Position numbers and translations under genes: made by a program. DNA of 64,000 bases, taken from the NCBI GenBank assembly GCA_009692685.1, contig SHYS01000002.1:1-64000 (forward strand). The letters are read 5' to 3'. The number at the start of each line of letters is the position of its first letter. The first letter of the stretch is position 1. Shown piece by piece: positions 1 through 64,000 of this stretch. The DNA comes from Dehalococcoidia bacterium (lineage in GTDB: Bacteria; Chloroflexota; Dehalococcoidia; UBA2979). The notes below the pieces were generated by a model, which did no database searches, was not told the DNA's origin, and saw nothing but the letters and a program-made list of their open reading frames with translations.

Positions 1-1121
1 AACATCGGCATGACAACGTGGATGAAGTTGTCGTCGCCAACGGGGCGGAAGACGCCGGGGCTCGATGGCGATGTGGTCTCGATGGCGACACGTTCGACAT
101 CGAGAACGCCGAGGACGTCCGTGAGGTAGCGGCTGTTGAAGGCAACCTTGGCGGCGTCGCCTTCGACGACCGCGTCGAGTTCGCCCTCGTTGTTGCCCAC
201 CTCGTCAGCGCGGGCGGTGATAGTCAGGCGGCCTGGAGCGCCATCGACGCCGGGGGTCGCCTCGAGACGGACGATGCCTGACCCATCGCGCGCGAAGATC
301 GAGGCGATACGGGTCTCACGCGCGAACTCGGCAACCCCAACCTCGGTGCGCGTGGTGTGGGCGGCCGGGATCAGCTGCTGGTAGTTGGGAAAGCTCCCCT
401 GAATGAGCTGTGCCATCAGTTTCGCGTGACCGAGATCGAACTGCACCTGCGTTCCCGCCGCGTTGAACGTAATCGAGACCGGTCCGCTTGCCTCACCGAG
501 GAGGCGATTGAGCTCGCTCAGCGCACGCGCAGGCACGATCACGTTGCGTTCCGGAACGGGGCCATCGAGGTGGAGCGTGTGCGCCGAGAGGCGGAAACCA
601 TCGGCGGCAGCGAGCTTGATCTCGGTGCCACTCATGGCGAAGTGCACGCCGGTGAGCACCGGGCGCGAGTCATCAGCGGCGGCCGCGAAGACCACCTGGC
701 TGAGCGCGCGCCGGAGCCTGTCGGGCTCGACGGTGACCGGCGTCGAGTCGCTCGCCGGCGGGATAGGAGGAAAGTCGTCAGGGTCCATGCCCCCGATGGA
801 GGCCTCGTTGCGCGCGCAGGTGAGGCTGACCTGACGCGACCGTTCCGCCAGCGTCAGCGTGATCTCGGACGGCGGCAGCGTCGCCACGAAGTCAGAGAGG
901 AGCCGCGACGGCATCGTGATCGAGCCCGGTTCGGCGATAGTGGAGGCGATGCGGTAGGTGATGGCGATCGTCTCGGCGTCGGTGGCAGACAACGTGATCG
1001 AGCCGTCCTGCGCCTCGAGGAGTACGTGCTGAGTGATGGGAAGCGTCGTGCGTGCGGGAATAGCGCGCGCGACAGCGCTCAGGCCTCGGTGCAGGTCTTC
1101 CTGCGAACAGGCAACGCGCAT
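1..1121 (-). CDS. dnaN: DNA polymerase III beta sliding clamp, C-terminal end cut by the window edge
   Basis: Ring-shaped processivity clamp that tethers the replicative polymerase to DNA in the cytoplasm. The minus strand from an ATG at 1119-1121 (MRVACSQEDL) is open for 373 codons to the left edge with no stop, so only a few residues are missing (family about 365-380 aa). Family signatures read directly are TLPITQHVLLEA near residue 27, ARALSELNRLL mid-protein, GSFPNYQQLIP and, at the edge, HVVMPM, which matches the conserved C-terminus. No dnaA, recF or gyrB is visible beside it; the next gene on the same strand encodes a HAD hydrolase, about 270 bases away. Identification is by recalled family motifs. 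Confidence 0.93.
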   Translation of the reverse strand, partial: MRVACSQEDLHRGLSAVARAIPARTTLPITQHVLLEAQDGSITLSATDAETIAITYRIASTIAEPGSITMPSRLLSDFVATLPPSEITLTLAERSRQVSLTCARNEASIGGMDPDDFPPIPPASDSTPVTVEPDRLRRALSQVVFAAAADDSRPVLTGVHFAMSGTEIKLAAADGFRLSAHTLHLDGPVPERNVIVPARALSELNRLLGEASGPVSITFNAAGTQVQFDLGHAKLMAQLIQGSFPNYQQLIPAAHTTRTEVGVAEFARETRIASIFARDGSGIVRLEATPGVDGAPGRLTITARADEVGNNEGELDAVVEGDAAKVAFNSRYLTDVLGVLDVERVAIETTSPSSPGVFRPVGDDNFIHVVMPM

Positions 1122-1390
1122 GTGTGGGTTCCGATGCTCCTAGCCCATAGGGGGCCATGCTTGACAGATGACAGCACAAATGCTCAAGCGACTTAACATT
1201 TATCTAGAATCAAGTATAGGCGCGCCCCGTGAGCGATCGCAACGGGCGTCGTACGGAACATGGCGCGCGGCAGGCGAATCGAACGCGGTCGACATCGGAC
1301 ACGATCGGGGCAGCCAGGCCGAGGCCGTCATCCGTCGGAGCGTCTCGCGGGAGCAATTCGGACGACTGACCTGCAACGACGTTCCGCGCC

Positions 1391-2197
1391 TTACCCCAGT
1401 AGCGCGTCCGCGATCTCCGCGAGGTTATGCACTTCTAGGTCCGCGGGCGGGGCATCGACGGGGTACGGGCGCTCGGTGCGACGCACCCAGACTGAACGCA
1501 GTCCGGCGTTGAGGGCACCGTGCACATCGGCGTAGGCCGAGTCACCGACGTACAGCACCTCCTCCGGCGCGCAGTCGAGGCGATGGACGGCGGCGAGGAA
1601 CGTGGCGCGGTGGGGCTTGTAGGCACGCAAGGACTCGGAAGATTGCATCACCGAGAAGCGCAGGCGGTTCTTCGAAACGGCGCTCTGTAGGAAGTCTTCG
1701 TCCGCGTTGGAGAGCAGCGCAATCCGCAGTCCGGCGGCCGCGAGGCGGTCCGTGGTGGAGAGGGCATCCGGGTACGCTTGCAGGTGTGAGAGCGCGTGGC
1801 GCAGATCATCGGCCGCCGCCGCCGAATCGCCATCGAGCTTGTGGAACTCGAACGTCGCCACCCACTGGCGCCGCCACCACTCCCACTGCGTGAAGAACTC
1901 TGGAATCGGGCCCTCGGTCATCGGGTTGCGGTCGATGCGTTCGACGGCGCCCGGCGGCGTATTGGGAGGAAACAGGTGGCGCCACGGCCCCACCTTGCTG
2001 TAAACGCCGTACCAGGTCTTGTAGACCGCCTCGATGTCGTCCGGCTTAAGGCCCTGCCGTTCGATGGAGCCCGCGATGATGACACGGAACTCCGCATCGG
2101 CGAGCTGGAACAGCGTGCCGTAGGCATCGAAGACCACCGCCTTGATGGCCTTCAGGTCGAAGGGTGTGCGGACAGTGCCAGAAGCCGTATCGGACAT
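1391..2197 (-). CDS. HAD-superfamily hydrolase, haloacid dehalogenase type II-like
   Basis: 268 aa. HAD motif I is DAYGTLF with the nucleophile Asp at residue 24. Motif II is LLSNADEDF, motif III contains a KPH lysine, and motif IV is LYVGDSAYADVHGA, so the Asp nucleophile, Ser/Thr, Lys and acidic metal ligands are all present. The large inserted cap helix region resembles type II (S)-2-haloacid dehalogenases, which replace a halogen with hydroxyl, but the same fold also covers phosphatases, so the substrate is not established. ATG start at 2195-2197; ends with TAA. It sits just downstream of an excisionase-type regulator on the same strand with a 6-base gap, suggesting cotranscription. Confidence 0.82.
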   Translation of the reverse strand: MSDTASGTVRTPFDLKAIKAVVFDAYGTLFQLADAEFRVIIAGSIERQGLKPDDIEAVYKTWYGVYSKVGPWRHLFPPNTPPGAVERIDRNPMTEGPIPEFFTQWEWWRRQWVATFEFHKLDGDSAAAADDLRHALSHLQAYPDALSTTDRLAAAGLRIALLSNADEDFLQSAVSKNRLRFSVMQSSESLRAYKPHRATFLAAVHRLDCAPEEVLYVGDSAYADVHGALNAGLRSVWVRRTERPYPVDAPPADLEVHNLAEIADALLG

Positions 2198-2203
2198 GCG
2201 CGC

Positions 2204-2890
2204 CTATCGAGCCTGTCGAGGATGGGCCAGTTTGCCGCCCCGGGGCATGCTGTTCACCGAACGTGGCGCATCGTACGCCCCGGCCACGCCAATGAGCACG
2301 CGGTCGGCGAGGCCGGCAATCTCTTCTCGAGCACGGGAGGCCTCTTCGATAGTCAGGCCGCTGCGCTCAGCAAGGCTCTTCGCCGTCTCATCGAGAGACT
2401 TACGGAAGAACGTGAACCCCTCGATCGCCGCAGACAACGAGGTACCGCTGTCATGGAGCATGGCGCCATAGCTGCGACCGATCTCGTCTACCTCCTGCTC
2501 GACGACCGCGCGCGGACGGCGGCGCTCGAGAAAGTCGCTGACCAGCTCAACGAGGCGACGGCCGAGCGGGCGCAGGGCGTCGCGTTCACCCTTCTCGATG
2601 GCGGAATACCATTCGGGATCACGCCGCCCATCGAGTTGACGGCGAATACGGTTCACGGCGGCCGCTTCCAGAGCGGGGCGCGCACCGGCCGTCATCGCGA
2701 GCAGGTCCGCCTCGGCCAAGCGTCGATGACCGCCGGGCGTCCGGAAGGAGCGGATCTGGCCGGCGTCTGCCCAGCGACGCACCGTCGACTGATTCACGCC
2801 GAGCAGGGCGCAGGCGTAGCGCGGGCTGAGCCAGCGAGGCGCGTCGCGCGCGCCGCCGTGCAGGTCGGACGCAGCAGACTCTGAGGTCAC
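2204..2890 (-). CDS. Helix-turn-helix (excisionase/MerR-type) regulator with C-terminal helical domain
   Basis: 228 aa. Residues about 19-65 form a MerR/excisionase-like DNA-binding domain: YACALLGVNQSTVRRW, then a wing with FRTPGGHRRL, the hallmark of this family. The remaining ~150 residues are predicted helical with LVELVSDFLERRRP and SAAIEGFTFFR and resemble the four-helix sensory domains fused to such HTHs; the ligand is unknown. GTG start at 2888-2890 with a purine-rich GAGAGG six bases upstream. Ends with TAG. The HAD hydrolase follows immediately, so it may be a regulatory target or simply an operon partner. Confidence 0.72.
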   Translation of the reverse strand: MTSESAASDLHGGARDAPRWLSPRYACALLGVNQSTVRRWADAGQIRSFRTPGGHRRLAEADLLAMTAGARPALEAAAVNRIRRQLDGRRDPEWYSAIEKGERDALRPLGRRLVELVSDFLERRRPRAVVEQEVDEIGRSYGAMLHDSGTSLSAAIEGFTFFRKSLDETAKSLAERSGLTIEEASRAREEIAGLADRVLIGVAGAYDAPRSVNSMPRGGKLAHPRQAR

Positions 2891-2990
2891 ACTGAACCTC
2901 TCAAAGCGATCTGCAGGTGAGAGATTCGAGCGTAGCCATCAACGCGAGTGCTGGCAACGACGAGGCGTGGTTGAGGGGAACAGCGCGACC

Positions 2991-4190
2991 CTACCTTGAG
3001 TCGCGTAGCCCTCGCGAGCGGGAGCCTGTGTGACCTCGGACCACCGAGGCGTCGCCGAAGCGCCCGCGAAGCGCGTCAATCGCGTGGTCGAGAGCTTCGT
3101 GGCGGCGAACCGGAGCGTCGTCAAACCGCAGTTGCACCGCATCGTCGACTAGGTTCCTGACGCCAAGGCCAATCAGGCGCACGGGCTGCATGCCCTGCGC
3201 GGCGAGCAGCTCATCGAGGAGCACACATGCCTCGCGGTGCAACTCGCTGGTGGCCTGTGCCGGCTGCTCGAAGGTGCGAGCTCGAGTGAACGTGGTGAAG
3301 TCCGACCAGCGCAGCTTGAGCATCACCGTGCGCGCGCGCTTACCGCTGTCGCGCAGGTCGGCGCCGACGCGATCCGCCTCCGAGTGCAGAACGCGGCGCA
3401 ACTTCTCGACATCCTCGACGTCGACGCCGAAAGTCATCTCGCGGGAGATCGAGCGCGCGTCGCGACCCCCGTGGTGTACCGCCGTGGGATCGAGGCCGCG
3501 CGCGCGTTCGTGCAGAAGCGCACCCGCCTTGCCGAAGCGGTCCTCCAGCCAGCGCGGATCCACCTCCGCAGCCTGGCCGATGGTGGTGATGCCCGCAGCA
3601 GCGAGCCGCTCACCCATTTTGGGACCGACAAGCGGCAACTCACGGATGCCGAAGGGTGCGAGGAATGTGGCATCTTCGCCCACCGGCACCTCGATCAGGC
3701 CGTCCGGCTTCGCGCGGTCCGAGCCGACTTTGGCGGTAATCCTCGACCCCGCGATACAGACCGAAACCGCGATACCGAGGTCGCGCCGGACGCGCACCCG
3801 CAGTGCCGTGGCCACGGAATTCGCACCGCCATGTGGCTCGAGGCCGGTCAGGTCGGCGTACGCCTCGTCGATACCGACCGACTCGACGATGGGCACCGCT
3901 TCGGCGAGACGGGCGTGAAAGCCACGCGAAAGCTCGATGTAACGGTCGAAGTGAGGAGCTACGACGACGGCTTGCGGGCAGAGCCGGAGAGCCATCGACA
4001 TCGGCATCGCCGAATGGCAGCCGAACGTGCGCGACTCATAGGAAGCACTCGCGACGACACCACGAGGGCCGTTGAACCCGACGAGCACGGGCTTGCCGAT
4101 GAGCAACGGGTCATCGAGGCGCTCGACCGCGACAAAGAACGTGTCGAGGTCAAAGTGGGCAATGCGCCTTGGCAGTACGGGAGCAGACAT
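2991..4190 (-). CDS. dinB: DNA polymerase IV (Y-family translesion polymerase)
   Basis: Error-prone polymerase that bypasses lesions. From ATG 4188-4190 the protein is 399 aa. The palm motif RRIAHFDLDTFFVAVE sits at residues 8-23 with catalytic Asp14 and Asp16, and the second catalytic motif SVGIDEAYADLTG places Asp108/Glu109. A helix-hairpin-helix region (PLVGPKMGERLAAAG) and a C-terminal little-finger region follow. A TTG at 4224-4226 would add 12 residues (TRLERAFYAPP) with no family counterpart, so I prefer the ATG, although no clear Shine-Dalgarno precedes it. I did not see a C-terminal clamp-binding peptide. Ends with TAG. Confidence 0.92.
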   Translation of the reverse strand: MSAPVLPRRIAHFDLDTFFVAVERLDDPLLIGKPVLVGFNGPRGVVASASYESRTFGCHSAMPMSMALRLCPQAVVVAPHFDRYIELSRGFHARLAEAVPIVESVGIDEAYADLTGLEPHGGANSVATALRVRVRRDLGIAVSVCIAGSRITAKVGSDRAKPDGLIEVPVGEDATFLAPFGIRELPLVGPKMGERLAAAGITTIGQAAEVDPRWLEDRFGKAGALLHERARGLDPTAVHHGGRDARSISREMTFGVDVEDVEKLRRVLHSEADRVGADLRDSGKRARTVMLKLRWSDFTTFTRARTFEQPAQATSELHREACVLLDELLAAQGMQPVRLIGLGVRNLVDDAVQLRFDDAPVRRHEALDHAIDALRGRFGDASVVRGHTGSRSRGLRDSR

Positions 4191-4271
4191 AGGAGGAGCG
4201 TAGAACGCCCGTTCGAGGCGCGTCAACCACGCTGCGTCAGGCTCGCGGACGAGCCACGGCCCGGTCCGGCG

Positions 4272-4739
4272 CTAACCCTCAGTGGTGCGGGTCTCGGAAG
4301 CGTGGGCGGTGGCGCCGTTCGTACCGTTGGTGTGCGCCCCGTTCGAGGCAAGCACGTGGCCATTCGACGCTCCCGGTACAGTCGCCGCCGTGGCCGGGAC
4401 ATCCTCGACCTCAGGCGCCTCGTCGTCGTCGCGCTCTCGATGATGCAGCGACTCGATCTCGGCCTCCGTGACGCTGTCGGCAGCCTGTTCCCCACTTTCG
4501 CCGTGCCGCATGCGGCGGACGATCGCGACGCTGGCAAGGACGACGAGCGCACCGGTCACGGCCGCACCGCCGGCGACGTAGCGGTGACGCCTCAGCAGGT
4601 CGGGAAATCGATTGATTGCGCGATGCGCGAGGCGAATCGACTCTTCCGCGGCGAGATCGAGTTGCTCACCGCCCCCACGCTGCTTCGGCTCCGAAGAGAT
4701 GCTCTGATCGCGCGTCTTGCGCCGAGGGCGAAGTGCCAT
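4272..4739 (-). CDS. Single-pass membrane protein of unknown function
   Basis: 155 aa starting MALRPRRKTRDQ at ATG 4737-4739, seven bases after the ribH stop. A charged N-terminal cytoplasmic part (residues 1-60) precedes one clear transmembrane helix, YVAGGAAVTGALVVLASVAIV (about residues 57-77). An acidic, low-complexity Ala/Thr/Asn-rich tail follows with repeated SNGxx and TNGxx units. I do not recognise a family. Its position at the 3' end of the riboflavin operon suggests cotranscription but not a function. An upstream-extended start would overlap ribH and is less likely. Ends with TAG. Confidence 0.6.
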   Translation of the reverse strand: MALRPRRKTRDQSISSEPKQRGGGEQLDLAAEESIRLAHRAINRFPDLLRRHRYVAGGAAVTGALVVLASVAIVRRMRHGESGEQAADSVTEAEIESLHHRERDDDEAPEVEDVPATAATVPGASNGHVLASNGAHTNGTNGATAHASETRTTEG

Positions 4740-4746
4740 CCGTGAG

Positions 4747-5214
4747 TCAGCCTTCCAGGGTGGGGAGGAGCGTCGCCATCTCGATGGCTGCGAGCATCGA
4801 CTCGCGCCCCTTGTTGCCGACAGAGCCGCCGGCACGGGCCTGCGCCTGCTCCACAGTGTCGGATGTGATCACGCCAAAAGCCACGGGCAAGCCGTAATCA
4901 GCAGCCACCTCGGCGATACCCCTGGCCGCCTCGCCGGCGACGAAATCGAAGTGCGGCGTCTCGCCTCGAATGACCGCGCCGACGCAAGCGATGGCGTCGT
5001 AGCGACCGGTCTCGGCGAGGGCACGCGCCGCCATCGGCAGTTCGAAGGCGCCCGGCACCCAGACCACATCGAGGTTGTGATCGACCACGCCGTGCTCCCG
5101 CGCTGTTGCGATCGCGCCCTCGAGAAGGCGTTCGGTGATCAGCTCGTTGAAGCGAGAAACGACGATGGCGACGTGCAGGCCGCTGGCGTCCAGAGAGCCC
5201 TCGAAGGTACGCAT
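4747..5214 (-). CDS. ribH: 6,7-dimethyl-8-ribityllumazine synthase
   Basis: Penultimate riboflavin enzyme: condenses 5-amino-6-ribitylaminouracil with 3,4-dihydroxy-2-butanone 4-phosphate. 155 aa, the normal length for the family. VAIVVSRFNELIT near residue 15 binds substrate, VVWVPGAFELP near residue 48 is the signature loop, and ACVGAVIRGETPHFDFV near residue 77 carries the catalytic His. It starts with ATG three bases after the ribBA stop and ends with TGA. Homologues assemble into pentamers or 60-mers. Part of a tight minus-strand operon dcd-ribD-ribE-ribBA-ribH. Confidence 0.96.
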   Translation of the reverse strand: MRTFEGSLDASGLHVAIVVSRFNELITERLLEGAIATAREHGVVDHNLDVVWVPGAFELPMAARALAETGRYDAIACVGAVIRGETPHFDFVAGEAARGIAEVAADYGLPVAFGVITSDTVEQAQARAGGSVGNKGRESMLAAIEMATLLPTLEG

Positions 5215-5217
5215 GCG

Positions 5218-6543
5218 CTAGCCCAGTGCGTCCGCGCCGAGGACGTGGCCCATCTTCTCGCGCTTCGTCTGCAGGTAGCGGACGTTGTGCGGGTTGGGCT
5301 CAACCTCCAGCGAGACACGCTCGACGATCTCGAGGCCGTACCCCTCGAGACCCGCGCCGCGCAGTTCGCCGTGCGTCTGGATCTCGCGCACCTTGAGCGG
5401 GTTGTTGGTCATGAGGCGCATCTTGGTGATGCCGAGGTCGACGAGGATCTGGGCGCCAATGCCGTAGTCGCGGTTCTCAGCAGGCAGTCCAAGCGCCTCG
5501 TTCGCCTCGACGGTGTCGAGGCCTTGCTCGTCTTGCAGACGATAGGCGCGGATCTTGTTGTGCAGACCGATGCCGCGACCTTCCTGGTCCATGTAGACGA
5601 TGGCGCCACGGCCTTCGTCTGCGATGCGCTGCATGGCCGCCTCGAGCTGCTCGCCGCAGTCGCAGCGCATCGAGCCAAAGACGTCGCCGGTGAGGCATTG
5701 GTCGTGCACTCGTACCAGCGTCGGCTCACCGGTGCCCATGTCGCCCATGACGAGGGCCATGTGCTCCTTGCTGTCGATGAGCGTCCGGTAGCCAATCGCG
5801 CGGAACGTCCCGAATCGCGTCGGCAGCTGGGCCTCTTCGACGCGCTCAACGAGGCGTTCGTTGGCGAGGCGGTAGGCGATGATGTCGGCGACCGTCACGA
5901 TGCCCATCTTGAACTTGCGAGCGAAGCGCTCAAGCTGCGGCATCCTCGACATGGTGCCGTCGGCGTTCATGATCTCGCAGACCACGGCCGCGGGCTCGAG
6001 CCCGGCGAGGTGGCAGAGGTCCACGGACGCCTCGGTCTGGCCGGCGCGGACCAGCACGCCGCCGGGACGAGCGCGCAACGGGAAGATGTGACCGGGCCGC
6101 GTCAGGTTGCGTGCGGTGCTCGAGGGATCGGCGAGCACTTGGATGGTGCGCGCGCGGTCGGCCGCCGAGATGCCGGTGGTGACCCCATCTCGCGCCTCGA
6201 CACTCACGGTGAAGGCCGTGCCGAGCGGCGCGCTGTTGTGCGCCGCCATGGGGTGCAAGTCCAGCCGGTCACACCATGTGGCATCGAGGGGCACGCAGAT
6301 CAGCCCGCGCGCCTCGGATGCCATGAGGTTGACCATCTCGGTGGTGCAGAACTGCGCGGGGACGCAGATGTCGCCCTCGTTCTCGCGGTCCTCGTCGTCA
6401 ACGATGATCAGCGGCTCGCCCGCACGGAAAGCGGCGATCGCCTGCTTGACGGTCATCAGGGTGCTGGCGGCGCGGCGCGCTCGGGGCTTCGAGGCGGATG
6501 TCTTCGGAACCTTGGCGGCGGGTTCCCGCCTGCTCGGCGTCAC
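5218..6543 (-). CDS. ribBA: Bifunctional 3,4-dihydroxy-2-butanone 4-phosphate synthase / GTP cyclohydrolase II
   Basis: Supplies both precursors of riboflavin. 441 aa. The N-terminal RibB domain carries the acidic loop VDDEDRENEGDI (about residues 47-58), GLICVPL and the His-containing ARPGGVLVRAGQTEASVDL. The C-terminal RibA domain starts near residue 235 with HMALVMGD and contains the zinc site CLTGDVFGSMRCDCG and the GRGIGLHNKI motif. A Lys/Arg/Ala-rich leader of about 29 residues precedes the conserved start MTVKQAIAAFR, so the GTG at 6541-6543 may be too far upstream. Thirty bases separate it from ribE. Ends with TAG three bases before ribH. Confidence 0.95.
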   Translation of the reverse strand: MTPSRREPAAKVPKTSASKPRARRAASTLMTVKQAIAAFRAGEPLIIVDDEDRENEGDICVPAQFCTTEMVNLMASEARGLICVPLDATWCDRLDLHPMAAHNSAPLGTAFTVSVEARDGVTTGISAADRARTIQVLADPSSTARNLTRPGHIFPLRARPGGVLVRAGQTEASVDLCHLAGLEPAAVVCEIMNADGTMSRMPQLERFARKFKMGIVTVADIIAYRLANERLVERVEEAQLPTRFGTFRAIGYRTLIDSKEHMALVMGDMGTGEPTLVRVHDQCLTGDVFGSMRCDCGEQLEAAMQRIADEGRGAIVYMDQEGRGIGLHNKIRAYRLQDEQGLDTVEANEALGLPAENRDYGIGAQILVDLGITKMRLMTNNPLKVREIQTHGELRGAGLEGYGLEIVERVSLEVEPNPHNVRYLQTKREKMGHVLGADALG

Positions 6544-6573
6544 GCGTTCCCCGCTTTCTGGTCGGCGCCCGAA

Positions 6574-7161
6574 CTAGGTAGCCGCCCTCGCCTCGAGCAT
6601 CTGTTCGACGTATCGAGCGATGATGTCGGTCTCAAGATTGATGCTATCACCGGGGCGGCGGCGCGTGAGGTTCGTGTGTTCCTGCGTGTACTGCACGAGG
6701 GACACTGAAAACGACTCAGAATCCTTCGCCATCACGGTCAGCGAAGCGCCATCGACGCAGATCGGGCCCTTCATCGCGATGTAGCGCAGATACTCGGGAG
6801 CGACGCGATAACGGGCGATGATGGCGTCGCCCTCCGGGGTGAGGCTATCGATGGTGCACGTGGTCTCGACCACGCCTCGAACAATGTGACCGGAGAGGCG
6901 ATCATCGGGCCTGACGGAGCGCTCCAGATTCACGACGGTGCCCGCCGCGAGGTCGACGAGGTTCGAGCGCCGGTAGGTCTCCGGCATCACATCGAACGTC
7001 ATGGAGTGGTCGTCCATCGCGCGGATCGTGAGATCGACGCCGTTCACGGCGATCGAGTCACCCAGCTTGGACCCCTCGATGATCGTGGCGCAATCGATGA
7101 TCAGGACGCCGCCGTCGCGGCCGCGGACCGTGCCTACCTCTTCGATGATGCCTGTGAACAC
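6574..7161 (-). CDS. ribE: Riboflavin synthase, alpha subunit
   Basis: Final step: dismutates two molecules of 6,7-dimethyl-8-ribityllumazine into riboflavin and ribitylaminouracil. 196 aa with two tandem lumazine-binding barrels. It begins (V/M)FTGIIEEVGTVRG, which is the canonical N-terminus and fixes the start at GTG 7159-7161, one base after the ribD stop. The first barrel ends near NLERSVRPDDRLSGHIV; the second begins with CTIDSLT and contains GPICVDGASLTV. Ends with TAG. An upstream ATG would add 18 residues overlapping ribD and is rejected on family grounds. Confidence 0.94.
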   Translation of the reverse strand: MFTGIIEEVGTVRGRDGGVLIIDCATIIEGSKLGDSIAVNGVDLTIRAMDDHSMTFDVMPETYRRSNLVDLAAGTVVNLERSVRPDDRLSGHIVRGVVETTCTIDSLTPEGDAIIARYRVAPEYLRYIAMKGPICVDGASLTVMAKDSESFSVSLVQYTQEHTNLTRRRPGDSINLETDIIARYVEQMLEARAAT

Positions 7162-7162
7162 G

Positions 7163-8308
7163 TCAGCTCCCGCCCGTGGATGGTCCTGTTGAATCGTCCG
7201 GCCAGATCGGAACACCCTCGATCAGTACGTCGTCACCGAGGCGCGTAACCTCGATGTCGCGCAGGCGTGGTGCCTGTGCCATGCGCTCGACGCCGCGCCC
7301 GGCCACCGCCGAGGGGGCGGCGCTGGCGCCGATGATCAACGGCGCGATGACCGCCTGCACTCGATCCACGAGACGCCGATCGAAGAGCGAACCCAGCACC
7401 ACACCGCCACCTTCGAAGAGCACCGTAAGCAGGCCGCGGCGGCCCAGCTCCTCGAGGAGCGCGCGCTGATCGACGTGGCCGTCGGCGGCGGGCAGCGTCA
7501 GCACCTCGGCGCCCGCGCGCACCATCGCATCGCGCCAGACGGCGGTCGAGGCGGCCGTCGTCGCGATCAACGTCGGCGCGCCCTGGAGAACACGAGCGGC
7601 CGCCGGGGTGCGCCCGCGCGAGTCCAGGACGACACGCAGCGGCTGGTGAACACCCTCGCTCGAACCACCCGGACGTGCCGTGAGCTGCGGGTCATCGATG
7701 GTGATGGTGCCGGAGCCGACGATGATGGCGTCGAGCTTCGGACGGTTGGCGTGTACCCACTCAAGCGTGGCCGGTCCCGAGACCCAGCGCGAGTCGCCCG
7801 AGGAAGCCGCGATCCGGCCATCGAGAGACGCGGCGAACTTCACGACCACGGCGGGGAACCCGGTCCGTCGATGTTTGAGGTAGCCCTCGAGGAGACGCGT
7901 GCTCGCGGTGGCTCCGTCGCCAACCTCCACGCGGACGCTGGCAGCCTCGAGCTGGGCACGTCCGCGGCCGCAAACGTTGGGGTCGGGATCGTCGATGGCG
8001 TAGCGCACCTCGGCGACACCGGCCGCGAGCAGCGCGTCCGTACAGGGCGGCGTGCGCCCCTGGTGAGCACACGGTTCGAGGGTGACGTAGACAGTGGCGC
8101 CGCGCGCGCGATCGCCCGCCTCACCGAGGGCCATCACCTCGGCATGCGCGCCGCCGGGGGGCTGCGTGTGCCCTCGACCCACGACTGTACCGCCGAGGAC
8201 GATCACGGCGCCGACGGCAGGGTTTGGCGACGTGGTGCCGAGCGCGCTGTCCGCCTCAGCGAGGGCGAGGCGCATAAACTCGGACGTTGAGGCTAAGGCG
8301 GAAGGCAT
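7163..8308 (-). CDS. ribD: Bifunctional diaminohydroxyphosphoribosylaminopyrimidine deaminase / 5-amino-6-(5-phosphoribosylamino)uracil reductase
   Basis: Catalyses two consecutive steps of riboflavin synthesis. 381 aa. The N-terminal deaminase has the zinc site GGAHAEVMAL and EPCAHQGRTPPCTDALL, with proton-shuttle Glu and two Cys ligands. The reductase domain begins near residue 150 with PAVVVKFAASLDGRIA and contains LFEGGGVVLGSLF and a terminal VLIEGVPIW. ATG at 8306-8308 lies only two bases after the dcd stop. Ends with TGA directly before ribE. No FMN riboswitch is apparent upstream of this operon, so regulation is not evident from sequence. Confidence 0.95.
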   Translation of the reverse strand: MPSALASTSEFMRLALAEADSALGTTSPNPAVGAVIVLGGTVVGRGHTQPPGGAHAEVMALGEAGDRARGATVYVTLEPCAHQGRTPPCTDALLAAGVAEVRYAIDDPDPNVCGRGRAQLEAASVRVEVGDGATASTRLLEGYLKHRRTGFPAVVVKFAASLDGRIAASSGDSRWVSGPATLEWVHANRPKLDAIIVGSGTITIDDPQLTARPGGSSEGVHQPLRVVLDSRGRTPAAARVLQGAPTLIATTAASTAVWRDAMVRAGAEVLTLPAADGHVDQRALLEELGRRGLLTVLFEGGGVVLGSLFDRRLVDRVQAVIAPLIIGASAAPSAVAGRGVERMAQAPRLRDIEVTRLGDDVLIEGVPIWPDDSTGPSTGGS

Positions 8309-8310
8309 GG

Positions 8311-8886
8311 CTAGCCGCCCGCGCGGCGGTAGTCGACCCAGCCTCGACTGGCCGTGGGGCCGGTCTGGCCCTGGTACTTCGAGCGCAGACCGGGGGAACC
8401 GTAGGGTCGCTCCGCGGCCGAGGACAGTTCGTGGATTGAGAGTTGACCGATCTTCATGCCGAAGTAGAGCTTGATCGGCAGGTTGGCGACGTTCGAGAGC
8501 TCCATCGTCAGGTGGCCGTCCCAGCCGGGATCAACGTAGCCCGCGGTCGCATGGACGAGCAGACCGAGACGGCCCAACGATGACTTACCCTCGACGCGCG
8601 CCACCAGGTCGTCCGGAATGACGACGCGTTCGAGCGTGGAGCCGAGGACAAACTCACCCGGGTGGAGCACGAACGCCTCGTCGTCAGCAACGACCTCAAG
8701 TTCGGTGAGGTCATCGACCGGGATGCGTACGTCGATGAACGACTCGCGATGATTGCGAAAGACGCGGAACTCGCGGTCGAGGCGGATGTCGATGGACGCC
8801 GGCTGGAGGGCGTCCTCAGCCAGTGGATCGACGATGAGGCGGCCGGCGTTGAGCTGGGCACGGATGTCGCGGTCGCTGAGAACCAC
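8311..8886 (-). CDS. dcd: dCTP deaminase
   Basis: Deaminates dCTP to dUTP (or to dUMP in bifunctional forms) to feed thymidylate synthesis. 191 aa, typical length. It begins with [15 protein letters not shown], contains the substrate-binding core [31 protein letters not shown], and ends with the substrate-closing tail [16 protein letters not shown] start at 8884-8886 with GAGGTG upstream. It is the first gene of the minus-strand riboflavin cluster. I cannot tell from sequence whether it is monofunctional or carries dUTPase activity. Ends with TAG, which abuts ribD and is clearly a genuine terminator. Confidence 0.94.
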
Positions 8887-8995
8887 CGAGGCACCTCGAT
8901 ATTCAGACGGAGATTCGAACCAGATTGCCCCACGATCGTACCTTCGGCGGCCAGAACGCGTCAGCCCCGCTCGAAGCGGGGGCCGCGCGCGTGAC

Positions 8996-9739
8996 TCAGT
9001 CGATGGCGAAGACCGCGCTGACGTTGATGGTCACCTCCGACTGCCCCGCACTCAGTGGCGTCGGAACGTCACCCGCAGCCCGTGCCTCGGCCAGCTGGGG
9101 CCCGCCGAACGGAATCGGCACGCCGCCTGAGGACTCGGAGATGCTGTGCGACTTCCCGAGCGTCACGCCCGCTTCCTTCGCGAGTGACTCAGCACGCTCG
9201 CGCGCATCCTTCAGCGCAAGCTGACGCGCCTACGCTTGGAATTGCTCGGGCTTGTCCACGGCAAACGAGATGCCGATGACGCGCGTCTCGTCGCCACCTG
9301 CCTCGACAGCGTCATCGAGCACCTTCGAGGCGTTGTCGAGGTTCCGTACCTTGACGGCCACGGAGTTCGTCGTGACGTAGCCGATGATCTGCGGCGTCGT
9401 TGTCGGCCGTGACGAGTATGCAGGACGGATGCTGAGCCCCTGGGTCCTGATGTCCTTATCATCAACGCCGTTGCGCTTGAGCGAGGCACGCACAGCATCG
9501 AGGGCTCGCGCGGCCTTCTGTCGCGCCTCGGCCACCGTCGACCATCGGGCTTCGACGCCAATGCTGAGGACGGCGATGTCCAGCGCCACCGTGACCGAGC
9601 CGACGCCGTTCACCGAGATGCCGCCCGGGTCAGGCGACGTGCTCACAGTCGTCGTCGTGTCGCAGGCGAGCGCGAATCCGCTCAGCGCGGCGGCGAGGAC
9701 GAGTGCGCCGAGCTTGCCTCGACCGGTTCGATGTGTCAT
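8996..9739 (-). pseudogene. SIMPL-domain lipoprotein interrupted by one in-frame TAG
   Basis: 247 codons from ATG 9737-9739 to TGA 8996-8998, with a TAG at 9230-9232 after DKPEQFQA. The frame continues without shift as ARQLALKDARERAESLAKEAG and closes with [14 protein letters not shown], exactly the C-terminal half expected of a SIMPL (DUF541) protein. The N-terminus is a lipoprotein signal ending LSGFALAC. The middle has GVGSVTVALDIAVLSIGVEA. SIMPL proteins are secreted or envelope-associated and poorly understood. The amber codon sits in GCG TAG GCG and could derive from CAG or GAG. It may be a point pseudogene, a sequencing error or a readthrough product. The adjacent anti-sigma/sigma genes on the same strand are also damaged. 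Confidence 0.8.
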
Positions 9740-9763
9740 GAGACTCCGTCCAATCTCGACGAA

Positions 9764-10655
9764 CTACGTGCCGCCCCGTGCGCGACGTCGAAACCACAGA
9801 ACAATCGCAAGCACCCCGAAGACCGAGTTGGCGACGGCAGCAGCGAACTGCGCTCCCCACAGCGCGGATTGCGAAGAGCCCGCATCGCCATTGGAGAGCG
9901 CAACCAGCTGCTCTGACGGTGACGGGATCGCGGGCAGAGCGGCAGCAGCGGAGCCGGCCGACGTGGCGGCGTCGCTCGCGGGCGCACCGGGCGCGCCTGT
10001 TAGAGGCGTACCAGGCGCCGAGGCCAGGCCGGGTACCGTCCCCGGGGCGAGTCGTGGAGCGACCGGCGCCGGCTGCGTGGTAACGCCACCCGCTCCCACC
10101 GGGGCGCCCTCGGCGCCGTGGGCTGCCGCGCGTGCGCCCGCGGGCGTGACAGCCGGGGCAGACGGCGGTACCTCGGGTGCGGCCTGCAGCGACTGGCCCG
10201 CCTCGGCGTTCGTCTGCTTGCGCGCCGCTGCGGGCTCCCCGCAGCATCGAAGGACTCAGTCACAGAGGTGCTCGAACGCTTCGCGAACGTGCCGGTGAAC
10301 GAGGGTGCCAGCGACGTGGCCGTGAGCACCAGGCCGCGGCGACGGTCGCAAAGCTCAGGTACAACTCGAAACACAGCAACCCGACCTAGTGCGGCACGTC
10401 GTGCAGCGTCAGCGTGAAGGAGCGCGGCGCGCGCACCATGCCGAGCTCACCAAGGCCGGCACGAACTGCGCGCATCCCCTCGAGAGCGAAGCGGGTCTCG
10501 GGATCTCGGTCGGCATCGGCCTCAATGCGGGCGCCGTCGGGACGGGACAGGAAGCCGTCGAGGTACTGCGAAAGCTGCTCATCGCGGAGCACGCTCCCGG
10601 AGCGCGCGACGGTGTCGTCGCTTCGGTCACCACCTCGTCGCTAGGGCAAGCGCAT
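9764..10655 (-). pseudogene. Anti-sigma factor (zf-HC2-type), disrupted by two TAG codons and two frameshifts
   Basis: Assembled by eye from three frames. ATG 10653-10655 follows a GAGGAGG motif. MRLP is followed by TAG at 10641-10643, then RRGGDRSDDTV and the zf-HC2-like LRDEQLSQYLDGFLSR. A second TAG at 10386-10388 follows HDVPH; the frame continues as VGLLCFELYLSFATVAA. A one-base loss near 10333 is needed to read LVLTATSLAPSFTG (membrane-proximal). A second shift near 10210-10240 gives a long Pro/Ala-rich linker, and the protein ends with a transmembrane helix (VANSVFGVLAIVLWF) and RRR. Its position just after an ECF sigma gene supports the role. The exact shift points are my inference. 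Confidence 0.6.
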
Positions 10656-10704
10656 CGCTTCGACCCGCCTCCTCGCTAAGGACTCGTGAGTGCCCGGTTA
10701 CACA

Positions 10705-11287
10705 CTAGGAGACGACCGGAGGGGGCACGAGTTCCCCGGTAGCCAGCAGAATGTCGCGGAGCCGCCCCCGGGCGCGGATCAGGCGTGACTTCACGGTCCC
10801 GAGGGGGAGCGGACAACCTGCGCCACCTCGCTGCACGAAAGGCCGTGGATGTTGGAGAGCACCACGATGAGCCGCCAGTCCTCGGGCAGTTGCAGGATGG
10901 CCCGCTCAAGGGCGACCCGTAGCTCGGTGTTCATGGCGCTGTCCTCGGGAGAAGCCCCCGGATCGGGAGGATCGAGGGCTGGTGCATCCGCGGAAGCCCC
11001 ACGTGCATCAAGGGATTGCGTCGGTCGCCGCCGCTGACGTCGGAGTTCGTCCCGACAGGCATTGGCCACGATGGCGAGAAGCCAGGGCCGGAAACGGTTA
11101 CCGCGGAAGGAGCGAATCGCGCGGAAGGCGCGCAGGAAGGCCTCCTGGCTGGCGTCCTCGGCGGCGGCGCGCTGTCCCATAAAGCGGTATGCGAGGCTTA
11201 GACCTGATCCTGGTGCGCCAGCACAAGGGAATTGAAGGCCTGGATGTCACCGGCCTGGGCACTACGGATCAACTGGGCCGTGTCCAC
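10705..11287 (-). pseudogene. ECF RNA polymerase sigma factor, two single-base frameshifts
   Basis: Region 2 reads LIRSAQAGDIQAFNSLVLAHQDQV, then a base is missing near 11200, after which SLAYRFMGQRAAAEDASQEAFLRAF (core and DNA-melting segment) continues. Region 4 reads LPEDWRLIVVLSNIHGLSCSEVAQVV, then a base is missing near 10803, after which LGTVKSRLIRARGRLRD completes the -35-recognition helix and the gene ends at TAG 10705-10707. With both bases restored, a normal sigma-E-sized protein of about 195 aa results. The start is uncertain: GTG 11285-11287 is used, directly after a tract of nine C (nine G on the plus strand) that could itself be miscounted. Likely cotranscribed with the anti-sigma gene. 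Confidence 0.75.
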
Positions 11288-11454
11288 TTGGGGGGGGGCT
11301 GGCTCCCTGCGTACGAATCAGCTGAACTGCCGCGCAACGCACCGCCGATGACCGCCCCGCCAGCCAGTCACAGGCTACAAGCGAGCGTAGCATTCGACCT
11401 GTTCTCTCGAAATCCGGGAACCACCGCCTCGAACCAGAGTCACGGGGAGCCTCG

Positions 11455-12285
11455 ATGCCACTGTCCTCCGGAAAACAACTCCTGCAGGAGGCCGAGCGCG
11501 GGGGCTACGCCGTGCCTGGATTCAACGTCTCGAACATCGAGCTTGCTCTCGGCGTGCTCGACGCGGCTGACGCGAACCGAGCGCCGGTGTTGTTGCAGTT
11601 CAACCCGGCCAACATCGAGCACTTTGGTGGCATCGAGATCGCGGCCGCCACTGCCCGCGTGCTGGCTGCGCAGGCCAGTGTGCCGGTCGCGGTTCATCTC
11701 GACCACGGCCCTGAACTGCCGCTACTCCGTGCGGCCGTGCGTGCCGGCTTCACGTCGCTGATGTTCGATGGCTCCACGTTCCCGCTGGAGCGCAATGTCC
11801 GTGAGACGCAGGAGGCGGCCGCGATCGCGCTGGCGGCCGGACTGGCCCTCGAAGCCGAGCTGGGCCACGTCGGCGGTCGCGAGCCCGGCGTGGCCATATC
11901 GGAAGCCGTGCTGACCGAGCCCGAGAGCGCACGGCGTTTCCTCGAGCTCACGCGAGTCGACTCGTTGGCAGTCTCCGTTGGGACGGCGCACGGGATGGCC
12001 GGCGACGTGAACCTCGAGCTGGTGGCGGCGCTCCGCGAGGCGACGCGCGGGCTGCCGCTGGTGCTGCACGGGGGCTCCGGCGTGATGCCGGCTCAACTGC
12101 GCGAGGCAGTACGCGCCGGCATTCGCAAGGTCAACATTTCGACCGAGATACACCAGGCATTCGGAAAGGCGCTCGCGGCAGGCGTCGAAGGCGACCCCCG
12201 ACCCGCGTTACGTCGTGCGCGAGCCGCCGTCGCGGAAGTGGCGGCGTCGCGGATCGAGCTTCTCGGAGCGGCGCGCCGTAGCTAG
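11455..12285 (+). CDS. fba: Class II fructose-bisphosphate / tagatose-bisphosphate aldolase family
   Basis: 276 aa. Zinc-dependent aldolase that cleaves fructose 1,6-bisphosphate, or a related ketose bisphosphate, in central carbon metabolism. Features: YAVPGFNVSNIE near residue 19, the zinc-binding VPVAVHLDHG near residue 78, FTSLMFDGSTFPLERNV, a second zinc site EAELGHVGG, VGTAHG, and the phosphate-binding LVLHGGSGV and VRKVNI-type ends (IRKVNISTEIH). ATG start preceded by GGGAG at a six-base spacing. Ends with TAG. Specificity for fructose versus tagatose bisphosphate cannot be decided by eye. Confidence 0.88.
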   Translation: MPLSSGKQLLQEAERGGYAVPGFNVSNIELALGVLDAADANRAPVLLQFNPANIEHFGGIEIAAATARVLAAQASVPVAVHLDHGPELPLLRAAVRAGFTSLMFDGSTFPLERNVRETQEAAAIALAAGLALEAELGHVGGREPGVAISEAVLTEPESARRFLELTRVDSLAVSVGTAHGMAGDVNLELVAALREATRGLPLVLHGGSGVMPAQLREAVRAGIRKVNISTEIHQAFGKALAAGVEGDPRPALRRARAAVAEVAASRIELLGAARRS

Positions 12286-12399
12286 CGATACTGAGCCGGA
12301 CCGGGCAACCAGGCTGCACGCAGGCATCCGTAACTGTCAACACATCCCGAGGTATGGGACGCACATACTTTCTTGACTCGTGGCTAGACCGCCCGGGGC

Positions 12400-12405
12400 T
12401 ATACT
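12400..12405 (+). promoter_or_regulatory. Possible -10 box (TATACT) of a leaderless lepB promoter
   Basis: TATACT ends only eight bases before the lepB ATG at 12414, so initiation at the usual distance would fall on or beside the start codon, giving a leaderless mRNA. No Shine-Dalgarno precedes this ATG. A TTGACT at 12373-12378 is present, but the 21-base spacer is longer than the sigma-70 optimum. The call rests on a short motif and may be chance. Confidence 0.25.
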
Positions 12406-12413
12406 CGCTGTCG

Positions 12414-13208
12414 ATGTTGAACCCGTTGTCCTCAGACGACGCCCCAGACCGGCCGCGAGAGATCGCGCTGCTGCCGCTCGCTCCGGCCCCGACCCACCAG
12501 GGCCTCGAGGATGTCGACCCGTGGGCCAGAGGCTGGCAAGCACCTGTCTTCCCACGCACAGTCGAATATGACCACGCGCCACCGGAGCGACGAACGCTCG
12601 TCCCGTGGCAGTGGCTCGCCGAAGCACTCGAGGTGGTCGCCCTCGCGCTGTTCATGTTCATGGCGGTGCGCGGGGTCGCACAGAACTTCATCGTCGATGG
12701 CGCCTCGATGGAGCCGAACTTCCACAACGGAGAGCTCGTCATCGTCAACAAGCTCGCGTTCAAGACGGTCGACCTGTCGCCCCTCCCGTTCATCGATGGC
12801 AAGCGCTGGCAACCGTTCCGCGACCCGGCGCCGGGCGACGTGGTGGTCTTCGAGTTCCCACAGGACCAGACGCGCGACTTCATCAAGCGTGTGGTCGCAG
12901 TGCCCGGCCAGACCGTCGAGATCCATGACGGGCACGTGTACGTCGACGGCGTGATCGTAGAGGAGCCGTACCTCTTGGAACCGCCGCACTACGCGTACGG
13001 TCCCACCTCAGTACCGCCAGGACAGCTCTTCGTGCTCGGTGACAACCGCAACAACTCGTACGACTCGCACTCGTGGGGGATGCTGCCCGACGAGCATCTG
13101 GTCGGCCGTGCGGAGTTCCGCTACTGGCCGTTGTCAGCCGCGGGTCGGATCAGCCACCACCCGATCCTCGAGGCGTCGTCGCAGGCCGGAGGCGCCAGAT
13201 CCCGGTAG
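12414..13208 (+). CDS. lepB: Type I signal peptidase
   Basis: Membrane-anchored serine protease that removes signal peptides from exported proteins. 264 aa from ATG 12414. A cytoplasmic leader of about 68 residues precedes one transmembrane segment (VVALALFMFMAVRGVAQNF). The catalytic Ser lies in VDGASMEPNF (Ser98) and the catalytic Lys in RDFIKRVVAVPGQ (Lys158). The conserved GDNRNNSYDSHSWG box follows. A second in-frame ATG at 12354 would add 20 residues overlapping promoter-like sequence, so I chose the downstream start. Ends with TAG, 12 bases before the likely pyrE start. Confidence 0.93.
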   Translation: MLNPLSSDDAPDRPREIALLPLAPAPTHQGLEDVDPWARGWQAPVFPRTVEYDHAPPERRTLVPWQWLAEALEVVALALFMFMAVRGVAQNFIVDGASMEPNFHNGELVIVNKLAFKTVDLSPLPFIDGKRWQPFRDPAPGDVVVFEFPQDQTRDFIKRVVAVPGQTVEIHDGHVYVDGVIVEEPYLLEPPHYAYGPTSVPPGQLFVLGDNRNNSYDSHSWGMLPDEHLVGRAEFRYWPLSAAGRISHHPILEASSQAGGARSR

Positions 13209-13219
13209 ACCCGACCATC

Positions 13220-13762
13220 GTGGCCGCCTTCGAAGAAGCGGGCGCCCTGTTACACGGGCATTTTCAACTCGCCTCCGGCAGGCACTCGGACGCCTACATC
13301 GAGAAGTTCAACCTGCTGCAGTGGCCCCGACATACCGAGGTAGTGTGCCGCAGCTTGGCGAGCGGCGGCCGCGAGTTCGCACCGCAGCTGATCGTCGGCC
13401 CAACGACCGGGGGCGTCATCATCGCCTATGAGGTCGCGCGCCAGCTCGGGCTCCGAGGCGTGATCGCAGAGCGCACCGACGGCGGTGGCAGGGCAATCGG
13501 GCGGCACTTCCGCATCGAGTCCGGGGAGCGCGCGCTGGTGGTGGACGACATCTTGACCACGGGGGGCTCAATACGTGAAACCCTCGCGGCAGTGGTCCAG
13601 GCCGGCGGCGTGCCGGTAGGCGTGGCCGTGATGGTGGACCGCTCCGGCGGACGCGTCGACTTCGGTGTCCCGCTGTACGCCGCCACCGACGTGGAGATGC
13701 AGACGTGGGAGCCCGCCGCGTGCCCCCTCTGTCCGGCCGGTATCCCCCTCGAAGTGACATAG
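13220..13762 (+). CDS. pyrE: Orotate phosphoribosyltransferase
   Basis: Transfers phosphoribosyl from PRPP to orotate, making OMP for pyrimidine synthesis. 180 aa from GTG 13220. N-terminal GALLHGHFQLASGRHSD matches the family, as does LIVGPTTGGVIIAYEVAR. The PRPP-binding motif is ALVVDDILTTGGSIRET. An unusual C-terminal CPLCPAGIPLE with two Cys occurs in several bacterial homologues. An earlier start inside lepB is possible in frame but would duplicate lepB coding. Ends with TAG. Confidence 0.92.
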   Translation: MAAFEEAGALLHGHFQLASGRHSDAYIEKFNLLQWPRHTEVVCRSLASGGREFAPQLIVGPTTGGVIIAYEVARQLGLRGVIAERTDGGGRAIGRHFRIESGERALVVDDILTTGGSIRETLAAVVQAGGVPVGVAVMVDRSGGRVDFGVPLYAATDVEMQTWEPAACPLCPAGIPLEVT

Positions 13763-13874
13763 GGCCGCCGAAACAACCCCCGCCTCATTACACATACGTA
13801 GTAGACAAGCGATCTCGCGAGCGCGATCGTGAGTTCGCGCCTGCGTTCTTTTCAGCAGCGCGGAGGTTGTCCCG

Positions 13875-15955
13875 ATGCCGTTCGATCTGAGCGTAGACCT
13901 TGGTTTCTTCTGGTCAGTGCTGGTCATTACGTTACCCGTGCTCGCGTTCCTGCTGGTAGCAGGACGACCACTGGTGAACATCGGCGGCGAGCAGGTTGGC
14001 ATCGTGGAGCGTCGCTACCTCGGACGTGGCCTGCCGGAGGGGCGCGTGATCGCGATGCCCGGACAGGCCGGGCATCCAGGCGCGCGTGCTGCGCCCAGAC
14101 CTGCACCTGCTCATCCCGTTCCTGTATCGGGTGCAGAAGCGCCCGATGATCGTGATCGCGGAGGACGAGGTCGGCATCGTCTAGTCAATCGACGGCAACC
14201 TGCTCGCGCCGGGCCGCATCTTCGCGCGTCGCATCGGCGCGCACGACTCGTTCTAGGACGGCGAGGCCTTCCTGAGCGCGGGCGGTCAGAAGGGCCCGCA
14301 GGTCGACGTGCTGCCGCCGGGGCAGTATCGAGTCAACACGTACCTCTTCCGCGTTTGCGCGGAGCCGGCGCTGATCGTGCCCGCCAACATGGTCGGCGTG
14401 GTCAGCGCACGCGACGTGGTGCAGATCGCCTCGGGGCGCCTGCTCGCCGCGAAGACGGGGAACCACAACTCGTTTCAGGACGGCGAGGCGTTCCTGTCGA
14501 GCGATGGTCAGCGCCGCCCACAGATCGACGTGATCCTGCCGGGCCGGTACCGCCTCAACGCCGACCTCTTCAGCGTTGAGGGCGCACCCGCCGTCGTCGT
14601 CGAGTCGGCGAAAGTTGGGCTGGTCACGGCGAAGGATGGCGCACCGCTACCGGCGGGCGAGCTGGTCGCTGCGACGGTTCAGGGACACACTGACTTCCAG
14701 GACGGCTCTGCCTTCCTGACGGCCGGCGGACAACGCGGCCCTCAGTTCGATCTGCTGCGGCCCGGGACGTATTACATCAACCCGCTGATGTTCGACGTCA
14801 AGATCGACGACGTGGCGGTCGTGCAGCGCGGCCAGGTGGCCGTGCTGGTCTCGAACGTCGGCCTGGAGCCGGACGCGGTGGAACAAGAACGGCTGGCCGA
14901 GGGGTTGGAGCGCAACGTGGTGCCTCAGGGCTTCCGTGGCATCTAGGCCGAGGTGGCCGGACCGGGCGTGTACTACCTCAACCGCTGGGCCTACCTCGTG
15001 TACATCATTCCGACCACCAACCTGACGGTGGACTGGGCCGAGGAAACCACCATCGTCACGGAGATGGCGGGACCGGCCACACAGATGGAGTCGACCGCAG
15101 ACGGCATCCAGCGCGCGCAGCTCTTCAACCCGCTCTAGGTCATCAGCCGTGACGGCTTCGAGATGAAAGTGTCCGTCAAGGTGATCATGCGGGTGCATCC
15201 GGAGCAGGCGCCACTGATGGTGGCGAAGATCGGCTCCGTGCAGAACCTGATCGACCACGTGATCCACCCGATGATCGACTCGTCCTTCCGCAACCAGGCG
15301 TCGTCCACCGAGGCGATGTCGTTCATGCAGGACCGCACGATCGAGCAGGAGAAGGCAGAGGCGCGTGCGCGTGAGGAGATGGAGAAGTATCACGTCGAGT
15401 GCGTGCGTGTGCTGATCTCGCAGATCATCCTGCCCGAGGGGTTGATGCACATCCAGACGCGGCGCGTCGTTGCAGCGCAGCAGCAGGAGATGTTCATCGA
15501 GCAACAAAAGTCCGAGCAGCAGCGCATCGCCACGGAGAACACGCGCACAGGCGGATCAGCAGATCAACCTCGTCAGCGCGCGGATCGGCGTGCAGATCGC
15601 CGAACAGAACCGCCAGAAGACAGTGATCGAGGCAGAAGGTCGCGCGCGCGCCGTCGAGCTGGAAGGCGAGGCCGAAGGCACCAAGATCCTCGCCATTGGC
15701 AACGCCACCGCCGAGGCGTACGACCGTCAGCAGAACGCGATCGGCCAGTCGAACCTGTTCGGCATCGAGATCGCGAAGTCGATCGCCGGCGCGGGTCTGA
15801 AGATCACGCCGGACATCGTCGTCGGCGGCGGTGGAGGCGACAGCGCGTGGTCGAACATCTTCGCGGCGCTCCTCGCGCAGATGCTCGCAGACGGACGCAC
15901 GCCAGGCGGCAACGGCACGAACGGCACAACTCTGACCGCACCGCCCGCGAACTAG
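13875..15955 (+). pseudogene. Flotillin-like SPFH protein with three tandem N-terminal repeats; four in-frame TAGs and two frameshifts
   Basis: A single gene of about 690 codons when repaired. An N-terminal transmembrane helix (FFWSVLVITLPVLAFLLVAG) is followed by three repeats of about 72 residues built around NSFQDGEAFLS, PQVDVLPPGQYR and TYLF (from about 14215, 14430 and 14650). The SPFH core (WAEETTIVTEMAG, FNPL-VISRDGFEMKVSV) and a long coiled tail rich in EQQKSEQQ, AEGRARAVELEGEAEGTK follow, with a Gly-rich end. TAG occurs at 14182, 14254, 14944 and 15136, all in one frame. One extra base lies near 14070 and another shift near 15546. Comparison with repeats 2 and 3 shows the second TAG replaces Gln. 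Flotillins scaffold membrane microdomains. Ends with TAG at 15953-15955. Confidence 0.8.
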
Positions 15956-15958
15956 CAG

Positions 15959-16007
15959 CCCGCGACGAGAACTCGCGGGGCGCTCGAGGCATACCTAGCC
16001 TCGAGCG
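15959..16007. terminator. Two adjacent hairpins between convergent genes
   Basis: CCCGCGA (15959-15965) pairs with TCGCGGG (15973-15979), and CGCTCGAGGC (15981-15990) pairs with GCCTCGAGCG (15998-16007). They lie between the convergent SPFH and exchanger genes, so they probably act as bidirectional terminators. No strong T-tract follows on either side, so Rho-independence is uncertain. Confidence 0.55.
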
Positions 16008-16042
16008 TCTCTGTAGTTACACCAGTGTGCGGGTACGGCCTG

Positions 16043-17329
16043 CTAAACCTCGACGTGGGCGTCGGCGAAAGCTTTGGGGTTCTTGAACACCTGGATGGCC
16101 GTGTGCACCAGCTCGCCGACTTCGCGACGCTGGCGAAGCGCGAGGTAAAGCGCGAGCACGATGTAGAGCACGCCGATCGAGACACGAAGACTCTCGACGT
16201 ACGGGGCGAACGCGGGAACCAGCTCTCCAAAACCCGGTGCGAGGAACTGAGTGGCGAACAATCCCACCATGAAGCTGGCTTCGCGGGTGCTCAGACTCAG
16301 GCTGACGAGTACGGCGACGCCGAACGCCGACTGAGCGCTGGTGAGAAACATCTCCTCGCGCGCTACCTGCTCCATGGGGAACGCGGCGAGGCTGCCCCCG
16401 GAGATCGCGTAAGCCAGCGGCAAGCCACCCACCAGCAGCGTCCACTGGTTCACCTTCGCTGAGATCAGAATGCCCATCGCTACCGCCGCACGCCCGCGCC
16501 AGGCGAGGATTGCCGCCACCACAAACTCCGGCGCCTCCGAGGCCAGCGGTGCGAGCCACTGCACCAGCACGAACTCGTCGATCCCGACCTGGGTACCCAC
16601 GTGCACGAGTCCGTGAGCGAACGGCTCAGCGCACGCAACGATCGATGCCGCCGAATACACAAACAGCGCACCGACCACGGTGCGCCGCTGAAACCTCGGC
16701 AGAGCGCCGATCGAACGCGCGGGCCCGATGAGCTCGGGCTCCTCGCTGGGCGAGCGGGACAGAACCGAGACGTAGCCGACGAAGATGCAGCCCAGCACAA
16801 GAGCGTCGAACAGCGAGATGCTGCCCTTGAACGGCAGCACAAACGAATAGAGCGTCGCGATCGTCAGCGCCACCACCTCAAGGGAGTAGTGCTTCTCGAG
16901 GGTCAGTAGCTTCGAGCGCGTGCGATACCAGAGGATGCCGACAATCAGCGGCCAGGCCGCGCCGATCAGGAGGCGGTTGCCGCCGGTCATGTTCGCCACC
17001 GCGAACTTGGCCTGCTCGGGATCGCCGGGCGCGTTCCACGCGAAGGTCAGGCTGACCGCGTACTCGGGTATGACGGCGATCAGCGCGATGAACGCCACAG
17101 CCACACCCCGCGCGATGTCGACCTCTGAGGCTTCGGCACTCCACGCGAGGAGAAAGGCCGCGGCAACGATCGAGAGTCCGAACAGGGCGGTGTCACCGGA
17201 AGTACTGATGTGGACGCCGAACACGCCCACGATGACCCCGGGCAGCGCAAGCGCAAGAACCACTAGGACGATCGTCCGGTTGCTTAACAGCGTGATCTCC
17301 GAGAGGCAGGTGCGGGGGACGGGCATCAT
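16043..17329 (-). CDS. Sodium/calcium exchanger-family membrane protein
   Basis: 428 aa from the paired ATGs at 17324-17329. It has about eleven hydrophobic segments. Two inverted alpha-repeats typical of the CaCA superfamily contain acidic/Asn signature residues: IALIAVIPEYAVSLTFAW with FAVANMTGGNRLLIGAAWPL in the first half, and LAPLASEAPEFVVAAILAWRG with ILISAKVNQWTLLVGGLPLAY in the second. Members exchange cations such as Ca2+ for Na+ or H+ across the cytoplasmic membrane. The ion pair cannot be assigned. A more upstream GTG would add 54 non-hydrophobic residues overlapping the opposite-strand gene at 17408, so it is rejected. Ends with TAG. Confidence 0.82.
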   Translation of the reverse strand: MMPVPRTCLSEITLLSNRTIVLVVLALALPGVIVGVFGVHISTSGDTALFGLSIVAAAFLLAWSAEASEVDIARGVAVAFIALIAVIPEYAVSLTFAWNAPGDPEQAKFAVANMTGGNRLLIGAAWPLIVGILWYRTRSKLLTLEKHYSLEVVALTIATLYSFVLPFKGSISLFDALVLGCIFVGYVSVLSRSPSEEPELIGPARSIGALPRFQRRTVVGALFVYSAASIVACAEPFAHGLVHVGTQVGIDEFVLVQWLAPLASEAPEFVVAAILAWRGRAAVAMGILISAKVNQWTLLVGGLPLAYAISGGSLAAFPMEQVAREEMFLTSAQSAFGVAVLVSLSLSTREASFMVGLFATQFLAPGFGELVPAFAPYVESLRVSIGVLYIVLALYLALRQRREVGELVHTAIQVFKNPKAFADAHVEV

Positions 17330-17407
17330 TGTCGTACATTGGTGGCAGGCACGCCACGCTGAACCGTCGGACGCCTCGATCGTGGCCGCCGGTGGCGGTA
17401 CCGTGCA

Positions 17408-18031
17408 GTGGTGTGGTTCGACAGTACGTGCTGCTACCCACTGGATGAGGTGCGGACGCTGGTCGAGTTCGCGATGGCGGAGATCGACCACTCGCAGCTC
17501 GCAGTTCGGGTGAAGAACACGCGCGACGTCTATCGAGGACGCGCCTACGACGGGCTACCGTCTCTGTCGGCAGCGAACCGCGTTCCGGGCATGACGCGAC
17601 TCGTCACCATTGGCATCGGGCCACCCTCAGGCTTCCCCACCACCAACGAGGTACGCAGAGCGCGCTGGCGCAAGGTGCGCGCCAACGAGTCGTTGGACGG
17701 CGTGCGCAAGAGCGACCTGCGCGTGTCGCCCTCGAAGAGCGTGGCCACGACCAGATCACGCGTGAAGGCGCTCCTCGGCCTGGAGCCCGCACCACGTCTC
17801 GAACGCCGCGAGGTCCGCACGCATGGTTACGGCGGCGTGACCTCGCCGATCGTGAGCATGACTGACTGGCGCGAGGCGCTGGTCGCGGTTGCAGCACACG
17901 AGGCGCGACACGTCTGGCAGTACCAGCACGACGCGCCTCGGAGCGAGGTAGACGCGGAGCGCTACTCGGACGGGCGTCTGGCGCTGTGGAGGGAGTGGCG
18001 CGCCTGGCGCGAAGGTCCTGTGCTCGACTGA
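17408..18031 (+). CDS. Unknown protein with a HEARH metalloprotease-like motif
   Basis: 207 aa. No family name recalled, but the organisation LVEFAMAEIDHSQLAVRVKN, then RGRAYDGLP, and a C-terminal VAAHEARHVWQYQH is coherent. HEARH is an HExxH-type zinc motif, and the His three residues after Gln-Tyr-Gln may be a further ligand, so a small metallopeptidase is a possibility. It lacks a signal peptide. Start uncertain: GTG at 17408, with ATG 17474 as the next candidate; the segment before the ATG looks like part of the fold. It ends with TGA, one of few left-hand genes not using TAG. Confidence 0.55.
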   Translation: MVWFDSTCCYPLDEVRTLVEFAMAEIDHSQLAVRVKNTRDVYRGRAYDGLPSLSAANRVPGMTRLVTIGIGPPSGFPTTNEVRRARWRKVRANESLDGVRKSDLRVSPSKSVATTRSRVKALLGLEPAPRLERREVRTHGYGGVTSPIVSMTDWREALVAVAAHEARHVWQYQHDAPRSEVDAERYSDGRLALWREWRAWREGPVLD

Positions 18032-18094
18032 CTCTGGCCCGTCTCGGCTGAGTTACGCTGGATCGAGGATCCAGACGGACCGAGGAGGCCACGA

Positions 18095-18349
18095 ATGAAG
18101 CACCATCGAGGCATGCGCGATTTCAGCCCACGCCACCGGGCGATGATGGGGTTTGACGCACTCATGCAACTCGCGCTGCTGGCTGCGGCGCAGGTCGACC
18201 TGCTGCGTCGGCCGGACGACCGCGTTCGAGGGTCGAAGTGGGGCTGGCGTGCGGCGACACTGGTGAACTTCGTCGGGCCGATCGCGTACTTCGTGTTTGG
18301 CCGACGCGAGCCCGAGACACACGAGCCGCTGGCCGAAGGCGTCGTCTGA
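18095..18349 (+). CDS. Small membrane protein, PLDc_N-like
   Basis: 84 aa, starting MKHHRGMRDFSP, with GAGGAGG ten bases upstream. Two hydrophobic segments (FDALMQLALLAAAQVDLL and TLVNFVGPIAYFVFG) end in GRR, matching the PLDc_N (phospholipase D-nuclease N-terminal) two-helix domain often found as a short stand-alone protein. Its function is unknown. Ends with TGA, ten bases from the convergent amidase gene. Confidence 0.6.
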   Translation: MKHHRGMRDFSPRHRAMMGFDALMQLALLAAAQVDLLRRPDDRVRGSKWGWRAATLVNFVGPIAYFVFGRREPETHEPLAEGVV

Positions 18350-18359
18350 GCGAGCTTCG

Positions 18360-19664
18360 CTAACGCAGGCGCGCCTCGAGGTCTCGGATGAGCGCGAGAA
18401 GCGCCTCGTCTTGGCTATAACGACCCGCGATCTGCAAGCCGAGCGGCAACCCCTCGACGTCACCCGCAGGCAACGAGGCGACCGGCAGGCCGGCGTGCGA
18501 CCAGGGCGTGTTCATCACCGGGTCGCCGGTCGAGCCAAGACCGAGCGGCGCGCCACCTAGTGCCGCTGGGCTGACCCAGGCGTCAAGGTCCTGCTCCCGA
18601 AGGGTACGCGAGAGTTCGTCGCGGAGGGCGCTCGCGCTGGCGAGGCCAGCCGTGTGCTGCTCGACCGACAAGACACGCCCCTCCTCGACGAGTAGCGACG
18701 ACCGCGGGCGGTAGTACGCGCCGTAGTCGGCGTACCACCGCCCGTGCTGCGCGGCGAACTCGAAGGTAGTCAACCAGCGATGCCGTAGCGCGATGCCGTC
18801 GATGTCCGCGAGAGCAGGTACCCGGTACACCTCGACACCCGCAGTGGCGAGCCGCTCAAGCGCCCACGCGAATACCTCGAGGGCGGCTGGCTCGACCTGC
18901 TCGAGGTACGTGCCTTCGGGGACGGCAATGCGTGGCGCTCGAGGCGCGGCCAGCACTGGCTCACGCCAACCATCGATCAACAGCCGCGCTGCCTCGACGA
19001 GTCCGGCGGCGTCCCGAGCGAACCAGCCAATGGTGTCGACGCTGGGCGAGTAGTAGACGACACCATCGGACGGCACGCGCCCGCACGAGGGCTTGAAGGC
19101 TGCCACGCCACAGAAGGCCCCGGGCCGGATCACAGAACCAACGGTCTGTGTCCCCAGTGCGAGGGGGGCGAGGCCCGCCGAGACCGCTGCGGCCGAGCCG
19201 CTACTCGACCCACCGGGCGTGTGTCCGGCGGCCCGCGGGTTTCTGGTTGGACCCGGCTCGAAGTAAGCGAACTCGGTGGTCACAGACTTACCGAGGATGA
19301 GTGCGCCGGCGGCGCGCAGGCGCGAGACCGCGGAGGCCTCCGGCCCAGCGAACACCTCGGGGGGAAGCGCCGAACCGGCGCGCGTCGGAAAGCCATCGAC
19401 CCGGATCACATCCTTCACCAGTATCGGAACGCCGTAGAAGGCAGGGCGGCCCGCGGGTGTGGGGTAGCGAGCCTCGAGGGCACGCGCCTCCGCGAGGAGA
19501 CGCTGGCGGCGCCCTGGCTCGGGCAGAACTGCCAGCAGATTCGGATTCACGCCGTCGATCCGGTCACAGGCGGCTTCAACGAGCGCCGTTACGTCGAGTG
19601 ACTCTGCCCTCAGCCCGGTGGCGAGGTCGCTCAGCGACGACTCGAACGGTGCTTCAGATGTCAT
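18360..19664 (-). CDS. Amidase-signature family hydrolase
   Basis: 434 aa. The Ser-cisSer-Lys amidase triad is visible: Lys in PILVKDVIRVDGFPT, the Gly/Ser-rich GGSSSGSAAAVSAGLAPLALGTQTVGS carrying the cis-Ser and nucleophilic Ser, and GVAAFKPSCGRVPSDGV following. Members hydrolyse amides, and one branch is GatA, but no gatB or gatC is adjacent, and the C-terminal half differs, so I do not call GatA. Start ATG 19662-19664 (MTSEAPFESS). Ends with TAG. A good candidate for a general amide or carbamate hydrolase. Confidence 0.85.
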   Translation of the reverse strand: MTSEAPFESSLSDLATGLRAESLDVTALVEAACDRIDGVNPNLLAVLPEPGRRQRLLAEARALEARYPTPAGRPAFYGVPILVKDVIRVDGFPTRAGSALPPEVFAGPEASAVSRLRAAGALILGKSVTTEFAYFEPGPTRNPRAAGHTPGGSSSGSAAAVSAGLAPLALGTQTVGSVIRPGAFCGVAAFKPSCGRVPSDGVVYYSPSVDTIGWFARDAAGLVEAARLLIDGWREPVLAAPRAPRIAVPEGTYLEQVEPAALEVFAWALERLATAGVEVYRVPALADIDGIALRHRWLTTFEFAAQHGRWYADYGAYYRPRSSLLVEEGRVLSVEQHTAGLASASALRDELSRTLREQDLDAWVSPAALGGAPLGLGSTGDPVMNTPWSHAGLPVASLPAGDVEGLPLGLQIAGRYSQDEALLALIRDLEARLR

Positions 19665-19745
19665 CCGTGTGCCTTTCGAGGGCTGCTGGGCGGCGTCCGT
19701 TCATCCGACAATCATGATGCGAGAGTGTCGCGAAGGGCTAGCCCG

Positions 19746-19973
19746 ATGTTCAACAGTTGTGATGCATGCCGGCGGCCGAACCCGACCGAACTCGTGCAGA
19801 TCTAGGCTGAACGTGGCGAGCTTGTCGCCTCAAAGCTGGGCCTGGCGCTACGCCCTCGGACCCGCGACCTGTTCGTGCTCTGCGCAGGCTGCGGTGAAAT
19901 CGCACTGACGCGGCTTCGTCAGGTGGTCGCGACACGCGGCGTGATCGGCCAGTCGCTGCAGCAGGCTTCGTAA
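19746..19973 (+). pseudogene. Small CxxC zinc-binding-like protein, interrupted by TAG
   Basis: 75 codons before the stop, from ATG 19746 to TAA 19971-19973, with one TAG at 19803-19805 (ATC TAG GCT). Before it: MFNSCDACRRPNPTELVQI. After it the frame continues as AERGELVASKLGLALRP and DLFVLCAGCGEIALTRLR. Two Cys-x-x-Cys pairs about 45 residues apart suggest a zinc ribbon. No other stop or shift is needed, so this is one of the cleanest amber cases. The family is unknown. It lies in the 368-base gap between the amidase and a lipoprotein gene; apart from it I see nothing there. Confidence 0.5.
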
Positions 19974-20032
19974 TCCGCGCCACCGTGGTGGCTTGATCGC
20001 GCTGGCATACCCTCCCCTACGCTGGGTGCGAG

Positions 20033-20947
20033 GTGACAGCCACGCACTACACAACACCGCCCCGAACTGCCATTGCCGCTCACCACCAGAAGAGGCTCCG
20101 AACAACGAGCACACTCGGTGGCATGCTCGTCTTATTCGCGGCGCTACTGTCTGGCTGCGCGATCGCAGCCGGCGAGACTCGACGCGGCGACACGCCACTG
20201 CGCCAGATCGGCGACCAGCTCACCATGGCGATCGCCGCCGCGACTTTCCCCTGGACACCGGCACCCGACTCGACCAGTGGCGCGATGGTGCAGTCGGCCG
20301 CGGCAGCCATCTCCACCGCGGTGACCGTCAAGATTTCGGCGGGTGGGACAGGGATCAGTCTGCGCACCGACTGCGCCGACGCTGCTCGTTCGGGTGGAGC
20401 GTGGACCGACAATACGCAGGTGGATGTCATCGAGTACGGCTCAGGCCGCTGCGCGGGTTGGACGCGAGCTACCACAGGCGGCGTGACCTCCTGGGTCCGG
20501 GATGAGTACCTGGCGGGCTTGCCGCCCGCCGGACAGCGCACGGCGCCGGCCGCCCCATCGGTAGGGGGTTCGCTTCAGATCGCGCAGTTACGCGGGTGGA
20601 CCTCCCGGGTGGTCGATGGTGCGGGGCGGCTGGCGCTCCTGAGCCGCCACTCACCAGACTCGATGGAGTCGAACCTGACTGCGATGTTCATCGAGGTGGT
20701 GCGCGACGAGATGCGCGCAGTGTCGGCGGAGATCGGGAGCGCCGCCGGTAGCGGCAACGCTATGTGCGACAACGCGCGGCGTCCGCTCATCGATGCGGCG
20801 AACGCGCTCGCGGACCTGGCCCAGCGCATGTATCCCATGTTCACACCGGGCGGAGAAGTCCCCACCGGCCTCGAGGCGTTGGTCGCGCGCTACGCGGCTG
20901 CGCAAGGGGACGCCGCGCGCTCCATCGCGGGGTGCGCAAAGGCGTAG
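20033..20947 (+). CDS. Lipoprotein with an SH3-like disulfide module
   Basis: 304 aa from GTG 20033. A basic N-terminus (HHQKRLR) leads to LVLFAALLSGC, a lipobox, so the mature protein is probably lipidated and envelope-anchored. Residues about 110-160 carry GISLRTDCAD, VDVIEYGSGRCAGW and SWVRDEYLA, an SH3b-like fold with a Cys pair that also occurs in the 25.4-25.8 kb gene. The C-terminal 140 residues are helical with two Cys. No family name recalled. ATG 20123 is an alternative start but would leave a very short signal. Ends with TAG. Confidence 0.6.
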   Translation: MTATHYTTPPRTAIAAHHQKRLRTTSTLGGMLVLFAALLSGCAIAAGETRRGDTPLRQIGDQLTMAIAAATFPWTPAPDSTSGAMVQSAAAAISTAVTVKISAGGTGISLRTDCADAARSGGAWTDNTQVDVIEYGSGRCAGWTRATTGGVTSWVRDEYLAGLPPAGQRTAPAAPSVGGSLQIAQLRGWTSRVVDGAGRLALLSRHSPDSMESNLTAMFIEVVRDEMRAVSAEIGSAAGSGNAMCDNARRPLIDAANALADLAQRMYPMFTPGGEVPTGLEALVARYAAAQGDAARSIAGCAKA

Positions 20948-21073
20948 CAAGCTCGGGTGCCGCAGCCACACACCGACGGGAATGGGGTGCCCACGGAGCC
21001 AGAGTCGCGCTAGGGTACGCCTCGAAAGGCGCGTAGCTGCGCCCGCGGGCCGTAGCGCGAGAGGATCGCCGCC

Positions 21074-22066
21074 ATGCAGATCAGCCCCAGCGTCCGTGCT
21101 GTGCAGGTCCCGGATGAACAGCCGATGCACCCCGGTGGGACAAACATCTATCTCGTTGGTAAAGGGCAGGCGCTGACTATCGACTCGGGAGAGGCGATGG
21201 ACCACTACAAGTGGATGCTGCGAGGCTACCTCGCAGCCGTGGAGCGCGCCGAGATCGCGCTCGCCGCGATCACGCACCACCATGCCGACCACAGCGGCAA
21301 CCTCAAGTGGGCGAGCAGCATCTTCAAGGCCGAGGTGATCGTTCACAAGCGCGCGGTACCGCTGCTCAAGGGCAAGTTGCCGAAGAAAGAAGCCGTGCGC
21401 TTCATCGAGGACGGCGACGAGATCGACATGGGCAGCGGCGTGAAACCGCGTGTGATCTTCGCGCCTGGCCACAGCGTCGACTCGATCTCGTACTACCTCG
21501 AAGACGAAGGCGTGCTATTCACGGGAGACACGCTGCTGGGAAGCAGCACCACCACCGTGAACGACCTGGGGAGTTACCGGGCTTCGCTGAAGACGCTGAC
21601 GGCGCTCCCCAACCTCAAGGTGATCTGTCCCGGTCACGGCGCAATCGTGAACGATCCGCGGGAGCGGCTCCAGGGGCTCATCAACCACCGCGAAATGCGC
21701 GAGCGACAGATCCTCGAAGTCCTCGACGACCGCCGACCGCGGACCTCGTGGGACATCATGATGGAGATCTACCCGGGCCTCGATAAGCGCCTGCGGCGTG
21801 CGGCTACCGGCAATGTCGAGACCCACCTGCGCCAGCTCGAGAAGGAAAAGCGCCTGATCACGCATCCGGGTCGGGCGAAGAAACCGAACCAGGCCGCGGT
21901 GCAGCGCGATGTTGAGCACGCGAAGTTCCAGGACGGCATCATCGCTCAGGCTAGGAAGTTTGAGACCGAACGGCGGCGCGCCGCCCTGCGCACGCAGGAG
22001 AGTCCACCCAGCGCCGCGTGGTCGCGCCAGCCGAAATACGAGCTGGTAGGTCGCGCAAAAGACTAG
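21074..22066 (+). CDS. Metallo-beta-lactamase-fold hydrolase
   Basis: 330 aa. MBL metal motif ITHHHADHSGN (HxHxDH), FAPGHSVDS (His), FTGDTLLGSS (bridging Asp) and VICPGHGAIV (last His) are all intact, so it is probably an active metallohydrolase with a binuclear site. The arrangement and the C-terminal winged-helix-like segment (RRPRTSWDIMMEIYPGLDKRL, THLRQLEKEKRL) resemble the LACTB2/RNase-like MBL group. Substrate unknown: a thioester, nucleic acid or other ester is possible. Its basic C-terminal tail may bind RNA. Ends with TAG. Confidence 0.85.
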   Translation: MQISPSVRAVQVPDEQPMHPGGTNIYLVGKGQALTIDSGEAMDHYKWMLRGYLAAVERAEIALAAITHHHADHSGNLKWASSIFKAEVIVHKRAVPLLKGKLPKKEAVRFIEDGDEIDMGSGVKPRVIFAPGHSVDSISYYLEDEGVLFTGDTLLGSSTTTVNDLGSYRASLKTLTALPNLKVICPGHGAIVNDPRERLQGLINHREMRERQILEVLDDRRPRTSWDIMMEIYPGLDKRLRRAATGNVETHLRQLEKEKRLITHPGRAKKPNQAAVQRDVEHAKFQDGIIAQARKFETERRRAALRTQESPPSAAWSRQPKYELVGRAKD

Positions 22067-22156
22067 CGGAGCGCTCCACTCGGGCTGCCTCGCGAGTATC
22101 GTAGAAGGGTGTCCACCAAGCCTCAGCAAGCGCTGAGCTCAGAGGAGGGACGCTGC

Positions 22157-23074
22157 ATGCACCCATCTGTACGACTCTCCGTACCGCGGCTCGAGCGCCT
22201 CGATGACCCGATCGTCATCGCAGCCTTCCGAGGCTGGCACGACGGCACCGGGTCCGCCGTGGGCGCGATTCGCTACCTCCGTTCCGAATGGGGCGCACGG
22301 GAAGTCGCCGACATGGATCCAGATCGCTACTACGACCTGACGGTGGCGCGCCCCCACGTCCAGCTCCGCGGCGAGGAGCGCCTCATCCGCTGGCCGGGGA
22401 CGCGCTTCTATGTGGCTCCACACCTCGACGGCGCACGTGACGTAGTGCTACTCGCGGGCCGCGAGCCCAGCCTGGCCTGGCGCAGCTACTGCGACGCAAT
22501 CTCCGAAGTGATTGGCGAGCTGGGCGCGAAGACATTCATCGCCCTCGGATCGCGGCCGGCGCTGGTACCGCACACGCGGCCAGCCCTCCTTGGACTGGCA
22601 GACGCTGATCCGGGGTTCGAGGCGCTGTTCGGCCTCGAGGCCAACCGCGCGGGCTACCAGGGCCCGACCGGGATCCAGACGGTGCTTGGCCTTCAGCTGC
22701 GGGCGCAGGGCGTGCGGACGGCCCGCCTGACAGTGCGCATCCCCTCGTATGTCACAGCGGGACCCAACCCGATGGCGGCACTGGCACTGGTCGAGAAGCT
22801 CGATCTGGCAACACGCCGGCGTACGCCCCTCGACGCCCTGCACCGTAGCGTCGCCGACTTCCAGCGGCAGACGGAAGCCGCCCTCGATCAACTCGACACT
22901 CCTCGGCAGATGCGCGGGCAGATCGTGGACATGGAGCGAGCCTACGACGAGGCCGCGCCAACACCAATTCCAGCGTCCCGCGAGCAGGAACTTCCCAGCA
23001 CCGAGTCGCTGATCGGAGACGTCGAGGAACTGCTGCGCCAGCAGCGGCGCGGCCCGGAGAACTCCGAGCGCTAG
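22157..23074 (+). CDS. PAC2-family protein
   Basis: 305 aa beginning MHPSVRLSVPRLER. AGGAGGG sits about seven bases upstream of this ATG, which decides the start over an earlier GTG at 22109. Family features: DDPIVIAAFRGWHDGTGSAVGAIRYL, GAKTFIALGSRPALVPHTRP, and YQGPTGIQTVLGLQLRAQGVR. PAC2 proteins include archaeal and eukaryotic proteasome assembly chaperones and many actinobacterial and chloroflexal members of unresolved role. A proteasome is not visible nearby, so no function is claimed. Ends with TAG. Confidence 0.82.
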   Translation: MHPSVRLSVPRLERLDDPIVIAAFRGWHDGTGSAVGAIRYLRSEWGAREVADMDPDRYYDLTVARPHVQLRGEERLIRWPGTRFYVAPHLDGARDVVLLAGREPSLAWRSYCDAISEVIGELGAKTFIALGSRPALVPHTRPALLGLADADPGFEALFGLEANRAGYQGPTGIQTVLGLQLRAQGVRTARLTVRIPSYVTAGPNPMAALALVEKLDLATRRRTPLDALHRSVADFQRQTEAALDQLDTPRQMRGQIVDMERAYDEAAPTPIPASREQELPSTESLIGDVEELLRQQRRGPENSER

Positions 23075-23094
23075 CTGCGTCGCTTGCCAGGTTC

Positions 23095-23200
23095 TTACTT
23101 GTGGTCCGGCCGAACGACGAGCACTGGACAGTGGGCGTGCTGCACCACGGAGCGCACGACGCTGCCGAGGATCGCCCCCGCGAGGCCACCTGCACGCCAG
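23095..23200 (-). pseudogene. Universal stress protein, C-terminal remnant
   Basis: Only the last ~33 residues match: GGLAGAILGSVVRSVVQHAHCPVLVVRP, then DHK and TAA. That is the UspA nucleotide-binding C-terminus. Upstream in any frame (to about 23400) I find no UspA beta-alpha core, so the gene appears to have lost roughly three quarters of its length by deletion or rearrangement. No function is expected. Confidence 0.6.
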
Positions 23201-23448
23201 CTGCCGTCAGCTGCGGACCGGGCATGCCGTAGCTCCTTCCAGCCTGCCCAAGTCGAGCAGAGGGACATCCAGTCCGTGGAGGAACTTTCGGCATGTTCGT
23301 GTGGTCTCCGTAGTCCAGCCAAATAATCATTGCTGAGGCGTTTGAACCGGGCGTCCGACGAAACACGTAGTGGTTTCACCTTGATCAACACGGAGGGCGG
23401 CTCGGAGGCAGCAGGAAAGCGTCAGGCACAAGCGCCGGGGCAACGAAA

Positions 23449-23478
23449 AGAGGGCGGGCCGTGTCTGGCCCGCCCTCT
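23449..23478 (-). terminator. Strong hairpin terminator downstream of the thiolase gene
   Basis: A 12-base perfect stem (AGAGGGCGGGCC 23449-23460 with GGCCCGCCCTCT 23467-23478) with a six-base loop. On the minus strand it is followed by TTTTCG, so it fits a Rho-independent terminator for the minus-strand DUF35-thiolase operon. It lies about 25 bases past the thiolase stop. Confidence 0.82.
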
Positions 23479-23501
23479 CAGCGGTCGTACCCCGAGGAGA
23501 A

Positions 23502-24704
23502 CTAGTCCCTGGTCAGCACAAGCGTTCCAGTAGCAGAGAGCGTACCACCGGTGCCGTTAACAATGCACGTGTTCGCATCGGTCTGCTTGCCGGGCAGGCC
23601 GTGGATGCCATCCTCTGCGGTGCCGGAGAGCTGGCGGTATGCCTCGACGAGCAGCTGCATGCCGTACATGCCCGAGTGGTTAAAGGAGAGCCCGCCACCG
23701 CTGGTGTTCATCGGGAACTTGCCACCGGGAGCGGTGTTGCCGCCCTTGACGAGGCTGGCGAACTCGCCGCGCTTCGTGAGCCCCAGCATCTCAATAGTGA
23801 TGCCAACGGTGAGCGTGAACGAGTCGTAGATCATGGCCATTTCCATGTCCTCGGGCCCCATGCCGGCCATCTTGTAGGCCCGCTGGCTGGAGGCGACGGC
23901 GGAAGTGGCTGTGAAGTCCTTCATCTCGAGCATCGTGGCGTGGCCGATGGCCTCACCGGCGCCCGCGATCCAGACCGGCGGCTTGCGGAAGGACCTCGCC
24001 GCAGCCTCGGAGGCGACAATAACAGCGCCGCCGTGGTCCGTGACCAGGCAGACGTCGAGGAGGTTCAGGGGCCAGGAGATAAGACGCGAGTTCATCACGT
24101 CATCAACGGTGATGGGGCCGCCGTTGGGGTTGGTATCCTTCGAGTGCATGATCGCGCGGGGGTTGAGCAGCGCCCACTGCCGCGTGTTCACGGCGATCTC
24201 AGCGAAGTCTTCCTTGGTGGTGCCGTACTGGTGCATGTGCCGCGTCATCGCGTGCGAGTACTGCGAAGGCGCGCCCGTGGTGCCGTAGGGGCTCACGAAC
24301 TGCGCGTCGGGGCCCAGTGGGTCGCCGCCACCGCCACCGCCCGCGCCTCGCGGGAAGTTGCGACGGGAGTAGCCAGCCTGGCCGTTGACGATCACGCCGA
24401 TGTCGAACATGCCGGCGTTGATACCAGCGAGCATGTGCGCAACGTGAATCTGGAAGGAGCACCCACCGACAGCGGTGGTGTCCACCCACTTCGGGACGAT
24501 GCCGAGGTATTCGGCGTAGCCGTTGGCATTACCGGGGTTGGCAATGCCCTCGATGTCCTTGGTGCTGATGCCAGCCTCGCGGCAGACGTTGTAGATGGCC
24601 TCGATGCCGAGCATCATGTCAGTCTTCGGCGACTCGAGGTAGCCGATCTGGTCGGCCTCAGCGGCTGCGACGATCGCGGCCCCCATGGATGGATTGTTTG
24701 CCAT
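23502..24704 (-). CDS. Thiolase-family acyltransferase (SCP2-thiolase-like)
   Basis: 400 aa. The nucleophilic Cys is likely in TTAVGGCSFQIHVAHM (about residue 81). The catalytic His region is NTSGGGLSFNHSGMYGMQLL rather than the classical GHPxG. The second classical Cys motif is absent from the C-terminus GTGGTLSATGTLVL, as in many SCP2-type lipid-transfer thiolases. Such enzymes act on acyl-CoAs and pair with DUF35 proteins, and a DUF35 gene lies 15 bases upstream. Substrate unknown: branched-chain, steroid or aromatic acyl-CoA is possible. A Gly-rich loop with seven Gly is near residue 125. Ends with TAG. Confidence 0.82.
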   Translation of the reverse strand: MANNPSMGAAIVAAAEADQIGYLESPKTDMMLGIEAIYNVCREAGISTKDIEGIANPGNANGYAEYLGIVPKWVDTTAVGGCSFQIHVAHMLAGINAGMFDIGVIVNGQAGYSRRNFPRGAGGGGGGDPLGPDAQFVSPYGTTGAPSQYSHAMTRHMHQYGTTKEDFAEIAVNTRQWALLNPRAIMHSKDTNPNGGPITVDDVMNSRLISWPLNLLDVCLVTDHGGAVIVASEAAARSFRKPPVWIAGAGEAIGHATMLEMKDFTATSAVASSQRAYKMAGMGPEDMEMAMIYDSFTLTVGITIEMLGLTKRGEFASLVKGGNTAPGGKFPMNTSGGGLSFNHSGMYGMQLLVEAYRQLSGTAEDGIHGLPGKQTDANTCIVNGTGGTLSATGTLVLTRD

Positions 24705-24719
24705 CTTGCTTCTCCCCGC

Positions 24720-25151
24720 CTATCCGACCATGCGCCAGTAGGGCATGCTCACGGCCTCGTTGGCCTCGTCCCACTCGACGCGGCAGAGCGAGCCGATCTT
24801 CTTCATGATCTCCTCGGGCTTGGTGGGGTCCACGCCGCGAAGGACCGTGAAGACGCGGTCGCCTTCCTTCAGGTCGATGTAGGCCGTGACGAACGGAGCC
24901 TCCTCGGCCCAGGCACCCATCGCACGGTGCTGCACGGCAAAGGTGTGCAGGTAGCCCTCGCCGGTCGCCTCGATCCACTCGATGGAGCGCTCGCCACAGT
25001 TGGGGCAAATGATCCGCGGGTAGAAGTGGACCTTGTTGCACGAAGAGCAACGAGGAAGCATGAACTTCCCCTTCTTCGCGCCTTCCCAGTAGGGCCCGTT
25101 GGTCATCGGGTCGGGAATGGGGATGGGTTTGTTGTAGTCCGCCACGGGCAT
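24720..25151 (-). CDS. DUF35 OB-fold / zinc-ribbon acyl-CoA-binding protein
   Basis: 143 aa starting MPVADYNKPIP at ATG 25149-25151. The rubredoxin-like zinc ribbon has CSSCNKVHFYPRIICPNCG (two CxxC pairs), followed by an OB-fold with YLHTFAVQHRAMGAW and FVTAYIDLKEGDRVF. DUF35 proteins form complexes with thiolases, here the directly downstream thiolase. GAGGGAG is immediately upstream of the ATG. An in-frame upstream start adds 11 residues and is not needed. Ends with TAG. Confidence 0.88.
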   Translation of the reverse strand: MPVADYNKPIPIPDPMTNGPYWEGAKKGKFMLPRCSSCNKVHFYPRIICPNCGERSIEWIEATGEGYLHTFAVQHRAMGAWAEEAPFVTAYIDLKEGDRVFTVLRGVDPTKPEEIMKKIGSLCRVEWDEANEAVSMPYWRMVG

Positions 25152-25389
25152 CTCCCTCGTGCGTTCTCTGGTGGCCGGGCGCACTCTACGAGACCAGTGG
25201 ATCGGCGGTCAACACGTTCGAGGCAGAAACTCGGACCAGGCGTGTGCGCGGCCGCCGCGACTCTGGAGGCTGCATACGTGAGTCAAGGTTGAACGTCCTG
25301 GGTGAGAAGCGTCCGTGGTGAGAAGCAGGAGCAGTGCGCGCGGCATCGCGAGCGGGTACATGGAGACTAGGAGGTGGCCTCGGCAGCGG

Positions 25390-25810
25390 CTAATTCCGGC
25401 CGGTGGGGAAGAGCAGGTAGGTCATACGCACCCACGATTCGACCGCACCAGCGGAGACCATGGCCCAACCGGGGCACTCGGCCACACCGATGCGTACTAT
25501 GGAGACGGTGGCGCCCTCCGGAATGTTCCAAGAGCCGGGCGCATCAAGACTGCACTCCGTTCGAGCGCGGACGCCGGTGCCTTCAGTGTTGACGATCCGC
25601 ATAGTGCTGACGGGCGAAATCGTAGCCGGCGGCGGCGCTGCCGCCGCTGGCGAAACGGCAGAGACAAGGGCTGATTGGCCCTCGGCGATGGTTCGTGCGG
25701 CCCGGCCGAACGAGGTATCACCCACCTCTGAGGTTGGTGATCCCAACAGTCTCCGTCGCGCCGAGGGCCACGGAGCCAACAAGCAGGAGACGGATGAACA
25801 GATCCTTCAT
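25390..25810 (-). pseudogene. Secreted SH3-like protein, frameshift near the signal peptide
   Basis: The C-terminal module reads VNTEGTGVRARTECS, SIVRIGVAECPGWAMVS, SWVRMTYLLFP and ends with TAG. It parallels the SH3-like module of the 20.0 kb lipoprotein, including a Cys pair. The only signal-peptide-like sequence, MKDLFIRLLLVGSVALGA from ATG 25808-25810, is in another frame, so a single-base shift around 25740-25755 is inferred. Alternatively a TTG at 25780-25782 starts the in-frame part without a signal. Unknown function. Confidence 0.45.
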
Positions 25811-25940
25811 ACTGCCCTAGGGACGGCATCTCCCGGCGGCGACCATCTGGACGAGGCGCACCGGTCGCGAGCGTGCGAACCTTGTACCGAGGATCGGCAC
25901 TCATGTGGGCGTGATGCAGGGAAGCCCAACTCGAGGCTGT

Positions 25941-26495
25941 ATGGGTTCCATAAGAGATGCAATTCCATCGGCCCCGGGGGACCTGGGGCACCTGCGCACC
26001 CTCGGGCTCGAGCCCCCTGAGCTGCCTGAGAGTGAGATGGCGCGGTTACACGCCGCCGTTCACCTGGCTGGGCACGCCGTGGCGGCCGAGGCATGTGGAC
26101 TCGGGTATCCGGAGTTGAACCTCGACGCTGCTTCCGCCGCGCGCTGCTCGTACGTCGCACTCCGCACCGGCAGCGGGCACGGACCCGCCCGGAACGGAGT
26201 GGAGGCGGCAATCATCGCGAGTCTGGCGGGTATTGAAGCGCAGCGCCTGGCAGGCGGTGACCCCGGAGCAGCCTGCGTCGAGGTCGCACCGTGGCTGACG
26301 GACGGCGAATCACGCGACGCCGAACCCTACGTCGAGTGGTTGCGTCTGAAGGCAGAACGCACAGTCGAACACCCGCTACGGCAGCGCCTCATCCTTGGGA
26401 TCGCGCTCGCACTCGTCGAGGCTGGCGGGCTGACCTCGGCACAGATCGAGCCGCTGGCCGCGCGTGAGACGGCACTCTACATGCGTGGGCAGTAG
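25941..26495 (+). CDS. Unknown protein with a degenerate M41-like HLAGHAV motif
   Basis: 184 aa from ATG 25941 (a GTG at 25905 adds 12). The sequence AAVHLAGHAVAAEACGLG aligns with the FtsH-type zinc motif HEAGHA but has Leu in place of the catalytic Glu, so it is likely inactive or the similarity is structural. Residues after it (VEAAIIASLAGIEAQRLAGGDPG) also recall the M41 helices that follow the metal site. I do not assign a function. It lies convergent with, and 7 bases from, phoR. Ends with TAG. Confidence 0.5.
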   Translation: MGSIRDAIPSAPGDLGHLRTLGLEPPELPESEMARLHAAVHLAGHAVAAEACGLGYPELNLDAASAARCSYVALRTGSGHGPARNGVEAAIIASLAGIEAQRLAGGDPGAACVEVAPWLTDGESRDAEPYVEWLRLKAERTVEHPLRQRLILGIALALVEAGGLTSAQIEPLAARETALYMRGQ

Positions 26496-26502
26496 CCCAG
26501 AC

Positions 26503-27744
26503 CTACCGAGTCATCCCATCGTCGGGAGACACCGGCAGCGTGAAATGGAATGCGGCGCCCGCGCCATCGAGGTCCGCCACCCAGATGCGGCCCCCCATCC
26601 GGGCAACAAGATGCCTCGCGATGGCCAGACCAAGGCCGAATCCGGAGGGCTGGTCGCCATGCCACGCCCTCGAGGGGTCGCCCGTGTAGAGACGCTCGAA
26701 GATGCGCTCGCGCTCCGCTGGCAGGACACCCGGTCCACGATCCCGTACCTCGAACGTCACGAAACCCGCCCCCAGGGAGGAGCCCACGACAACCACATCG
26801 CCGGGTGGGCTGAACTTGATAGCGTTGTCGAGGAGCATGGTGAGGACCTCGACCCCACGGTCGAAGTCGGCGACAACCTGCGGTATCCCCGGCGTCGGTG
26901 CGATGTGCAGCGAGACACCACGCGCCTCGGCAAGCGGGACGAGCCGCTGCACCGCCGCCGCCAGCAGTTGATCGGGCGCAACGGGCGCCAGATCGAGAGA
27001 TTCGACGCCCGCCTCGATGCGGGAGAGACGTAGAGTGCGCTCGACGATCACCGCTAGGCGATCGATCTCAGTAATGAGCTGGCGCTGGTAGCGCGCGCGC
27101 CGCTCGTCGTCCTCGACGCCGCCCTCGATGGTTTCGGCGAGTGCCCGAGCGGCCGCGATCGGTGTGCGCAACTCGTGCGAGAGGTTGGCAACGAGTTCCG
27201 TGCGCGAGCGCTCCGCACGCCGCGAGTCTGAGACCTCCCGGAGCATGACCAGTACGTGCGACGGATCCCCCGGACTGGCTGGGTGGGACGCCGTGGCGAG
27301 AACGGTACGACCACCTTCGAGGGCGATCTCGCGGGATACCCCGTCGACCTCCGCGACCAGCCGCGTCAGCTCGCTGCTCCAGGCGGCGCGGATCAGCGGC
27401 TGGCCCGCGATCTCTTGTTGACTGTGGCCGAGGAGCGCCGCCATCTGCTGATTCGCGAAGAGGATGGTGCGGCGCCCATCGAGGATCAGCAACCCTTCGT
27501 CCACCAGATCGAGGAGTTCGGGCCACGGCCAGACGTGCGTGAGCTGCGCCTCGTGTATCCCGGAGTACCGCTCGACCGCGCTGCGCGTCGCGCTCGCCTG
27601 CCCGACGACCACGACGACGATCGTCGCCACCCCCCCGAGGATCACCGCGAGGGCCGACGACACGAGCAGCCCGAGTACGATCGCCAGCGCGACGACGAGT
27701 GCCGCCGGCAGTGGCGAAGTGAGGAGCGACGACGTTGGCTTCAT
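26503..27744 (-). CDS. phoR: Sensor histidine kinase, PhoR-type
   Basis: 413 aa. Two hydrophobic N-terminal segments (ALVVALAIVLGLLVSSALAVILGGVATIVVVVV region) anchor it in the membrane. A PAS-like segment (DLVDEGLLILDGRRTILFANQQMAALLGHS) follows, then the HisKA phospho-acceptor ANLSHELRTPIAAARAL and an HATPase domain with LLDNAIKFSPPGDVV, VRDRGPGVLPAERERIFERL and SGFGLGLAIARHLV. It would phosphorylate the PhoB-like regulator encoded 15 bases upstream and senses phosphate limitation through the Pst system in characterised relatives. Start ATG 27742-27744. Ends with TAG. Confidence 0.88.
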   Translation of the reverse strand: MKPTSSLLTSPLPAALVVALAIVLGLLVSSALAVILGGVATIVVVVVGQASATRSAVERYSGIHEAQLTHVWPWPELLDLVDEGLLILDGRRTILFANQQMAALLGHSQQEIAGQPLIRAAWSSELTRLVAEVDGVSREIALEGGRTVLATASHPASPGDPSHVLVMLREVSDSRRAERSRTELVANLSHELRTPIAAARALAETIEGGVEDDERRARYQRQLITEIDRLAVIVERTLRLSRIEAGVESLDLAPVAPDQLLAAAVQRLVPLAEARGVSLHIAPTPGIPQVVADFDRGVEVLTMLLDNAIKFSPPGDVVVVGSSLGAGFVTFEVRDRGPGVLPAERERIFERLYTGDPSRAWHGDQPSGFGLGLAIARHLVARMGGRIWVADLDGAGAAFHFTLPVSPDDGMTR

Positions 27745-27759
27745 GGACGGCGCGCCGCG

Positions 27760-28461
27760 CTAGGGTGCGAAGCGGTATCCGAAACCCCGCACCGTCTCGA
27801 TGTGGCGAGGGCTCGACGGTTCGTCCTCGAGCTTTTCGCGCAGCCAGCGGACGTGGACATCAACGGTGCGCGACTCGCCAGCGTAGGTGTAGCCCCAGAC
27901 CCGCTCGAGGATGAGATCGCGACTCAGGACTAGGCCCGGGTGACGCATGAGGTATTCGAGAAGCAGGAACTCGCGCGGGCGAAGCGCGACCCTAGTGCCG
28001 CCCTTACGCGCCTCGTGCTTACCGATGTCGAGGACGATGTCGCCGGCGGTGAGCACGTCAGATAGCTGGCTGTCCTCACGAGGGCCGGCTTCCCTGGAGA
28101 GTCCGTCGCGGCGGAGGAGCGCCTTCACGCGGGACCGTAGCTCGCGCATCGAGAAGGGTTTGGTGACGTAGTCATCAGCGCCCATATCGAGGCCGCTGAT
28201 CACGTCCTGCTCGGAGTCGCGGGCCGTGAGGATGAGAATCGGTACGGGCTGCTCGTTGCGGACGAGCCGGCAGACATCGAGACCCGACATACGGGGTAGC
28301 ATCAGGTCCAGGACGATGAGATCGGGATGCGTATCACGGGCGAGGGCGAGACCGAGCACACCATCGGCGGCAGTGTGCACCTCGTGCCCGTCGCGCTGCA
28401 GGTTGTATGCGACCGCGTCGAGGAGGGTCGTGTCGTCCTCGACCACAAGCACTACTGCCAT
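27760..28461 (-). CDS. phoB: Response regulator, PhoB/OmpR family
   Basis: 233 aa. The receiver domain has VLVVEDDTTLLDAVAYNL (acidic pocket), DLIVLDLMLPRMSGLDVC (phospho-Asp near residue 53), LTARDSEQDVISGLDMGADDYVTKPF (Thr and Lys). The C-terminal winged helix (residues ~135-233) contains LDIGKHEARKGGTRVALRPREFLLL, VLSRDLILERVWGY and RTVDVHVRWLREKLE. It would activate phosphate-responsive promoters. Located between pstA and phoR in one minus-strand run. Ends with TAG. Confidence 0.92.
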   Translation of the reverse strand: MAVVLVVEDDTTLLDAVAYNLQRDGHEVHTAADGVLGLALARDTHPDLIVLDLMLPRMSGLDVCRLVRNEQPVPILILTARDSEQDVISGLDMGADDYVTKPFSMRELRSRVKALLRRDGLSREAGPREDSQLSDVLTAGDIVLDIGKHEARKGGTRVALRPREFLLLEYLMRHPGLVLSRDLILERVWGYTYAGESRTVDVHVRWLREKLEDEPSSPRHIETVRGFGYRFAP

Positions 28462-28494
28462 CGAAGGAGGCTCCTGCCGGGTTCCGCGACCCGG

Positions 28495-29394
28495 CTAACG
28501 CCGAGAGCGCTCGCGCACCACGGCGGCGGCGAGGTTGAAGGCGAGGACGATCGCCATGAGCACGATTATGCCTGCGGCGGCGTTGGCACGGAAGTCTTCT
28601 TGGGGCCGAACGGTCCAGTTGTAGATCTGGATGGGGAGCGTGGTGAAGTTCTCCGTCACCCAGTGGTTGTCGAACGCGATGAAGGCAAACGCGCCGATCA
28701 TGATGAGTGCAGCAGTCTCACCCATCGCTCGGGAGACTGCCAGAATCAGGCCGGTCAAAATCCCGGAGAGCGCCCGGGGAAGCACCTGGTACCAGACGAC
28801 TTGCCACGGCGTAGCCCCGAGAGCCAGTGCGGCCTCACGGATGCTGGAGGGCACCTGGCGAAGCGCCTCCTGGGTGGCGATGACCGTCATTGGCAAGATC
28901 ATGAGGAAGAGGGTGAGCGCGCCCGCGAGGATGCTCTGGCCCATGCTCATCATGCGAACGAACAGCGTCAGGCCAAGGACGCCGTAGATGATGCTGGGCA
29001 CGCCCGCAAGGTTCGCGAGATTGAGCCTGACCAACGACATGAACCGACTCCGCGGCGCGAACTCCTCGATCCAGATGGCAGTGCCGACCGAAACAGGCAA
29101 AACGAACACGATCGTGAGCCCGAGCAGCCACGCTGAGCCGATAAGCGAGGAGCGCAAGCCAGCCTGATCCGCGAACCTCGAAGGAAAGTTCGTGAAGAAG
29201 TTCACGTGGAGCCTTGGGACTCCGGTGATCAATGTGTCGACAGTGAGCACGGCCAGGACGATGAGGGCCAGCACGGAGGCGCCGAGGAACGCCCAGTGCG
29301 AGGCGTCCGACAGCCGCTTACGACGCGCAAACCTGGCGGCCGTGTAGCTCGGATCGGGGCGCTGCGCCGTCGGAACGGGGAGCGAGGTGGTCAT
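28495..29394 (-). CDS. pstA: Phosphate ABC transporter permease PstA
   Basis: Membrane half of the high-affinity phosphate importer. 299 aa with six hydrophobic segments. Features: VGTAIWIEEFAPRSRFMS (cytoplasmic loop), LAGVPSIIYGVLGLTLF, the permease EAA-like loop EALRQVPSSIREAALALGATPWQVVWYQVLP, and SRAMGETAALIMIGAFAF. Start ATG 29392-29394 overlaps the pstC stop (ATGA), implying translational coupling. Ends with TAG. No pstB ATPase gene follows; phoB is next. Confidence 0.93.
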   Translation of the reverse strand: MTTSLPVPTAQRPDPSYTAARFARRKRLSDASHWAFLGASVLALIVLAVLTVDTLITGVPRLHVNFFTNFPSRFADQAGLRSSLIGSAWLLGLTIVFVLPVSVGTAIWIEEFAPRSRFMSLVRLNLANLAGVPSIIYGVLGLTLFVRMMSMGQSILAGALTLFLMILPMTVIATQEALRQVPSSIREAALALGATPWQVVWYQVLPRALSGILTGLILAVSRAMGETAALIMIGAFAFIAFDNHWVTENFTTLPIQIYNWTVRPQEDFRANAAAGIIVLMAIVLAFNLAAAVVRERSRR

Positions 29395-30332
29395 TCGTAC
29401 TGCTCCTGGAAGCGCTTGATGAGCAACTGAGCGGCGATGTTGAAGACCAACGTCATCAGGAAAAGCATCGAACCAACGGCGAACAACGAGCCGTACTCGA
29501 TGCTGCCACGGGCAGCGTCACCGAGCCCGATCTGCAGCATGAACCCCGTCATCGTCTGGATACTGGCCAGGGGCGAGAGGGTGAGGGTCGGCGTGGAGCC
29601 CGCGGCAACCGCGACGATCATCGTCTCGCCGACGACGCGTGCGATCGCGAGCAAGATCGAGGCCATGACGCCCGGGAACGCGGCGGGCAGAACCACGCGT
29701 ATCGCCACCTCGAGTCTGGTGGCACCGAGGGCGTAGCCACCTTCACGGAGTTCACGCGGCACGTTGTGCATGGCGTCTTCCGAAAGTGACGCGATTGTAG
29801 GTAGCACCATGACTGCCATGACGATGCTGGCCCCCAGCGAATTGAAGATGCCGATGCGATCGCCGAGTAAGGGCCGCAGGACCGACAGGGTGATGAACGT
29901 CAGCGCGAAGTAGGCGTAGACGACGGTCGGCACGCCCGCGAGTGCCTCGAGCAGCGGTTTCAGGATCTTCCCAGCGAGCGGCGGGGCGTACTCAGAAAGA
30001 TAGATCGAGGCGGCGAGGCCAAGCGGGACTGCGAAGACCAGCGACCAGAACACGACGTTCATGGTGCCGGCGACGAGCTCCCAGATGCCGAACGACACCG
30101 GCTCAAAGAGCGGCTGCCACTCGCGGGCGAAGAAGAAGTCCTGAAGCGGCACCTTGAGGAAGAACTCAGTGGTGCCCTCAAGGAGCACGAAGATGATGAG
30201 CGCGGTAACGGCGAGCGACAGCATGCCACAGGCAACGAGCAGGCTGTGAATGACCGTCTCAGCCGGGTGGCGGAAGCGCCTGCGCCGGTACTGGCGGCGC
30301 ATCGCCTCGGTATCCCCCGCAGCAGCCTGCAT
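29391..30332 (-). CDS. pstC: Phosphate ABC transporter permease PstC
   Basis: Partner permease of PstA. 313 aa from ATG 30330-30332 (a GTG one codon upstream is possible). Six membrane segments; motifs VPLGLAASIYLSEYAPP, EALAGVPTVVYAYFAL, the EAA-like loop EDAMHNVPRELREGGYALGATRLEVAIRVVLPAAFPGVMAS, and RVVGETMIVAVAAGS. Stop TGA overlaps the pstA start by four bases. A stable hairpin occupies the gap from pstS to this gene. Confidence 0.93.
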   Translation of the reverse strand: MQAAAGDTEAMRRQYRRRRFRHPAETVIHSLLVACGMLSLAVTALIIFVLLEGTTEFFLKVPLQDFFFAREWQPLFEPVSFGIWELVAGTMNVVFWSLVFAVPLGLAASIYLSEYAPPLAGKILKPLLEALAGVPTVVYAYFALTFITLSVLRPLLGDRIGIFNSLGASIVMAVMVLPTIASLSEDAMHNVPRELREGGYALGATRLEVAIRVVLPAAFPGVMASILLAIARVVGETMIVAVAAGSTPTLTLSPLASIQTMTGFMLQIGLGDAARGSIEYGSLFAVGSMLFLMTLVFNIAAQLLIKRFQEQYE

Positions 30333-30369
30333 CACGTCCCCTTACCAGTGACCACAGCGTAGCGAAGAG

Positions 30370-30415
30370 GCTGGTCCGCCGGGGAGACCTGGTGGGGCCT
30401 CCCCGCGGAACCAGC
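30370..30415 (-). other. Stable hairpin between pstS and pstC
   Basis: GCTGGT..CCGC.GGGGAG (30370-30386) pairs with CTCCCC..CGG..ACCAGC (30399-30415), with one or two bulges. It falls between the pstS stop and the pstC start on the minus strand. Such intercistronic hairpins often protect the upstream mRNA or attenuate transcription, giving excess binding protein over permease. Whether it does so here is inference. Confidence 0.55.
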
Positions 30416-30425
30416 TCGGACTGAC

Positions 30426-31415
30426 CTACTTGATGAACGGGGTGAGCTTGGCAACCTGCTGAGCCTTGAGGTCGGCTGGCATCCGGACGTAGCCGACTTC
30501 GGGCACCAGCTTGTCGGTGCTCTCCAAATAGAACAGCGCGAAACCGAGCACCTCGGGCCGCTCCTTGAGGAGCGATTCGCGGGTGTAGATCATGAGCGGG
30601 CGCGAGAGCGGGGCGTACGTGCCATCGAGCGCCGTCGTGGGGGACGGGGTGATACAGCCCTTACCGGAGTCCACCGCGACAGCGGTCAGCTTCTTGCCGG
30701 CCTCTAGGAAGTACGCAAAGCCGAAGTAGCCGATGGCGTTCGGGTCGTTCCCAATGCCCTGCGCGAGAATGTTGTCGTCCTCGGAGGCGGTCCCGTCGCC
30801 GCGATGCTTTGAGGTGCTGTCGACACCGGTGATGATGGTCTCGTTGAAGTAGGCGAAGGTGCCGGAGTCGGTGCCCGGGTAGTAGAGCTTGATGGACTTG
30901 CTGTGGAAGCCTGCGCGGACCTCACTCCAGTTGCTCACGCCGCCGACCTTGAAGATCGAGTTCAACTCCTTCGTCGTCAGGCAGGTGGCGAAGGTATTGC
31001 GTGGGTTGACCATGACCATGAGGGCATCGATGGCGACCTGGAGCTCGACGACATCGTTAATGCCCGCCGCAACACAGGCGGCCTTTTCTTTGTCGTTGAT
31101 GCGACGTGAGGCGTTGCTGATCTGAATCTCGCCCCGGCAGAACTTCTCGAAACCACCACCGGTGCCGGAGAAGGCGACATTCACGCGAGTTTTGGCGACC
31201 TTGCTGAACTCCTCAGCCACGGCTTCCGCGATCGGAAACACGGTGGAGGAGCCATCGACGCGAATCTCGCCAGCGAGGTTCGCGTATGGATTGGCGGTCA
31301 TGCCCGTGCTACCGGGTGCAGTCGTGCCACCTCCCGAACCACAGGCAGCGAATGCAGCGACAGCCAGAGCCGCCGCACAAAGGCCGAGCACACGGACCTG
31401 AACCGGATATTTCAA
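30426..31415 (-). CDS. pstS: Phosphate-binding lipoprotein PstS
   Basis: Extracytoplasmic phosphate receptor of the Pst transporter. 329 aa from a TTG at 31413-31415, preceded by AAGGAA. This start gives a lipoprotein signal [19 protein letters not shown] followed by a Gly/Ser/Thr linker. A GTG at 31476-31478 would add a 21-residue basic leader. Family motifs: [58 protein letters not shown] and IGYFGFAYF. Ends with TAG. First gene of pstS-pstC-pstA-phoB-phoR. Confidence 0.92.
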
Positions 31416-31494
31416 GTCTGTTCCTTCCAAGGTCTGCAAGCACCGCTCAGCGTGCCGCGTCTTCTTCTTCGCTGCCACAGCGTCGGGGGGGCGG

Positions 31495-31511
31495 TTTAAG
31501 GACTCATTAAG
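31495..31511 (-). promoter_or_regulatory. Possible Pho box upstream of pstS
   Basis: On the minus strand CTTAAT and CTTAAA occur as direct repeats 11 bases apart (31506-31511 and 31495-31500), the spacing of PhoP/PhoB half-sites. Nearby, an 8-base repeat CGCGGTTG recurs around a central TTAA (about 31521-31542). They lie 80-130 bases upstream of the preferred pstS start. Regulation by the neighbouring PhoB is plausible but unproven. Confidence 0.4.
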
Positions 31512-31617
31512 GCCGCCTGCGCAACCGCGTTAACAACCGCGGCGCCTGACAACTTCGAACCCGGTGTATCGCAGCGACACCCTCGCCTAGGCTGAGCAAC
31601 GCGTAGCGGACGGTAGG

Positions 31618-33744
31618 ATGGCAAACGTGCAGGAGGGAGCCGCACAACCGGCGGGGCGGACTCGGCCTCTATGCCGCCACGATCTTCGTTGGCGCGTTCC
31701 TGCTCTTTCAGATTCAGCCAATCATCGGCAAATTCGTGCTTCCGTGGTTCGGAGGTAGCGCCGGCGTCTGGGCTGCAGCACTCCTCTTTTTCCAGCTGTT
31801 CTTGCTTCTTGGCTACACGTACGCGCACCTTGTCTCGACCTGGTTCAGCCCGCGCGGGCAGGCGATCGCGCATCTGGCCGTGCTCGCACTCGCGGTGGTC
31901 GTGCTGCCGATCATCCCATCGGACAGCCTGCAGCCTGAGACGACGGACAACCCCGTGCTGAACATCATCCTGCTGCTCGCGGCCAACGGGCCGCTGCTGC
32001 AGGGCTAGTTCGTGAGGCAGTATCACGGGCGGTCGCCGTACCGCCTGTACGCGCTATCGAACGTCGCCTCGTTGTTAGCGCTCTTGTCGTACCCGGTGAC
32101 CTTCGAGCGTGCGCTGGGCCTCCACACGCAGGCGTGGCTGTGGTCGGGGGGGGGGGCTACCTCCTGTTCACCGCGCTGTGCGTGGCGATCGCCATCCTGC
32201 AGCTGCGCAACGCCACGCGAGACACGGCGAACCGGGAGTCGACGCCGCACCGGCTTGCCTTCGCGGTCCCCTAGACACCCGCCGAGGCCATCCGTCCGTT
32301 GCAGGTGACCCTGTGGGTGCTGTTGCCCGCCGTCGCCTCCGGGATGCTGGTCGCCACGACGAACCGGCTGACGCAGGAGATCGCACCGGTGCCGCTGCTC
32401 TGGGTGCTCCCGCTGAGCCTGTATCTGGCAAGCTTCATCCTGATGTTCGACAGCGACCGCTGGTACCACCGCCTCATCTACGTGCCGATCGTGCTGTTTT
32501 TCCTCGGCGGAGCGACCGACACGATCTTGCGGCCGGGCCAGTTCTCGCTGGTGCAGCAGGCGGGCGTGCTCCTGGGTGCGCTCTACTTCACCGCGATGCT
32601 GTGCCATGGCGAGCTGGTCGCGCACCGGCCCGGCATCCGACACCTGACGAAGTTCTATCTCGCGGTCTCGGCAGGCGGCGCGCTGGGCGGCGCTGTGGTC
32701 GCGATCGGCGCGCCAGCGTTCCTCGACGGGTACTGGGAGTACCACTACTTTCTCATAATCGCCGCGGTGACGGCGACCGTCGCGATGGCGCTGCAGGTAA
32801 GCAAGGTCACGACATAGCGGGCGCGGACCGGCGCGCTGTTTGCGACGGGCCTCACCATCGGCGCAGCAGTCACCATGGGCGTCCAGCTATCGAATCGCGT
32901 CGCCTTCGAGCGCGGCGGGCGCTTCCTGGTGTCACGCAACTTCTACAGCGCCCTGCAGATCCAGGAGGTGTGGGCGGACGGCCCGCTCCTGCACCAGTTC
33001 CAGATGGTGCACGGCCAGACCGTGCATGGCATCCAGTTCCGTAATCCTGAGCGCCGCGCGTGGCACACGTCGTACTTCGGGGACGACAGCGGACTGGGTG
33101 TTGCGATGAAGCGCCACCCCTCGAGGGCGGCCGGGCGACCGTTGCGGATCGGCGTGATTGGCCTCGGCACCGGCTCGATCGCGTCATACGCCGAACGTGG
33201 TGACACGCTGCGCTTCTACGAGATCGACCCGCAAGTCGAGGTGATCGCACACGAGCAATTCACGTACCTGGACGACGCGGTGGCTCGAGGCGCCACGGTC
33301 GAAACGCTGCTTGGCGATGGTCGCATCGTGCTCGAGCGAGAGCGCGATGCCGGCAACGCGCAGCACTTCGACATCTTCGTGATGGACGCGTTCAACAGCG
33401 ACTCGATTCCCGTGCACCTGCTGACTCGCGAGGCGCTGGAGCTGTACAAGAGCCACCTCGCGCCCGGTGGCATCGTGGCGGTCAACACCAGCAACCGCTT
33501 CCTCGATCTCACGCCGGTCGTGCGGGCACTGGCCGAGGCAGGCCACCTGCAGGTGCGCCTGTTCGTCAGCCAGGACAGCACGGAGCGCGGCACCAACAGT
33601 TCAGAGTTCGTGCTGCTCACGGACAACGCCGCCTTCCTCGAAACACCCGCCGTTCGAGAGGAAGCCGACCCCTTGCCGGACTTCAAGACACCCGTGCTCT
33701 GGACCGACGACTACAGCGTGCTCCTGCCGCTGCTGAGGTTCTAA
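31618..33744 (+). pseudogene. Membrane-fused spermidine-synthase-like protein; three TAGs and two frameshifts
   Basis: About 705 codons if repaired. Start MANVQEGAAQPAGR at ATG 31618; an extra base near 31660 moves into GLGLYAATIFVGAFLLFQIQP, the typical N-terminus. Then FVLPWFGGSAGVWAAALLFFQ and several membrane helices, with TAG at 32006 after GPLLQG. An 11-G run at 32146-32156 shifts back. TAG follows at 32272 and 32815. The last 300 codons form an intact Rossmann methyltransferase-like/spermidine synthase domain: IGVIGLGTGSIASYAERGD, FYEIDPQVEVIA, FIVMDAFNSDSIPVHLLT (read as IFVMDAFNSDSIP). Family members are fused membrane proteins of unresolved substrate. Ends with TAA. Confidence 0.75.
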
Positions 33745-33867
33745 CGAGCGCAGCTCGCGGGCCCGAACACCATTCGATAACGGGCGGGCGCCAACGTTGA
33801 CGCCCTCGACGCCGCCGTGATAACTAGGCCACATCCATCGACGGTGCACGCTGAACGAGGCGGATTA

Positions 33868-35046
33868 GTGGCTCAACCACTCGAAGGCGTGCGCGTGATC
33901 GAGGTAGGTGGCGGCGTTGCCGTCGCCGCGGCGGCGAAGACGTTCTCGGACTACGGCGCCGACGTCATCAAGGTCGAGGCACCGGCAGGCGGCCTGCTGA
34001 GGCGACTCGCACCCTTTGCCGAGGACCGACCGCATATCGACCGCGGCGCCTACCACCTGGCACTGGATACCGGAAAACGCTCGGTCGTCACCGACATCGG
34101 CACCACGTCAGGGCGCGAGGTGGTGGGACGGCTTGCCAGCGGTGCGCACCTCGCGATTGTCGAGTTGCCCGCTGCCGAAACTCCGTCGATGCAGCGGGTG
34201 CTTGCCGCTGCAGGGCCGAGCGTCGTGACGATTACCCCGCACGGCCTCGAAGGGCCATACGCGACGCGGCTCGAGAACGACACGTCCGCCTTCGCGTGGA
34301 CGTCCCGGATGCACCTGCACGCCATCGCCGGGCGCCCACCGCTGCGCTACGCCCCCTATGTACCGGCGATGCAGGTCGGCGGGACGGCAGCAGCCGCAGG
34401 CATCGCCGCGGTATGGTCGCTGGAACATCAGGGAGAGCGCCGCGACATCGATATCTCGACGGTCGAGGCGCTGTCAGGCAACGTCGATGTCTACTTCACC
34501 GTCTGGTCGTTCTCACAGTCCGAGATGCCTCGGCAGGGTGGGCAGTCCAAGCTGGCGTACCCGGCGGGCAACTATCGCTGCAAGGACGGCCACGTGATGT
34601 TCGCGGCCGCTGGCGAGCGCTTTTTCCAGCGGCTGTGCGAGGGTATCGGGCATCCCGAACTGATCACGGACCCGCGATTTGCCGACCCTGCCCAGAAGCC
34701 CCTGCACTGGGCCGACTTCATGACGTACCTCGAGCCGTGGCTGATGGCACGCACACGCCAGGAAGTCTTCGTCGAGCTGCAGGCCTACGGCGTGATGGTC
34801 GCACCTACGCTGGAGATTCCGGACTTCGAGAAGGATCCGCAGGCCATCGCGCGCGGGTCGCTGGTGCAGGTTGAGCAGCCCGGCGTGGGGACAATGAAGC
34901 TCGCGGGACCGCCGTTCCGCCTCGACGACGCGTGGGTGGCAAGGCCGGCGCCGGGACTGGGTGAGCACACCGTCGAACTCCTCGATGAGGCCGGGTACAC
35001 ACGGGACGAGCAGGCGGCGCTCTTCCGCGCCGGCGCGATCGGCTAG
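33868..35046 (+). CDS. CaiB/BaiF family (class III) CoA-transferase
   Basis: 392 aa from GTG 33868 with GAGGCGG five bases upstream; an upstream GTG at 33817 is less likely. Class III CoA-transferases move CoA between carboxylic acids through an aspartyl-CoA thioester. N-terminal LEGVRVIEVGG, FSDYGADVIKVEAPAG and later YPAGNYRCKDGHVMFAA, GLGEHTVELLDEAGY match the family. The usual nucleophile motif (an Asp in the loop after the KRSV strand) is altered here to KRSVVTDIGTTSG, so the catalytic residue is not certain. Another family member starts 10 bases downstream, so the two may form an operon or a heterodimer. Confidence 0.83.
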   Translation: MAQPLEGVRVIEVGGGVAVAAAAKTFSDYGADVIKVEAPAGGLLRRLAPFAEDRPHIDRGAYHLALDTGKRSVVTDIGTTSGREVVGRLASGAHLAIVELPAAETPSMQRVLAAAGPSVVTITPHGLEGPYATRLENDTSAFAWTSRMHLHAIAGRPPLRYAPYVPAMQVGGTAAAAGIAAVWSLEHQGERRDIDISTVEALSGNVDVYFTVWSFSQSEMPRQGGQSKLAYPAGNYRCKDGHVMFAAAGERFFQRLCEGIGHPELITDPRFADPAQKPLHWADFMTYLEPWLMARTRQEVFVELQAYGVMVAPTLEIPDFEKDPQAIARGSLVQVEQPGVGTMKLAGPPFRLDDAWVARPAPGLGEHTVELLDEAGYTRDEQAALFRAGAIG

Positions 35047-35056
35047 GGCGAACCAC

Positions 35057-36310
35057 ATGACCTCGAAGGTGCTGGCGGGGCTACGCGTCATCGAGTTGAG
35101 CGAGGTGTGGGCCGGGCCGATGGCCGGGTCGCTGCTCGGCGACCTCGGCGCTGACGTCATCAAGGTGGAATCGTACCCACGCAACTCGCAAACGCGCGCG
35201 CTGGTCGAAGGTGGTGCCGGGTCGGCGCCCGGGGACGGCCCACCATACGAACGCTCCGGCATTCACCACCTGCCGAACCGCAACAAGCGGAACATCACCC
35301 TCAACCTGCGCCACGAAGACGGGGCGGAGCCCTTCCGTCGTCTCGTCCGCGGCGCCGACCTGCTGTACGAAGGCTATTCGGCGGGCACGCTGGAGCGGAT
35401 GGGCTGGGGCTGGGGCGTCCTGCGCGAGATCAACCCGAAGCTCGTCATGGTCTCGATGCCAGGGTGGGGCAAGGCCGGACCGTACCAGGGCTTCGTGACG
35501 CTCGGGTCGGGCCTCGACGCTTCAGCCGGGCACACGGCAGTCCGAGGCTACCCCGGGGACCCGCCAGAAGAGACGCGCTCGATCTACCACTCGGACGCTA
35601 CGGGCGCGCTCACGCTCGTCTTCGCGGCACTGACCGGACTCCGTCAGCGCGAACGCACGGGCGAGGGCTGCTTCATCGACATGTCGCAGATCGAGGTGCT
35701 GGTGGCCCACCTGCCCGGCGTCTTCGCGGAATGGACGCTCCTCGGACGCCGCCCGAAGCCGCTCGGCAACGTCGACCCGCACATCGTGCCCCACGACGCC
35801 TACCCGGCTGCTGGCGACGATCAGTGGGTGTTCGTCGCCGCCGAGGACGACGCACAGTGGGCTGCCATCGCCGGCTTGCTCGCTCACCCCGAGTGGGGCG
35901 CCGACGGCCACCTCTGGTCGACGGTGACGGGCCGCCTCGCCGCCCGCGCGGACATCGATACCGCGATCACGACGTTCACGAGGGCGCACGCGGCCTCGGA
36001 CGCGGCCGACGCGATCCAGGCAGCGGGCGCGATCGCCTCGCCGATCGTCGACCCACCGCAGATGTTCGTTAGCCCACAGCTGCAGGCGCGCGAGTGGTTC
36101 CAGATGGTCACTCACAAGTTCGCGGGGACGAACATCATGCCCGGCTTCCTCTGGTCGATGTCACCGGACGGTCCCACATGGGACCGCCCGACCGGCCTGG
36201 TGGGCGAGCACCTCGACGAGGTGTTCACCGAACTCGGCTATTCGCCAGCGGATATCGAGCAGTTCGAACGCGACGGCGTCATTGGGCGGAGCTACGCCCT
36301 GCCGGGCTAG
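35057..36310 (+). CDS. CaiB/BaiF family (class III) CoA-transferase
   Basis: 417 aa from ATG 35057. LRVIELSEVWAGPMAGSLLGDLGADVIKVESYPRNSQTR, LPNRNKRNITLNLRHEDG and GTGEGCFIDMSQIEVL-type motifs (RTGEGCFIDMSQIEVL) place it firmly in the family. The C-terminal GLVGEHLDEVFTELGY is the usual end. Encoded immediately after a homologous gene in the same orientation. Relatives act on formyl-CoA, carnitine, bile acids, succinyl-CoA, 2-methylacyl-CoA and others. Substrate not deducible. Ends with TAG. Confidence 0.87.
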   Translation: MTSKVLAGLRVIELSEVWAGPMAGSLLGDLGADVIKVESYPRNSQTRALVEGGAGSAPGDGPPYERSGIHHLPNRNKRNITLNLRHEDGAEPFRRLVRGADLLYEGYSAGTLERMGWGWGVLREINPKLVMVSMPGWGKAGPYQGFVTLGSGLDASAGHTAVRGYPGDPPEETRSIYHSDATGALTLVFAALTGLRQRERTGEGCFIDMSQIEVLVAHLPGVFAEWTLLGRRPKPLGNVDPHIVPHDAYPAAGDDQWVFVAAEDDAQWAAIAGLLAHPEWGADGHLWSTVTGRLAARADIDTAITTFTRAHAASDAADAIQAAGAIASPIVDPPQMFVSPQLQAREWFQMVTHKFAGTNIMPGFLWSMSPDGPTWDRPTGLVGEHLDEVFTELGYSPADIEQFERDGVIGRSYALPG

Positions 36311-36359
36311 CGCCCTCGCCGGACCTCTTGTCGTGCCGTCGATTCAAGCGCTGAACGCC

Positions 36360-36650
36360 TCAGCGGTCGGTGAAGACCGTCGCGAAGATCGTCACCGTGT
36401 CGCCGGTCGAGGCGGAACCGACACCGACGAGCCTGTAGGCGGGGTTGAGGATGTTCGTGCGGTGCGTCGGGCTCGCCATGAGCGCCTCGATAGCCACGCT
36501 CACCGAGGTCGGTGCGTCGCCGTACACCTTCGCGAGGTTCGCGCCACCTGCCGAGAAGGTCATGTTCTGGGCAGCCAGGCTGTACCAGGTCTCGCCGGTC
36601 GGACTCGAGTGCGAGAAGTAGTTCTTTGTGAGCATGTCGGCTCTCTAGGC
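36360..36650 (-). pseudogene. CAP/SCP-domain (YkwD-like) protein, N-terminally truncated
   Basis: The frame gives RADMLTKNYFSHSSPTGETWYSLAAQ, VSVAIEALMASPTHRTNILNPAYRLVGVGSA and a C-terminus TIFATVFTDR, the core of a secreted CAP domain. It opens at ATG 36633-36635, but homologues extend upstream, and there the frame carries TAG at 36645-36647 and then loses similarity. The preceding sequence belongs to a TadE-like gene in another frame, so the CAP 5' half (signal peptide and first helix) is missing. Ends with TGA. Confidence 0.6.
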
Positions 36651-37077
36651 GCGCGTCCGAGCATGCCCGCATCGTGATCGAGGATCCAAAGCCACCGCCG
36701 CCGAGAGCAGCCATGAGACTCCCCACCGTGATGATCTGCATGTATGCGTGCTCTATCCGTATGATGACTTCGTCACCTCGACCTTTGAAGTTGGCGCCAT
36801 CGGTTGTCACGTGGGTCGGGTCGACCCGGACGAAGACGTCGCTGCACTTAATGGTGCCAAAGGATGCCGTGACGGCACGTTGCCTGATCGTCTCGTTCGT
36901 ACCGCCCGCACCTTTGCAGTCCACTGCGCTGCCGGTCTCCTTGCCAAGCGCCGCGAATCGGGCAGCCTCGCGTGATTCCTGCTGCACATTCAGGTTCGTC
37001 CAGAGCATGAAGCCGAACTCGACCACGAGCAGCAGCAGGATGAACACGAAGGGCAGCAGCAGCGCTACCTCGATCAT
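36651..37077 (-). pseudogene. TadE-like pilus protein, 3' end lost at a junction with the CAP gene
   Basis: AMIEVALLLPFVFILLLLVVEFGFMLWTNLNVQQESREAARFAAL is the typical TadE prepilin-like N-terminus with one transmembrane helix, followed by a ~100-residue extracytoplasmic domain with Cys pairs to about GFGSSITMRA. After that the frame runs on into the CAP gene region in an unrelated frame, so the natural end is missing. TadE proteins are minor components of Flp/Tad pili. No other tad genes are visible. An upstream in-frame segment, RVGRGRAEHSGHA, could be a propeptide. Confidence 0.65.
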
Positions 37078-37142
37078 GGCATGGCCACTGTGTTCTGCGC
37101 GCCCGCGCCCGACCCGCGAGAGAAGTCGTCTTACTGTGCTAT

Positions 37143-38219
37143 CTACCCCACGTCCGCGAGCGGGCGCACTGAATCGGGCCCTATCGTGCGGTTCCGATCC
37201 TCACGCGTTGCTTCCGAGGGGCTGACGTTGAGACCTCGAGCGAGCTTGCGCTCGCAGAGGTCGTACCAGCGACTTGCTGCCCGTCGTTCGCCACGCTGTC
37301 CGTGCGCGGTAATCACCAGTCGGTAGGCCTCTTCGTTACATGGATCCTTGCGCAGAACCTTGTGACAGCGCGCCAGCGCGCCGAGTTCGTCGCCCTGTAC
37401 CAGGTAAAGGTTCGCGAGTCGCATGAGGAGCGCGACGTACGCGTCGTGGAGCTGCTCGCGACGCAGCATCGTCCAGTCGAGGTACTCGTCCTGCTCGAGG
37501 AAGTCTCCTCGGTAGAGGCTCTCGGCGAACACGTAGCGGTCCATCGCCTGATTAAGCTTGCCATGACGCTCGTAGGCCTGACACCGCCCCCATGCTTCCT
37601 CGAAGAAGTCGGCGTCGACCATCAGGACTTTCCCCGGGAAGAGCAGGTACTGGCCGTGATCGTAAGACACGACGCGATCGGCGTCCGTGCTGCCTTCCGG
37701 GAACATCTGGCGAAGTCCGTGGAGGACTGTGCGGAGGCGGCTGGCCGCCACACTCGCCGGAACGTCTGGCCGTAGCGCCTCGATGATGCGATCGCGGGGC
37801 ATCGTGTGGCTTCCCGATGCCGCCAGGAACTTCAACACGGCGAGCGACTTACCGCCCGACCGAAGCGCGAGGTGTTTTCCACCGAATTCGACGGCGAACG
37901 TCCCGAACAGCCGGACCAGTGCCTGATCTTTGGCCTGCGCCTGGTACCGGAACCCATCCCCGAACGGCTCACTCTGGAGATGTCGCGGGGCGTCGGCGCT
38001 GAATCCATCGAGGAGCGTGGTGATCGTCTGGCGTACCCCATCGAGGTGAGTCAGCGCATCGAGCAGTCGAGTCTCATCCGGAACCGGAGGCGCATCATCA
38101 GCGTCGTGTCGCGTGGCGGACGCCTGAGTCCAGGAGATCGAGGCAGCAGCGTCCCGAGCGCGTGCGGAGGGCCAGCTTACTTCGGCGCCTCCGCTGAGGA
38201 ATCCGTAAGACTCAAGCAT
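37143..38219 (-). CDS. BTAD-domain (SARP/AfsR-like) transcriptional regulator
   Basis: 358 aa. After a 100-residue N-terminal region with no recognised domain comes an OmpR-type winged helix: LVRLFGTFAVEFGGKHLALRSGGKSLAVLKFLA, then SRLRTVLHGLRQMFP and YLLFPGKVLMVDADFFEEAW. The C-terminal bacterial transcriptional activator domain consists of TPR-like helices (YRGDFLEQDEYLDWTMLRREQLHDAYVALL, CHKVLRKDPCNEEAYRLVITAHGQRGER). Such proteins activate secondary metabolism and other genes. It reads towards the tadE-like gene and may control it. Ends with TAG. Confidence 0.85.
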   Translation of the reverse strand: MLESYGFLSGGAEVSWPSARARDAAASISWTQASATRHDADDAPPVPDETRLLDALTHLDGVRQTITTLLDGFSADAPRHLQSEPFGDGFRYQAQAKDQALVRLFGTFAVEFGGKHLALRSGGKSLAVLKFLAASGSHTMPRDRIIEALRPDVPASVAASRLRTVLHGLRQMFPEGSTDADRVVSYDHGQYLLFPGKVLMVDADFFEEAWGRCQAYERHGKLNQAMDRYVFAESLYRGDFLEQDEYLDWTMLRREQLHDAYVALLMRLANLYLVQGDELGALARCHKVLRKDPCNEEAYRLVITAHGQRGERRAASRWYDLCERKLARGLNVSPSEATREDRNRTIGPDSVRPLADVG

Positions 38220-38390
38220 GGCCGAAACCGAGGTAGCTCAGCGCTTCTGGTAGCGCACGAACGTACTCTCATTGACCGAGTCCACGCGGTGCATCATCGA
38301 TGCCAACCAGTGTGCGCCGCGCACTTCTGGCGAGCCCCGTAACAATAACATCCGCCGAACCGACTACCGCCGTGTCTGATCACAAGAAAT

Positions 38391-38405
38391 GTGTATTATC
38401 TACAC
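38391..38405. promoter_or_regulatory. Inverted repeat in an AT-rich region upstream of the BTAD gene
   Basis: GTGTA-TTATC-TACAC is a perfect 5-base inverted repeat with a 5-base spacer, inside the 287-base gap between the BTAD start and the acyl-CoA dehydrogenase-like stop. It could be an operator for a dimeric regulator, possibly the BTAD protein itself. A -10-like TAATAC overlaps it on the minus strand. Otherwise I see nothing in this gap. Confidence 0.35.
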
Positions 38406-38506
38406 GATACCATTCATGCTGATTGTGCAGCACCTGCGAGGTGATAGGTCGCGTGTATCGGCTGGAGGTCAGCAGCCGGGGCCAGCCCAGCCGGAACTCG
38501 CAAGGA

Positions 38507-39409
38507 CTAGCCGCGGTTCGTGAGTTCATCGGCACGCCGCCGGATACCCCCCTCGAACATACCAACGAGCCTGCGGTCACGTCGCCAACGTCCGAGGAGC
38601 GCGGGATCCCGCTTCTCAAGGAACCTCTCGAAGAGGTCGGCTGATTTCCTCGTTATGGGCTCGATGCCGGCGAGGGCGATCGTGGTGTTACGCGACGTGA
38701 GGTCGAACATCGACACGGCATAGAGTGCCTGCAGCGTCGCCAGCGGGTAGCCGAGGAGCTCCGACGGCGCCTCGAGGCGTCGTAGCTGGCTGAGCATGTT
38801 CGCGTTGAGCGCGGTGAGCACGTGCAGCGGCTCGCCCACGGCGAACTCGGCCGCGCGCCTAGAGTCCGTGATGATGCGATCCGCCTTGACGCGTGTGCCT
38901 GAAAATGTCACGCGGCCCTGTGACAGCTCGGGGAGGAATCTCGGGGCGTTTCGCGCCTCGGTCGTGACGCCGAGCGCATCGCGGTCAACCACGTAGAACC
39001 GACGATCCGGGCCCGTGCCGACGGTCACGATGATCCGGCTCACCAGGTTGCAGGCGGCAAGCCAGGTCTTGGTCCCGGTCAGCCGGGTGCCCGAACCATC
39101 CATTGCCACTGAGACCCCATGGATCGTGCCATCGCGGTCCTCCGAGATGGCGTACGCCACCCACCCTTCACCATCCGCCTCCGGAAAGCAGCGCTGGAGG
39201 CCTGCCTGGTATCCCGCGAGGAACACCCAGGCCAGGCGGTCCGCGAGCGCCCCGCCCGCTGCCGCCGTGGCGATTGCCGAGGGTTGGCGGGTGTCGAGGG
39301 TTCCCCACGCGCTCAGCCAGGCCGCTTCCGTCGGTGCCGAAACGGGCGTGCGCGTGCCGTCGAGGATCTCCTCGATGACCGCGTCGAAGCCGTCAGAGGA
39401 GGTGGTCAA
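38507..39409 (-). CDS. Acyl-CoA dehydrogenase-like protein, short form
   Basis: 300 aa against about 380 for classic members. GYQAGLQRCFP, WVAYAISEDRDGTIHGVSVAMDGSGTRLTGTKTWLAACNLV corresponds to the FAD-binding beta-barrel (usually TxGTKxWI). The C-terminal helical bundle is compressed and I do not see the catalytic Glu, so its activity is doubtful. TTG start at 39407-39409, a few bases after the aldo-keto reductase stop. Ends with TAG. It may act as a non-catalytic partner in an ACAD heteromer. Confidence 0.65.
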   Translation of the reverse strand: MTTSSDGFDAVIEEILDGTRTPVSAPTEAAWLSAWGTLDTRQPSAIATAAAGGALADRLAWVFLAGYQAGLQRCFPEADGEGWVAYAISEDRDGTIHGVSVAMDGSGTRLTGTKTWLAACNLVSRIIVTVGTGPDRRFYVVDRDALGVTTEARNAPRFLPELSQGRVTFSGTRVKADRIITDSRRAAEFAVGEPLHVLTALNANMLSQLRRLEAPSELLGYPLATLQALYAVSMFDLTSRNTTIALAGIEPITRKSADLFERFLEKRDPALLGRWRRDRRLVGMFEGGIRRRADELTNRG

Positions 39410-39415
39410 GGTGAC

Positions 39416-40324
39416 TCAGACAGGCTGCGGTGTCGAGCCGGCAACGGTCAGCCGACGCTTCGCCTCCGCGAGCACGTCGGCGGGGAGCGGGCCCGCCAGA
39501 GCCGCCGTGACGTTGTCCGCCAGGTGCTCGACACTCTTGGTGCCGACGATCGTGGTGTCGAGGTCGGGGTGCGAGAGCGTGAAGCGCAGCATGAACGCCA
39601 TGCGCGTCATGCCATCACTCAGCAGCTCGTCGAGGCGTGCCTCGTCCCAGCGGTCGCGCATCGTCTCCGTGCGCAGCATGTAGTACGGGCGGCTGTCCCA
39701 GTCGGTGGGTGCACCGCGCGCGACCCCGCCTCGGACGATGATGCCCGCACCGGTTGCCGAGGCCTGCGCGATCACCTCCTCGTGCTCACGCTGCAACGCG
39801 GAGTATGGCACCTGGAACGTGTTGAAGACGCCCATGCGGATCTGTTCTGGCATCTGCGGCAGTGTCCCCGAGACGCCGACGAAGCGGACTTTGCCCTCGT
39901 CCCGCAGCTTCAGCGCCTCCTGTAGCGCTCCGTGCTCTTTGAACTCCGCCTCGGTGAGGCTGCGATGGAACTGGACCAGGTCGAGGTAGTCGGTCTTGAG
40001 GAGGCGCAGCGAGTTTTCGACGCCCGCGCGGATGTTCGCCGCGGTGTGCACATGCTCCCCACCCATCACACCGCCCGGAACGCACCCGCACTTCGAGGCG
40101 ATGTAGTACTCGGAGCGGCGGTCGGCGATGCACCGCCCGATGAGCTCCTCGCTGCGGCCGTAGTCGATCGAGGTGTCGATGAAGTTGATGCCGGCGGCGA
40201 GTACCGCGTTCAGCACTGCGGATGCGGCAGTCTCCTCGACGGATCGGAGCTCCATCGCACCGTAGCCGAGCGTGGTGACCTCGAGATCGGTCCGGCCGAG
40301 GGTGTGTCGTGCAAGGTCAGGCAT
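39416..40324 (-). CDS. Aldo-keto reductase
   Basis: 302 aa from ATG 40322-40324 (MPDLARHTLGRTDLEV). The catalytic tetrad is suggested by INFIDTSIDYGRSEELIG (Asp and Tyr), YYIASKCGCV (Lys) and LVQFHRSL (His). LRDEGKVRFVGVSG and the C-terminal TIVGTKSVEHLADNVTAAL for NADPH binding are conserved. Substrates are carbonyl compounds; not identified. An in-frame upstream ATG adds 15 residues. It lies between an acyl-CoA dehydrogenase-like gene and a CoA-transferase on the same strand. Ends with TGA. Confidence 0.88.
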   Translation of the reverse strand: MPDLARHTLGRTDLEVTTLGYGAMELRSVEETAASAVLNAVLAAGINFIDTSIDYGRSEELIGRCIADRRSEYYIASKCGCVPGGVMGGEHVHTAANIRAGVENSLRLLKTDYLDLVQFHRSLTEAEFKEHGALQEALKLRDEGKVRFVGVSGTLPQMPEQIRMGVFNTFQVPYSALQREHEEVIAQASATGAGIIVRGGVARGAPTDWDSRPYYMLRTETMRDRWDEARLDELLSDGMTRMAFMLRFTLSHPDLDTTIVGTKSVEHLADNVTAALAGPLPADVLAEAKRRLTVAGSTPQPV

Positions 40325-40428
40325 AGGGGCTCGTTTCGAGAGAACGGGTCGCGTGGGTTTGGTCAGCATCGTAAGCCACCGAAACGCCCCGGTGCTGCCT
40401 TCATTCCACGATCCGATCGACGAGCGCG

Positions 40429-41730
40429 CTACATGGTGCCTAGGACTCCCGCCTCGACCAGGGCGTCAATCTCGTCTCGAGCCCAGCCGAACTCCTCGAG
40501 GAGTTCGACGGAATGCTCGCCGAGAGCAGGTGCGGCACGCCGCGCCGCGGTTGGTGTCTTCGACATCTTGACGATCGGCGACACGACCCTTTGCGGGCCC
40601 GTGATCGTGTGCGTCAGGTCCGTGATCATCCCGTCTGCGAGCACCTGGGGTTGGTCTGCCATCTCCTCGGGGATGTTCACGGGGGAGACCGGGACGCGCG
40701 CCTCATCGAAGGCTGCCACCCACTCGGCCTGGGTGCGAGTGCGGAACTTCTCGCGGATGCGCCGCTTCCACTCGGCCGCCAGCTCGATGTTGGCCGGGTC
40801 AAGCGCGTCGTAGTCCGGCTCGCTCGAATGTTCCTCGCCGTAGATGCCCAGCACCTTGCGCATCGCGTTGCGGTTGGCGACAGTCAGCGCGCCGAGGACT
40901 ACCGCACCATCTTTCGCGTTGTATCCGCCGTAGTACAGCCTGGTGGCGGCGCGAACGCCCTGCTGACTCTGGCGCGCCTCCAGAACTTCGTCCCACGTGC
41001 CACCTCGAGCGCGCACTGCCGCGACCTTCTCCATCGCCGGGTCGCGCAGGACTGCGTCGTGCACCGGCTCGCGCATCACGGAGCCGGAAAGCAGCGACAA
41101 CGACGTGCGAAGGAGCGACGTGGTCATGAACTGGCCTTCGCCCGTCTTCTCCCGGTGGAAGAGCGCGGCACTCACCCCCATCGCCGCTGCAATGCCGGAG
41201 GCGATGTCGGCGATCGGACTCTGGATGAGGTCCGGCGCGCCGTCCTCGTCCATCTTCGCGTCGAGAGCCATAAGCCCCGAGTATGCCTGCGCCACGATGT
41301 CCGAACCAGCGCGGAACTTATCCGGCCCCTCGTTACCGAAGCCCGTGTTCTGCCAGTAGATTAGGTCCGGCCGGAACTTCCGGAGCGTGTCGTAGTCGAT
41401 GTTCAGGCGCGCGGCCACGTCCAGCCGGTAGTTGATTGTCACGACGTCGATGTGCTTGATGATGCGCTGGATGAGCTCCTGACCTCGGTGATCCTGGAGG
41501 TCCACCACCAGGCTGCGCTTGCCTCGGTTCAGCGCCTGGAAGCCCTTCGACTCGTTGGGGACGATCGAGCCCGAACGCCGCGACTGCTCGCCGCCCGGCG
41601 GCTCGACCTTGATCACCTCGGCACCGAGATCGGACAGATGCACGCCCGAGACGGGCGCCGCGACAATTTGCGAGAACTCGAGAACTCGGATGCCGGCCAG
41701 TGGTCCTGTGGCGGCGGGGATTTGTGTCAT
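40429..41730 (-). CDS. CaiB/BaiF family (class III) CoA-transferase
   Basis: 433 aa. MTQIPAATGPLAGIRVLEFSQIVAAPVSG, LSDLGAEVIKVEPPGGEQ, NRGKRSLVVDLQDHRGQELI and YWQNTGFGNEGP match the family, and the nucleophilic Asp fits the V-V-D-L loop. FEARVPVSPVNIPEEM-type region (FDEARVPVSPVNIPEE) and APALGEHSVELLEEFGW follow. ATG at 41728-41730 has GGGAGGTGACC in front, a strong ribosome site. Third member of this family in the window. Ends with TAG. Confidence 0.88.
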   Translation of the reverse strand: MTQIPAATGPLAGIRVLEFSQIVAAPVSGVHLSDLGAEVIKVEPPGGEQSRRSGSIVPNESKGFQALNRGKRSLVVDLQDHRGQELIQRIIKHIDVVTINYRLDVAARLNIDYDTLRKFRPDLIYWQNTGFGNEGPDKFRAGSDIVAQAYSGLMALDAKMDEDGAPDLIQSPIADIASGIAAAMGVSAALFHREKTGEGQFMTTSLLRTSLSLLSGSVMREPVHDAVLRDPAMEKVAAVRARGGTWDEVLEARQSQQGVRAATRLYYGGYNAKDGAVVLGALTVANRNAMRKVLGIYGEEHSSEPDYDALDPANIELAAEWKRRIREKFRTRTQAEWVAAFDEARVPVSPVNIPEEMADQPQVLADGMITDLTHTITGPQRVVSPIVKMSKTPTAARRAAPALGEHSVELLEEFGWARDEIDALVEAGVLGTM

Positions 41731-41900
41731 TGGTCACCTCCCGTGCGTGCAACGCCTCGTGCCTCCGCCACCCTCCGAGAGGCGGGGGGAGCGTGAGCCG
41801 CTGCTCATGACGGGCGCAATCCTACAACTAACGGTCGGGCGGTGCGGTGCGGTTACGTCGTCGACGACAAATTCTAGCTGTTGCGAACATCCTGTCGAGG

Positions 41901-42217
41901 TTACGAGCGGGTCGCGTTGCCCGCCTGCTCATCATCCACCGGCGTCGACTTTGCGAACGCCCAGGGGTAGGAGTCGCCGCAGGATGGGCACTTCTTCGGC
42001 GCCTTCCGCGTGGCGCTCAGGAATCGACGAAGGAGACGCCCGCCGGGTCCCTGGACGGTGGTGAACTCTAGGCCGTGCAGGGGGCTCTCCGCAGTTCCAG
42101 CAGTTCGTGTAGACCTTCCTGCCGCAGGAGATGGCACTTTTCCGTCGCCGGGAACGTGGATACGTCCTCCGAGGCGAGGTGGCCAATTCGGCAGATGGCG
42201 ATGCGCGTTTGCACCAT
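41901..42217 (-). pseudogene. Zinc-ribbon protein (DUF2321-like), two single-base insertions
   Basis: Three frames join to one sequence: ATG 42215-42217 reads MVQTRIAICRIGHLASEDVSTFPATEKCH; an extra C near 42129 leads to CGRKVYTNCWNCGEP; an extra C near 42083 leads to LHGLEFTTVQGPGGR and KAPKKCPSCGDSYPWAFAKS, ending TAA 41901-41903. Cys clusters CxxC at CWNCG and CPSCG, plus CRIGH and CH-CG, resemble a family of treble-clef zinc-ribbon proteins (DUF2321). Function unknown. The family name is from memory. Confidence 0.55.
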
Positions 42218-42477
42218 TGGCCTCTCGGATCCGCATTGGGAGCGCGCCGCAGTCTGCCCGCTTTCCCGAATAATCGGTTGGCCAACAGGTCTGGCGTACT
42301 GGGGCGCACCATATCGAACGGACGCCCCGTTCCTCTTTCTGGGGTGTGGAGCCTGCCGCGCCCTGCCCGGGGGGCCACCGTTGCCGGATTGGTGAGCGCA
42401 CGTCAATGTGCACAGTCTGCGAACCGCGCTCTTGAAGGAGGCTCGCCGCCGCCGGACAGACAGAGCTGCCAGACAGA

Positions 42478-42510
42478 CAAAGGGGCCGCGTCTTGTGACG
42501 GGCCCCTTTG
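42478..42510 (-). terminator. Hairpin terminator of the acyl-CoA dehydrogenase gene
   Basis: CAAAGGGGCC (42478-42487) pairs with GGCCCCTTTG (42501-42510); the loop itself contains CGTC-TTGT-GACG, extending the stem. It lies about 20 bases past the ACAD stop on the minus strand and is followed there by TCTGTCTG. Likely Rho-independent or stabilising. Confidence 0.78.
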
Positions 42511-42530
42511 ATCCTCGATGGAAGGCTGCG

Positions 42531-43748
42531 CTAACCGCGGGGCAGGCCCAGCCCGCGCGTTGCGATGATGTTGCGCTGAATCTCGGACGACCCCGCTGCA
42601 ATCGTGCGCGGGATCGAGGTGACGTACAGCCTCGTGAACTGCCCGCCCATTGGCGAGAGCGGATCGGTGCGCTCCCACAGGTTCGCGTACAGCCCGAACA
42701 CCTTCGTACCCAGCCGGGCCACGCGCTGCACCAGCTCCGAGTTGAACAACTTGCTCGTCGAGGCCTCGTAGTTGGGGATGAGGCCTCGGTTCTGCATCGA
42801 GATGATGCGGAACGAGAAGTTGAACAGCACCTCGGACTGGACGGCTGCCTCGGCCATCTCGTGGCGTAGCGGGTCGGACCTGTCGAGGCGGGCGCGCTGG
42901 CGACCTTCCTCGGTCTTCGTGTAGTCAACGAGGTTCGAGATCAGCCTGCGGTTCTCGATGGCGCCCGCGATGTTGGAGCGCTCGAAGTCGAGCAGCGAGG
43001 CACCGACGTACCAGCCGCGGTTCTCCTCGCCCACGAGGTTCCGAGCTGGCACGCGGACGTCCTCGAAGAATGTCTCGTTGAACCCGTGCTGCCAGGCCAT
43101 GTTGATGAGCGGCCGAACGTTCAGGCCGGGCGTGTGGATGTCCATCATCAAGAAGGAGATGCCACGGTGCTTCGGCGCGTCCGGATCGGTCCGCACCAGG
43201 GCGAACAGCCAGTCCGCGGTATGTGCGCCCGACGTCCAGATCTTCTGTCCGTTGATCACGTACTCGTCGCCGTCCTTGACGGCGCGCGTCTGCAGCGACG
43301 CGAGGTCCGAGCCAGCGCCCGGTTCCGAGTAGCCTTCGGCCCAGGCGACCTCGCCAGACAGAATCCGAGGCAGGTGCTCGGCCTTCTGCTCGTCGGTGCC
43401 GTGCACGATCAGCGTTGGCCCAAGGAGCGAGACGCCCATGCCACCCACGCCGGGGGCCTGCGCCTGCGCCATCTCCTGCTTGAAAATGAACTGCTCCATC
43501 GGCGACAGACCGGCGCCGCCGTACTGCTTCGGCCAGTGGGGGGCGATCCAGCCGCGCTCGGCCAGCGCACCTGCCCAGTCGGCGGCAGCTTTCTGGGCCA
43601 CGGGGTCGCTCGACTTACGATCGGACTGCCAGCCTGCGCCACCCTCTTCCTCCGCAGTGCGCTTATAGCGCGCCGGAAGCTTGCTATCGATGACGTCTTT
43701 GACCTGAGCGCGGAAGGCCGACTGCTCGGCGTTGTCGTTCCAGTCCAC
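42531..43748 (-). CDS. Acyl-CoA dehydrogenase
   Basis: FAD enzyme that oxidises an acyl-CoA at the alpha-beta bond. 405 aa. N-terminal helical half (GWIAPHWPKQYGGAGLSPMEQFIFKQEMAQA), the beta-domain signature WAEGYSEPGAGSDLASLQTRAV, YVINGQKIWTSGAHTADWLF, and the helical C-terminus with PRTIAAGSSEIQRNIIATRGLGLPR. The usual C-terminal glutamate region is in the AGSSEIQ motif. GTG start 43746-43748 with AAGGAGAGG in front. Together with CoA-transferases and the aldo-keto reductase it fits a peripheral carboxylic-acid catabolic cluster. Ends with TAG. Confidence 0.92.
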   Translation of the reverse strand: MDWNDNAEQSAFRAQVKDVIDSKLPARYKRTAEEEGGAGWQSDRKSSDPVAQKAAADWAGALAERGWIAPHWPKQYGGAGLSPMEQFIFKQEMAQAQAPGVGGMGVSLLGPTLIVHGTDEQKAEHLPRILSGEVAWAEGYSEPGAGSDLASLQTRAVKDGDEYVINGQKIWTSGAHTADWLFALVRTDPDAPKHRGISFLMMDIHTPGLNVRPLINMAWQHGFNETFFEDVRVPARNLVGEENRGWYVGASLLDFERSNIAGAIENRRLISNLVDYTKTEEGRQRARLDRSDPLRHEMAEAAVQSEVLFNFSFRIISMQNRGLIPNYEASTSKLFNSELVQRVARLGTKVFGLYANLWERTDPLSPMGGQFTRLYVTSIPRTIAAGSSEIQRNIIATRGLGLPRG

Positions 43749-44055
43749 CGGTGCCTCTCCTTCGAGGTAGGCGGCGCCACGAGGCGCCAGCCGCCAAAAC
43801 TATACACGCTATCCCCCTCGATATCACGCCGCCACCGTCAGTTGAGCTGGTGCACGCAGCTGCCTCGTTGAATTCGACGCCGCTGAGTCAGGAAATGGGC
43901 GCGGGGCGTTAGCTCTCATGCCCTGAACCTAGGCGGCTGCCTGGCCACCAATGTTTGACCGCGGTTAACGCCGCGATCATGCTGTGTGAAGATGGCGGCG
44001 CCAGCGCCAAAATAGAAGGCGTAGAGTTCGAGCAGCAGCCGAAACGGAAACAACA
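43749..44055. other. Intergenic segment without a recognised gene
   Basis: About 307 bases between the ACAD gene and the first gene fragment. I found no coding frame with family-like features on either strand, no tRNA and no strong hairpin. It probably carries the promoter of the minus-strand ACAD gene, but no convincing -35/-10 pair stands out. Confidence 0.4.
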
Positions 44056-44304
44056 GTGACCGAGGTCTTGTGGCTGGGTGACAAACGCTGCCTGGACGTT
44101 TCGCAGGTGGGGGCGCAGGCCGCGCACTTGAGCCGCCTAGCGACGCTGCACCTCGTCCCACTAGGCTGCGCCATCTAGGCCATGGACGGCGGCAGCGAAC
44201 TGCCGCCGGACCTCGAGGAGGCGATCCGTCGCGCTTACCGCGAGCTCACGGCTGCGACGCGCAACCTGCATGCGCCCGTGGCAGTGCGCCGAGGATCGCA
44301 GTAG
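44056..44304 (+). pseudogene. Phosphoenolpyruvate synthase-like N-terminal fragment
   Basis: From GTG 44056: TEVLWLGDKRCLDVSQVGAQAAHLSRLATLHLVP corresponds to the PEP-utilising ATP-grasp N-terminus (normally VGGKAAxLxRL..VPPGF). TAG at 44176-44178 interrupts, and the same frame resumes as LPPDLEEAIRRAYRELTAATRNLHAPVAVR, again family-typical. Similarity then stops at about 44290 where it should read SSATAEDL; the rest is the complement of a transporter fragment. So it is both amber-interrupted and truncated to about 76 residues of an ~800-residue enzyme. Confidence 0.65.
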
Positions 44305-44449
44305 TGATCGTGTGCGTGGTGGAGATGGGCAACCCAAGGCGTGAGGTCGCGAACAGCACCGAACTCGCCACGGTATCGGCCGCGAAGCTGGCCGGAGGAT
44401 CGAGGTCGATGACTTTCCGACCGAGCGTGCGAATGATCCGCTAGCCACC
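44288..44449 (-). pseudogene. PiT-family inorganic phosphate transporter, internal fragment
   Basis: The minus strand reads SGG-TAG-RIIRTLGRKVIDLDPPASFAADTVASSVLFATSRLGLPISTTHTITTAILGA. The IxxLDPPxxFAA..GLPxSTTHT signature is characteristic of the C-terminal PiT repeat. The TAG at 44441-44443 sits where the family has Trp (GGWRII). Upstream and downstream parts of the gene are absent. Its 3' end directly meets the 3' end of the PEP synthase fragment on the other strand. Confidence 0.65.
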
Positions 44450-44475
44450 AGAAGCAGCGGCGGCGTCGGCGCGCG

Positions 44476-44823
44476 CTACAGCGAGTCCACGTACTCCTGT
44501 TGGGCCTGCGCCCACTCCGCTCCCCACTCCGGCGGAGGCGGGTCGCCCCACTTCCACGGGGTTTGCCTCACGAGCGCGGGCGAGGGCGAGTTGCTTGGCG
44601 GCGTCGAAGTCGTCGGTGACGACTGTGGGACTGCGGTAGTCGGCAAAGGTTCCGGCGCGCTGAAGGATTGTGTCGCGGTCGCCTCCTGTATATGCCATGT
44701 GTATGTACCGAGCGCGAGAGCCGTCGCGGAGCTCCAGAAGACCCACTCTTGGACGTGCGTGCGGCTGTCTTGGTACCCGCCGCACCCCAGTTGCAAGACC
44801 GCCGCAACTGAGGGCACCTTCAC
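44476..44823 (-). CDS. Possible small membrane protein with a Pro/Ser-rich tail
   Basis: 115 aa from GTG 44821-44823. One hydrophobic segment, EWVFWSSATALALGTYTW, precedes a Pro/Thr/Ser-rich stretch (TTAVPQSSPTTSTPPSNSPSP) and an acidic end (PEWGAEWAQAQQEYVDSL). The hydrophobic part vaguely recalls the PiT segment that normally precedes GGWRII, so it may be another piece of the broken transporter. Ends with TAG. I am not confident it is a real gene. Confidence 0.3.
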   Translation of the reverse strand: MKVPSVAAVLQLGCGGYQDSRTHVQEWVFWSSATALALGTYTWHIQEATATQSFSAPEPLPTTAVPQSSPTTSTPPSNSPSPALVRQTPWKWGDPPPPEWGAEWAQAQQEYVDSL

Positions 44824-44970
44824 GGCGTCCCCGGGGACGGGTTGTGCCGCCTCCAGGAATCGGGCACAACCGGAGGGAGCCCAAAGTGCTCCGTGGATCG
44901 TTTAGCGCTCCGCTCGGCGGGACCGACCCACCTTGTGGACGCGGATCGAGGCGTCTCGTAGATTCAATTC

Positions 44971-45045
44971 GGGCCCGTAGCTCAGCGGTAGAGCAGAGGA
45001 CTTTTAATCCTTCGGTCCAGGGTTCGAATCCCTGCGGGCCTACCA
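44971..45045 (+). tRNA. tRNA-Lys, anticodon TTT
   Basis: 75 bases including an encoded CCA end. Acceptor GGGCCCG pairs with CGGGCCT (one G-U). D arm is GCTC-AGCGGTA-GAGC, anticodon arm GAGGA-CTTTTAA-TCCTT (anticodon TTT), T arm CAGGG-TTCGAAT-CCCTG. All invariant positions look normal, so it is a functional lysine tRNA, not an amber suppressor. Confidence 0.96.
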
Positions 45046-45083
45046 ACGCACCCCACCCCCATCGACGGGGAAAAGCCACAAGT

Positions 45084-45148
45084 CCACATCGATGTCAGCG
45101 ATGTGGTTCCCTTCGGCAGGCTCAGGGCAGGCTCGGTTCACCACCAAC
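45084..45148. repeat. Dispersed hairpin repeat, copy A
   Basis: About 65 bases: hairpin CCACATCG-ATGTCAG-CGATGTGG (45084-45106), then a conserved tail with GGCAGGCTC twice and TTCACCACCAAC. A near-identical copy in opposite orientation lies at 48761-48825, so the two form inverted flanks around acs, the TA pair and the phosphotriesterase gene. The CTTCGGCAGGCTCAGG core resembles short motifs that are widely dispersed in bacterial genomes. Confidence 0.75.
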
Positions 45149-45169
45149 GCATAATGGCGCGCTCGCTGG

Positions 45170-46933
<1,764 letters not shown>

Positions 46934-46991
46934 CGATTCCTCCTCGGGCGCGCGAACGCGAGGGGGAGTATAGCCGGGGGAGGGCGGAGGG

Positions 46992-47375
46992 TTAGCAGGG
47001 GATAATGGAGACGTGTCGGCCCGCGGCCGTAACGAGGCGCGCGATATCAGCGGGGTCGCTCGTGAGGATGCTGTCGCCATCCTCGGCGACCAGCACAACC
47101 GTAGCGTCCACAGCGTCGCTCATTCGTGCGAGTCCCAGTAGAACCCCGGCGTCTCGCCCAAGGCGTTCCGTGACCGGCTGGATGTCGACCCCGCGGAACA
47201 GGCGGGCGAGGTTTGCCTGGCGGTCGATGGGGTTCCGCCAGACCTGCGCGAGGACTATGGCGCTCGTCCGGAGGCGGATCGAGTCGAACTCAGCGGCCTG
47301 TAGTCTCGCGATGGTCGAACGGTCGTTGCGCTCGATGGCGACGAACGCGCCCGCATCGAGCACTAGCGCTGTCAT
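46992..47375 (-). CDS. PIN-domain toxin (VapC-like)
   Basis: 127 aa. LVLDAGAFVAIERND with the first catalytic Asp, RTSAIVLAQVWRNP (acidic/Gln variant position), DAVDATVVLVAEDGDSILTSDPADIARLV with DAxD and TSDP pairs form a PIN nuclease site. It starts at ATG 47373-47375, four bases after the antitoxin stop, the usual antitoxin-toxin order on the minus strand. Would cleave RNA when freed from its antitoxin. Ends with TAA. Confidence 0.83.
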   Translation of the reverse strand: MTALVLDAGAFVAIERNDRSTIARLQAAEFDSIRLRTSAIVLAQVWRNPIDRQANLARLFRGVDIQPVTERLGRDAGVLLGLARMSDAVDATVVLVAEDGDSILTSDPADIARLVTAAGRHVSIIPC

Positions 47376-47379
47376 GTGT

Positions 47380-47631
47380 TCAACCCGCCGCCTCGGATGT
47401 ACCCGTGCGGAGACCGAGTTCTTCCCTCGCGCGAGCAAGTTCCTCGGGCGTGATTGGGCCGTGCTCGGCCTGCCACTCGTCGAGGAATTCACGGAGCGCT
47501 TCGGAGCGGAGCTTCGCCGCCGCGGCCTCCGCAAGCCACGCGGAGACGCCCTTACCCGCCTTGCGGGCAGCTGCGCGAACCTCGTCTCCGAGTTCCGCAT
47601 CGAGTGAGATGCTCAGCTTATCTACCTTCAT
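47380..47631 (-). CDS. Antitoxin of a VapBC-like pair
   Basis: 83 aa. LSISLDAELGDEVRAAARKAGKGVSAWLAEAAAAKLR is a ribbon-helix-helix-like DNA-binding segment, followed by an acidic region with EFLDEWQAEHGPITPEELARAREELGL that would wrap the toxin. ATG 47629-47631, next to the PIN toxin. Autoregulation through the RHH domain is expected from known pairs. Ends with TGA. Confidence 0.82.
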   Translation of the reverse strand: MKVDKLSISLDAELGDEVRAAARKAGKGVSAWLAEAAAAKLRSEALREFLDEWQAEHGPITPEELARAREELGLRTGTSEAAG

Positions 47632-47681
47632 TACCGCATCGTACTACGGTGTGGGCTACTGCGGTAGTATTCTGGGTCCGG

Positions 47682-48665
47682 TTACCCTTTCGCCCGCGTC
47701 GCCGCCTCAAACGTACGGCGGATGCTCCCGACCTGCATCGAGGTGACGTCGGCCGCGGTGGCGCCGTGGGCGAGGAGCCAGGGCACCTCGATGGTGCTCA
47801 CCGCGGTCCAGCAGTCCGGCGCGTCCGGCACGTTCGAGGTGAAGCGGTAGTACGGCGACGCATCGTGGCCCAGCGAGGTCTGGCCCGCGTAGCCCGCCTT
47901 CGCGAGGTCGAGGGCGATCTGGGCGCGGCGCGCGATCTCCTCCTCTCCTCGCGCGGCGCTGAAGCGGTCCAGGCCGACGTTGAAGCCGCGCTTCGCGATC
48001 CCCTCGATGTACGCGAAGTTGTGGGAGTCGTTGGTGTGGCCGATGGTCACCATCGCGGGGTCCACGCCCTCGTCCTCGAATATCGCCATCAGCGGGATGC
48101 CGAGTTCGTCCCCCGCGTTAGTGTGACAGGAGATCGGCACGCCGCCCGCCTTCGCCGCCCGCGCTGCCGCGCGCGCGGTCCGCTCGAGGCTGGCGCGCGC
48201 CATCCCCTCGCCCGCGGGGCCCTCGGCGGTCAGGCGGTACTCGACGTCCCACGCCAGCTTGATGATGCCCGCCTTGATGTCAGTCCCGTCGATGCCGTGC
48301 TCGATGTCGTGGAGGAAGATCGACGCTACCTCGTCGATGTCGCGGCGGAAGAGGTAGAACGGCACCCAGCGATACACGCCGGTCGCGCAGACGATGTGCA
48401 CACCGGTGTCCGCCTGAGCGACGCGCTGGAACAGTGACGCCTGCCGTCCGAGGTCGAGCGGCGTCAGGTCGATGAGCGAGTCGACGCCTGCCGCCTTCCC
48501 CCGCCCGAGCGCCTGCACGGCGCGTCGTACCGCCTCGTCCTCGTCGTAGATGGCGGGGCGCACGCGTTCCATCGCGGCCGCGCCGCCGGTGAGGTGCTCG
48601 TGTGACAGCGTGCGCCCGAGGTCGGCGCTGTCGATCGGGCCTCGGATCGTGTTGACGGTGCTCAT
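47682..48665 (-). CDS. Phosphotriesterase-family (PTE) amidohydrolase-fold enzyme
   Basis: 327 aa. Metal site: TLSHEHLTGG (HxH), a carbamylation-type Lys in AGIIKLAWD, GVPISCHTNAG (His), TIGHTNDSHN (His) and SLGHDASPYY (Asp). This set fits the binuclear PTE family, which includes lactonases and phosphotriesterases as well as proteins of unknown substrate. Start ATG 48663-48665. Ends with TAA. It reads away from a shared promoter region with the alcohol dehydrogenase. A lactonase role is plausible but not shown. Confidence 0.87.
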   Translation of the reverse strand: MSTVNTIRGPIDSADLGRTLSHEHLTGGAAAMERVRPAIYDEDEAVRRAVQALGRGKAAGVDSLIDLTPLDLGRQASLFQRVAQADTGVHIVCATGVYRWVPFYLFRRDIDEVASIFLHDIEHGIDGTDIKAGIIKLAWDVEYRLTAEGPAGEGMARASLERTARAAARAAKAGGVPISCHTNAGDELGIPLMAIFEDEGVDPAMVTIGHTNDSHNFAYIEGIAKRGFNVGLDRFSAARGEEEIARRAQIALDLAKAGYAGQTSLGHDASPYYRFTSNVPDAPDCWTAVSTIEVPWLLAHGATAADVTSMQVGSIRRTFEAATRAKG

Positions 48666-48990
48666 CGATGTGCGCTCCTTGATTGAGCGTTCCGGTTCGC
48701 TGATGTGGCGCGCATTCTACGGGGGCTGGCTACGGGAAGGCTGGCCCACCGCCATCATCTGTTCGTGGTGAGCCGAGCCTGCCCTGAGCCTGACGAAGGG
48801 AACCACACCGCTGACATCGGTGGTGCAAGCTCGCGCTCCGGAGGTGCCGTTCAGGAGATCGAGGGTGGTCATGGCCTTCGACAGGCTCAGGCCGAACGTC
48901 CAGGCGTGATCTGCGCTACCGCGCTATCAGGAGTCCGTTATCCTGCGTGCCGGCCTCGGTGGATGCCGGACAGTGGGAGGGGTGACGGGG
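48666..48990. other. Divergent intergenic region with repeat sequences
   Basis: 325 bases between the divergent phosphotriesterase and alcohol dehydrogenase genes. It contains copy B of the hairpin repeat (48761-48825) and a partial core copy CCTTCGACAGGCTCAGGC at 48875-48892. Promoters for both genes must lie here, but no distinct -35/-10 pair is clear. Confidence 0.55.
48761..48825. repeat. Dispersed hairpin repeat, copy B (opposite orientation)
   Basis: The reverse complement of this segment matches copy A at 45084-45148 over about 60 bases with few differences, including the GGTTCCCTTCG and CAGGCTCAGGGCAGGCTCGG tail. In the hairpin arms, CCACATCG/CGATGTGG of copy A becomes CCACCG/CGGTG(T)GG, changes that largely keep pairing. 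Confidence 0.75.
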
Positions 48991-50058
48991 ATGCCGACGA
49001 CGACTCGGGCCGCTATCAAGATCGAGCACGGCGCGCCGCTCGCCATCGAGGAGATCACGCTGCCGGACCCCGGCCCCGACGAAGTGCTCGTGAAGCTGTA
49101 CGCCTCGGGCATCTGCCACAGCCAGCTACACCAGATCCACAACCCTCGACAGTCGTTGCCCGCCCTCCTCGGGCACGAGGCGACCGGAATTGTGCTTGCC
49201 GCGGGCCGCGAGGTGAAGCACGTCCGCGAGGGCGAGCGCGTCATGATCCCGTTCGTCCCTCGAGACCTGCCGGATCACCTGACGAGCGCGCACCGGACCA
49301 CCTACACGCTGCGTGGCGAGCAGTACTCGACCATCGTCTACACGTGGGCCGAGCACACCCTGCTCAACGAGCAGATGGTCGTGCCGCTGCCCGATGACGT
49401 GCCCACCGACATCACCTCGATCATCGGGTGTGCGGTGATCACGGGTGTTGGCGCTGTCCTGCACACGGCGCATGTGCGCGAGGGGCAGTCGGTGGCGGTC
49501 TTCGGCGTCGGTGGTGTGGGGACGAACATTATCGCGGGCGCGAAGATCGCGGGCGCCTATCCGATCATCGCGGTCGACCTGCAGGAGGCGAAGCTCCGCT
49601 ATGCGAAGCAGCTGGGCGCCACCCACGTCGTGAACGCCTCGGACGTCAACGCGGTCGAGACCATCAGGGAGTTGACCGGCGGCGGCGTCGATTTCGCGTT
49701 CGATGCGATCGGCGTGCCATCGGTGACCGCGCAGATCGTCGAGAGCGTGCGCGCGGGCGTGCTCGGCGTCCGTCGAGGCGGCACCGCGGTCAGCGTCGGC
49801 ATCGGCGATGGGCCCATCGAGATTCTGGCGCGCATGTTCCCCTTCGGGGAGCGCTCACTTATCGGCTCGATGGGTGGTTCCGCTCGACCCGCCGAGGTGA
49901 TGCCGCAGTACGTACAGTGGTACCGCGAGGGCAAGCTTCCCCTGGAGGAGATGATCTCGAAGCGCTACGACGGCCTCGACCAGATCAACGAGGGCGTCCG
50001 AGCCCTCGAGGCAGGCGAGATCGAGGGCCGCTCGATTATGATCTATGCCACGCCCTAG
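48991..50058 (+). CDS. Zinc-type medium-chain alcohol dehydrogenase
   Basis: 355 aa from ATG 48991, with GGGAGGGG upstream. Catalytic zinc ligands: GICHSQLHQIHN (Cys) and LPALLGHEATGIV (His, Glu). NAD-binding: VAVFGVGGVGTNIIAGAK with VDLQEAKLRYAKQLGATHVVNA. The structural-zinc lobe with four Cys found in classic class I/III enzymes is absent; the region is RDLPDHLTSAHRTTYTLRG instead. It resembles the S-(hydroxymethyl) dehydrogenase-like branch in overall order, but substrate is unknown. Ends with TAG, then faces the M28 gene. Confidence 0.88.
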   Translation: MPTTTRAAIKIEHGAPLAIEEITLPDPGPDEVLVKLYASGICHSQLHQIHNPRQSLPALLGHEATGIVLAAGREVKHVREGERVMIPFVPRDLPDHLTSAHRTTYTLRGEQYSTIVYTWAEHTLLNEQMVVPLPDDVPTDITSIIGCAVITGVGAVLHTAHVREGQSVAVFGVGGVGTNIIAGAKIAGAYPIIAVDLQEAKLRYAKQLGATHVVNASDVNAVETIRELTGGGVDFAFDAIGVPSVTAQIVESVRAGVLGVRRGGTAVSVGIGDGPIEILARMFPFGERSLIGSMGGSARPAEVMPQYVQWYREGKLPLEEMISKRYDGLDQINEGVRALEAGEIEGRSIMIYATP

Positions 50059-50083
50059 GGGCGAGCGGCTGCGGACCGTTGTG

Positions 50084-51244
50084 CTACTCGGCGTCCCACG
50101 CCTCGATGATCGTGAGGGCGGCACGACCGGCGGCCGCCACCTGCTCGGCGTCACAGGCGAGGTCGAACGTGTCGTTGGGGGAGTGGAAGTAGTCATTCCC
50201 GCCTCGCAGCGACAGGTATCGACCGCCCGCGCGGGCGATGTTCTGCGCTTCGCCGCCGCGCGCCTCGGTCACCTCGAAGTGCGCGCCAGACGTCTCGAGG
50301 GCCACGATGCCCTGCGCGAGCAGGCCCGCATCGGTCGTCTCGACGTGAGTCGGACCGGTTGAAGTGCCGATGTTCGCGCCGAGGTGCAGCCAAGCGTGCG
50401 CCCGCTTCTCGATGCCCGCGCGGGCGCGCAGGTAGGACTCAAGCCCGACGTGATTGAGCTCGTGACCGGATGACGCCACCAGCTCGATGGTGCGGCGGTG
50501 CGGACGCCTTGCAAACTCCTCGGCAAGCGCCAGCAGGATCGCGATCCCGCCGCCACGCTCAGAGGCGCATGTGAACCAGCCTGAGCGCGGTGTCATGACG
50601 CCTATTGGTGCCGCCTCAGAGTCCGTGCCCAGCAGCGTGGCGGCGACGTTCCGGGCTCGCGACTGCAGTCGGTCACCATCGATGTCGAGTCGCACTTCCG
50701 AGTGCATCAGCAGCGCGCTCGCAAGGTGGCGGCGGGCGTCGGCGGCGCCGACCTGCAGCACCGGCAGCGACCGCGGGTCCCCGAGGCGCACCGCGTTGAG
50801 GACCGTGACCGCGTCCTTCGGATCCGCCGTGACGATGACAAGGCCAACCGCGCCCACCTCCTCGAGGTCTTCGATGGACTTCCCGATGCGCGCCTGCGAG
50901 AAGGCCGGGTCGTTTTCGGTGGTGATGACGATGTTGCCAAACGGGTCGCCGCTGCCGAGCTCCACGAGCTCGCCCTCGACCCCGCCGCCGGCGGGTGTGA
51001 AGCCGCAGTCGTACATCGGCAGCCCCTCCAGCTGGCCGCCGGGGTAGTGGAGGCACATGCGCCGGTATTCCAAGAGTTGGAACGTGAACCGCTCGATGAC
51101 TGCCTTCACCCCGGCGGCTCCGAGGGCGTCGCGCATCCAGTCCGCCGAGCGGTCGTCGCCGGTCCAGCCTGTGCGGTGGGTACCGAAGCCATCGTAGGCG
51201 CGAATGCGCTCTTCGATGAGGCGCGGGTCGAGGCCGCTGGCCAT
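50084..51244 (-). CDS. M28-family peptidase-like protein
   Basis: 386 aa from ATG 51242-51244. A PA-like inserted domain lies in the first half (GNIVITTENDPAFSQARIGKSIEDLEEVGAVGLVIVTADP), and the catalytic half has LVASSGHELNHVGLESYL, GANIGTSTG and RGGNDYFHSPNDTFD. In classic M28 proteases the metal ligands are His-Asp-Glu-Asp-His; here the first HxD site is not evident (GWFTCASERGGG), so its activity may differ. No signal peptide. A longer upstream frame adds 58 residues without family features. Ends with TAG. Confidence 0.7.
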   Translation of the reverse strand: MASGLDPRLIEERIRAYDGFGTHRTGWTGDDRSADWMRDALGAAGVKAVIERFTFQLLEYRRMCLHYPGGQLEGLPMYDCGFTPAGGGVEGELVELGSGDPFGNIVITTENDPAFSQARIGKSIEDLEEVGAVGLVIVTADPKDAVTVLNAVRLGDPRSLPVLQVGAADARRHLASALLMHSEVRLDIDGDRLQSRARNVAATLLGTDSEAAPIGVMTPRSGWFTCASERGGGIAILLALAEEFARRPHRRTIELVASSGHELNHVGLESYLRARAGIEKRAHAWLHLGANIGTSTGPTHVETTDAGLLAQGIVALETSGAHFEVTEARGGEAQNIARAGGRYLSLRGGNDYFHSPNDTFDLACDAEQVAAAGRAALTIIEAWDAE

Positions 51245-51358
51245 GGGCGGTTGCCTTTCGGTCCCGGGGGACGCTGGAATGGAGCGCCCGCTAGGATAGA
51301 GGAGCGACGAAGCATGCATGCGCAGGAAGCGTGCTCCTTCCGTCCCTTGTAGTCGGCC

Positions 51359-53071
51359 TTGTCGAGGTGTCTGGGGGCCATCATCACCGCACGGACAGCG
51401 GGAGCCTTCGTTCGTCACCGCGCGTCACTGCTCGCCTTGCTGGCGCTCTTCGGTGTTGTAGTGCTGCTGCTTGATGCCCGCACCGCCGATGCCAGCCCCG
51501 AGTCGGGCGTGCCTCGGGGCTGGGTCGCCTACGACGACGTGCCGGAGCTCGCGGCGCTCCCGTCGTGGCTCCTCGATGGCGCCCTCACGCAGCCGCTCAT
51601 CAAGTACATCACCGATTGCGACGGTCCCAGCGATCCGTCCGACTGCGGCGGCACGCCGGCGCGGTGGCCCGCGGCGAATATTCCCGTCCGCATCTGCTCG
51701 ACACAGGCGTCAAGGCCGGCGGGACTGACGGCGCAGGAGTTCCGTGACGTCATCGCCATCGTCGTTGAGACGTGGAACTCGCAGGAGATCGCGGTTGGCA
51801 TCGACTACGTGGGCGATTGTACGAACCGCGACTCGTGGTTGTTTAACAACCTACAGAACGAAGTCGGCTGGGATGACCAGCGGCAGGTGCTCTCCGCCGC
51901 GCAGGCGGCGGTGACGCGCACATCTCTGCCGATCGTTGGCGGAGTCCGAGTGCTGCGCGAATCAGATGTCGTCCTCGATACCGACCTGGGACGTGTCGCC
52001 CGCGTGTGCGTCGAGTCCACGCTCGCCCACGAGTTTGGCCACCTCCTGGGCATGGGCCACAGCGATGACCGCGCCGATCTCATGTACCCGTCGTTCGATC
52101 CGAATACGCCCTCCACCTGCAAGGTGCGACCGACTGCCAACGAGCGGGCGCGAATGCAGTCCCTGTACGGCGTGGATCGATCACCCTCAGTCGTACTTTC
52201 CGGCGCCGCCGTCGAACCGGGCTCGCTGGTGACCGCTGTTGCGACTGGCACCGACCCCGAGGGGCGCGCGCTCACCTATCGCTGGCAGCAGACTTCCGGG
52301 CCGACGATCACTCTGAGCGCCGAGGGCGTGACGGCTCGTTTCACCGCTCCGGCGCAACTCGGTGCGTCGGTTGCACTCCGCGTCACGGTCGTCGATGCGT
52401 TTGGCCACCTGGGGACCGCCAGCGCCAACTTCGTGGTCAGTCGCGCAGTCGGGCCACCGGCGAAGCCGCCCAGCCTCGACGTCTTTGCGCCGGGCGCCGC
52501 CGATGCCGTCCTCGGCTGGGGTGCGGTTACCGATGCCGCGACGTACGAACTCTGCAGCCGCCCGGTCGAGGCGCCGGCACCCTTCGAATGCGGGCCGGTT
52601 TCGGGGCCTCGCGTACCCGTGACCTGGGACTCTATCCTCGGAACGGCCGGGAGCCCGAGCGAGATGCGGTTGATCACGACTGGCACTCGCGAGACGTTCC
52701 TGCGTGCCTGCAACTCCAAGGGCTGCTCGCCAGCTGGGACCGGAGGTCGCAGCGGCGGTCTGCGCTGGTCGACCTGGAACATCGATTACGACTACTTCGC
52801 GCTGGCCTATGAGGTGGGCAGTATCCAGTTCACGGTGGTGGGCGTCGTGAACGTGACGGGCACGCCCCGGTCGTTCACGCTCGCCATCGGCACAGAGGCG
52901 GATCCGCGGCGCACTCCGCTCGCCACATGCGGCCTGATTCCGGCTGGCCAGTCGTGCTTCGTGTTCCTCGGGCCGGGCGCTGCAGGGGCCGCACGTCAGA
53001 CCGAATTCGTCAGCATCCTCACCGAGGCTTCAGGCCGTCCCACCATCGAGCACCGCTTCCGTGTGCGCTGA
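51359..53071 (+). CDS. Secreted matrixin-like metalloprotease with PKD-type domain
   Basis: 570 aa from TTG 51359 (other starts unlikely). Hydrophobic signal SLLALLALFGVVVLLLDA near residues 23-40. The catalytic zinc motif LAHEFGHLLGMGHSDD (HExxHxxGxxH) and the Met-turn LMYPSFDP are complete, so it is probably an active metzincin. A PKD/cadherin-like domain follows (VLSGAAVEPGSLVTAVATGTD, LTYRWQQTSG, LRVTVVDAFGHLGTA), then a C-terminal fibronectin-like and beta-rich region with several Cys. Secreted or surface-anchored role. Ends with TGA. Confidence 0.88.
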   Translation: MSRCLGAIITARTAGAFVRHRASLLALLALFGVVVLLLDARTADASPESGVPRGWVAYDDVPELAALPSWLLDGALTQPLIKYITDCDGPSDPSDCGGTPARWPAANIPVRICSTQASRPAGLTAQEFRDVIAIVVETWNSQEIAVGIDYVGDCTNRDSWLFNNLQNEVGWDDQRQVLSAAQAAVTRTSLPIVGGVRVLRESDVVLDTDLGRVARVCVESTLAHEFGHLLGMGHSDDRADLMYPSFDPNTPSTCKVRPTANERARMQSLYGVDRSPSVVLSGAAVEPGSLVTAVATGTDPEGRALTYRWQQTSGPTITLSAEGVTARFTAPAQLGASVALRVTVVDAFGHLGTASANFVVSRAVGPPAKPPSLDVFAPGAADAVLGWGAVTDAATYELCSRPVEAPAPFECGPVSGPRVPVTWDSILGTAGSPSEMRLITTGTRETFLRACNSKGCSPAGTGGRSGGLRWSTWNIDYDYFALAYEVGSIQFTVVGVVNVTGTPRSFTLAIGTEADPRRTPLATCGLIPAGQSCFVFLGPGAAGAARQTEFVSILTEASGRPTIEHRFRVR

Positions 53072-53131
53072 CGGCGAGGGCCTGTTGGCGAGGATCGGAG
53101 CGCTTCGGCGTCCGCGGGGCCTCGAGGCCGG

Positions 53132-53308
53132 TTAGCGCTTGCCGGCGGTGGCCTTGAAGGGGTTTGAGATGCGTTCGGCGCGTTCTCGATCCTCGGCACA
53201 CACGACGTTGCGCTCGCCGAACTTCACAGCGCCCTTGATCACGTAGGTGCCGCAGATCGCGCACTTGCCCTCGAGGAGCCCGCTGTCCCCGATCTTGTAA
53301 GTCGGCAT
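53132..53308 (-). CDS. Small zinc-ribbon protein
   Basis: 58 aa from ATG 53306-53308 (MPTYKIGDSG), with GAGGTGAAGGCG before it. GKCAICGTYVIKG holds one CxxC, and VVCAED a further Cys, so a treble-clef or zinc-knuckle fold is likely. Basic C-terminus FKATAGKR. Function unknown. It is convergent with the matrixin gene. Ends with TAA. Confidence 0.6.
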   Translation of the reverse strand: MPTYKIGDSGLLEGKCAICGTYVIKGAVKFGERNVVCAEDRERAERISNPFKATAGKR

Positions 53309-53539
53309 CGCCTTCACCTCTCAACGTGCGCCGCACGTGCCTGAAGGGCGCAAGTCCATCGTCCGACTTATACTAGCCGCTACTCACTCCTGTGAAATGG
53401 GTGGCGGTGGACTCGGCCGTCGTCCTGCCTGTCACGGACTGATGTGCTTCCGGGCGGCCAGTGACCACAGACGAATGGGCGAACCCTCGATGACGCTCGT
53501 CGCACGCCGCGCTTTTGACATATCAGCTGGGCGGGCCAT

Positions 53540-54904
53540 GTGACGGCGACCTCGGGCACTGGAACTCGTGTCGATCTTGACGACGTGCTGGCCCAGCTCG
53601 ATGGCGAGCGCAGTTCCGACTTTCGCGCGGTCCGGTTGCCTCCGGCGTTCGATGCGCGAGTCCTCTTCGGGGACTCCGGCGCTCGCCCTGCTACCCATGC
53701 TCACGTGACCGCGTCGTACGAGCGACCCAGTCTCAACTTCGCGCTTGTCGGCGTCGGCGAGGCTGCTCGCGTCGACCTCGCGGCGGGTGCGGACATCGAT
53801 GGCGCACGGGTGGGCGCACGCGAGCTTCTCGCCGCGCATACTGACCTGCCGCATGAGCTCCGTCCACGCCTCCTCGGTGGATTCGCCTTCGACCCCGCTG
53901 GTGCGGGTGGTGAGCCGTGGGCGGGGTATGGGCGGGGCGGCCTAGTGTTGCCTCGGCTGTTGTTCGTCCACGACGGTGATGTTCGCGGTGTCGTCGTGGC
54001 TCCGGGCGTCAGCGCTGCTGAGCTCCTCGATTTCCTGAGTGGCATCGAACCAGCCGAGCCCGTGGCCGAGACAACGACGCGTCGCGCGCGCGGAGTGGAT
54101 CGCGAGGCGTGGCTGGCCGGCGTACGGACGATCGTGGCGCAGGTGCGCGCCGGACACCTCGACAAGGCTGTGCTGGCTACCACCCAGGAGCTGGTCGCTG
54201 CCGCGCCCTTCGACGTAGGCCGTGTGCTCTCGAGGTTGCGCGCGCTCTATCCGGATTGTCACGTGTTCTCGTTCCGTTCCGGCCAGGCGACGTTTCTTGG
54301 TGCCAGCCCGGAGCTCCTCGTGAGTCTGCGTGATGGGCTCGCGAGTGCGCTCGGCCTCGCGGGTTCGGCCCGCCGCGGCGAGACTCCCGAGGAGGACGAC
54401 CAGATCGGTCGCGCGCTGCTCGCCAGCACCAAGGACCGCGGCGAGCACGAGACGGTCGTGCGCGCCATCCGTGAGGCGCTTGCTGGAGTTACCGAGCAGC
54501 TGCTCGCCACCGACCAGCCTCAGCTGCGCCGCCTGCGCAATATCCAGCACCTCGCGACCGAGATCGCCGGGCGCGTACGGCCAGGTGTCGATGTGCTGGA
54601 GCTAGTCCGGCGGCTGCACCCTACGCCCGCCGTCTGCGGCTGGCCTCGTGAGGCCGCGCGACGCCTCATCTCAGCCATCGAGCGTTTCGACCGCGGCTGG
54701 TACGCCGGCCCCGTCGGCTGGCTCGATGGCCAGGGAGAGGGCGAGTTCGCGGTAGCTCTCCGCGCAGCCCTCGTGCGGCTGGATCACGCGTGGCTGTTCG
54801 CCGGCAACGGCATCATGGGCGATTCGCAGCCCGAGGCGGAGCTCGCGGAGGTGAACCTCAAGTTCCGTCCGCTGACGGAAGCACTCGGCGCGGGCGCACC
54901 CTAA
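53540..54904 (+). CDS. menF: Isochorismate synthase
   Basis: First committed step of menaquinone synthesis: chorismate to isochorismate, Mg-dependent. 454 aa. The chorismate-binding domain is C-terminal: VRAGHLDKAVLATTQ, FSFRSGQATFLGASPELLVS, AGSARRGETPEEDD, KDRGEHETVVRAI, LRNIQHLATEIAGRVRP, LHPTPAVCGWPREAARRLI and GPVGWLDGQGEGEFAVALRAAL with LFAGNGIMGDSQPEAEL. GTG start; start uncertain by a few codons. Ends with TAA, 48 bases before menD. First gene of menFDHBAC. Confidence 0.93.
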   Translation: MTATSGTGTRVDLDDVLAQLDGERSSDFRAVRLPPAFDARVLFGDSGARPATHAHVTASYERPSLNFALVGVGEAARVDLAAGADIDGARVGARELLAAHTDLPHELRPRLLGGFAFDPAGAGGEPWAGYGRGGLVLPRLLFVHDGDVRGVVVAPGVSAAELLDFLSGIEPAEPVAETTTRRARGVDREAWLAGVRTIVAQVRAGHLDKAVLATTQELVAAAPFDVGRVLSRLRALYPDCHVFSFRSGQATFLGASPELLVSLRDGLASALGLAGSARRGETPEEDDQIGRALLASTKDRGEHETVVRAIREALAGVTEQLLATDQPQLRRLRNIQHLATEIAGRVRPGVDVLELVRRLHPTPAVCGWPREAARRLISAIERFDRGWYAGPVGWLDGQGEGEFAVALRAALVRLDHAWLFAGNGIMGDSQPEAELAEVNLKFRPLTEALGAGAP

Positions 54905-54952
54905 ACTCGCACCGCATTCCGCGCAACCAGTTGCGCGCGTGGTTGCCGCCAC

Positions 54953-56791
54953 GTGACGCGGGAGCCGAGCGTGCCTGAGCCGTCCTCGAACCCACTGGCA
55001 AACCCGCAGTACCCGTCTGCGCTCCCGCCGGGGGCAGGCGACCGATACGTGCGTGCTTTCACCGATCAGCTCCTCGCGAGCGGCATGCGTCATGTCGTGA
55101 TCTGCCCCGGTTCGAGGTCGACGCCGCTGACCCTGGTGTTCGCACGCGACAGGCGCTGGCGCGCCTGGCTGCACATCGATGAGCGCTCGGCAGGCTACTT
55201 TGCTTTTGGCCTCGCACGGCAGCTCGGCGAACCCGTGGGGCTCGTCTGCAGCTCCGGCACCGCGGCGGCAAACTTCTTCCCCGCGGTCATCGAGGCATCG
55301 CTGTCCGCGGTCCCGCTGCTGGTGCTCACCGCCGACCGACCGCCTGAACTGCGTGACGTAGGTTCCCCGCAGACCATCGATCAGGTGCGGATGTTCGGTA
55401 GCCACGCGCGCTGGGCCGTCGATATGACGCCTGCCGACGGCACGCCTGCCCTCGAACGCGCCGCCCGCGGTGTTGCCGCGCGCGCCGTCGATACCGCGCT
55501 GTCGGCGCCCGCGGGGCCGGTGCACGTGAACTTCCCGTTCCGCGAGCCGCTCCTCGAACGTCCTCTCGAAAACCTGACGCCGCCCGCCGGGCGTGCCGTC
55601 GCCGTCACCCGGTCCGAGATCGCGCCCTCGCCCGAGGCTGTGCGCGCCTTCGTCGAGGCTGCACGCGGGCGTCGAGGGCTCGTGATCGCGGGCCCCGAGT
55701 CGGGGTTGCCTGTCGTCGAGGTGGCCGCCGTCGCCGCCGCGCTCGACTGGCCTGTACTCGCCGATCCGCTTTCAGGCCTGCGTGCCGGCACACATGACCT
55801 CTCCCACGTTGTCGAGACGCATGACGTGCTGACGCGCTCGGCGGTATTCCTTGTCGACCGCACCCCCGAGGTGACGCTCCGCTTCGGCGGCGTGCCGACC
55901 TCGAAGGCGCTCAACGTCTGGCTGGCTGCGCATACCGAGATCGATTCGTGGGTCGTCGACGTGCCGGGGAGCTGGCGCGAGCCCGATGCGACGGTGAACA
56001 CGATGCTCCGCGGCGAGGCTGGCCCGGCATGTCGCGCGCTCCTCGGGATGCTGGCCGCGGGCGACCGCGTCGCTGACGCCTGGCTCCATGGCTGGCGCGA
56101 GGCGAACGAGGTGGTCGCCCGCGCGCTCCTGGAGGCGAGTGCGGCCCTCGATGAGCCGTTCGAGGGACGAGCGCCGATCGAACTTGCTGCTGCGCTTCCC
56201 GATGGTGCCACGCTGGTCGTCGGCAACTCGATGCCAGTGCGGGATGTTGACACCTTCTTCCCCCGTCTCGCGAAGGGCGTCCGCCTTGAGGGTACGCGCG
56301 GGGCCTCCGGGATCGATGGTGTCGTGTCGACGGCCGCCGGAGCGGCGGCGGCGGGCACAGGCCCGGTCGTGCTGCTCATTGGAGACCTGTCGTTTCTGCA
56401 CGACCTCAACGGGCTCTGGGCTGTCGGCCGTCATCACCTCAACCTGACGATTCTCCTCGTGAACAACGATGGCGGTGGCATCTTCCACTTCTTGCCGCAG
56501 GCGGAGCTGGCGCCGGACGCCTTCGAAGAGTGGTGGGGCACCCCGCACGGCCTCGACCTGCGCGCCGCCGTGGCGCTGCACGGCGGGACATACCAACGAC
56601 TCGAGGGTGCGAGTGGCTGGGCACGGGAGATCGAGGCGGCCCTCGGGCGGTCGGGGTTGAACGTCCTCGAGTTGCGCACCGAGCGCGTGCGCAACGTTGC
56701 GCTGCACCGTGAGGTCATCGCCTACGCAACCGGGGTACTGGCGAAGCACATCGAAGGCGTCGCGGGCGCGCGTGCGGGAGCGGCGAGATGA
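54953..56791 (+). CDS. menD: SEPHCHC synthase (2-succinyl-5-enolpyruvyl-6-hydroxy-3-cyclohexene-1-carboxylate synthase)
   Basis: Thiamine-diphosphate enzyme that joins isochorismate and 2-oxoglutarate. 612 aa. VVICPGSRSTPLTLVFAR, WLHIDERSAGYFAFGLARQ (Glu of the ThDP site), SSGTAAANFFPAVIEA, TADRPPELRDVGSPQTIDQ, VHVNFPFREPL, VVGNSMPVRDVDTFF, RGASGIDGVVSTAAG and the ThDP signature LIGDLSFLHDLNGL with NNDGGGIFHFLPQ. GTG at 54953; a more downstream start is possible since the first ~25 residues are Pro/Ser-rich. Stop TGA overlaps menH by four bases. Confidence 0.95.
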   Translation: MTREPSVPEPSSNPLANPQYPSALPPGAGDRYVRAFTDQLLASGMRHVVICPGSRSTPLTLVFARDRRWRAWLHIDERSAGYFAFGLARQLGEPVGLVCSSGTAAANFFPAVIEASLSAVPLLVLTADRPPELRDVGSPQTIDQVRMFGSHARWAVDMTPADGTPALERAARGVAARAVDTALSAPAGPVHVNFPFREPLLERPLENLTPPAGRAVAVTRSEIAPSPEAVRAFVEAARGRRGLVIAGPESGLPVVEVAAVAAALDWPVLADPLSGLRAGTHDLSHVVETHDVLTRSAVFLVDRTPEVTLRFGGVPTSKALNVWLAAHTEIDSWVVDVPGSWREPDATVNTMLRGEAGPACRALLGMLAAGDRVADAWLHGWREANEVVARALLEASAALDEPFEGRAPIELAAALPDGATLVVGNSMPVRDVDTFFPRLAKGVRLEGTRGASGIDGVVSTAAGAAAAGTGPVVLLIGDLSFLHDLNGLWAVGRHHLNLTILLVNNDGGGIFHFLPQAELAPDAFEEWWGTPHGLDLRAAVALHGGTYQRLEGASGWAREIEAALGRSGLNVLELRTERVRNVALHREVIAYATGVLAKHIEGVAGARAGAAR

Positions 56792-57606
56792 AGGTCGATG
56801 TTGACGGGCTGATGTTGAACGTAGAGCGCTGGGGGAGCGGTCCACCGGTCGTTCTGCTGCACGGTTTCACCGGCAGCGCGGGCGGCTGGGCAGATCTCGC
56901 GGGCGCCCTCGCACCCGAGTTCGAGGCGATCGCCATCGATATCGTCGGGCACGGTCAGAGCGATGCTCCCGAAGACGTTGAGCGCTACTCGATGCGACGT
57001 GTCGTCGATGACCTCGCCGCGGTGCTGAAGGCGCTTGGGCACGAGCGCGCGACGTGGCTCGGCTACTCGATGGGTGGACGCACCGCCCTTCAGGTCGCGG
57101 TGCATTGGCCCGACGTGGTGAGCGCGCTGATCCTCGAGGGGGGCACGCCCGGCCTCGCCACCTCCGAGGAGCGCACCGCGCGCGTCGCCGCGGACGAGGT
57201 GCTGGCCCAGAAGATCCTTAGCGAAGGCGTCGAGGCGTTTGTCGACTTCTGGCAGGAGGTTGCGCTGTTCGCCTCTCAGAAGCGTCTACCGCAGCAGCGG
57301 CGGGATCGCGTGCGCGCCGGGCGCCTTCGCAATCGGGCCATCGGTCTCGCGAACAGTCTGCGTGGCATGGGTACGGGCGCCCAGGAGGATGTGCGCGATC
57401 GCCTCGACGGCGAGCGAGCGCCGTCTTTCCTCATTACGGGTGGGCTCGACACCAAGTTCACGAACATTGCACGAGAGATGGCAGAGCGCCTTCCGAACGC
57501 TACGATTGCGGTCATCGATGACGCCGGGCACGCGGCTCACGTTGAGCGCCCTGAGGAGTTCTCCTCGCTGGTGCTCGATTTTCTGCGACGCGTGCACTCG
57601 GCCTGA
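56788..57606 (+). CDS. menH: SHCHC synthase-like alpha/beta hydrolase
   Basis: 272 aa. Eliminates pyruvate from the MenD product to give [20 protein letters not shown] oxyanion region, DIVGHGQSD, the nucleophile elbow [13 protein letters not shown] (Ser), and the terminal [15 protein letters not shown] (His) form a catalytic triad. Start ATGA overlaps the menD stop, so expression is coupled. Located where menH normally sits (D-H-B). Ends with TGA. Other alpha/beta hydrolase activities cannot be excluded. Confidence 0.88.
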
Positions 57607-57659
57607 GGCGGCAACGAGCGGTTCGGCGCAGCAAGTGCGGCGCCTTCGGGGGGGGGAAC

Positions 57660-58478
57660 ATGGCAGCCGACTGGCGCACGGTTCGTGAGTACAGCGACAT
57701 CCTCTTCGAAAAGCTTGGTGGCATCGCCAAGATCGCCATCAACCGGCCGGAGGTGCACAACGCCTTCCGCCCCCAGACGCTCGACCAGCTCCTCGAGGCC
57801 TTTCGCGACGCCCACCATGATCCCGAGGTGGGTGTCATCCTCTTCACAGGCACGGGCGGCCGCGCCTTCTGCTCCGGTGGCGACCAGCGCGTTCGGGGTG
57901 ATGGCGGCTACGTCGGTGAGGACGGCGTCCCGCGCCTGAACGTCCTCGAGTTGCAGCGCTACATCCGCACCATGCCGAAGCCCGTCATCGCCCTCGTGGC
58001 CGGGTATGCCATCGGCGGGGGCCACGTCCTCCACGTCATCTGCGATCTCACCATCGCCGCCGACAATGCACGCTTCGGCCAGACGGGGCCTCGAGTCGGC
58101 TCGTTCGACGCCGGTCTCGGCTCCACTCAGCTCGCGAGGATCGTCGGGCACAAGAAGGCACGCGAGATCTGGTACCTCTGCCGCCAGTACGACGCTCAGC
58201 AGGCGCTCTCGATGGGCCTCGTCAACGCCGTGGTCCCACTCGACCAGCTCGAGGACGAGGGCGTGAAGTGGGCCAACGAGATCCTCGGTCATAGCCCGAT
58301 TGCGATTCGCTTCCTCAAGGCCGCCTTCGTTGCCGACACCGATGGCATCGTGGGGCTTCAGCAGCTCGCAGGCGACGCCACGTCCCTCTTCTACATGACC
58401 GACGAAGGCAAAGAAGGGCGCAACGCCTTCCTCGAGAAGCGCCGGCCCAACTTCGCCCAGTTCCCGCGCCTGCCGTGA
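57660..58478 (+). CDS. menB: 1,4-dihydroxy-2-naphthoyl-CoA synthase
   Basis: 272 aa crotonase-fold enzyme that cyclises o-succinylbenzoyl-Co[115 protein letters not shown] (the signature), and the C-terminal [22 protein letters not shown], which distinguishes MenB from generic enoyl-CoA hydratases. A run of nine G precedes the ATG and can serve as ribosome site. Ends with TGA. Confidence 0.96.
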
Positions 58479-58489
58479 GCAACTGACGC

Positions 58490-59392
58490 GTGCCCGCGCG
58501 CGATCTCTCGAACCTATCGAGGATCGAGGTCTGGCGCCTCGCGATCCGGCCGCCGACCTTGATGGCGGCCATCGCACCAGTCGTGGTCGGTACGGCGGTG
58601 GCGGCACGCGACGGTGCGTTCGCACTCGGTCCGGCGAGCGCGGCCATGCTCGGTGGCCTTGCGCTGCAGGTGGCCGCCAACCTCGCGAATGACGTCTCCG
58701 ACTTCCGTCGCGGCGCCGACACCGAATTCCGCGTCGGGCCCCCTCGCGTCACCCAGCTCGGCCTGCTCACGGAGCGCGAGGTGATCGCGGGGCTCTGGGT
58801 CGCGATCGGCATCGCGACGCTGGCCGGCGTGTACCTCACCGCCGTCGCGGGCTGGCTCGTCGTCGCGATCGGGCTCTCCTCGATCGTCGCCCTGCTCTGC
58901 TACACCGGCGGCCCCTGGCCGTTCGGGTATCGCGGACTCGGCGAGGTCTTTGTGTTCGGCTTCTTCGGCGTCGCTGCTGTCGTGGGGACCTATTACGTGC
59001 AGACGCTCGAGGTCACCGGGCACGCCATCGCCGCCTCGATTCCCGTGGGCCTGACCACCTCTGCGATTCTTGTCGTCAACAACGTGCGCGACATCCACAC
59101 CGACCGCATCGCGGGCAAGCGCACGCTGGCGGTCATCCTCGGGCCTCGCCTCGCGAGATTGCACTTCGTGCTCACCATCGTCGCCGCTTACCTCGCCGCG
59201 GCCGCGCTGTGGGTCCTGGGCGAGTTCTCTGCCTGGACCATGCTTGCCTTCCTCAGCCTGCCGCTCGCGTGGGCTCCCACGGTCGCTGTGCTGGCGCAGA
59301 GCGAGGGTCCGGCCCTGAACACGGTGCTCCGAGCCACAGCGCGGCTGCACCTCGTGTTTGGCATCCTGCTGGCGGTAGGAGTGGCGCGCTGA
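58490..59392 (+). CDS. menA: 1,4-dihydroxy-2-naphthoate polyprenyltransferase
   Basis: Integral membrane UbiA-family enzyme that attaches the isoprenoid tail to DHNA. 300 aa with about eight helices. The first Asp-rich motif is NLANDVSDFRRGAD, the second LVVNNVRDIHTDRIAGKRTLAV, both needed for Mg-pyrophosphate. RPPTLMAAIAPVVVGTAVA is the typical start. GTG at 58490, 11 bases past menB. Ends with TGA, immediately before menC. Confidence 0.94.
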   Translation: MPARDLSNLSRIEVWRLAIRPPTLMAAIAPVVVGTAVAARDGAFALGPASAAMLGGLALQVAANLANDVSDFRRGADTEFRVGPPRVTQLGLLTEREVIAGLWVAIGIATLAGVYLTAVAGWLVVAIGLSSIVALLCYTGGPWPFGYRGLGEVFVFGFFGVAAVVGTYYVQTLEVTGHAIAASIPVGLTTSAILVVNNVRDIHTDRIAGKRTLAVILGPRLARLHFVLTIVAAYLAAAALWVLGEFSAWTMLAFLSLPLAWAPTVAVLAQSEGPALNTVLRATARLHLVFGILLAVGVAR

Positions 59393-59393
59393 A

Positions 59394-60539
59394 ATGACTA
59401 TCACAAGCGGCGAACAGGACCTCGTGCGTCTCGCCCCCGCGAACCTCGCGGCTGTGCGCTGGCGGCCCTTCCGCCTTCCCATGCGCCATCGTTTCGAGGC
59501 AGCTCACGGCGGCCTCGATGACCGCGATGGTGTCCTCGTCGAACTGGTGGGCGCCGATGGCGTCACGGGTATCGGCGAGGCCTCGCCGATGGCCTCGATC
59601 GGCGGTGGTACCGTGGCGCACGTGCTCGCCTTGCTCGAGGTACGGGGTGCCGCACTGCTGCAGGCTGATCCACTGGCCGCCCTTCCGATGTCTGGTCTCG
59701 GCGTATCGGCCCTCCGCTGCGCCATCGATGTGGCGTTGCTCGACCTCGAAGGCAAGCGACGCGGGGTCTCGATTGCCCGCCTGCTGGCGCAGGAGGCCGC
59801 CGAGGCCGTCACCGTCAATGCCATCATTGGTGCTGGCCCTGCCTCAGAGGTCGCCGCGTACGGGCGCGAGGCCGTCGCCTGCGGCTATCGCGTCCTGAAG
59901 CTCAAAGTCGGGGTGGCCAGTATCGAGGAGGATGTCGCCCGCGTGGCGGCGCTGCGTGAGGCCTGTCCCGACGCCACGATTCGTCTCGATGCCAACGGTG
60001 CGTGGAGCGAAGCTCAGGCTATCGAGGCGCTCAAGGCCCTCCATCCGCTGGCCGTCGAGCTGCTCGAGCAGCCGGTCGCCGCCGCAGATGTCGAAGGCCT
60101 CGCGCGCGTCCGGGCCAACGCGCCTCTGCGTGTCGCCGCCGACGAAGCCATCAACGATCCCGCGCGTGCCATCGAGGTGATTCAGCGCAAAGCGGCGGAC
60201 TTCCTTGTCCTGAAGCCAATGGTGCTCGGTGGGTTGAGGCCCGCGCTTGCGCTCGCGCGGGCCGCCGCGCTTTCCGGCATCGGCGCCTTCGCCACCACGA
60301 CGTTCGACTCCAGCATCGGGACGGCCGCCGCCGCCCACCTAGCCGCCGCGCTGCCTACAGACGCGGCCCACGGCCTTGGCACGGGCGAGCATCTGGCCTC
60401 GGATCTGCTCTCGCCGACGCTCGTCGCGCACGACGGCTGGTTGCGTGTCCCCACCGAGGGCAACGGGCTGGGTGTTGTCGTCGCCACGGCCGCCCTTGAG
60501 GCGATCGCGACTGCCCCCTGGGGCGAGCGGACCGCCTAA
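59394..60539 (+). CDS. menC: o-Succinylbenzoate synthase
   Basis: 381 aa enolase-superfamily dehydratase converting SHCHC to o-succinylbenzoate. Catalytic Lys pair region YRVLKLKVGV, metal ligands TIRLDANGAWS (Asp), LLEQPVAAAD (Glu), VAADEAI (Asp/Glu), then FLVLKPMVLGG (second Lys), and TTTFDSSIGTAAAAHLAAAL. The N-terminal capping domain is RWRPFRLPMRHRFEAAHGG. ATG one base past the menA stop. Ends with TAA, overlapping the stop of the convergent unknown gene. Last gene of the men operon; menE is not present. Confidence 0.93.
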   Translation: MTITSGEQDLVRLAPANLAAVRWRPFRLPMRHRFEAAHGGLDDRDGVLVELVGADGVTGIGEASPMASIGGGTVAHVLALLEVRGAALLQADPLAALPMSGLGVSALRCAIDVALLDLEGKRRGVSIARLLAQEAAEAVTVNAIIGAGPASEVAAYGREAVACGYRVLKLKVGVASIEEDVARVAALREACPDATIRLDANGAWSEAQAIEALKALHPLAVELLEQPVAAADVEGLARVRANAPLRVAADEAINDPARAIEVIQRKAADFLVLKPMVLGGLRPALALARAAALSGIGAFATTTFDSSIGTAAAAHLAAALPTDAAHGLGTGEHLASDLLSPTLVAHDGWLRVPTEGNGLGVVVATAALEAIATAPWGERTA

Positions 60540-61165
60540 GTGTCGGCTGTCGGTGGTTCGGTCTCGGTGCACACCCGCCACGCCTGCACCAGCATTACCC
60601 GCGCATATGCAGCGCCGGGGCAGTGGTTCTGTACCAGCCGGTCATCAAACTGGCCGTACGTCCGCGTGAAGAAATCGCGGCCTGCGAAGGCGCGGACTAC
60701 GTCGAGGTAGGCCGCTCGTTCGCCGTCGGCCGGTGCATACGGCTCGTCGATGGCGGGCGCCGTCCAGAGGATCGATTCCAGTATGGCTCGTACAGAATCG
60801 ACGCCGACGCGCACGAACGCTTGCTGGTCGTCAACCTCTGTGATGCCGAGGCGGGCACAGGCGTCGCGCAGCAGACCTCGAAGTGCGTGGTCCCACGCCT
60901 CCACACGGCTCGTCCCCGCGGGCGAACCGCTTGCCGCGGAGGCGTAGGCGGCGAGGACGGCGCCTTCATCGAGGATGTCCGGCAGCGCGTCGAGAAGCGC
61001 GTGCAGCCGCGGTGCGAACCCCTCCTCGAACTTTGACACCAGTGCCGTGTCCTCATCGAGGCGCGACAGCCGACGCCAGTCGGTGACTCCGGCGTCAGTG
61101 CGCAGCCAGTCGCGCAGTCGCGCCTCGAAGGCGGAGTGGTACTCGGTGGCGTGCTCGCTGGTCAT
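60536..61165 (-). CDS. Unknown protein, helical
   Basis: 209 aa, ATG 61163-61165 (MTSEHATEYHSAFEAR), no signal peptide or transmembrane segment. Rich in predicted helices, with LDALPDILDEGAVLAAYAS, RGLLRDACARLGI and FVRVGVDSVRAILESILW. No conserved catalytic pattern recognised. Its stop overlaps the menC stop on the opposite strand by three bases. Ends with TAG. No function proposed. Confidence 0.5.
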   Translation of the reverse strand: MTSEHATEYHSAFEARLRDWLRTDAGVTDWRRLSRLDEDTALVSKFEEGFAPRLHALLDALPDILDEGAVLAAYASAASGSPAGTSRVEAWDHALRGLLRDACARLGITEVDDQQAFVRVGVDSVRAILESILWTAPAIDEPYAPADGERAAYLDVVRAFAGRDFFTRTYGQFDDRLVQNHCPGAAYARVMLVQAWRVCTETEPPTADT

Positions 61166-61256
61166 GTCCGCATTGTGCGTGCGATGTCAGGTCCCCCACA
61201 AGTGCCACAAAATGCCGATGTGCCCGTGAGGGTCGTGGGTGCCGGGCGGGGGCACG

Positions 61257-61285
61257 AAGAAGCCCCCGCAGCGCGGGGGCTTCTT
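61257..61285. terminator. Bidirectional hairpin terminator
   Basis: A perfect 13-base stem (AAGAAGCCCCCGC 61257-61269 with GCGGGGGCTTCTT 61273-61285) around a 3-base loop. It is 35 bases past the dppB-type stop on the minus strand. Near-symmetric ends make it usable in both directions. Confidence 0.8.
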
Positions 61286-61319
61286 GATTGCTCGTCGCTG
61301 AGGCGACGCGCTGCGCTCG

Positions 61320-62270
61320 CTAGCTGTAGCGAATGCGCGGGTCGAGCCATGAGTAAGATATGTCCACCGCGAGGTTGCAGGTCAGGCTGACGGTGACCAG
61401 GATGAGGAGGATGCCCTGCACCAACGGGTAGTCGCGCTGCGTTACCGCATCGATGTAGGTGCGGCCCACGCCGTTAATGGCGAACACGCTCTCCACGATG
61501 ACCGAGCCACCGATGACGCCTGCAACCTGGAAGCCGAGGAGCGTGACCACCGGGATGAGCGCATTGCGGAAGGCGTGCTTGAAGATCACGCTCATCTCCG
61601 TGAGGCCCTTCGAGCGCGCCGTGCGGACGTAGTCCTCACGCATCGCCTCGAGCATCGTGGTGCGAATCATGCGCATGTTCGCGGCAGACGCACTCAGGCC
61701 GAGTACAGTCGCGCCGGGGATGAACTGCTGCAGGTTTCCCCACGGATTCTCAAACGGACTCTGATATGACATCGGTGGGAACCAGCCGAACCAGACCGCG
61801 CCGTAGATGATCACCAGCGTGGCGAGGAAGAAGTTCGGGATCGAAATCCCGCCGATCGATATCGACCGCCCGATGTAGTCGATCCACGTGTCCTGGTAGA
61901 TGGCGGACAGCACCCCCACCGGCACGGCGATGAGCAGACCAATCGTGATTGCAAGGAAACCCAGCTCAAACGAGATCGGGATCGCCCGTGCGATGACCTT
62001 TGAGACTGGCTTGTTCTGCCAGTACGACTTTCCCCAGTCGCCCGTGACGATCCCGCCGATCCAGCGTACGTACTGGACTGGCGCCGGCACGTCGAGGCCG
62101 AGTTCCTTGCGAAGCTTCGCCATTAAGGCCGGGTCAGACCCGCGCGACTCTGCCATCTGAGCGACGATGACGTCTCCCGGCATGATTCGCAGCAGGCCGA
62201 ACGTGAACATCGTGGTCACGATGATCGTCGGTACCATGAAAATCAAGCGGCGAATTACGTATCGGTGCAC
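61320..62270 (-). CDS. Oligopeptide/dipeptide ABC transporter permease, DppB type
   Basis: 316 aa from GTG 62268-62270, with GGAG upstream. RYVIRRLIFMVPTIIVTTMFTFGLLRIMPGDV is the typical DppB/OppB N-terminus. Six helices; the ABC coupling loop is IRTTMLEAMREDYVRTARSKGLTEMSVIFKHAFRNALIPVVT. NGVGRTYIDAVTQRDYPLVQGI and WLDPRIRYS end the protein. No partner permease, ATPase or binding protein is adjacent in the window. Ends with TAG. Confidence 0.88.
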   Translation of the reverse strand: MHRYVIRRLIFMVPTIIVTTMFTFGLLRIMPGDVIVAQMAESRGSDPALMAKLRKELGLDVPAPVQYVRWIGGIVTGDWGKSYWQNKPVSKVIARAIPISFELGFLAITIGLLIAVPVGVLSAIYQDTWIDYIGRSISIGGISIPNFFLATLVIIYGAVWFGWFPPMSYQSPFENPWGNLQQFIPGATVLGLSASAANMRMIRTTMLEAMREDYVRTARSKGLTEMSVIFKHAFRNALIPVVTLLGFQVAGVIGGSVIVESVFAINGVGRTYIDAVTQRDYPLVQGILLILVTVSLTCNLAVDISYSWLDPRIRYS

Positions 62271-62550
62271 CCTGATCTCCGTCCCTCTGGCTACCCAGCT
62301 GCCCATCGCGTACCGCTGGTCTCGCCTCGATCTGCCGAGGCCTACCAGTTAGTACGTTCAAAAACGCGCCTCCGATGTGTCAGCACGCACCAACCGTCGC
62401 CCATGCTCCGGCGGTTCGAACTGTGTAACCGATCCCATGAATTCCTGCAACACGACTGTATGCGTGAGGATTCCGCTGCACCCCTACCACGTGATTGACG
62501 CGGGCGATTCACCCGGCGAGAATCGGCGACCATAAGGGGTGACAACGGAT

Positions 62551-63231
62551 ATGCCTGACTACTACTACTTTGACCTGCATTCGCACTCGACGGACGCCTC
62601 AGACGACGCTGGCGGCACCGTTGAGGGGTACCTGAAGTGGATCGTGGCCCGCCGCAAGAAGGGCTACCAGATCAGCGGCATCGTGCTCACCGAGCATCGC
62701 CAGTACGACCCCACGGTCGATTATTCCGCGCTGGCTGAGCAATACGGCGTTGTCGTACTCAAGGGTGCCGAGGTGGAGACCGACGTTGGGCATGTGCTCA
62801 CGTACGGCATCGACCAGCGCTTCACCTCGCAGTTCGACTTGTCCAACATCGCGTTGCCCTACGCCGACGTGTTCAACGCCGTGTACGACCTCGGCGGATT
62901 CGCTGTCGGCGCCCACGCCGGGCGCCCGCGCATTGGCCTCGAGGAGCACGTGCGCGAGCGTGGTGTCTCCGTGCCCCCGGTACGTGCGGTCGAGCAGCTC
63001 AACGGCGGGAGCAACGACGAGGAGAACGGGCGCGCCCTCGTCTTCGCGAAGGCACACGGCCTCGGCCGTGTCGGGGGATCCGATGCCCACTTCGTGAGCG
63101 CCATCGGACGCTGCCTCACCGCCTTCAGGCGCCCGATCAACTCTGTCGAGGACCTGGTTCAGGAACTCAAGAGTGGCGAGTTCTTTCCCGTGACGGTGGA
63201 GCAGACCCTCGCCGGGCACGGCGAAGAGTAA
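62551..63231 (+). CDS. PHP-domain metal-dependent phosphoesterase-like protein
   Basis: 226 aa from ATG 62551 with GGGGTGAC upstream (GTG 62539 is an alternative). PHP metal ligands: FDLHSHSTDASDD (HxH, Asp), GIVLTEHRQYD (His), VLKGAEVETDVGHVLTYG (Glu, His), GFAVGAHAGRPR (His), GVGGSDAHF-type end (GRVGGSDAHFVSAIG, Asp-His). Most of the nine canonical ligands are present. PHP proteins hydrolyse phosphoesters such as histidinol phosphate or nucleotide 3'-phosphates. Substrate unknown. Ends with TAA. Confidence 0.85.
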   Translation: MPDYYYFDLHSHSTDASDDAGGTVEGYLKWIVARRKKGYQISGIVLTEHRQYDPTVDYSALAEQYGVVVLKGAEVETDVGHVLTYGIDQRFTSQFDLSNIALPYADVFNAVYDLGGFAVGAHAGRPRIGLEEHVRERGVSVPPVRAVEQLNGGSNDEENGRALVFAKAHGLGRVGGSDAHFVSAIGRCLTAFRRPINSVEDLVQELKSGEFFPVTVEQTLAGHGEE

Positions 63232-63287
63232 CGTCGAGTAGCCAGCGTCCGGCCTCGACGGTACGGACGACGAGAACCGGAGGACGC

Positions 63288-63746
63288 ATGACGAGTGAAG
63301 CCACGCAGGAAGCACAGTTCGAGTACGACCGCAGCGTCGTGGGTGTGCAAGTTCCCCTCGGTGAGTTCACCATCTCCACAGAGCAGGTGAAGAAGTACTG
63401 CGAGACCATGGGCGAGTCGAACCCGAAGTTCACCGGCGGCGAGATTGCGCCCCCCGGGATGCTGAGCTCGGTCTCCTTCGGTGGCGGCGCCGCCCTCGAC
63501 CCCAAGGTGAAGTTCGGCAACACCACCTTCATGGCCGGAACTCGCATGGAGCTCTCACGCGAGCTGACCGTCGGTAAGCCCATCAAGGCGCAGACCTCCG
63601 TGAAGGAGGTCTACGGCAAGACCGGACGCACCGGCACGATGGTCTTCGTCGTACGGCGTACCGAGTTCCTCGACGCCGCCAGCGGCAACCTGCTGGGGGC
63701 CATGGAGCAGTCCACCGTGCACCGTGAGACGGAGGCGGCCCAATGA
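63288..63746 (+). CDS. MaoC-like dehydratase subunit (FAS1-dehydratase-like N-terminal domain)
   Basis: 152 aa. A hot-dog fold: GEFTISTEQVKKYCETMGESNPKF, IAPPGMLSSVSFGGGAALDPKVKFGNTTFMAGTRMELSRELTVGKPIKAQTSVKEVYGKTGRTGTMVFVV. This N-terminal MaoC-like subunit type pairs with a catalytic MaoC subunit to hydrate enoyl-CoA. The downstream gene overlaps by four bases (ATGA), consistent with a heterodimer. ATG 63288. Ends with TGA. Confidence 0.83.
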   Translation: MTSEATQEAQFEYDRSVVGVQVPLGEFTISTEQVKKYCETMGESNPKFTGGEIAPPGMLSSVSFGGGAALDPKVKFGNTTFMAGTRMELSRELTVGKPIKAQTSVKEVYGKTGRTGTMVFVVRRTEFLDAASGNLLGAMEQSTVHRETEAAQ

Positions 63747-64000
63747 CCGAGGCGCAGCGCTACTTCGGCGAGGTCGACCTCGGCGACGAGTACATGGAAG
63801 AGATGACTCCCACCCCCGAGTTGGTCAAGGACTTCATGGCCCTGAACCCCGCGCGCGGTGGCCCGACAGATGGCCGCTTCACCAGTGATGAGGGCGCTCG
63901 CAGCATCGGCATGCGTGCCGCGATTGTGCCCGGCGTGATGAGCCTGTCGATCATCAGCCGCCTTGTCGAGGACTGGATGGGCCCGCAGGGCACCCTCCAT
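63743..64000 (+). CDS. MaoC-like dehydratase subunit, cut at the right edge
   Basis: 86 codons visible from ATG 63743. GEVDLGDEYMEEMTPTPELVKDFMALNPARGGPTDGRFT, IVPGVMSLSIISRLVEDWMG. The hydratase-2 type pattern (Asp, His) would be DGRFTSDEGA near residue 43 and PGVMS; the usual catalytic His is not obvious in the visible part. Overlaps the preceding MaoC-like gene and is probably its partner. The C-terminus continues beyond the window. Confidence 0.8.
   Translation, partial: MTEAQRYFGEVDLGDEYMEEMTPTPELVKDFMALNPARGGPTDGRFTSDEGARSIGMRAAIVPGVMSLSIISRLVEDWMGPQGTLH

Follow-up and report, generated by a model that had tools for sequence, protein, structure and literature searches.

In Crassvirales-type phages the TAG codon is reassigned to glutamine. 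Stop-codon reassignment in these phages is the subject of a published account (PMC11210395). The DNA studied here, a window of 64,000 nucleotides with a GC content of 63-69% when measured in 4-kb steps, resembles those phages in carrying in-frame TAG codons, some of them at Gln codons. It differs from them in that TAG is its main terminator, that Glu, Ser and Trp are replaced as well, and that no CUA tRNA was found in its nearest genome, a draft. A second comparison is with bacterial pseudogenes. As in these, homology continues past the stop (at nine of fourteen sites), frameshifts occur in some of the same genes, conserved sites carry private changes and intact homologues exist elsewhere; unlike them, the window has stops in a somewhat higher proportion to missense changes than random decay would give. 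The pattern of premature TAG codons is real for the nine sites, and its cause is most likely ordinary.

Within the genome collection the window is closest to the MAG RBC038, listed as an uncultured Chloroflexi bacterium, whose Band 7 protein is 84% identical and which is collinear with the window, in pieces, across positions 5678-19931. Six other loci matching the Band 7 search are labelled Dehalococcoidia, Chloroflexi or Thermoflexaceae. Protein homologue searches kept the best 120 matches, with scoring limited to the candidates sharing most words. Premature stops were counted in a census that set 503 genes predicted in the relatives' loci (overlapping loci counted) against the window and covered 49,887 of its 64,000 bases; it took the place of a count confounded by antisense open reading frames. 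Short gaps in the blastn alignments were too noisy for a listing of indels and frameshifts were taken from protein-level comparison instead.

The preliminary description of this DNA had listed fourteen in-frame premature stops, every one of them TAG. All fourteen coordinates do read TAG, which appears as CTA where the gene runs on the minus strand, and the stop is premature at nine of them, where homology lies on both sides: 9230, 14182, 14254, 14944, 15136, 19803, 32006, 32272 and 32815. The remaining five (10386, 10641, 36645, 44176 and 44441) are weak or lie at the edge of a relic, so a continuation of homologous sequence beyond the TAG is shown for nine of the fourteen. The further claim that no TAA or TGA was needed was borne out for the part of the window open to the census. 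Its sole exception, a TGA at 18123, was judged spurious as a premature stop, the match coming from a single reading frame of locus L001. The same L001 frame gave the match at 18360, likewise judged spurious, where the TAG ends a gene in the ordinary way. It also gave the weak match at 10386.

The SIMPL gene (PF04402; 8999..9739, minus strand) has one in-frame TAG, at 9230, where homologues have Glu or Gln, and protein-level comparison with relatives detected no frameshift in it. Among the matches listed is a protein encoded on a 268,671-base ENA contig that shares 168 of 169 residues with the window's SIMPL and has the same last residue, 169. The matching end suggests that the truncation was inherited, or is at least recurrent. 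This second protein could come from another assembly of related reads, or reflect a recurrent systematic error. The window's SIMPL gene has five private changes at otherwise invariant sites, the two nearest intact homologues having one each; three of the five precede the stop and are also present in the ENA protein. One-sided amino-acid changes against the nearest genome were 17 in the window only and 28 in the relative only.

An SPFH/Band 7 pseudogene (flotillin-like; PF01145; 13914..15955, plus strand) has four TAG codons and two frameshifts, placed near 14065 and 15540 at the protein level. The replaced residues can be read from the DNA of seven relatives and from the columns of 17 proteins among the matches listed. 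At 14182 all seven relatives have a Glu codon (GAG or GAA) and all 17 proteins Glu. Both 14254 and 14944 correspond to CAG in seven of seven relatives and to Gln in 17 of 17 proteins. At 15136 the relatives' DNA has Ser, Leu or Ala codons, and the proteins have Ser (14) or Ala (3). Nine private changes fall at invariant sites, as against 2, 0, 0 and 0 in the four nearest relatives and 4 in a further homologue, P0006; one-sided changes against the nearest genome were 40 window-only to 25 relative-only.

A fused MFS/spermidine-synthase-like pseudogene (NF037959; 31661..33744, plus strand), identified by family match and homologues, carries TAG at 32006, 32272 and 32815 and, at the protein level, a frameshift near 32152. 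Trp stands opposite the first TAG in five of five matches; at the other two homology passes through the stop and the columns are variable. Six private changes were found at invariant sites (3, 0, 0 and 3 in the four nearest relatives), with one-sided changes against the nearest genome at 62:62. A small CxxC reading frame (19743..19976, plus strand) has TAG at 19803, where the single syntenic relative has CAG; no frameshift was detected in this frame. Thus the residues replaced by TAG, as seen in the relatives' DNA and in protein columns, vary among Glu, Gln, Ser and Trp.

The other loci are weaker. A decayed ECF-type sigma factor (Sigma70_r2, PF04542; 10250..11275, minus strand), recognized by family match and carrying frameshifts near 10797 and 11198 (protein level), is followed by a reading frame which we take to be a possible anti-sigma factor and for which no family match was found. 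The TAG at 10386 lies in a weak alignment to one reading frame only, and that at 10641 is in no census alignment and may precede the gene start. On the minus strand at 36300..37080, a TadE-like frame runs into a stretch that in another frame resembles a CAP-type domain but has no Pfam or NCBIfam match; opposite the TAG at 36645 the single aligned relative has a gap. A 47-residue relic of a PHO4 phosphate transporter (PF01384; 44299..44443, minus strand) has the TAG at 44441 at its upstream edge. The TAG at 44176..44178 (plus strand), in a short frame, lies outside every census alignment and is unsupported.

Because the sequence is GC-rich, it had been supposed that TGA would be common among random stops. 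This expectation is wrong, since codons one step from TGA, among them CGA, GGA, TGC and TCA, are rare in the window (4-7 per thousand), whereas GAG, CAG, TCG and AAG each occur 18-48 times per thousand. In-silico mutation of the codons in the damaged genes gave TAG as 64.4% of one-step nonsense changes when all changes were equally likely, 65.2% when transitions were favoured, 63.3% under a GC-to-AT bias and 66.0% when only GC-to-AT transitions were allowed. Across these four mutation models, an all-TAG set has a probability of 0.016-0.024 if the nine supported stops are counted and of 0.0017-0.0030 if all fourteen are. The earlier suggestion of biased mutation was right as to a biased outcome, most of the bias following from GC-rich codon usage.

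Decayed transposases and integrases served as a control. A search for three families across 99 relatives of the nearest genome gave 24 stop-containing matches in 23 loci, all of those listed, with some loci sharing a genome. Where the local GC content was at least 0.62, all six stops were TAG, a small number; below 0.62, TAG accounted for 5 of 26, with 13 TGA and 8 TAA (Fisher P 0.0005 against the high-GC group). The cut at 0.62 was chosen after a first batch had been seen; a second batch added two high-GC cases, each with TAG. The few GC-rich cases from this group thus show decay with TAG as the only stop.

The frameshifts, private changes and one-sided changes describe how far the genes have decayed. 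Five frameshifts were found in three genes, three of them in the two genes that also have a supported TAG and two in the sigma factor, beside the unsupported 10386 and 10641. Some remote homologues, on long branches, equal or exceed the window in private changes, for example P0047 with 8 and P0253 with 21. Of 42 segments considered for one-sided changes, both comparison sequences were available for 26. Two of these were dropped, segment '0' (read in the wrong frame, with 8 stops) and segment '57' (its match in the nearest genome a 31% paralogue), which left 18 intact and six damaged rows. Window-only to relative-only changes against the nearest genome were 119:115 in the damaged rows and 180:203 in the 18 intact rows, several of which have a distant paralogue (26-38% identical) as outgroup. 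These counts show little overall relaxation of constraint. At the invariant sites about 15 excess missense changes accompany three TAG codons, against an expected 0.6-1.1. Random decay, simulated in silico, predicts 14-26 missense changes per nonsense change, so that stops show a modest excess over missense. This excess may stem from small numbers, from a recent loss of the genes or from a CCAGG hotspot affecting 14254 and 14944.

Readthrough or reassignment, in which some of the genes would have UAG decoded as an amino acid, would fit the fact that the supported premature stops are all TAG, as well as the little missense decay beside the TAG sites. This explanation is highly improbable. The 54 predicted gene ends comprise 35 TAG, 12 TGA and 7 TAA; with four premature ends removed TAG ends 31 of 50, which upholds the earlier view of TAG as the main true terminator. 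A stricter rule for terminators, the one applied to the relatives, gave TAG at 25 of 44 ends in the window; in the pieces examined from the nearest genome it gave 33 of 60. Some gene ends of the window have TAG or TGA at the matching place in the relative. The replaced residues are mixed (Glu, Gln, Ser, Trp) rather than one amino acid, and two of the TAG genes also have frameshifts. Main terminator and mixed residues together contradict recoding as the cause. The window's one tRNA does not have the anticodon CUA, nor does any of 32 tRNA matches in the nearest genome, where the scan covered 30 loci and the other two matches lie within neighbouring loci. That genome also encodes one protein with a PET motif, presumably the RF1-type release factor, and one with an SPF motif, which we take as RF2-type. 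It is a draft and of another species, so its tRNA and release-factor results are supporting only. Equally remote is a weak natural suppression of UAG, a partial tolerance that would let amber mutations survive in genes under weak constraint, with UAA and UGA mutations being removed; if it were true, the surplus of TAG relative to missense changes would reflect it.

Two further explanations place the origin of the stops in the reads or in a methylase. Sequencing or assembly error, such as long-read indels and miscalls, could produce the frameshifts and stops that co-occur in two genes; CCWGG miscalls do occur, and some of the TAG contexts are compatible with them. This is nonetheless very unlikely, the fourteen events (nine TAG, five frameshifts) being confined to five genes, whereas events scattered uniformly among 54 genes would be expected to hit about 12. 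In a placement simulation with approximate gene lengths, six or fewer genes were hit in 0 of 200,000 trials. A probability based on the share of bases was set aside for the packing as circular, the damaged genes being defined by the events themselves. Neighbouring genes have open frames, and a database protein with one differing residue has the identical SIMPL end; the packing into five genes and this second protein contradict the uniform sequencing error offered as one possible cause in the preliminary description. A Dcm-like methylase, converting CCAGG/CCTGG to CTAGG/CCTAG and so giving TAG from CAG and TGG on top of the codon-usage bias, is unlikely, if less so than error. Amber hotspots at CCAGG are known from lacI. 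Here CCAGG is found in seven of seven relatives at 14254 and in five of seven at 14944, and at 32006 the one relative shown has CCTGG, the window however having GGC before the TAG. Among 356 five-mers compared with the nearest genome, CCAGG shows the strongest depletion, though with a z of -1.7 only, and CTAGG is commoner in the window than in all seven relative sets counted. Against the methylase, 14182 lies opposite a Glu codon and 15136 opposite Ser, Leu or Ala codons in all relatives, and aligned CTAGG positions are CCAGG in the relative in only 3 of 15 cases. No CTAG-specific change was found among the 60 most asymmetric five-mer changes against aligned relatives.

The damaged genes are thus very probably real, and probably recent, pseudogenes of an uncultured GC-rich Chloroflexota bacterium related to Dehalococcoidia, their stops being TAG as a result of GC-rich codon usage. 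Random point mutations together with small indels would have broken a handful of dispensable genes. A single change turns the GC-rich codons GAG, CAG, AAG, TCG, TGG and TAC into TAG, and less often into TGA or TAA, so that stops made by point mutation would be TAG. We infer that these genes no longer work in the cell and that the mutation process is unremarkable in other respects. No convincing sign of a new genetic code was seen. For GC-rich genomes the case carries a caution: premature stops that are all TAG are near expectation and are alone no sign of recoding. The expectation from codon usage, together with the GC dependence seen in the transposases, gives a simple null model for alternative-code screens.

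The commonest normal terminator across the whole window is TAG, which closes 31 of the 50 predicted gene ends that are left after removal of four premature ones. GC-rich bacteria prefer TGA as a terminator, and the TAG-dominated gene ends of the window differ from this preference. The pentamer CTAGG is also commoner in the whole window than in the relatives counted. When the window is compared with the nearest genome, a draft from an uncultured Chloroflexi bacterium of a different species, CCAGG/CCTGG shows the strongest depletion of any 5-mer, but the depletion is weak (z -1.7).

At 36300-37080 a TadE-like reading frame extends, stop-free, across a stretch that in another frame resembles the end of a CAP-type domain. 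From its sequence the arrangement looks as if two genes had been fused by a deletion. Within 44299-45045 a tRNA-Lys (TTT) gene lies about 530 bases from the relic of a PHO4 phosphate transporter.

Genes for acyl-CoA dehydrogenase and for family III CoA-transferase lie at 42531-43778, 40429-41700 and 33880-36310. At E<=1e-20, a search with the acyl-CoA dehydrogenase stretch gave nine matching sites for the nearest genome and 17 for a second one. Judged by sequence similarity, this stretch is a member of an expanded paralogue family.
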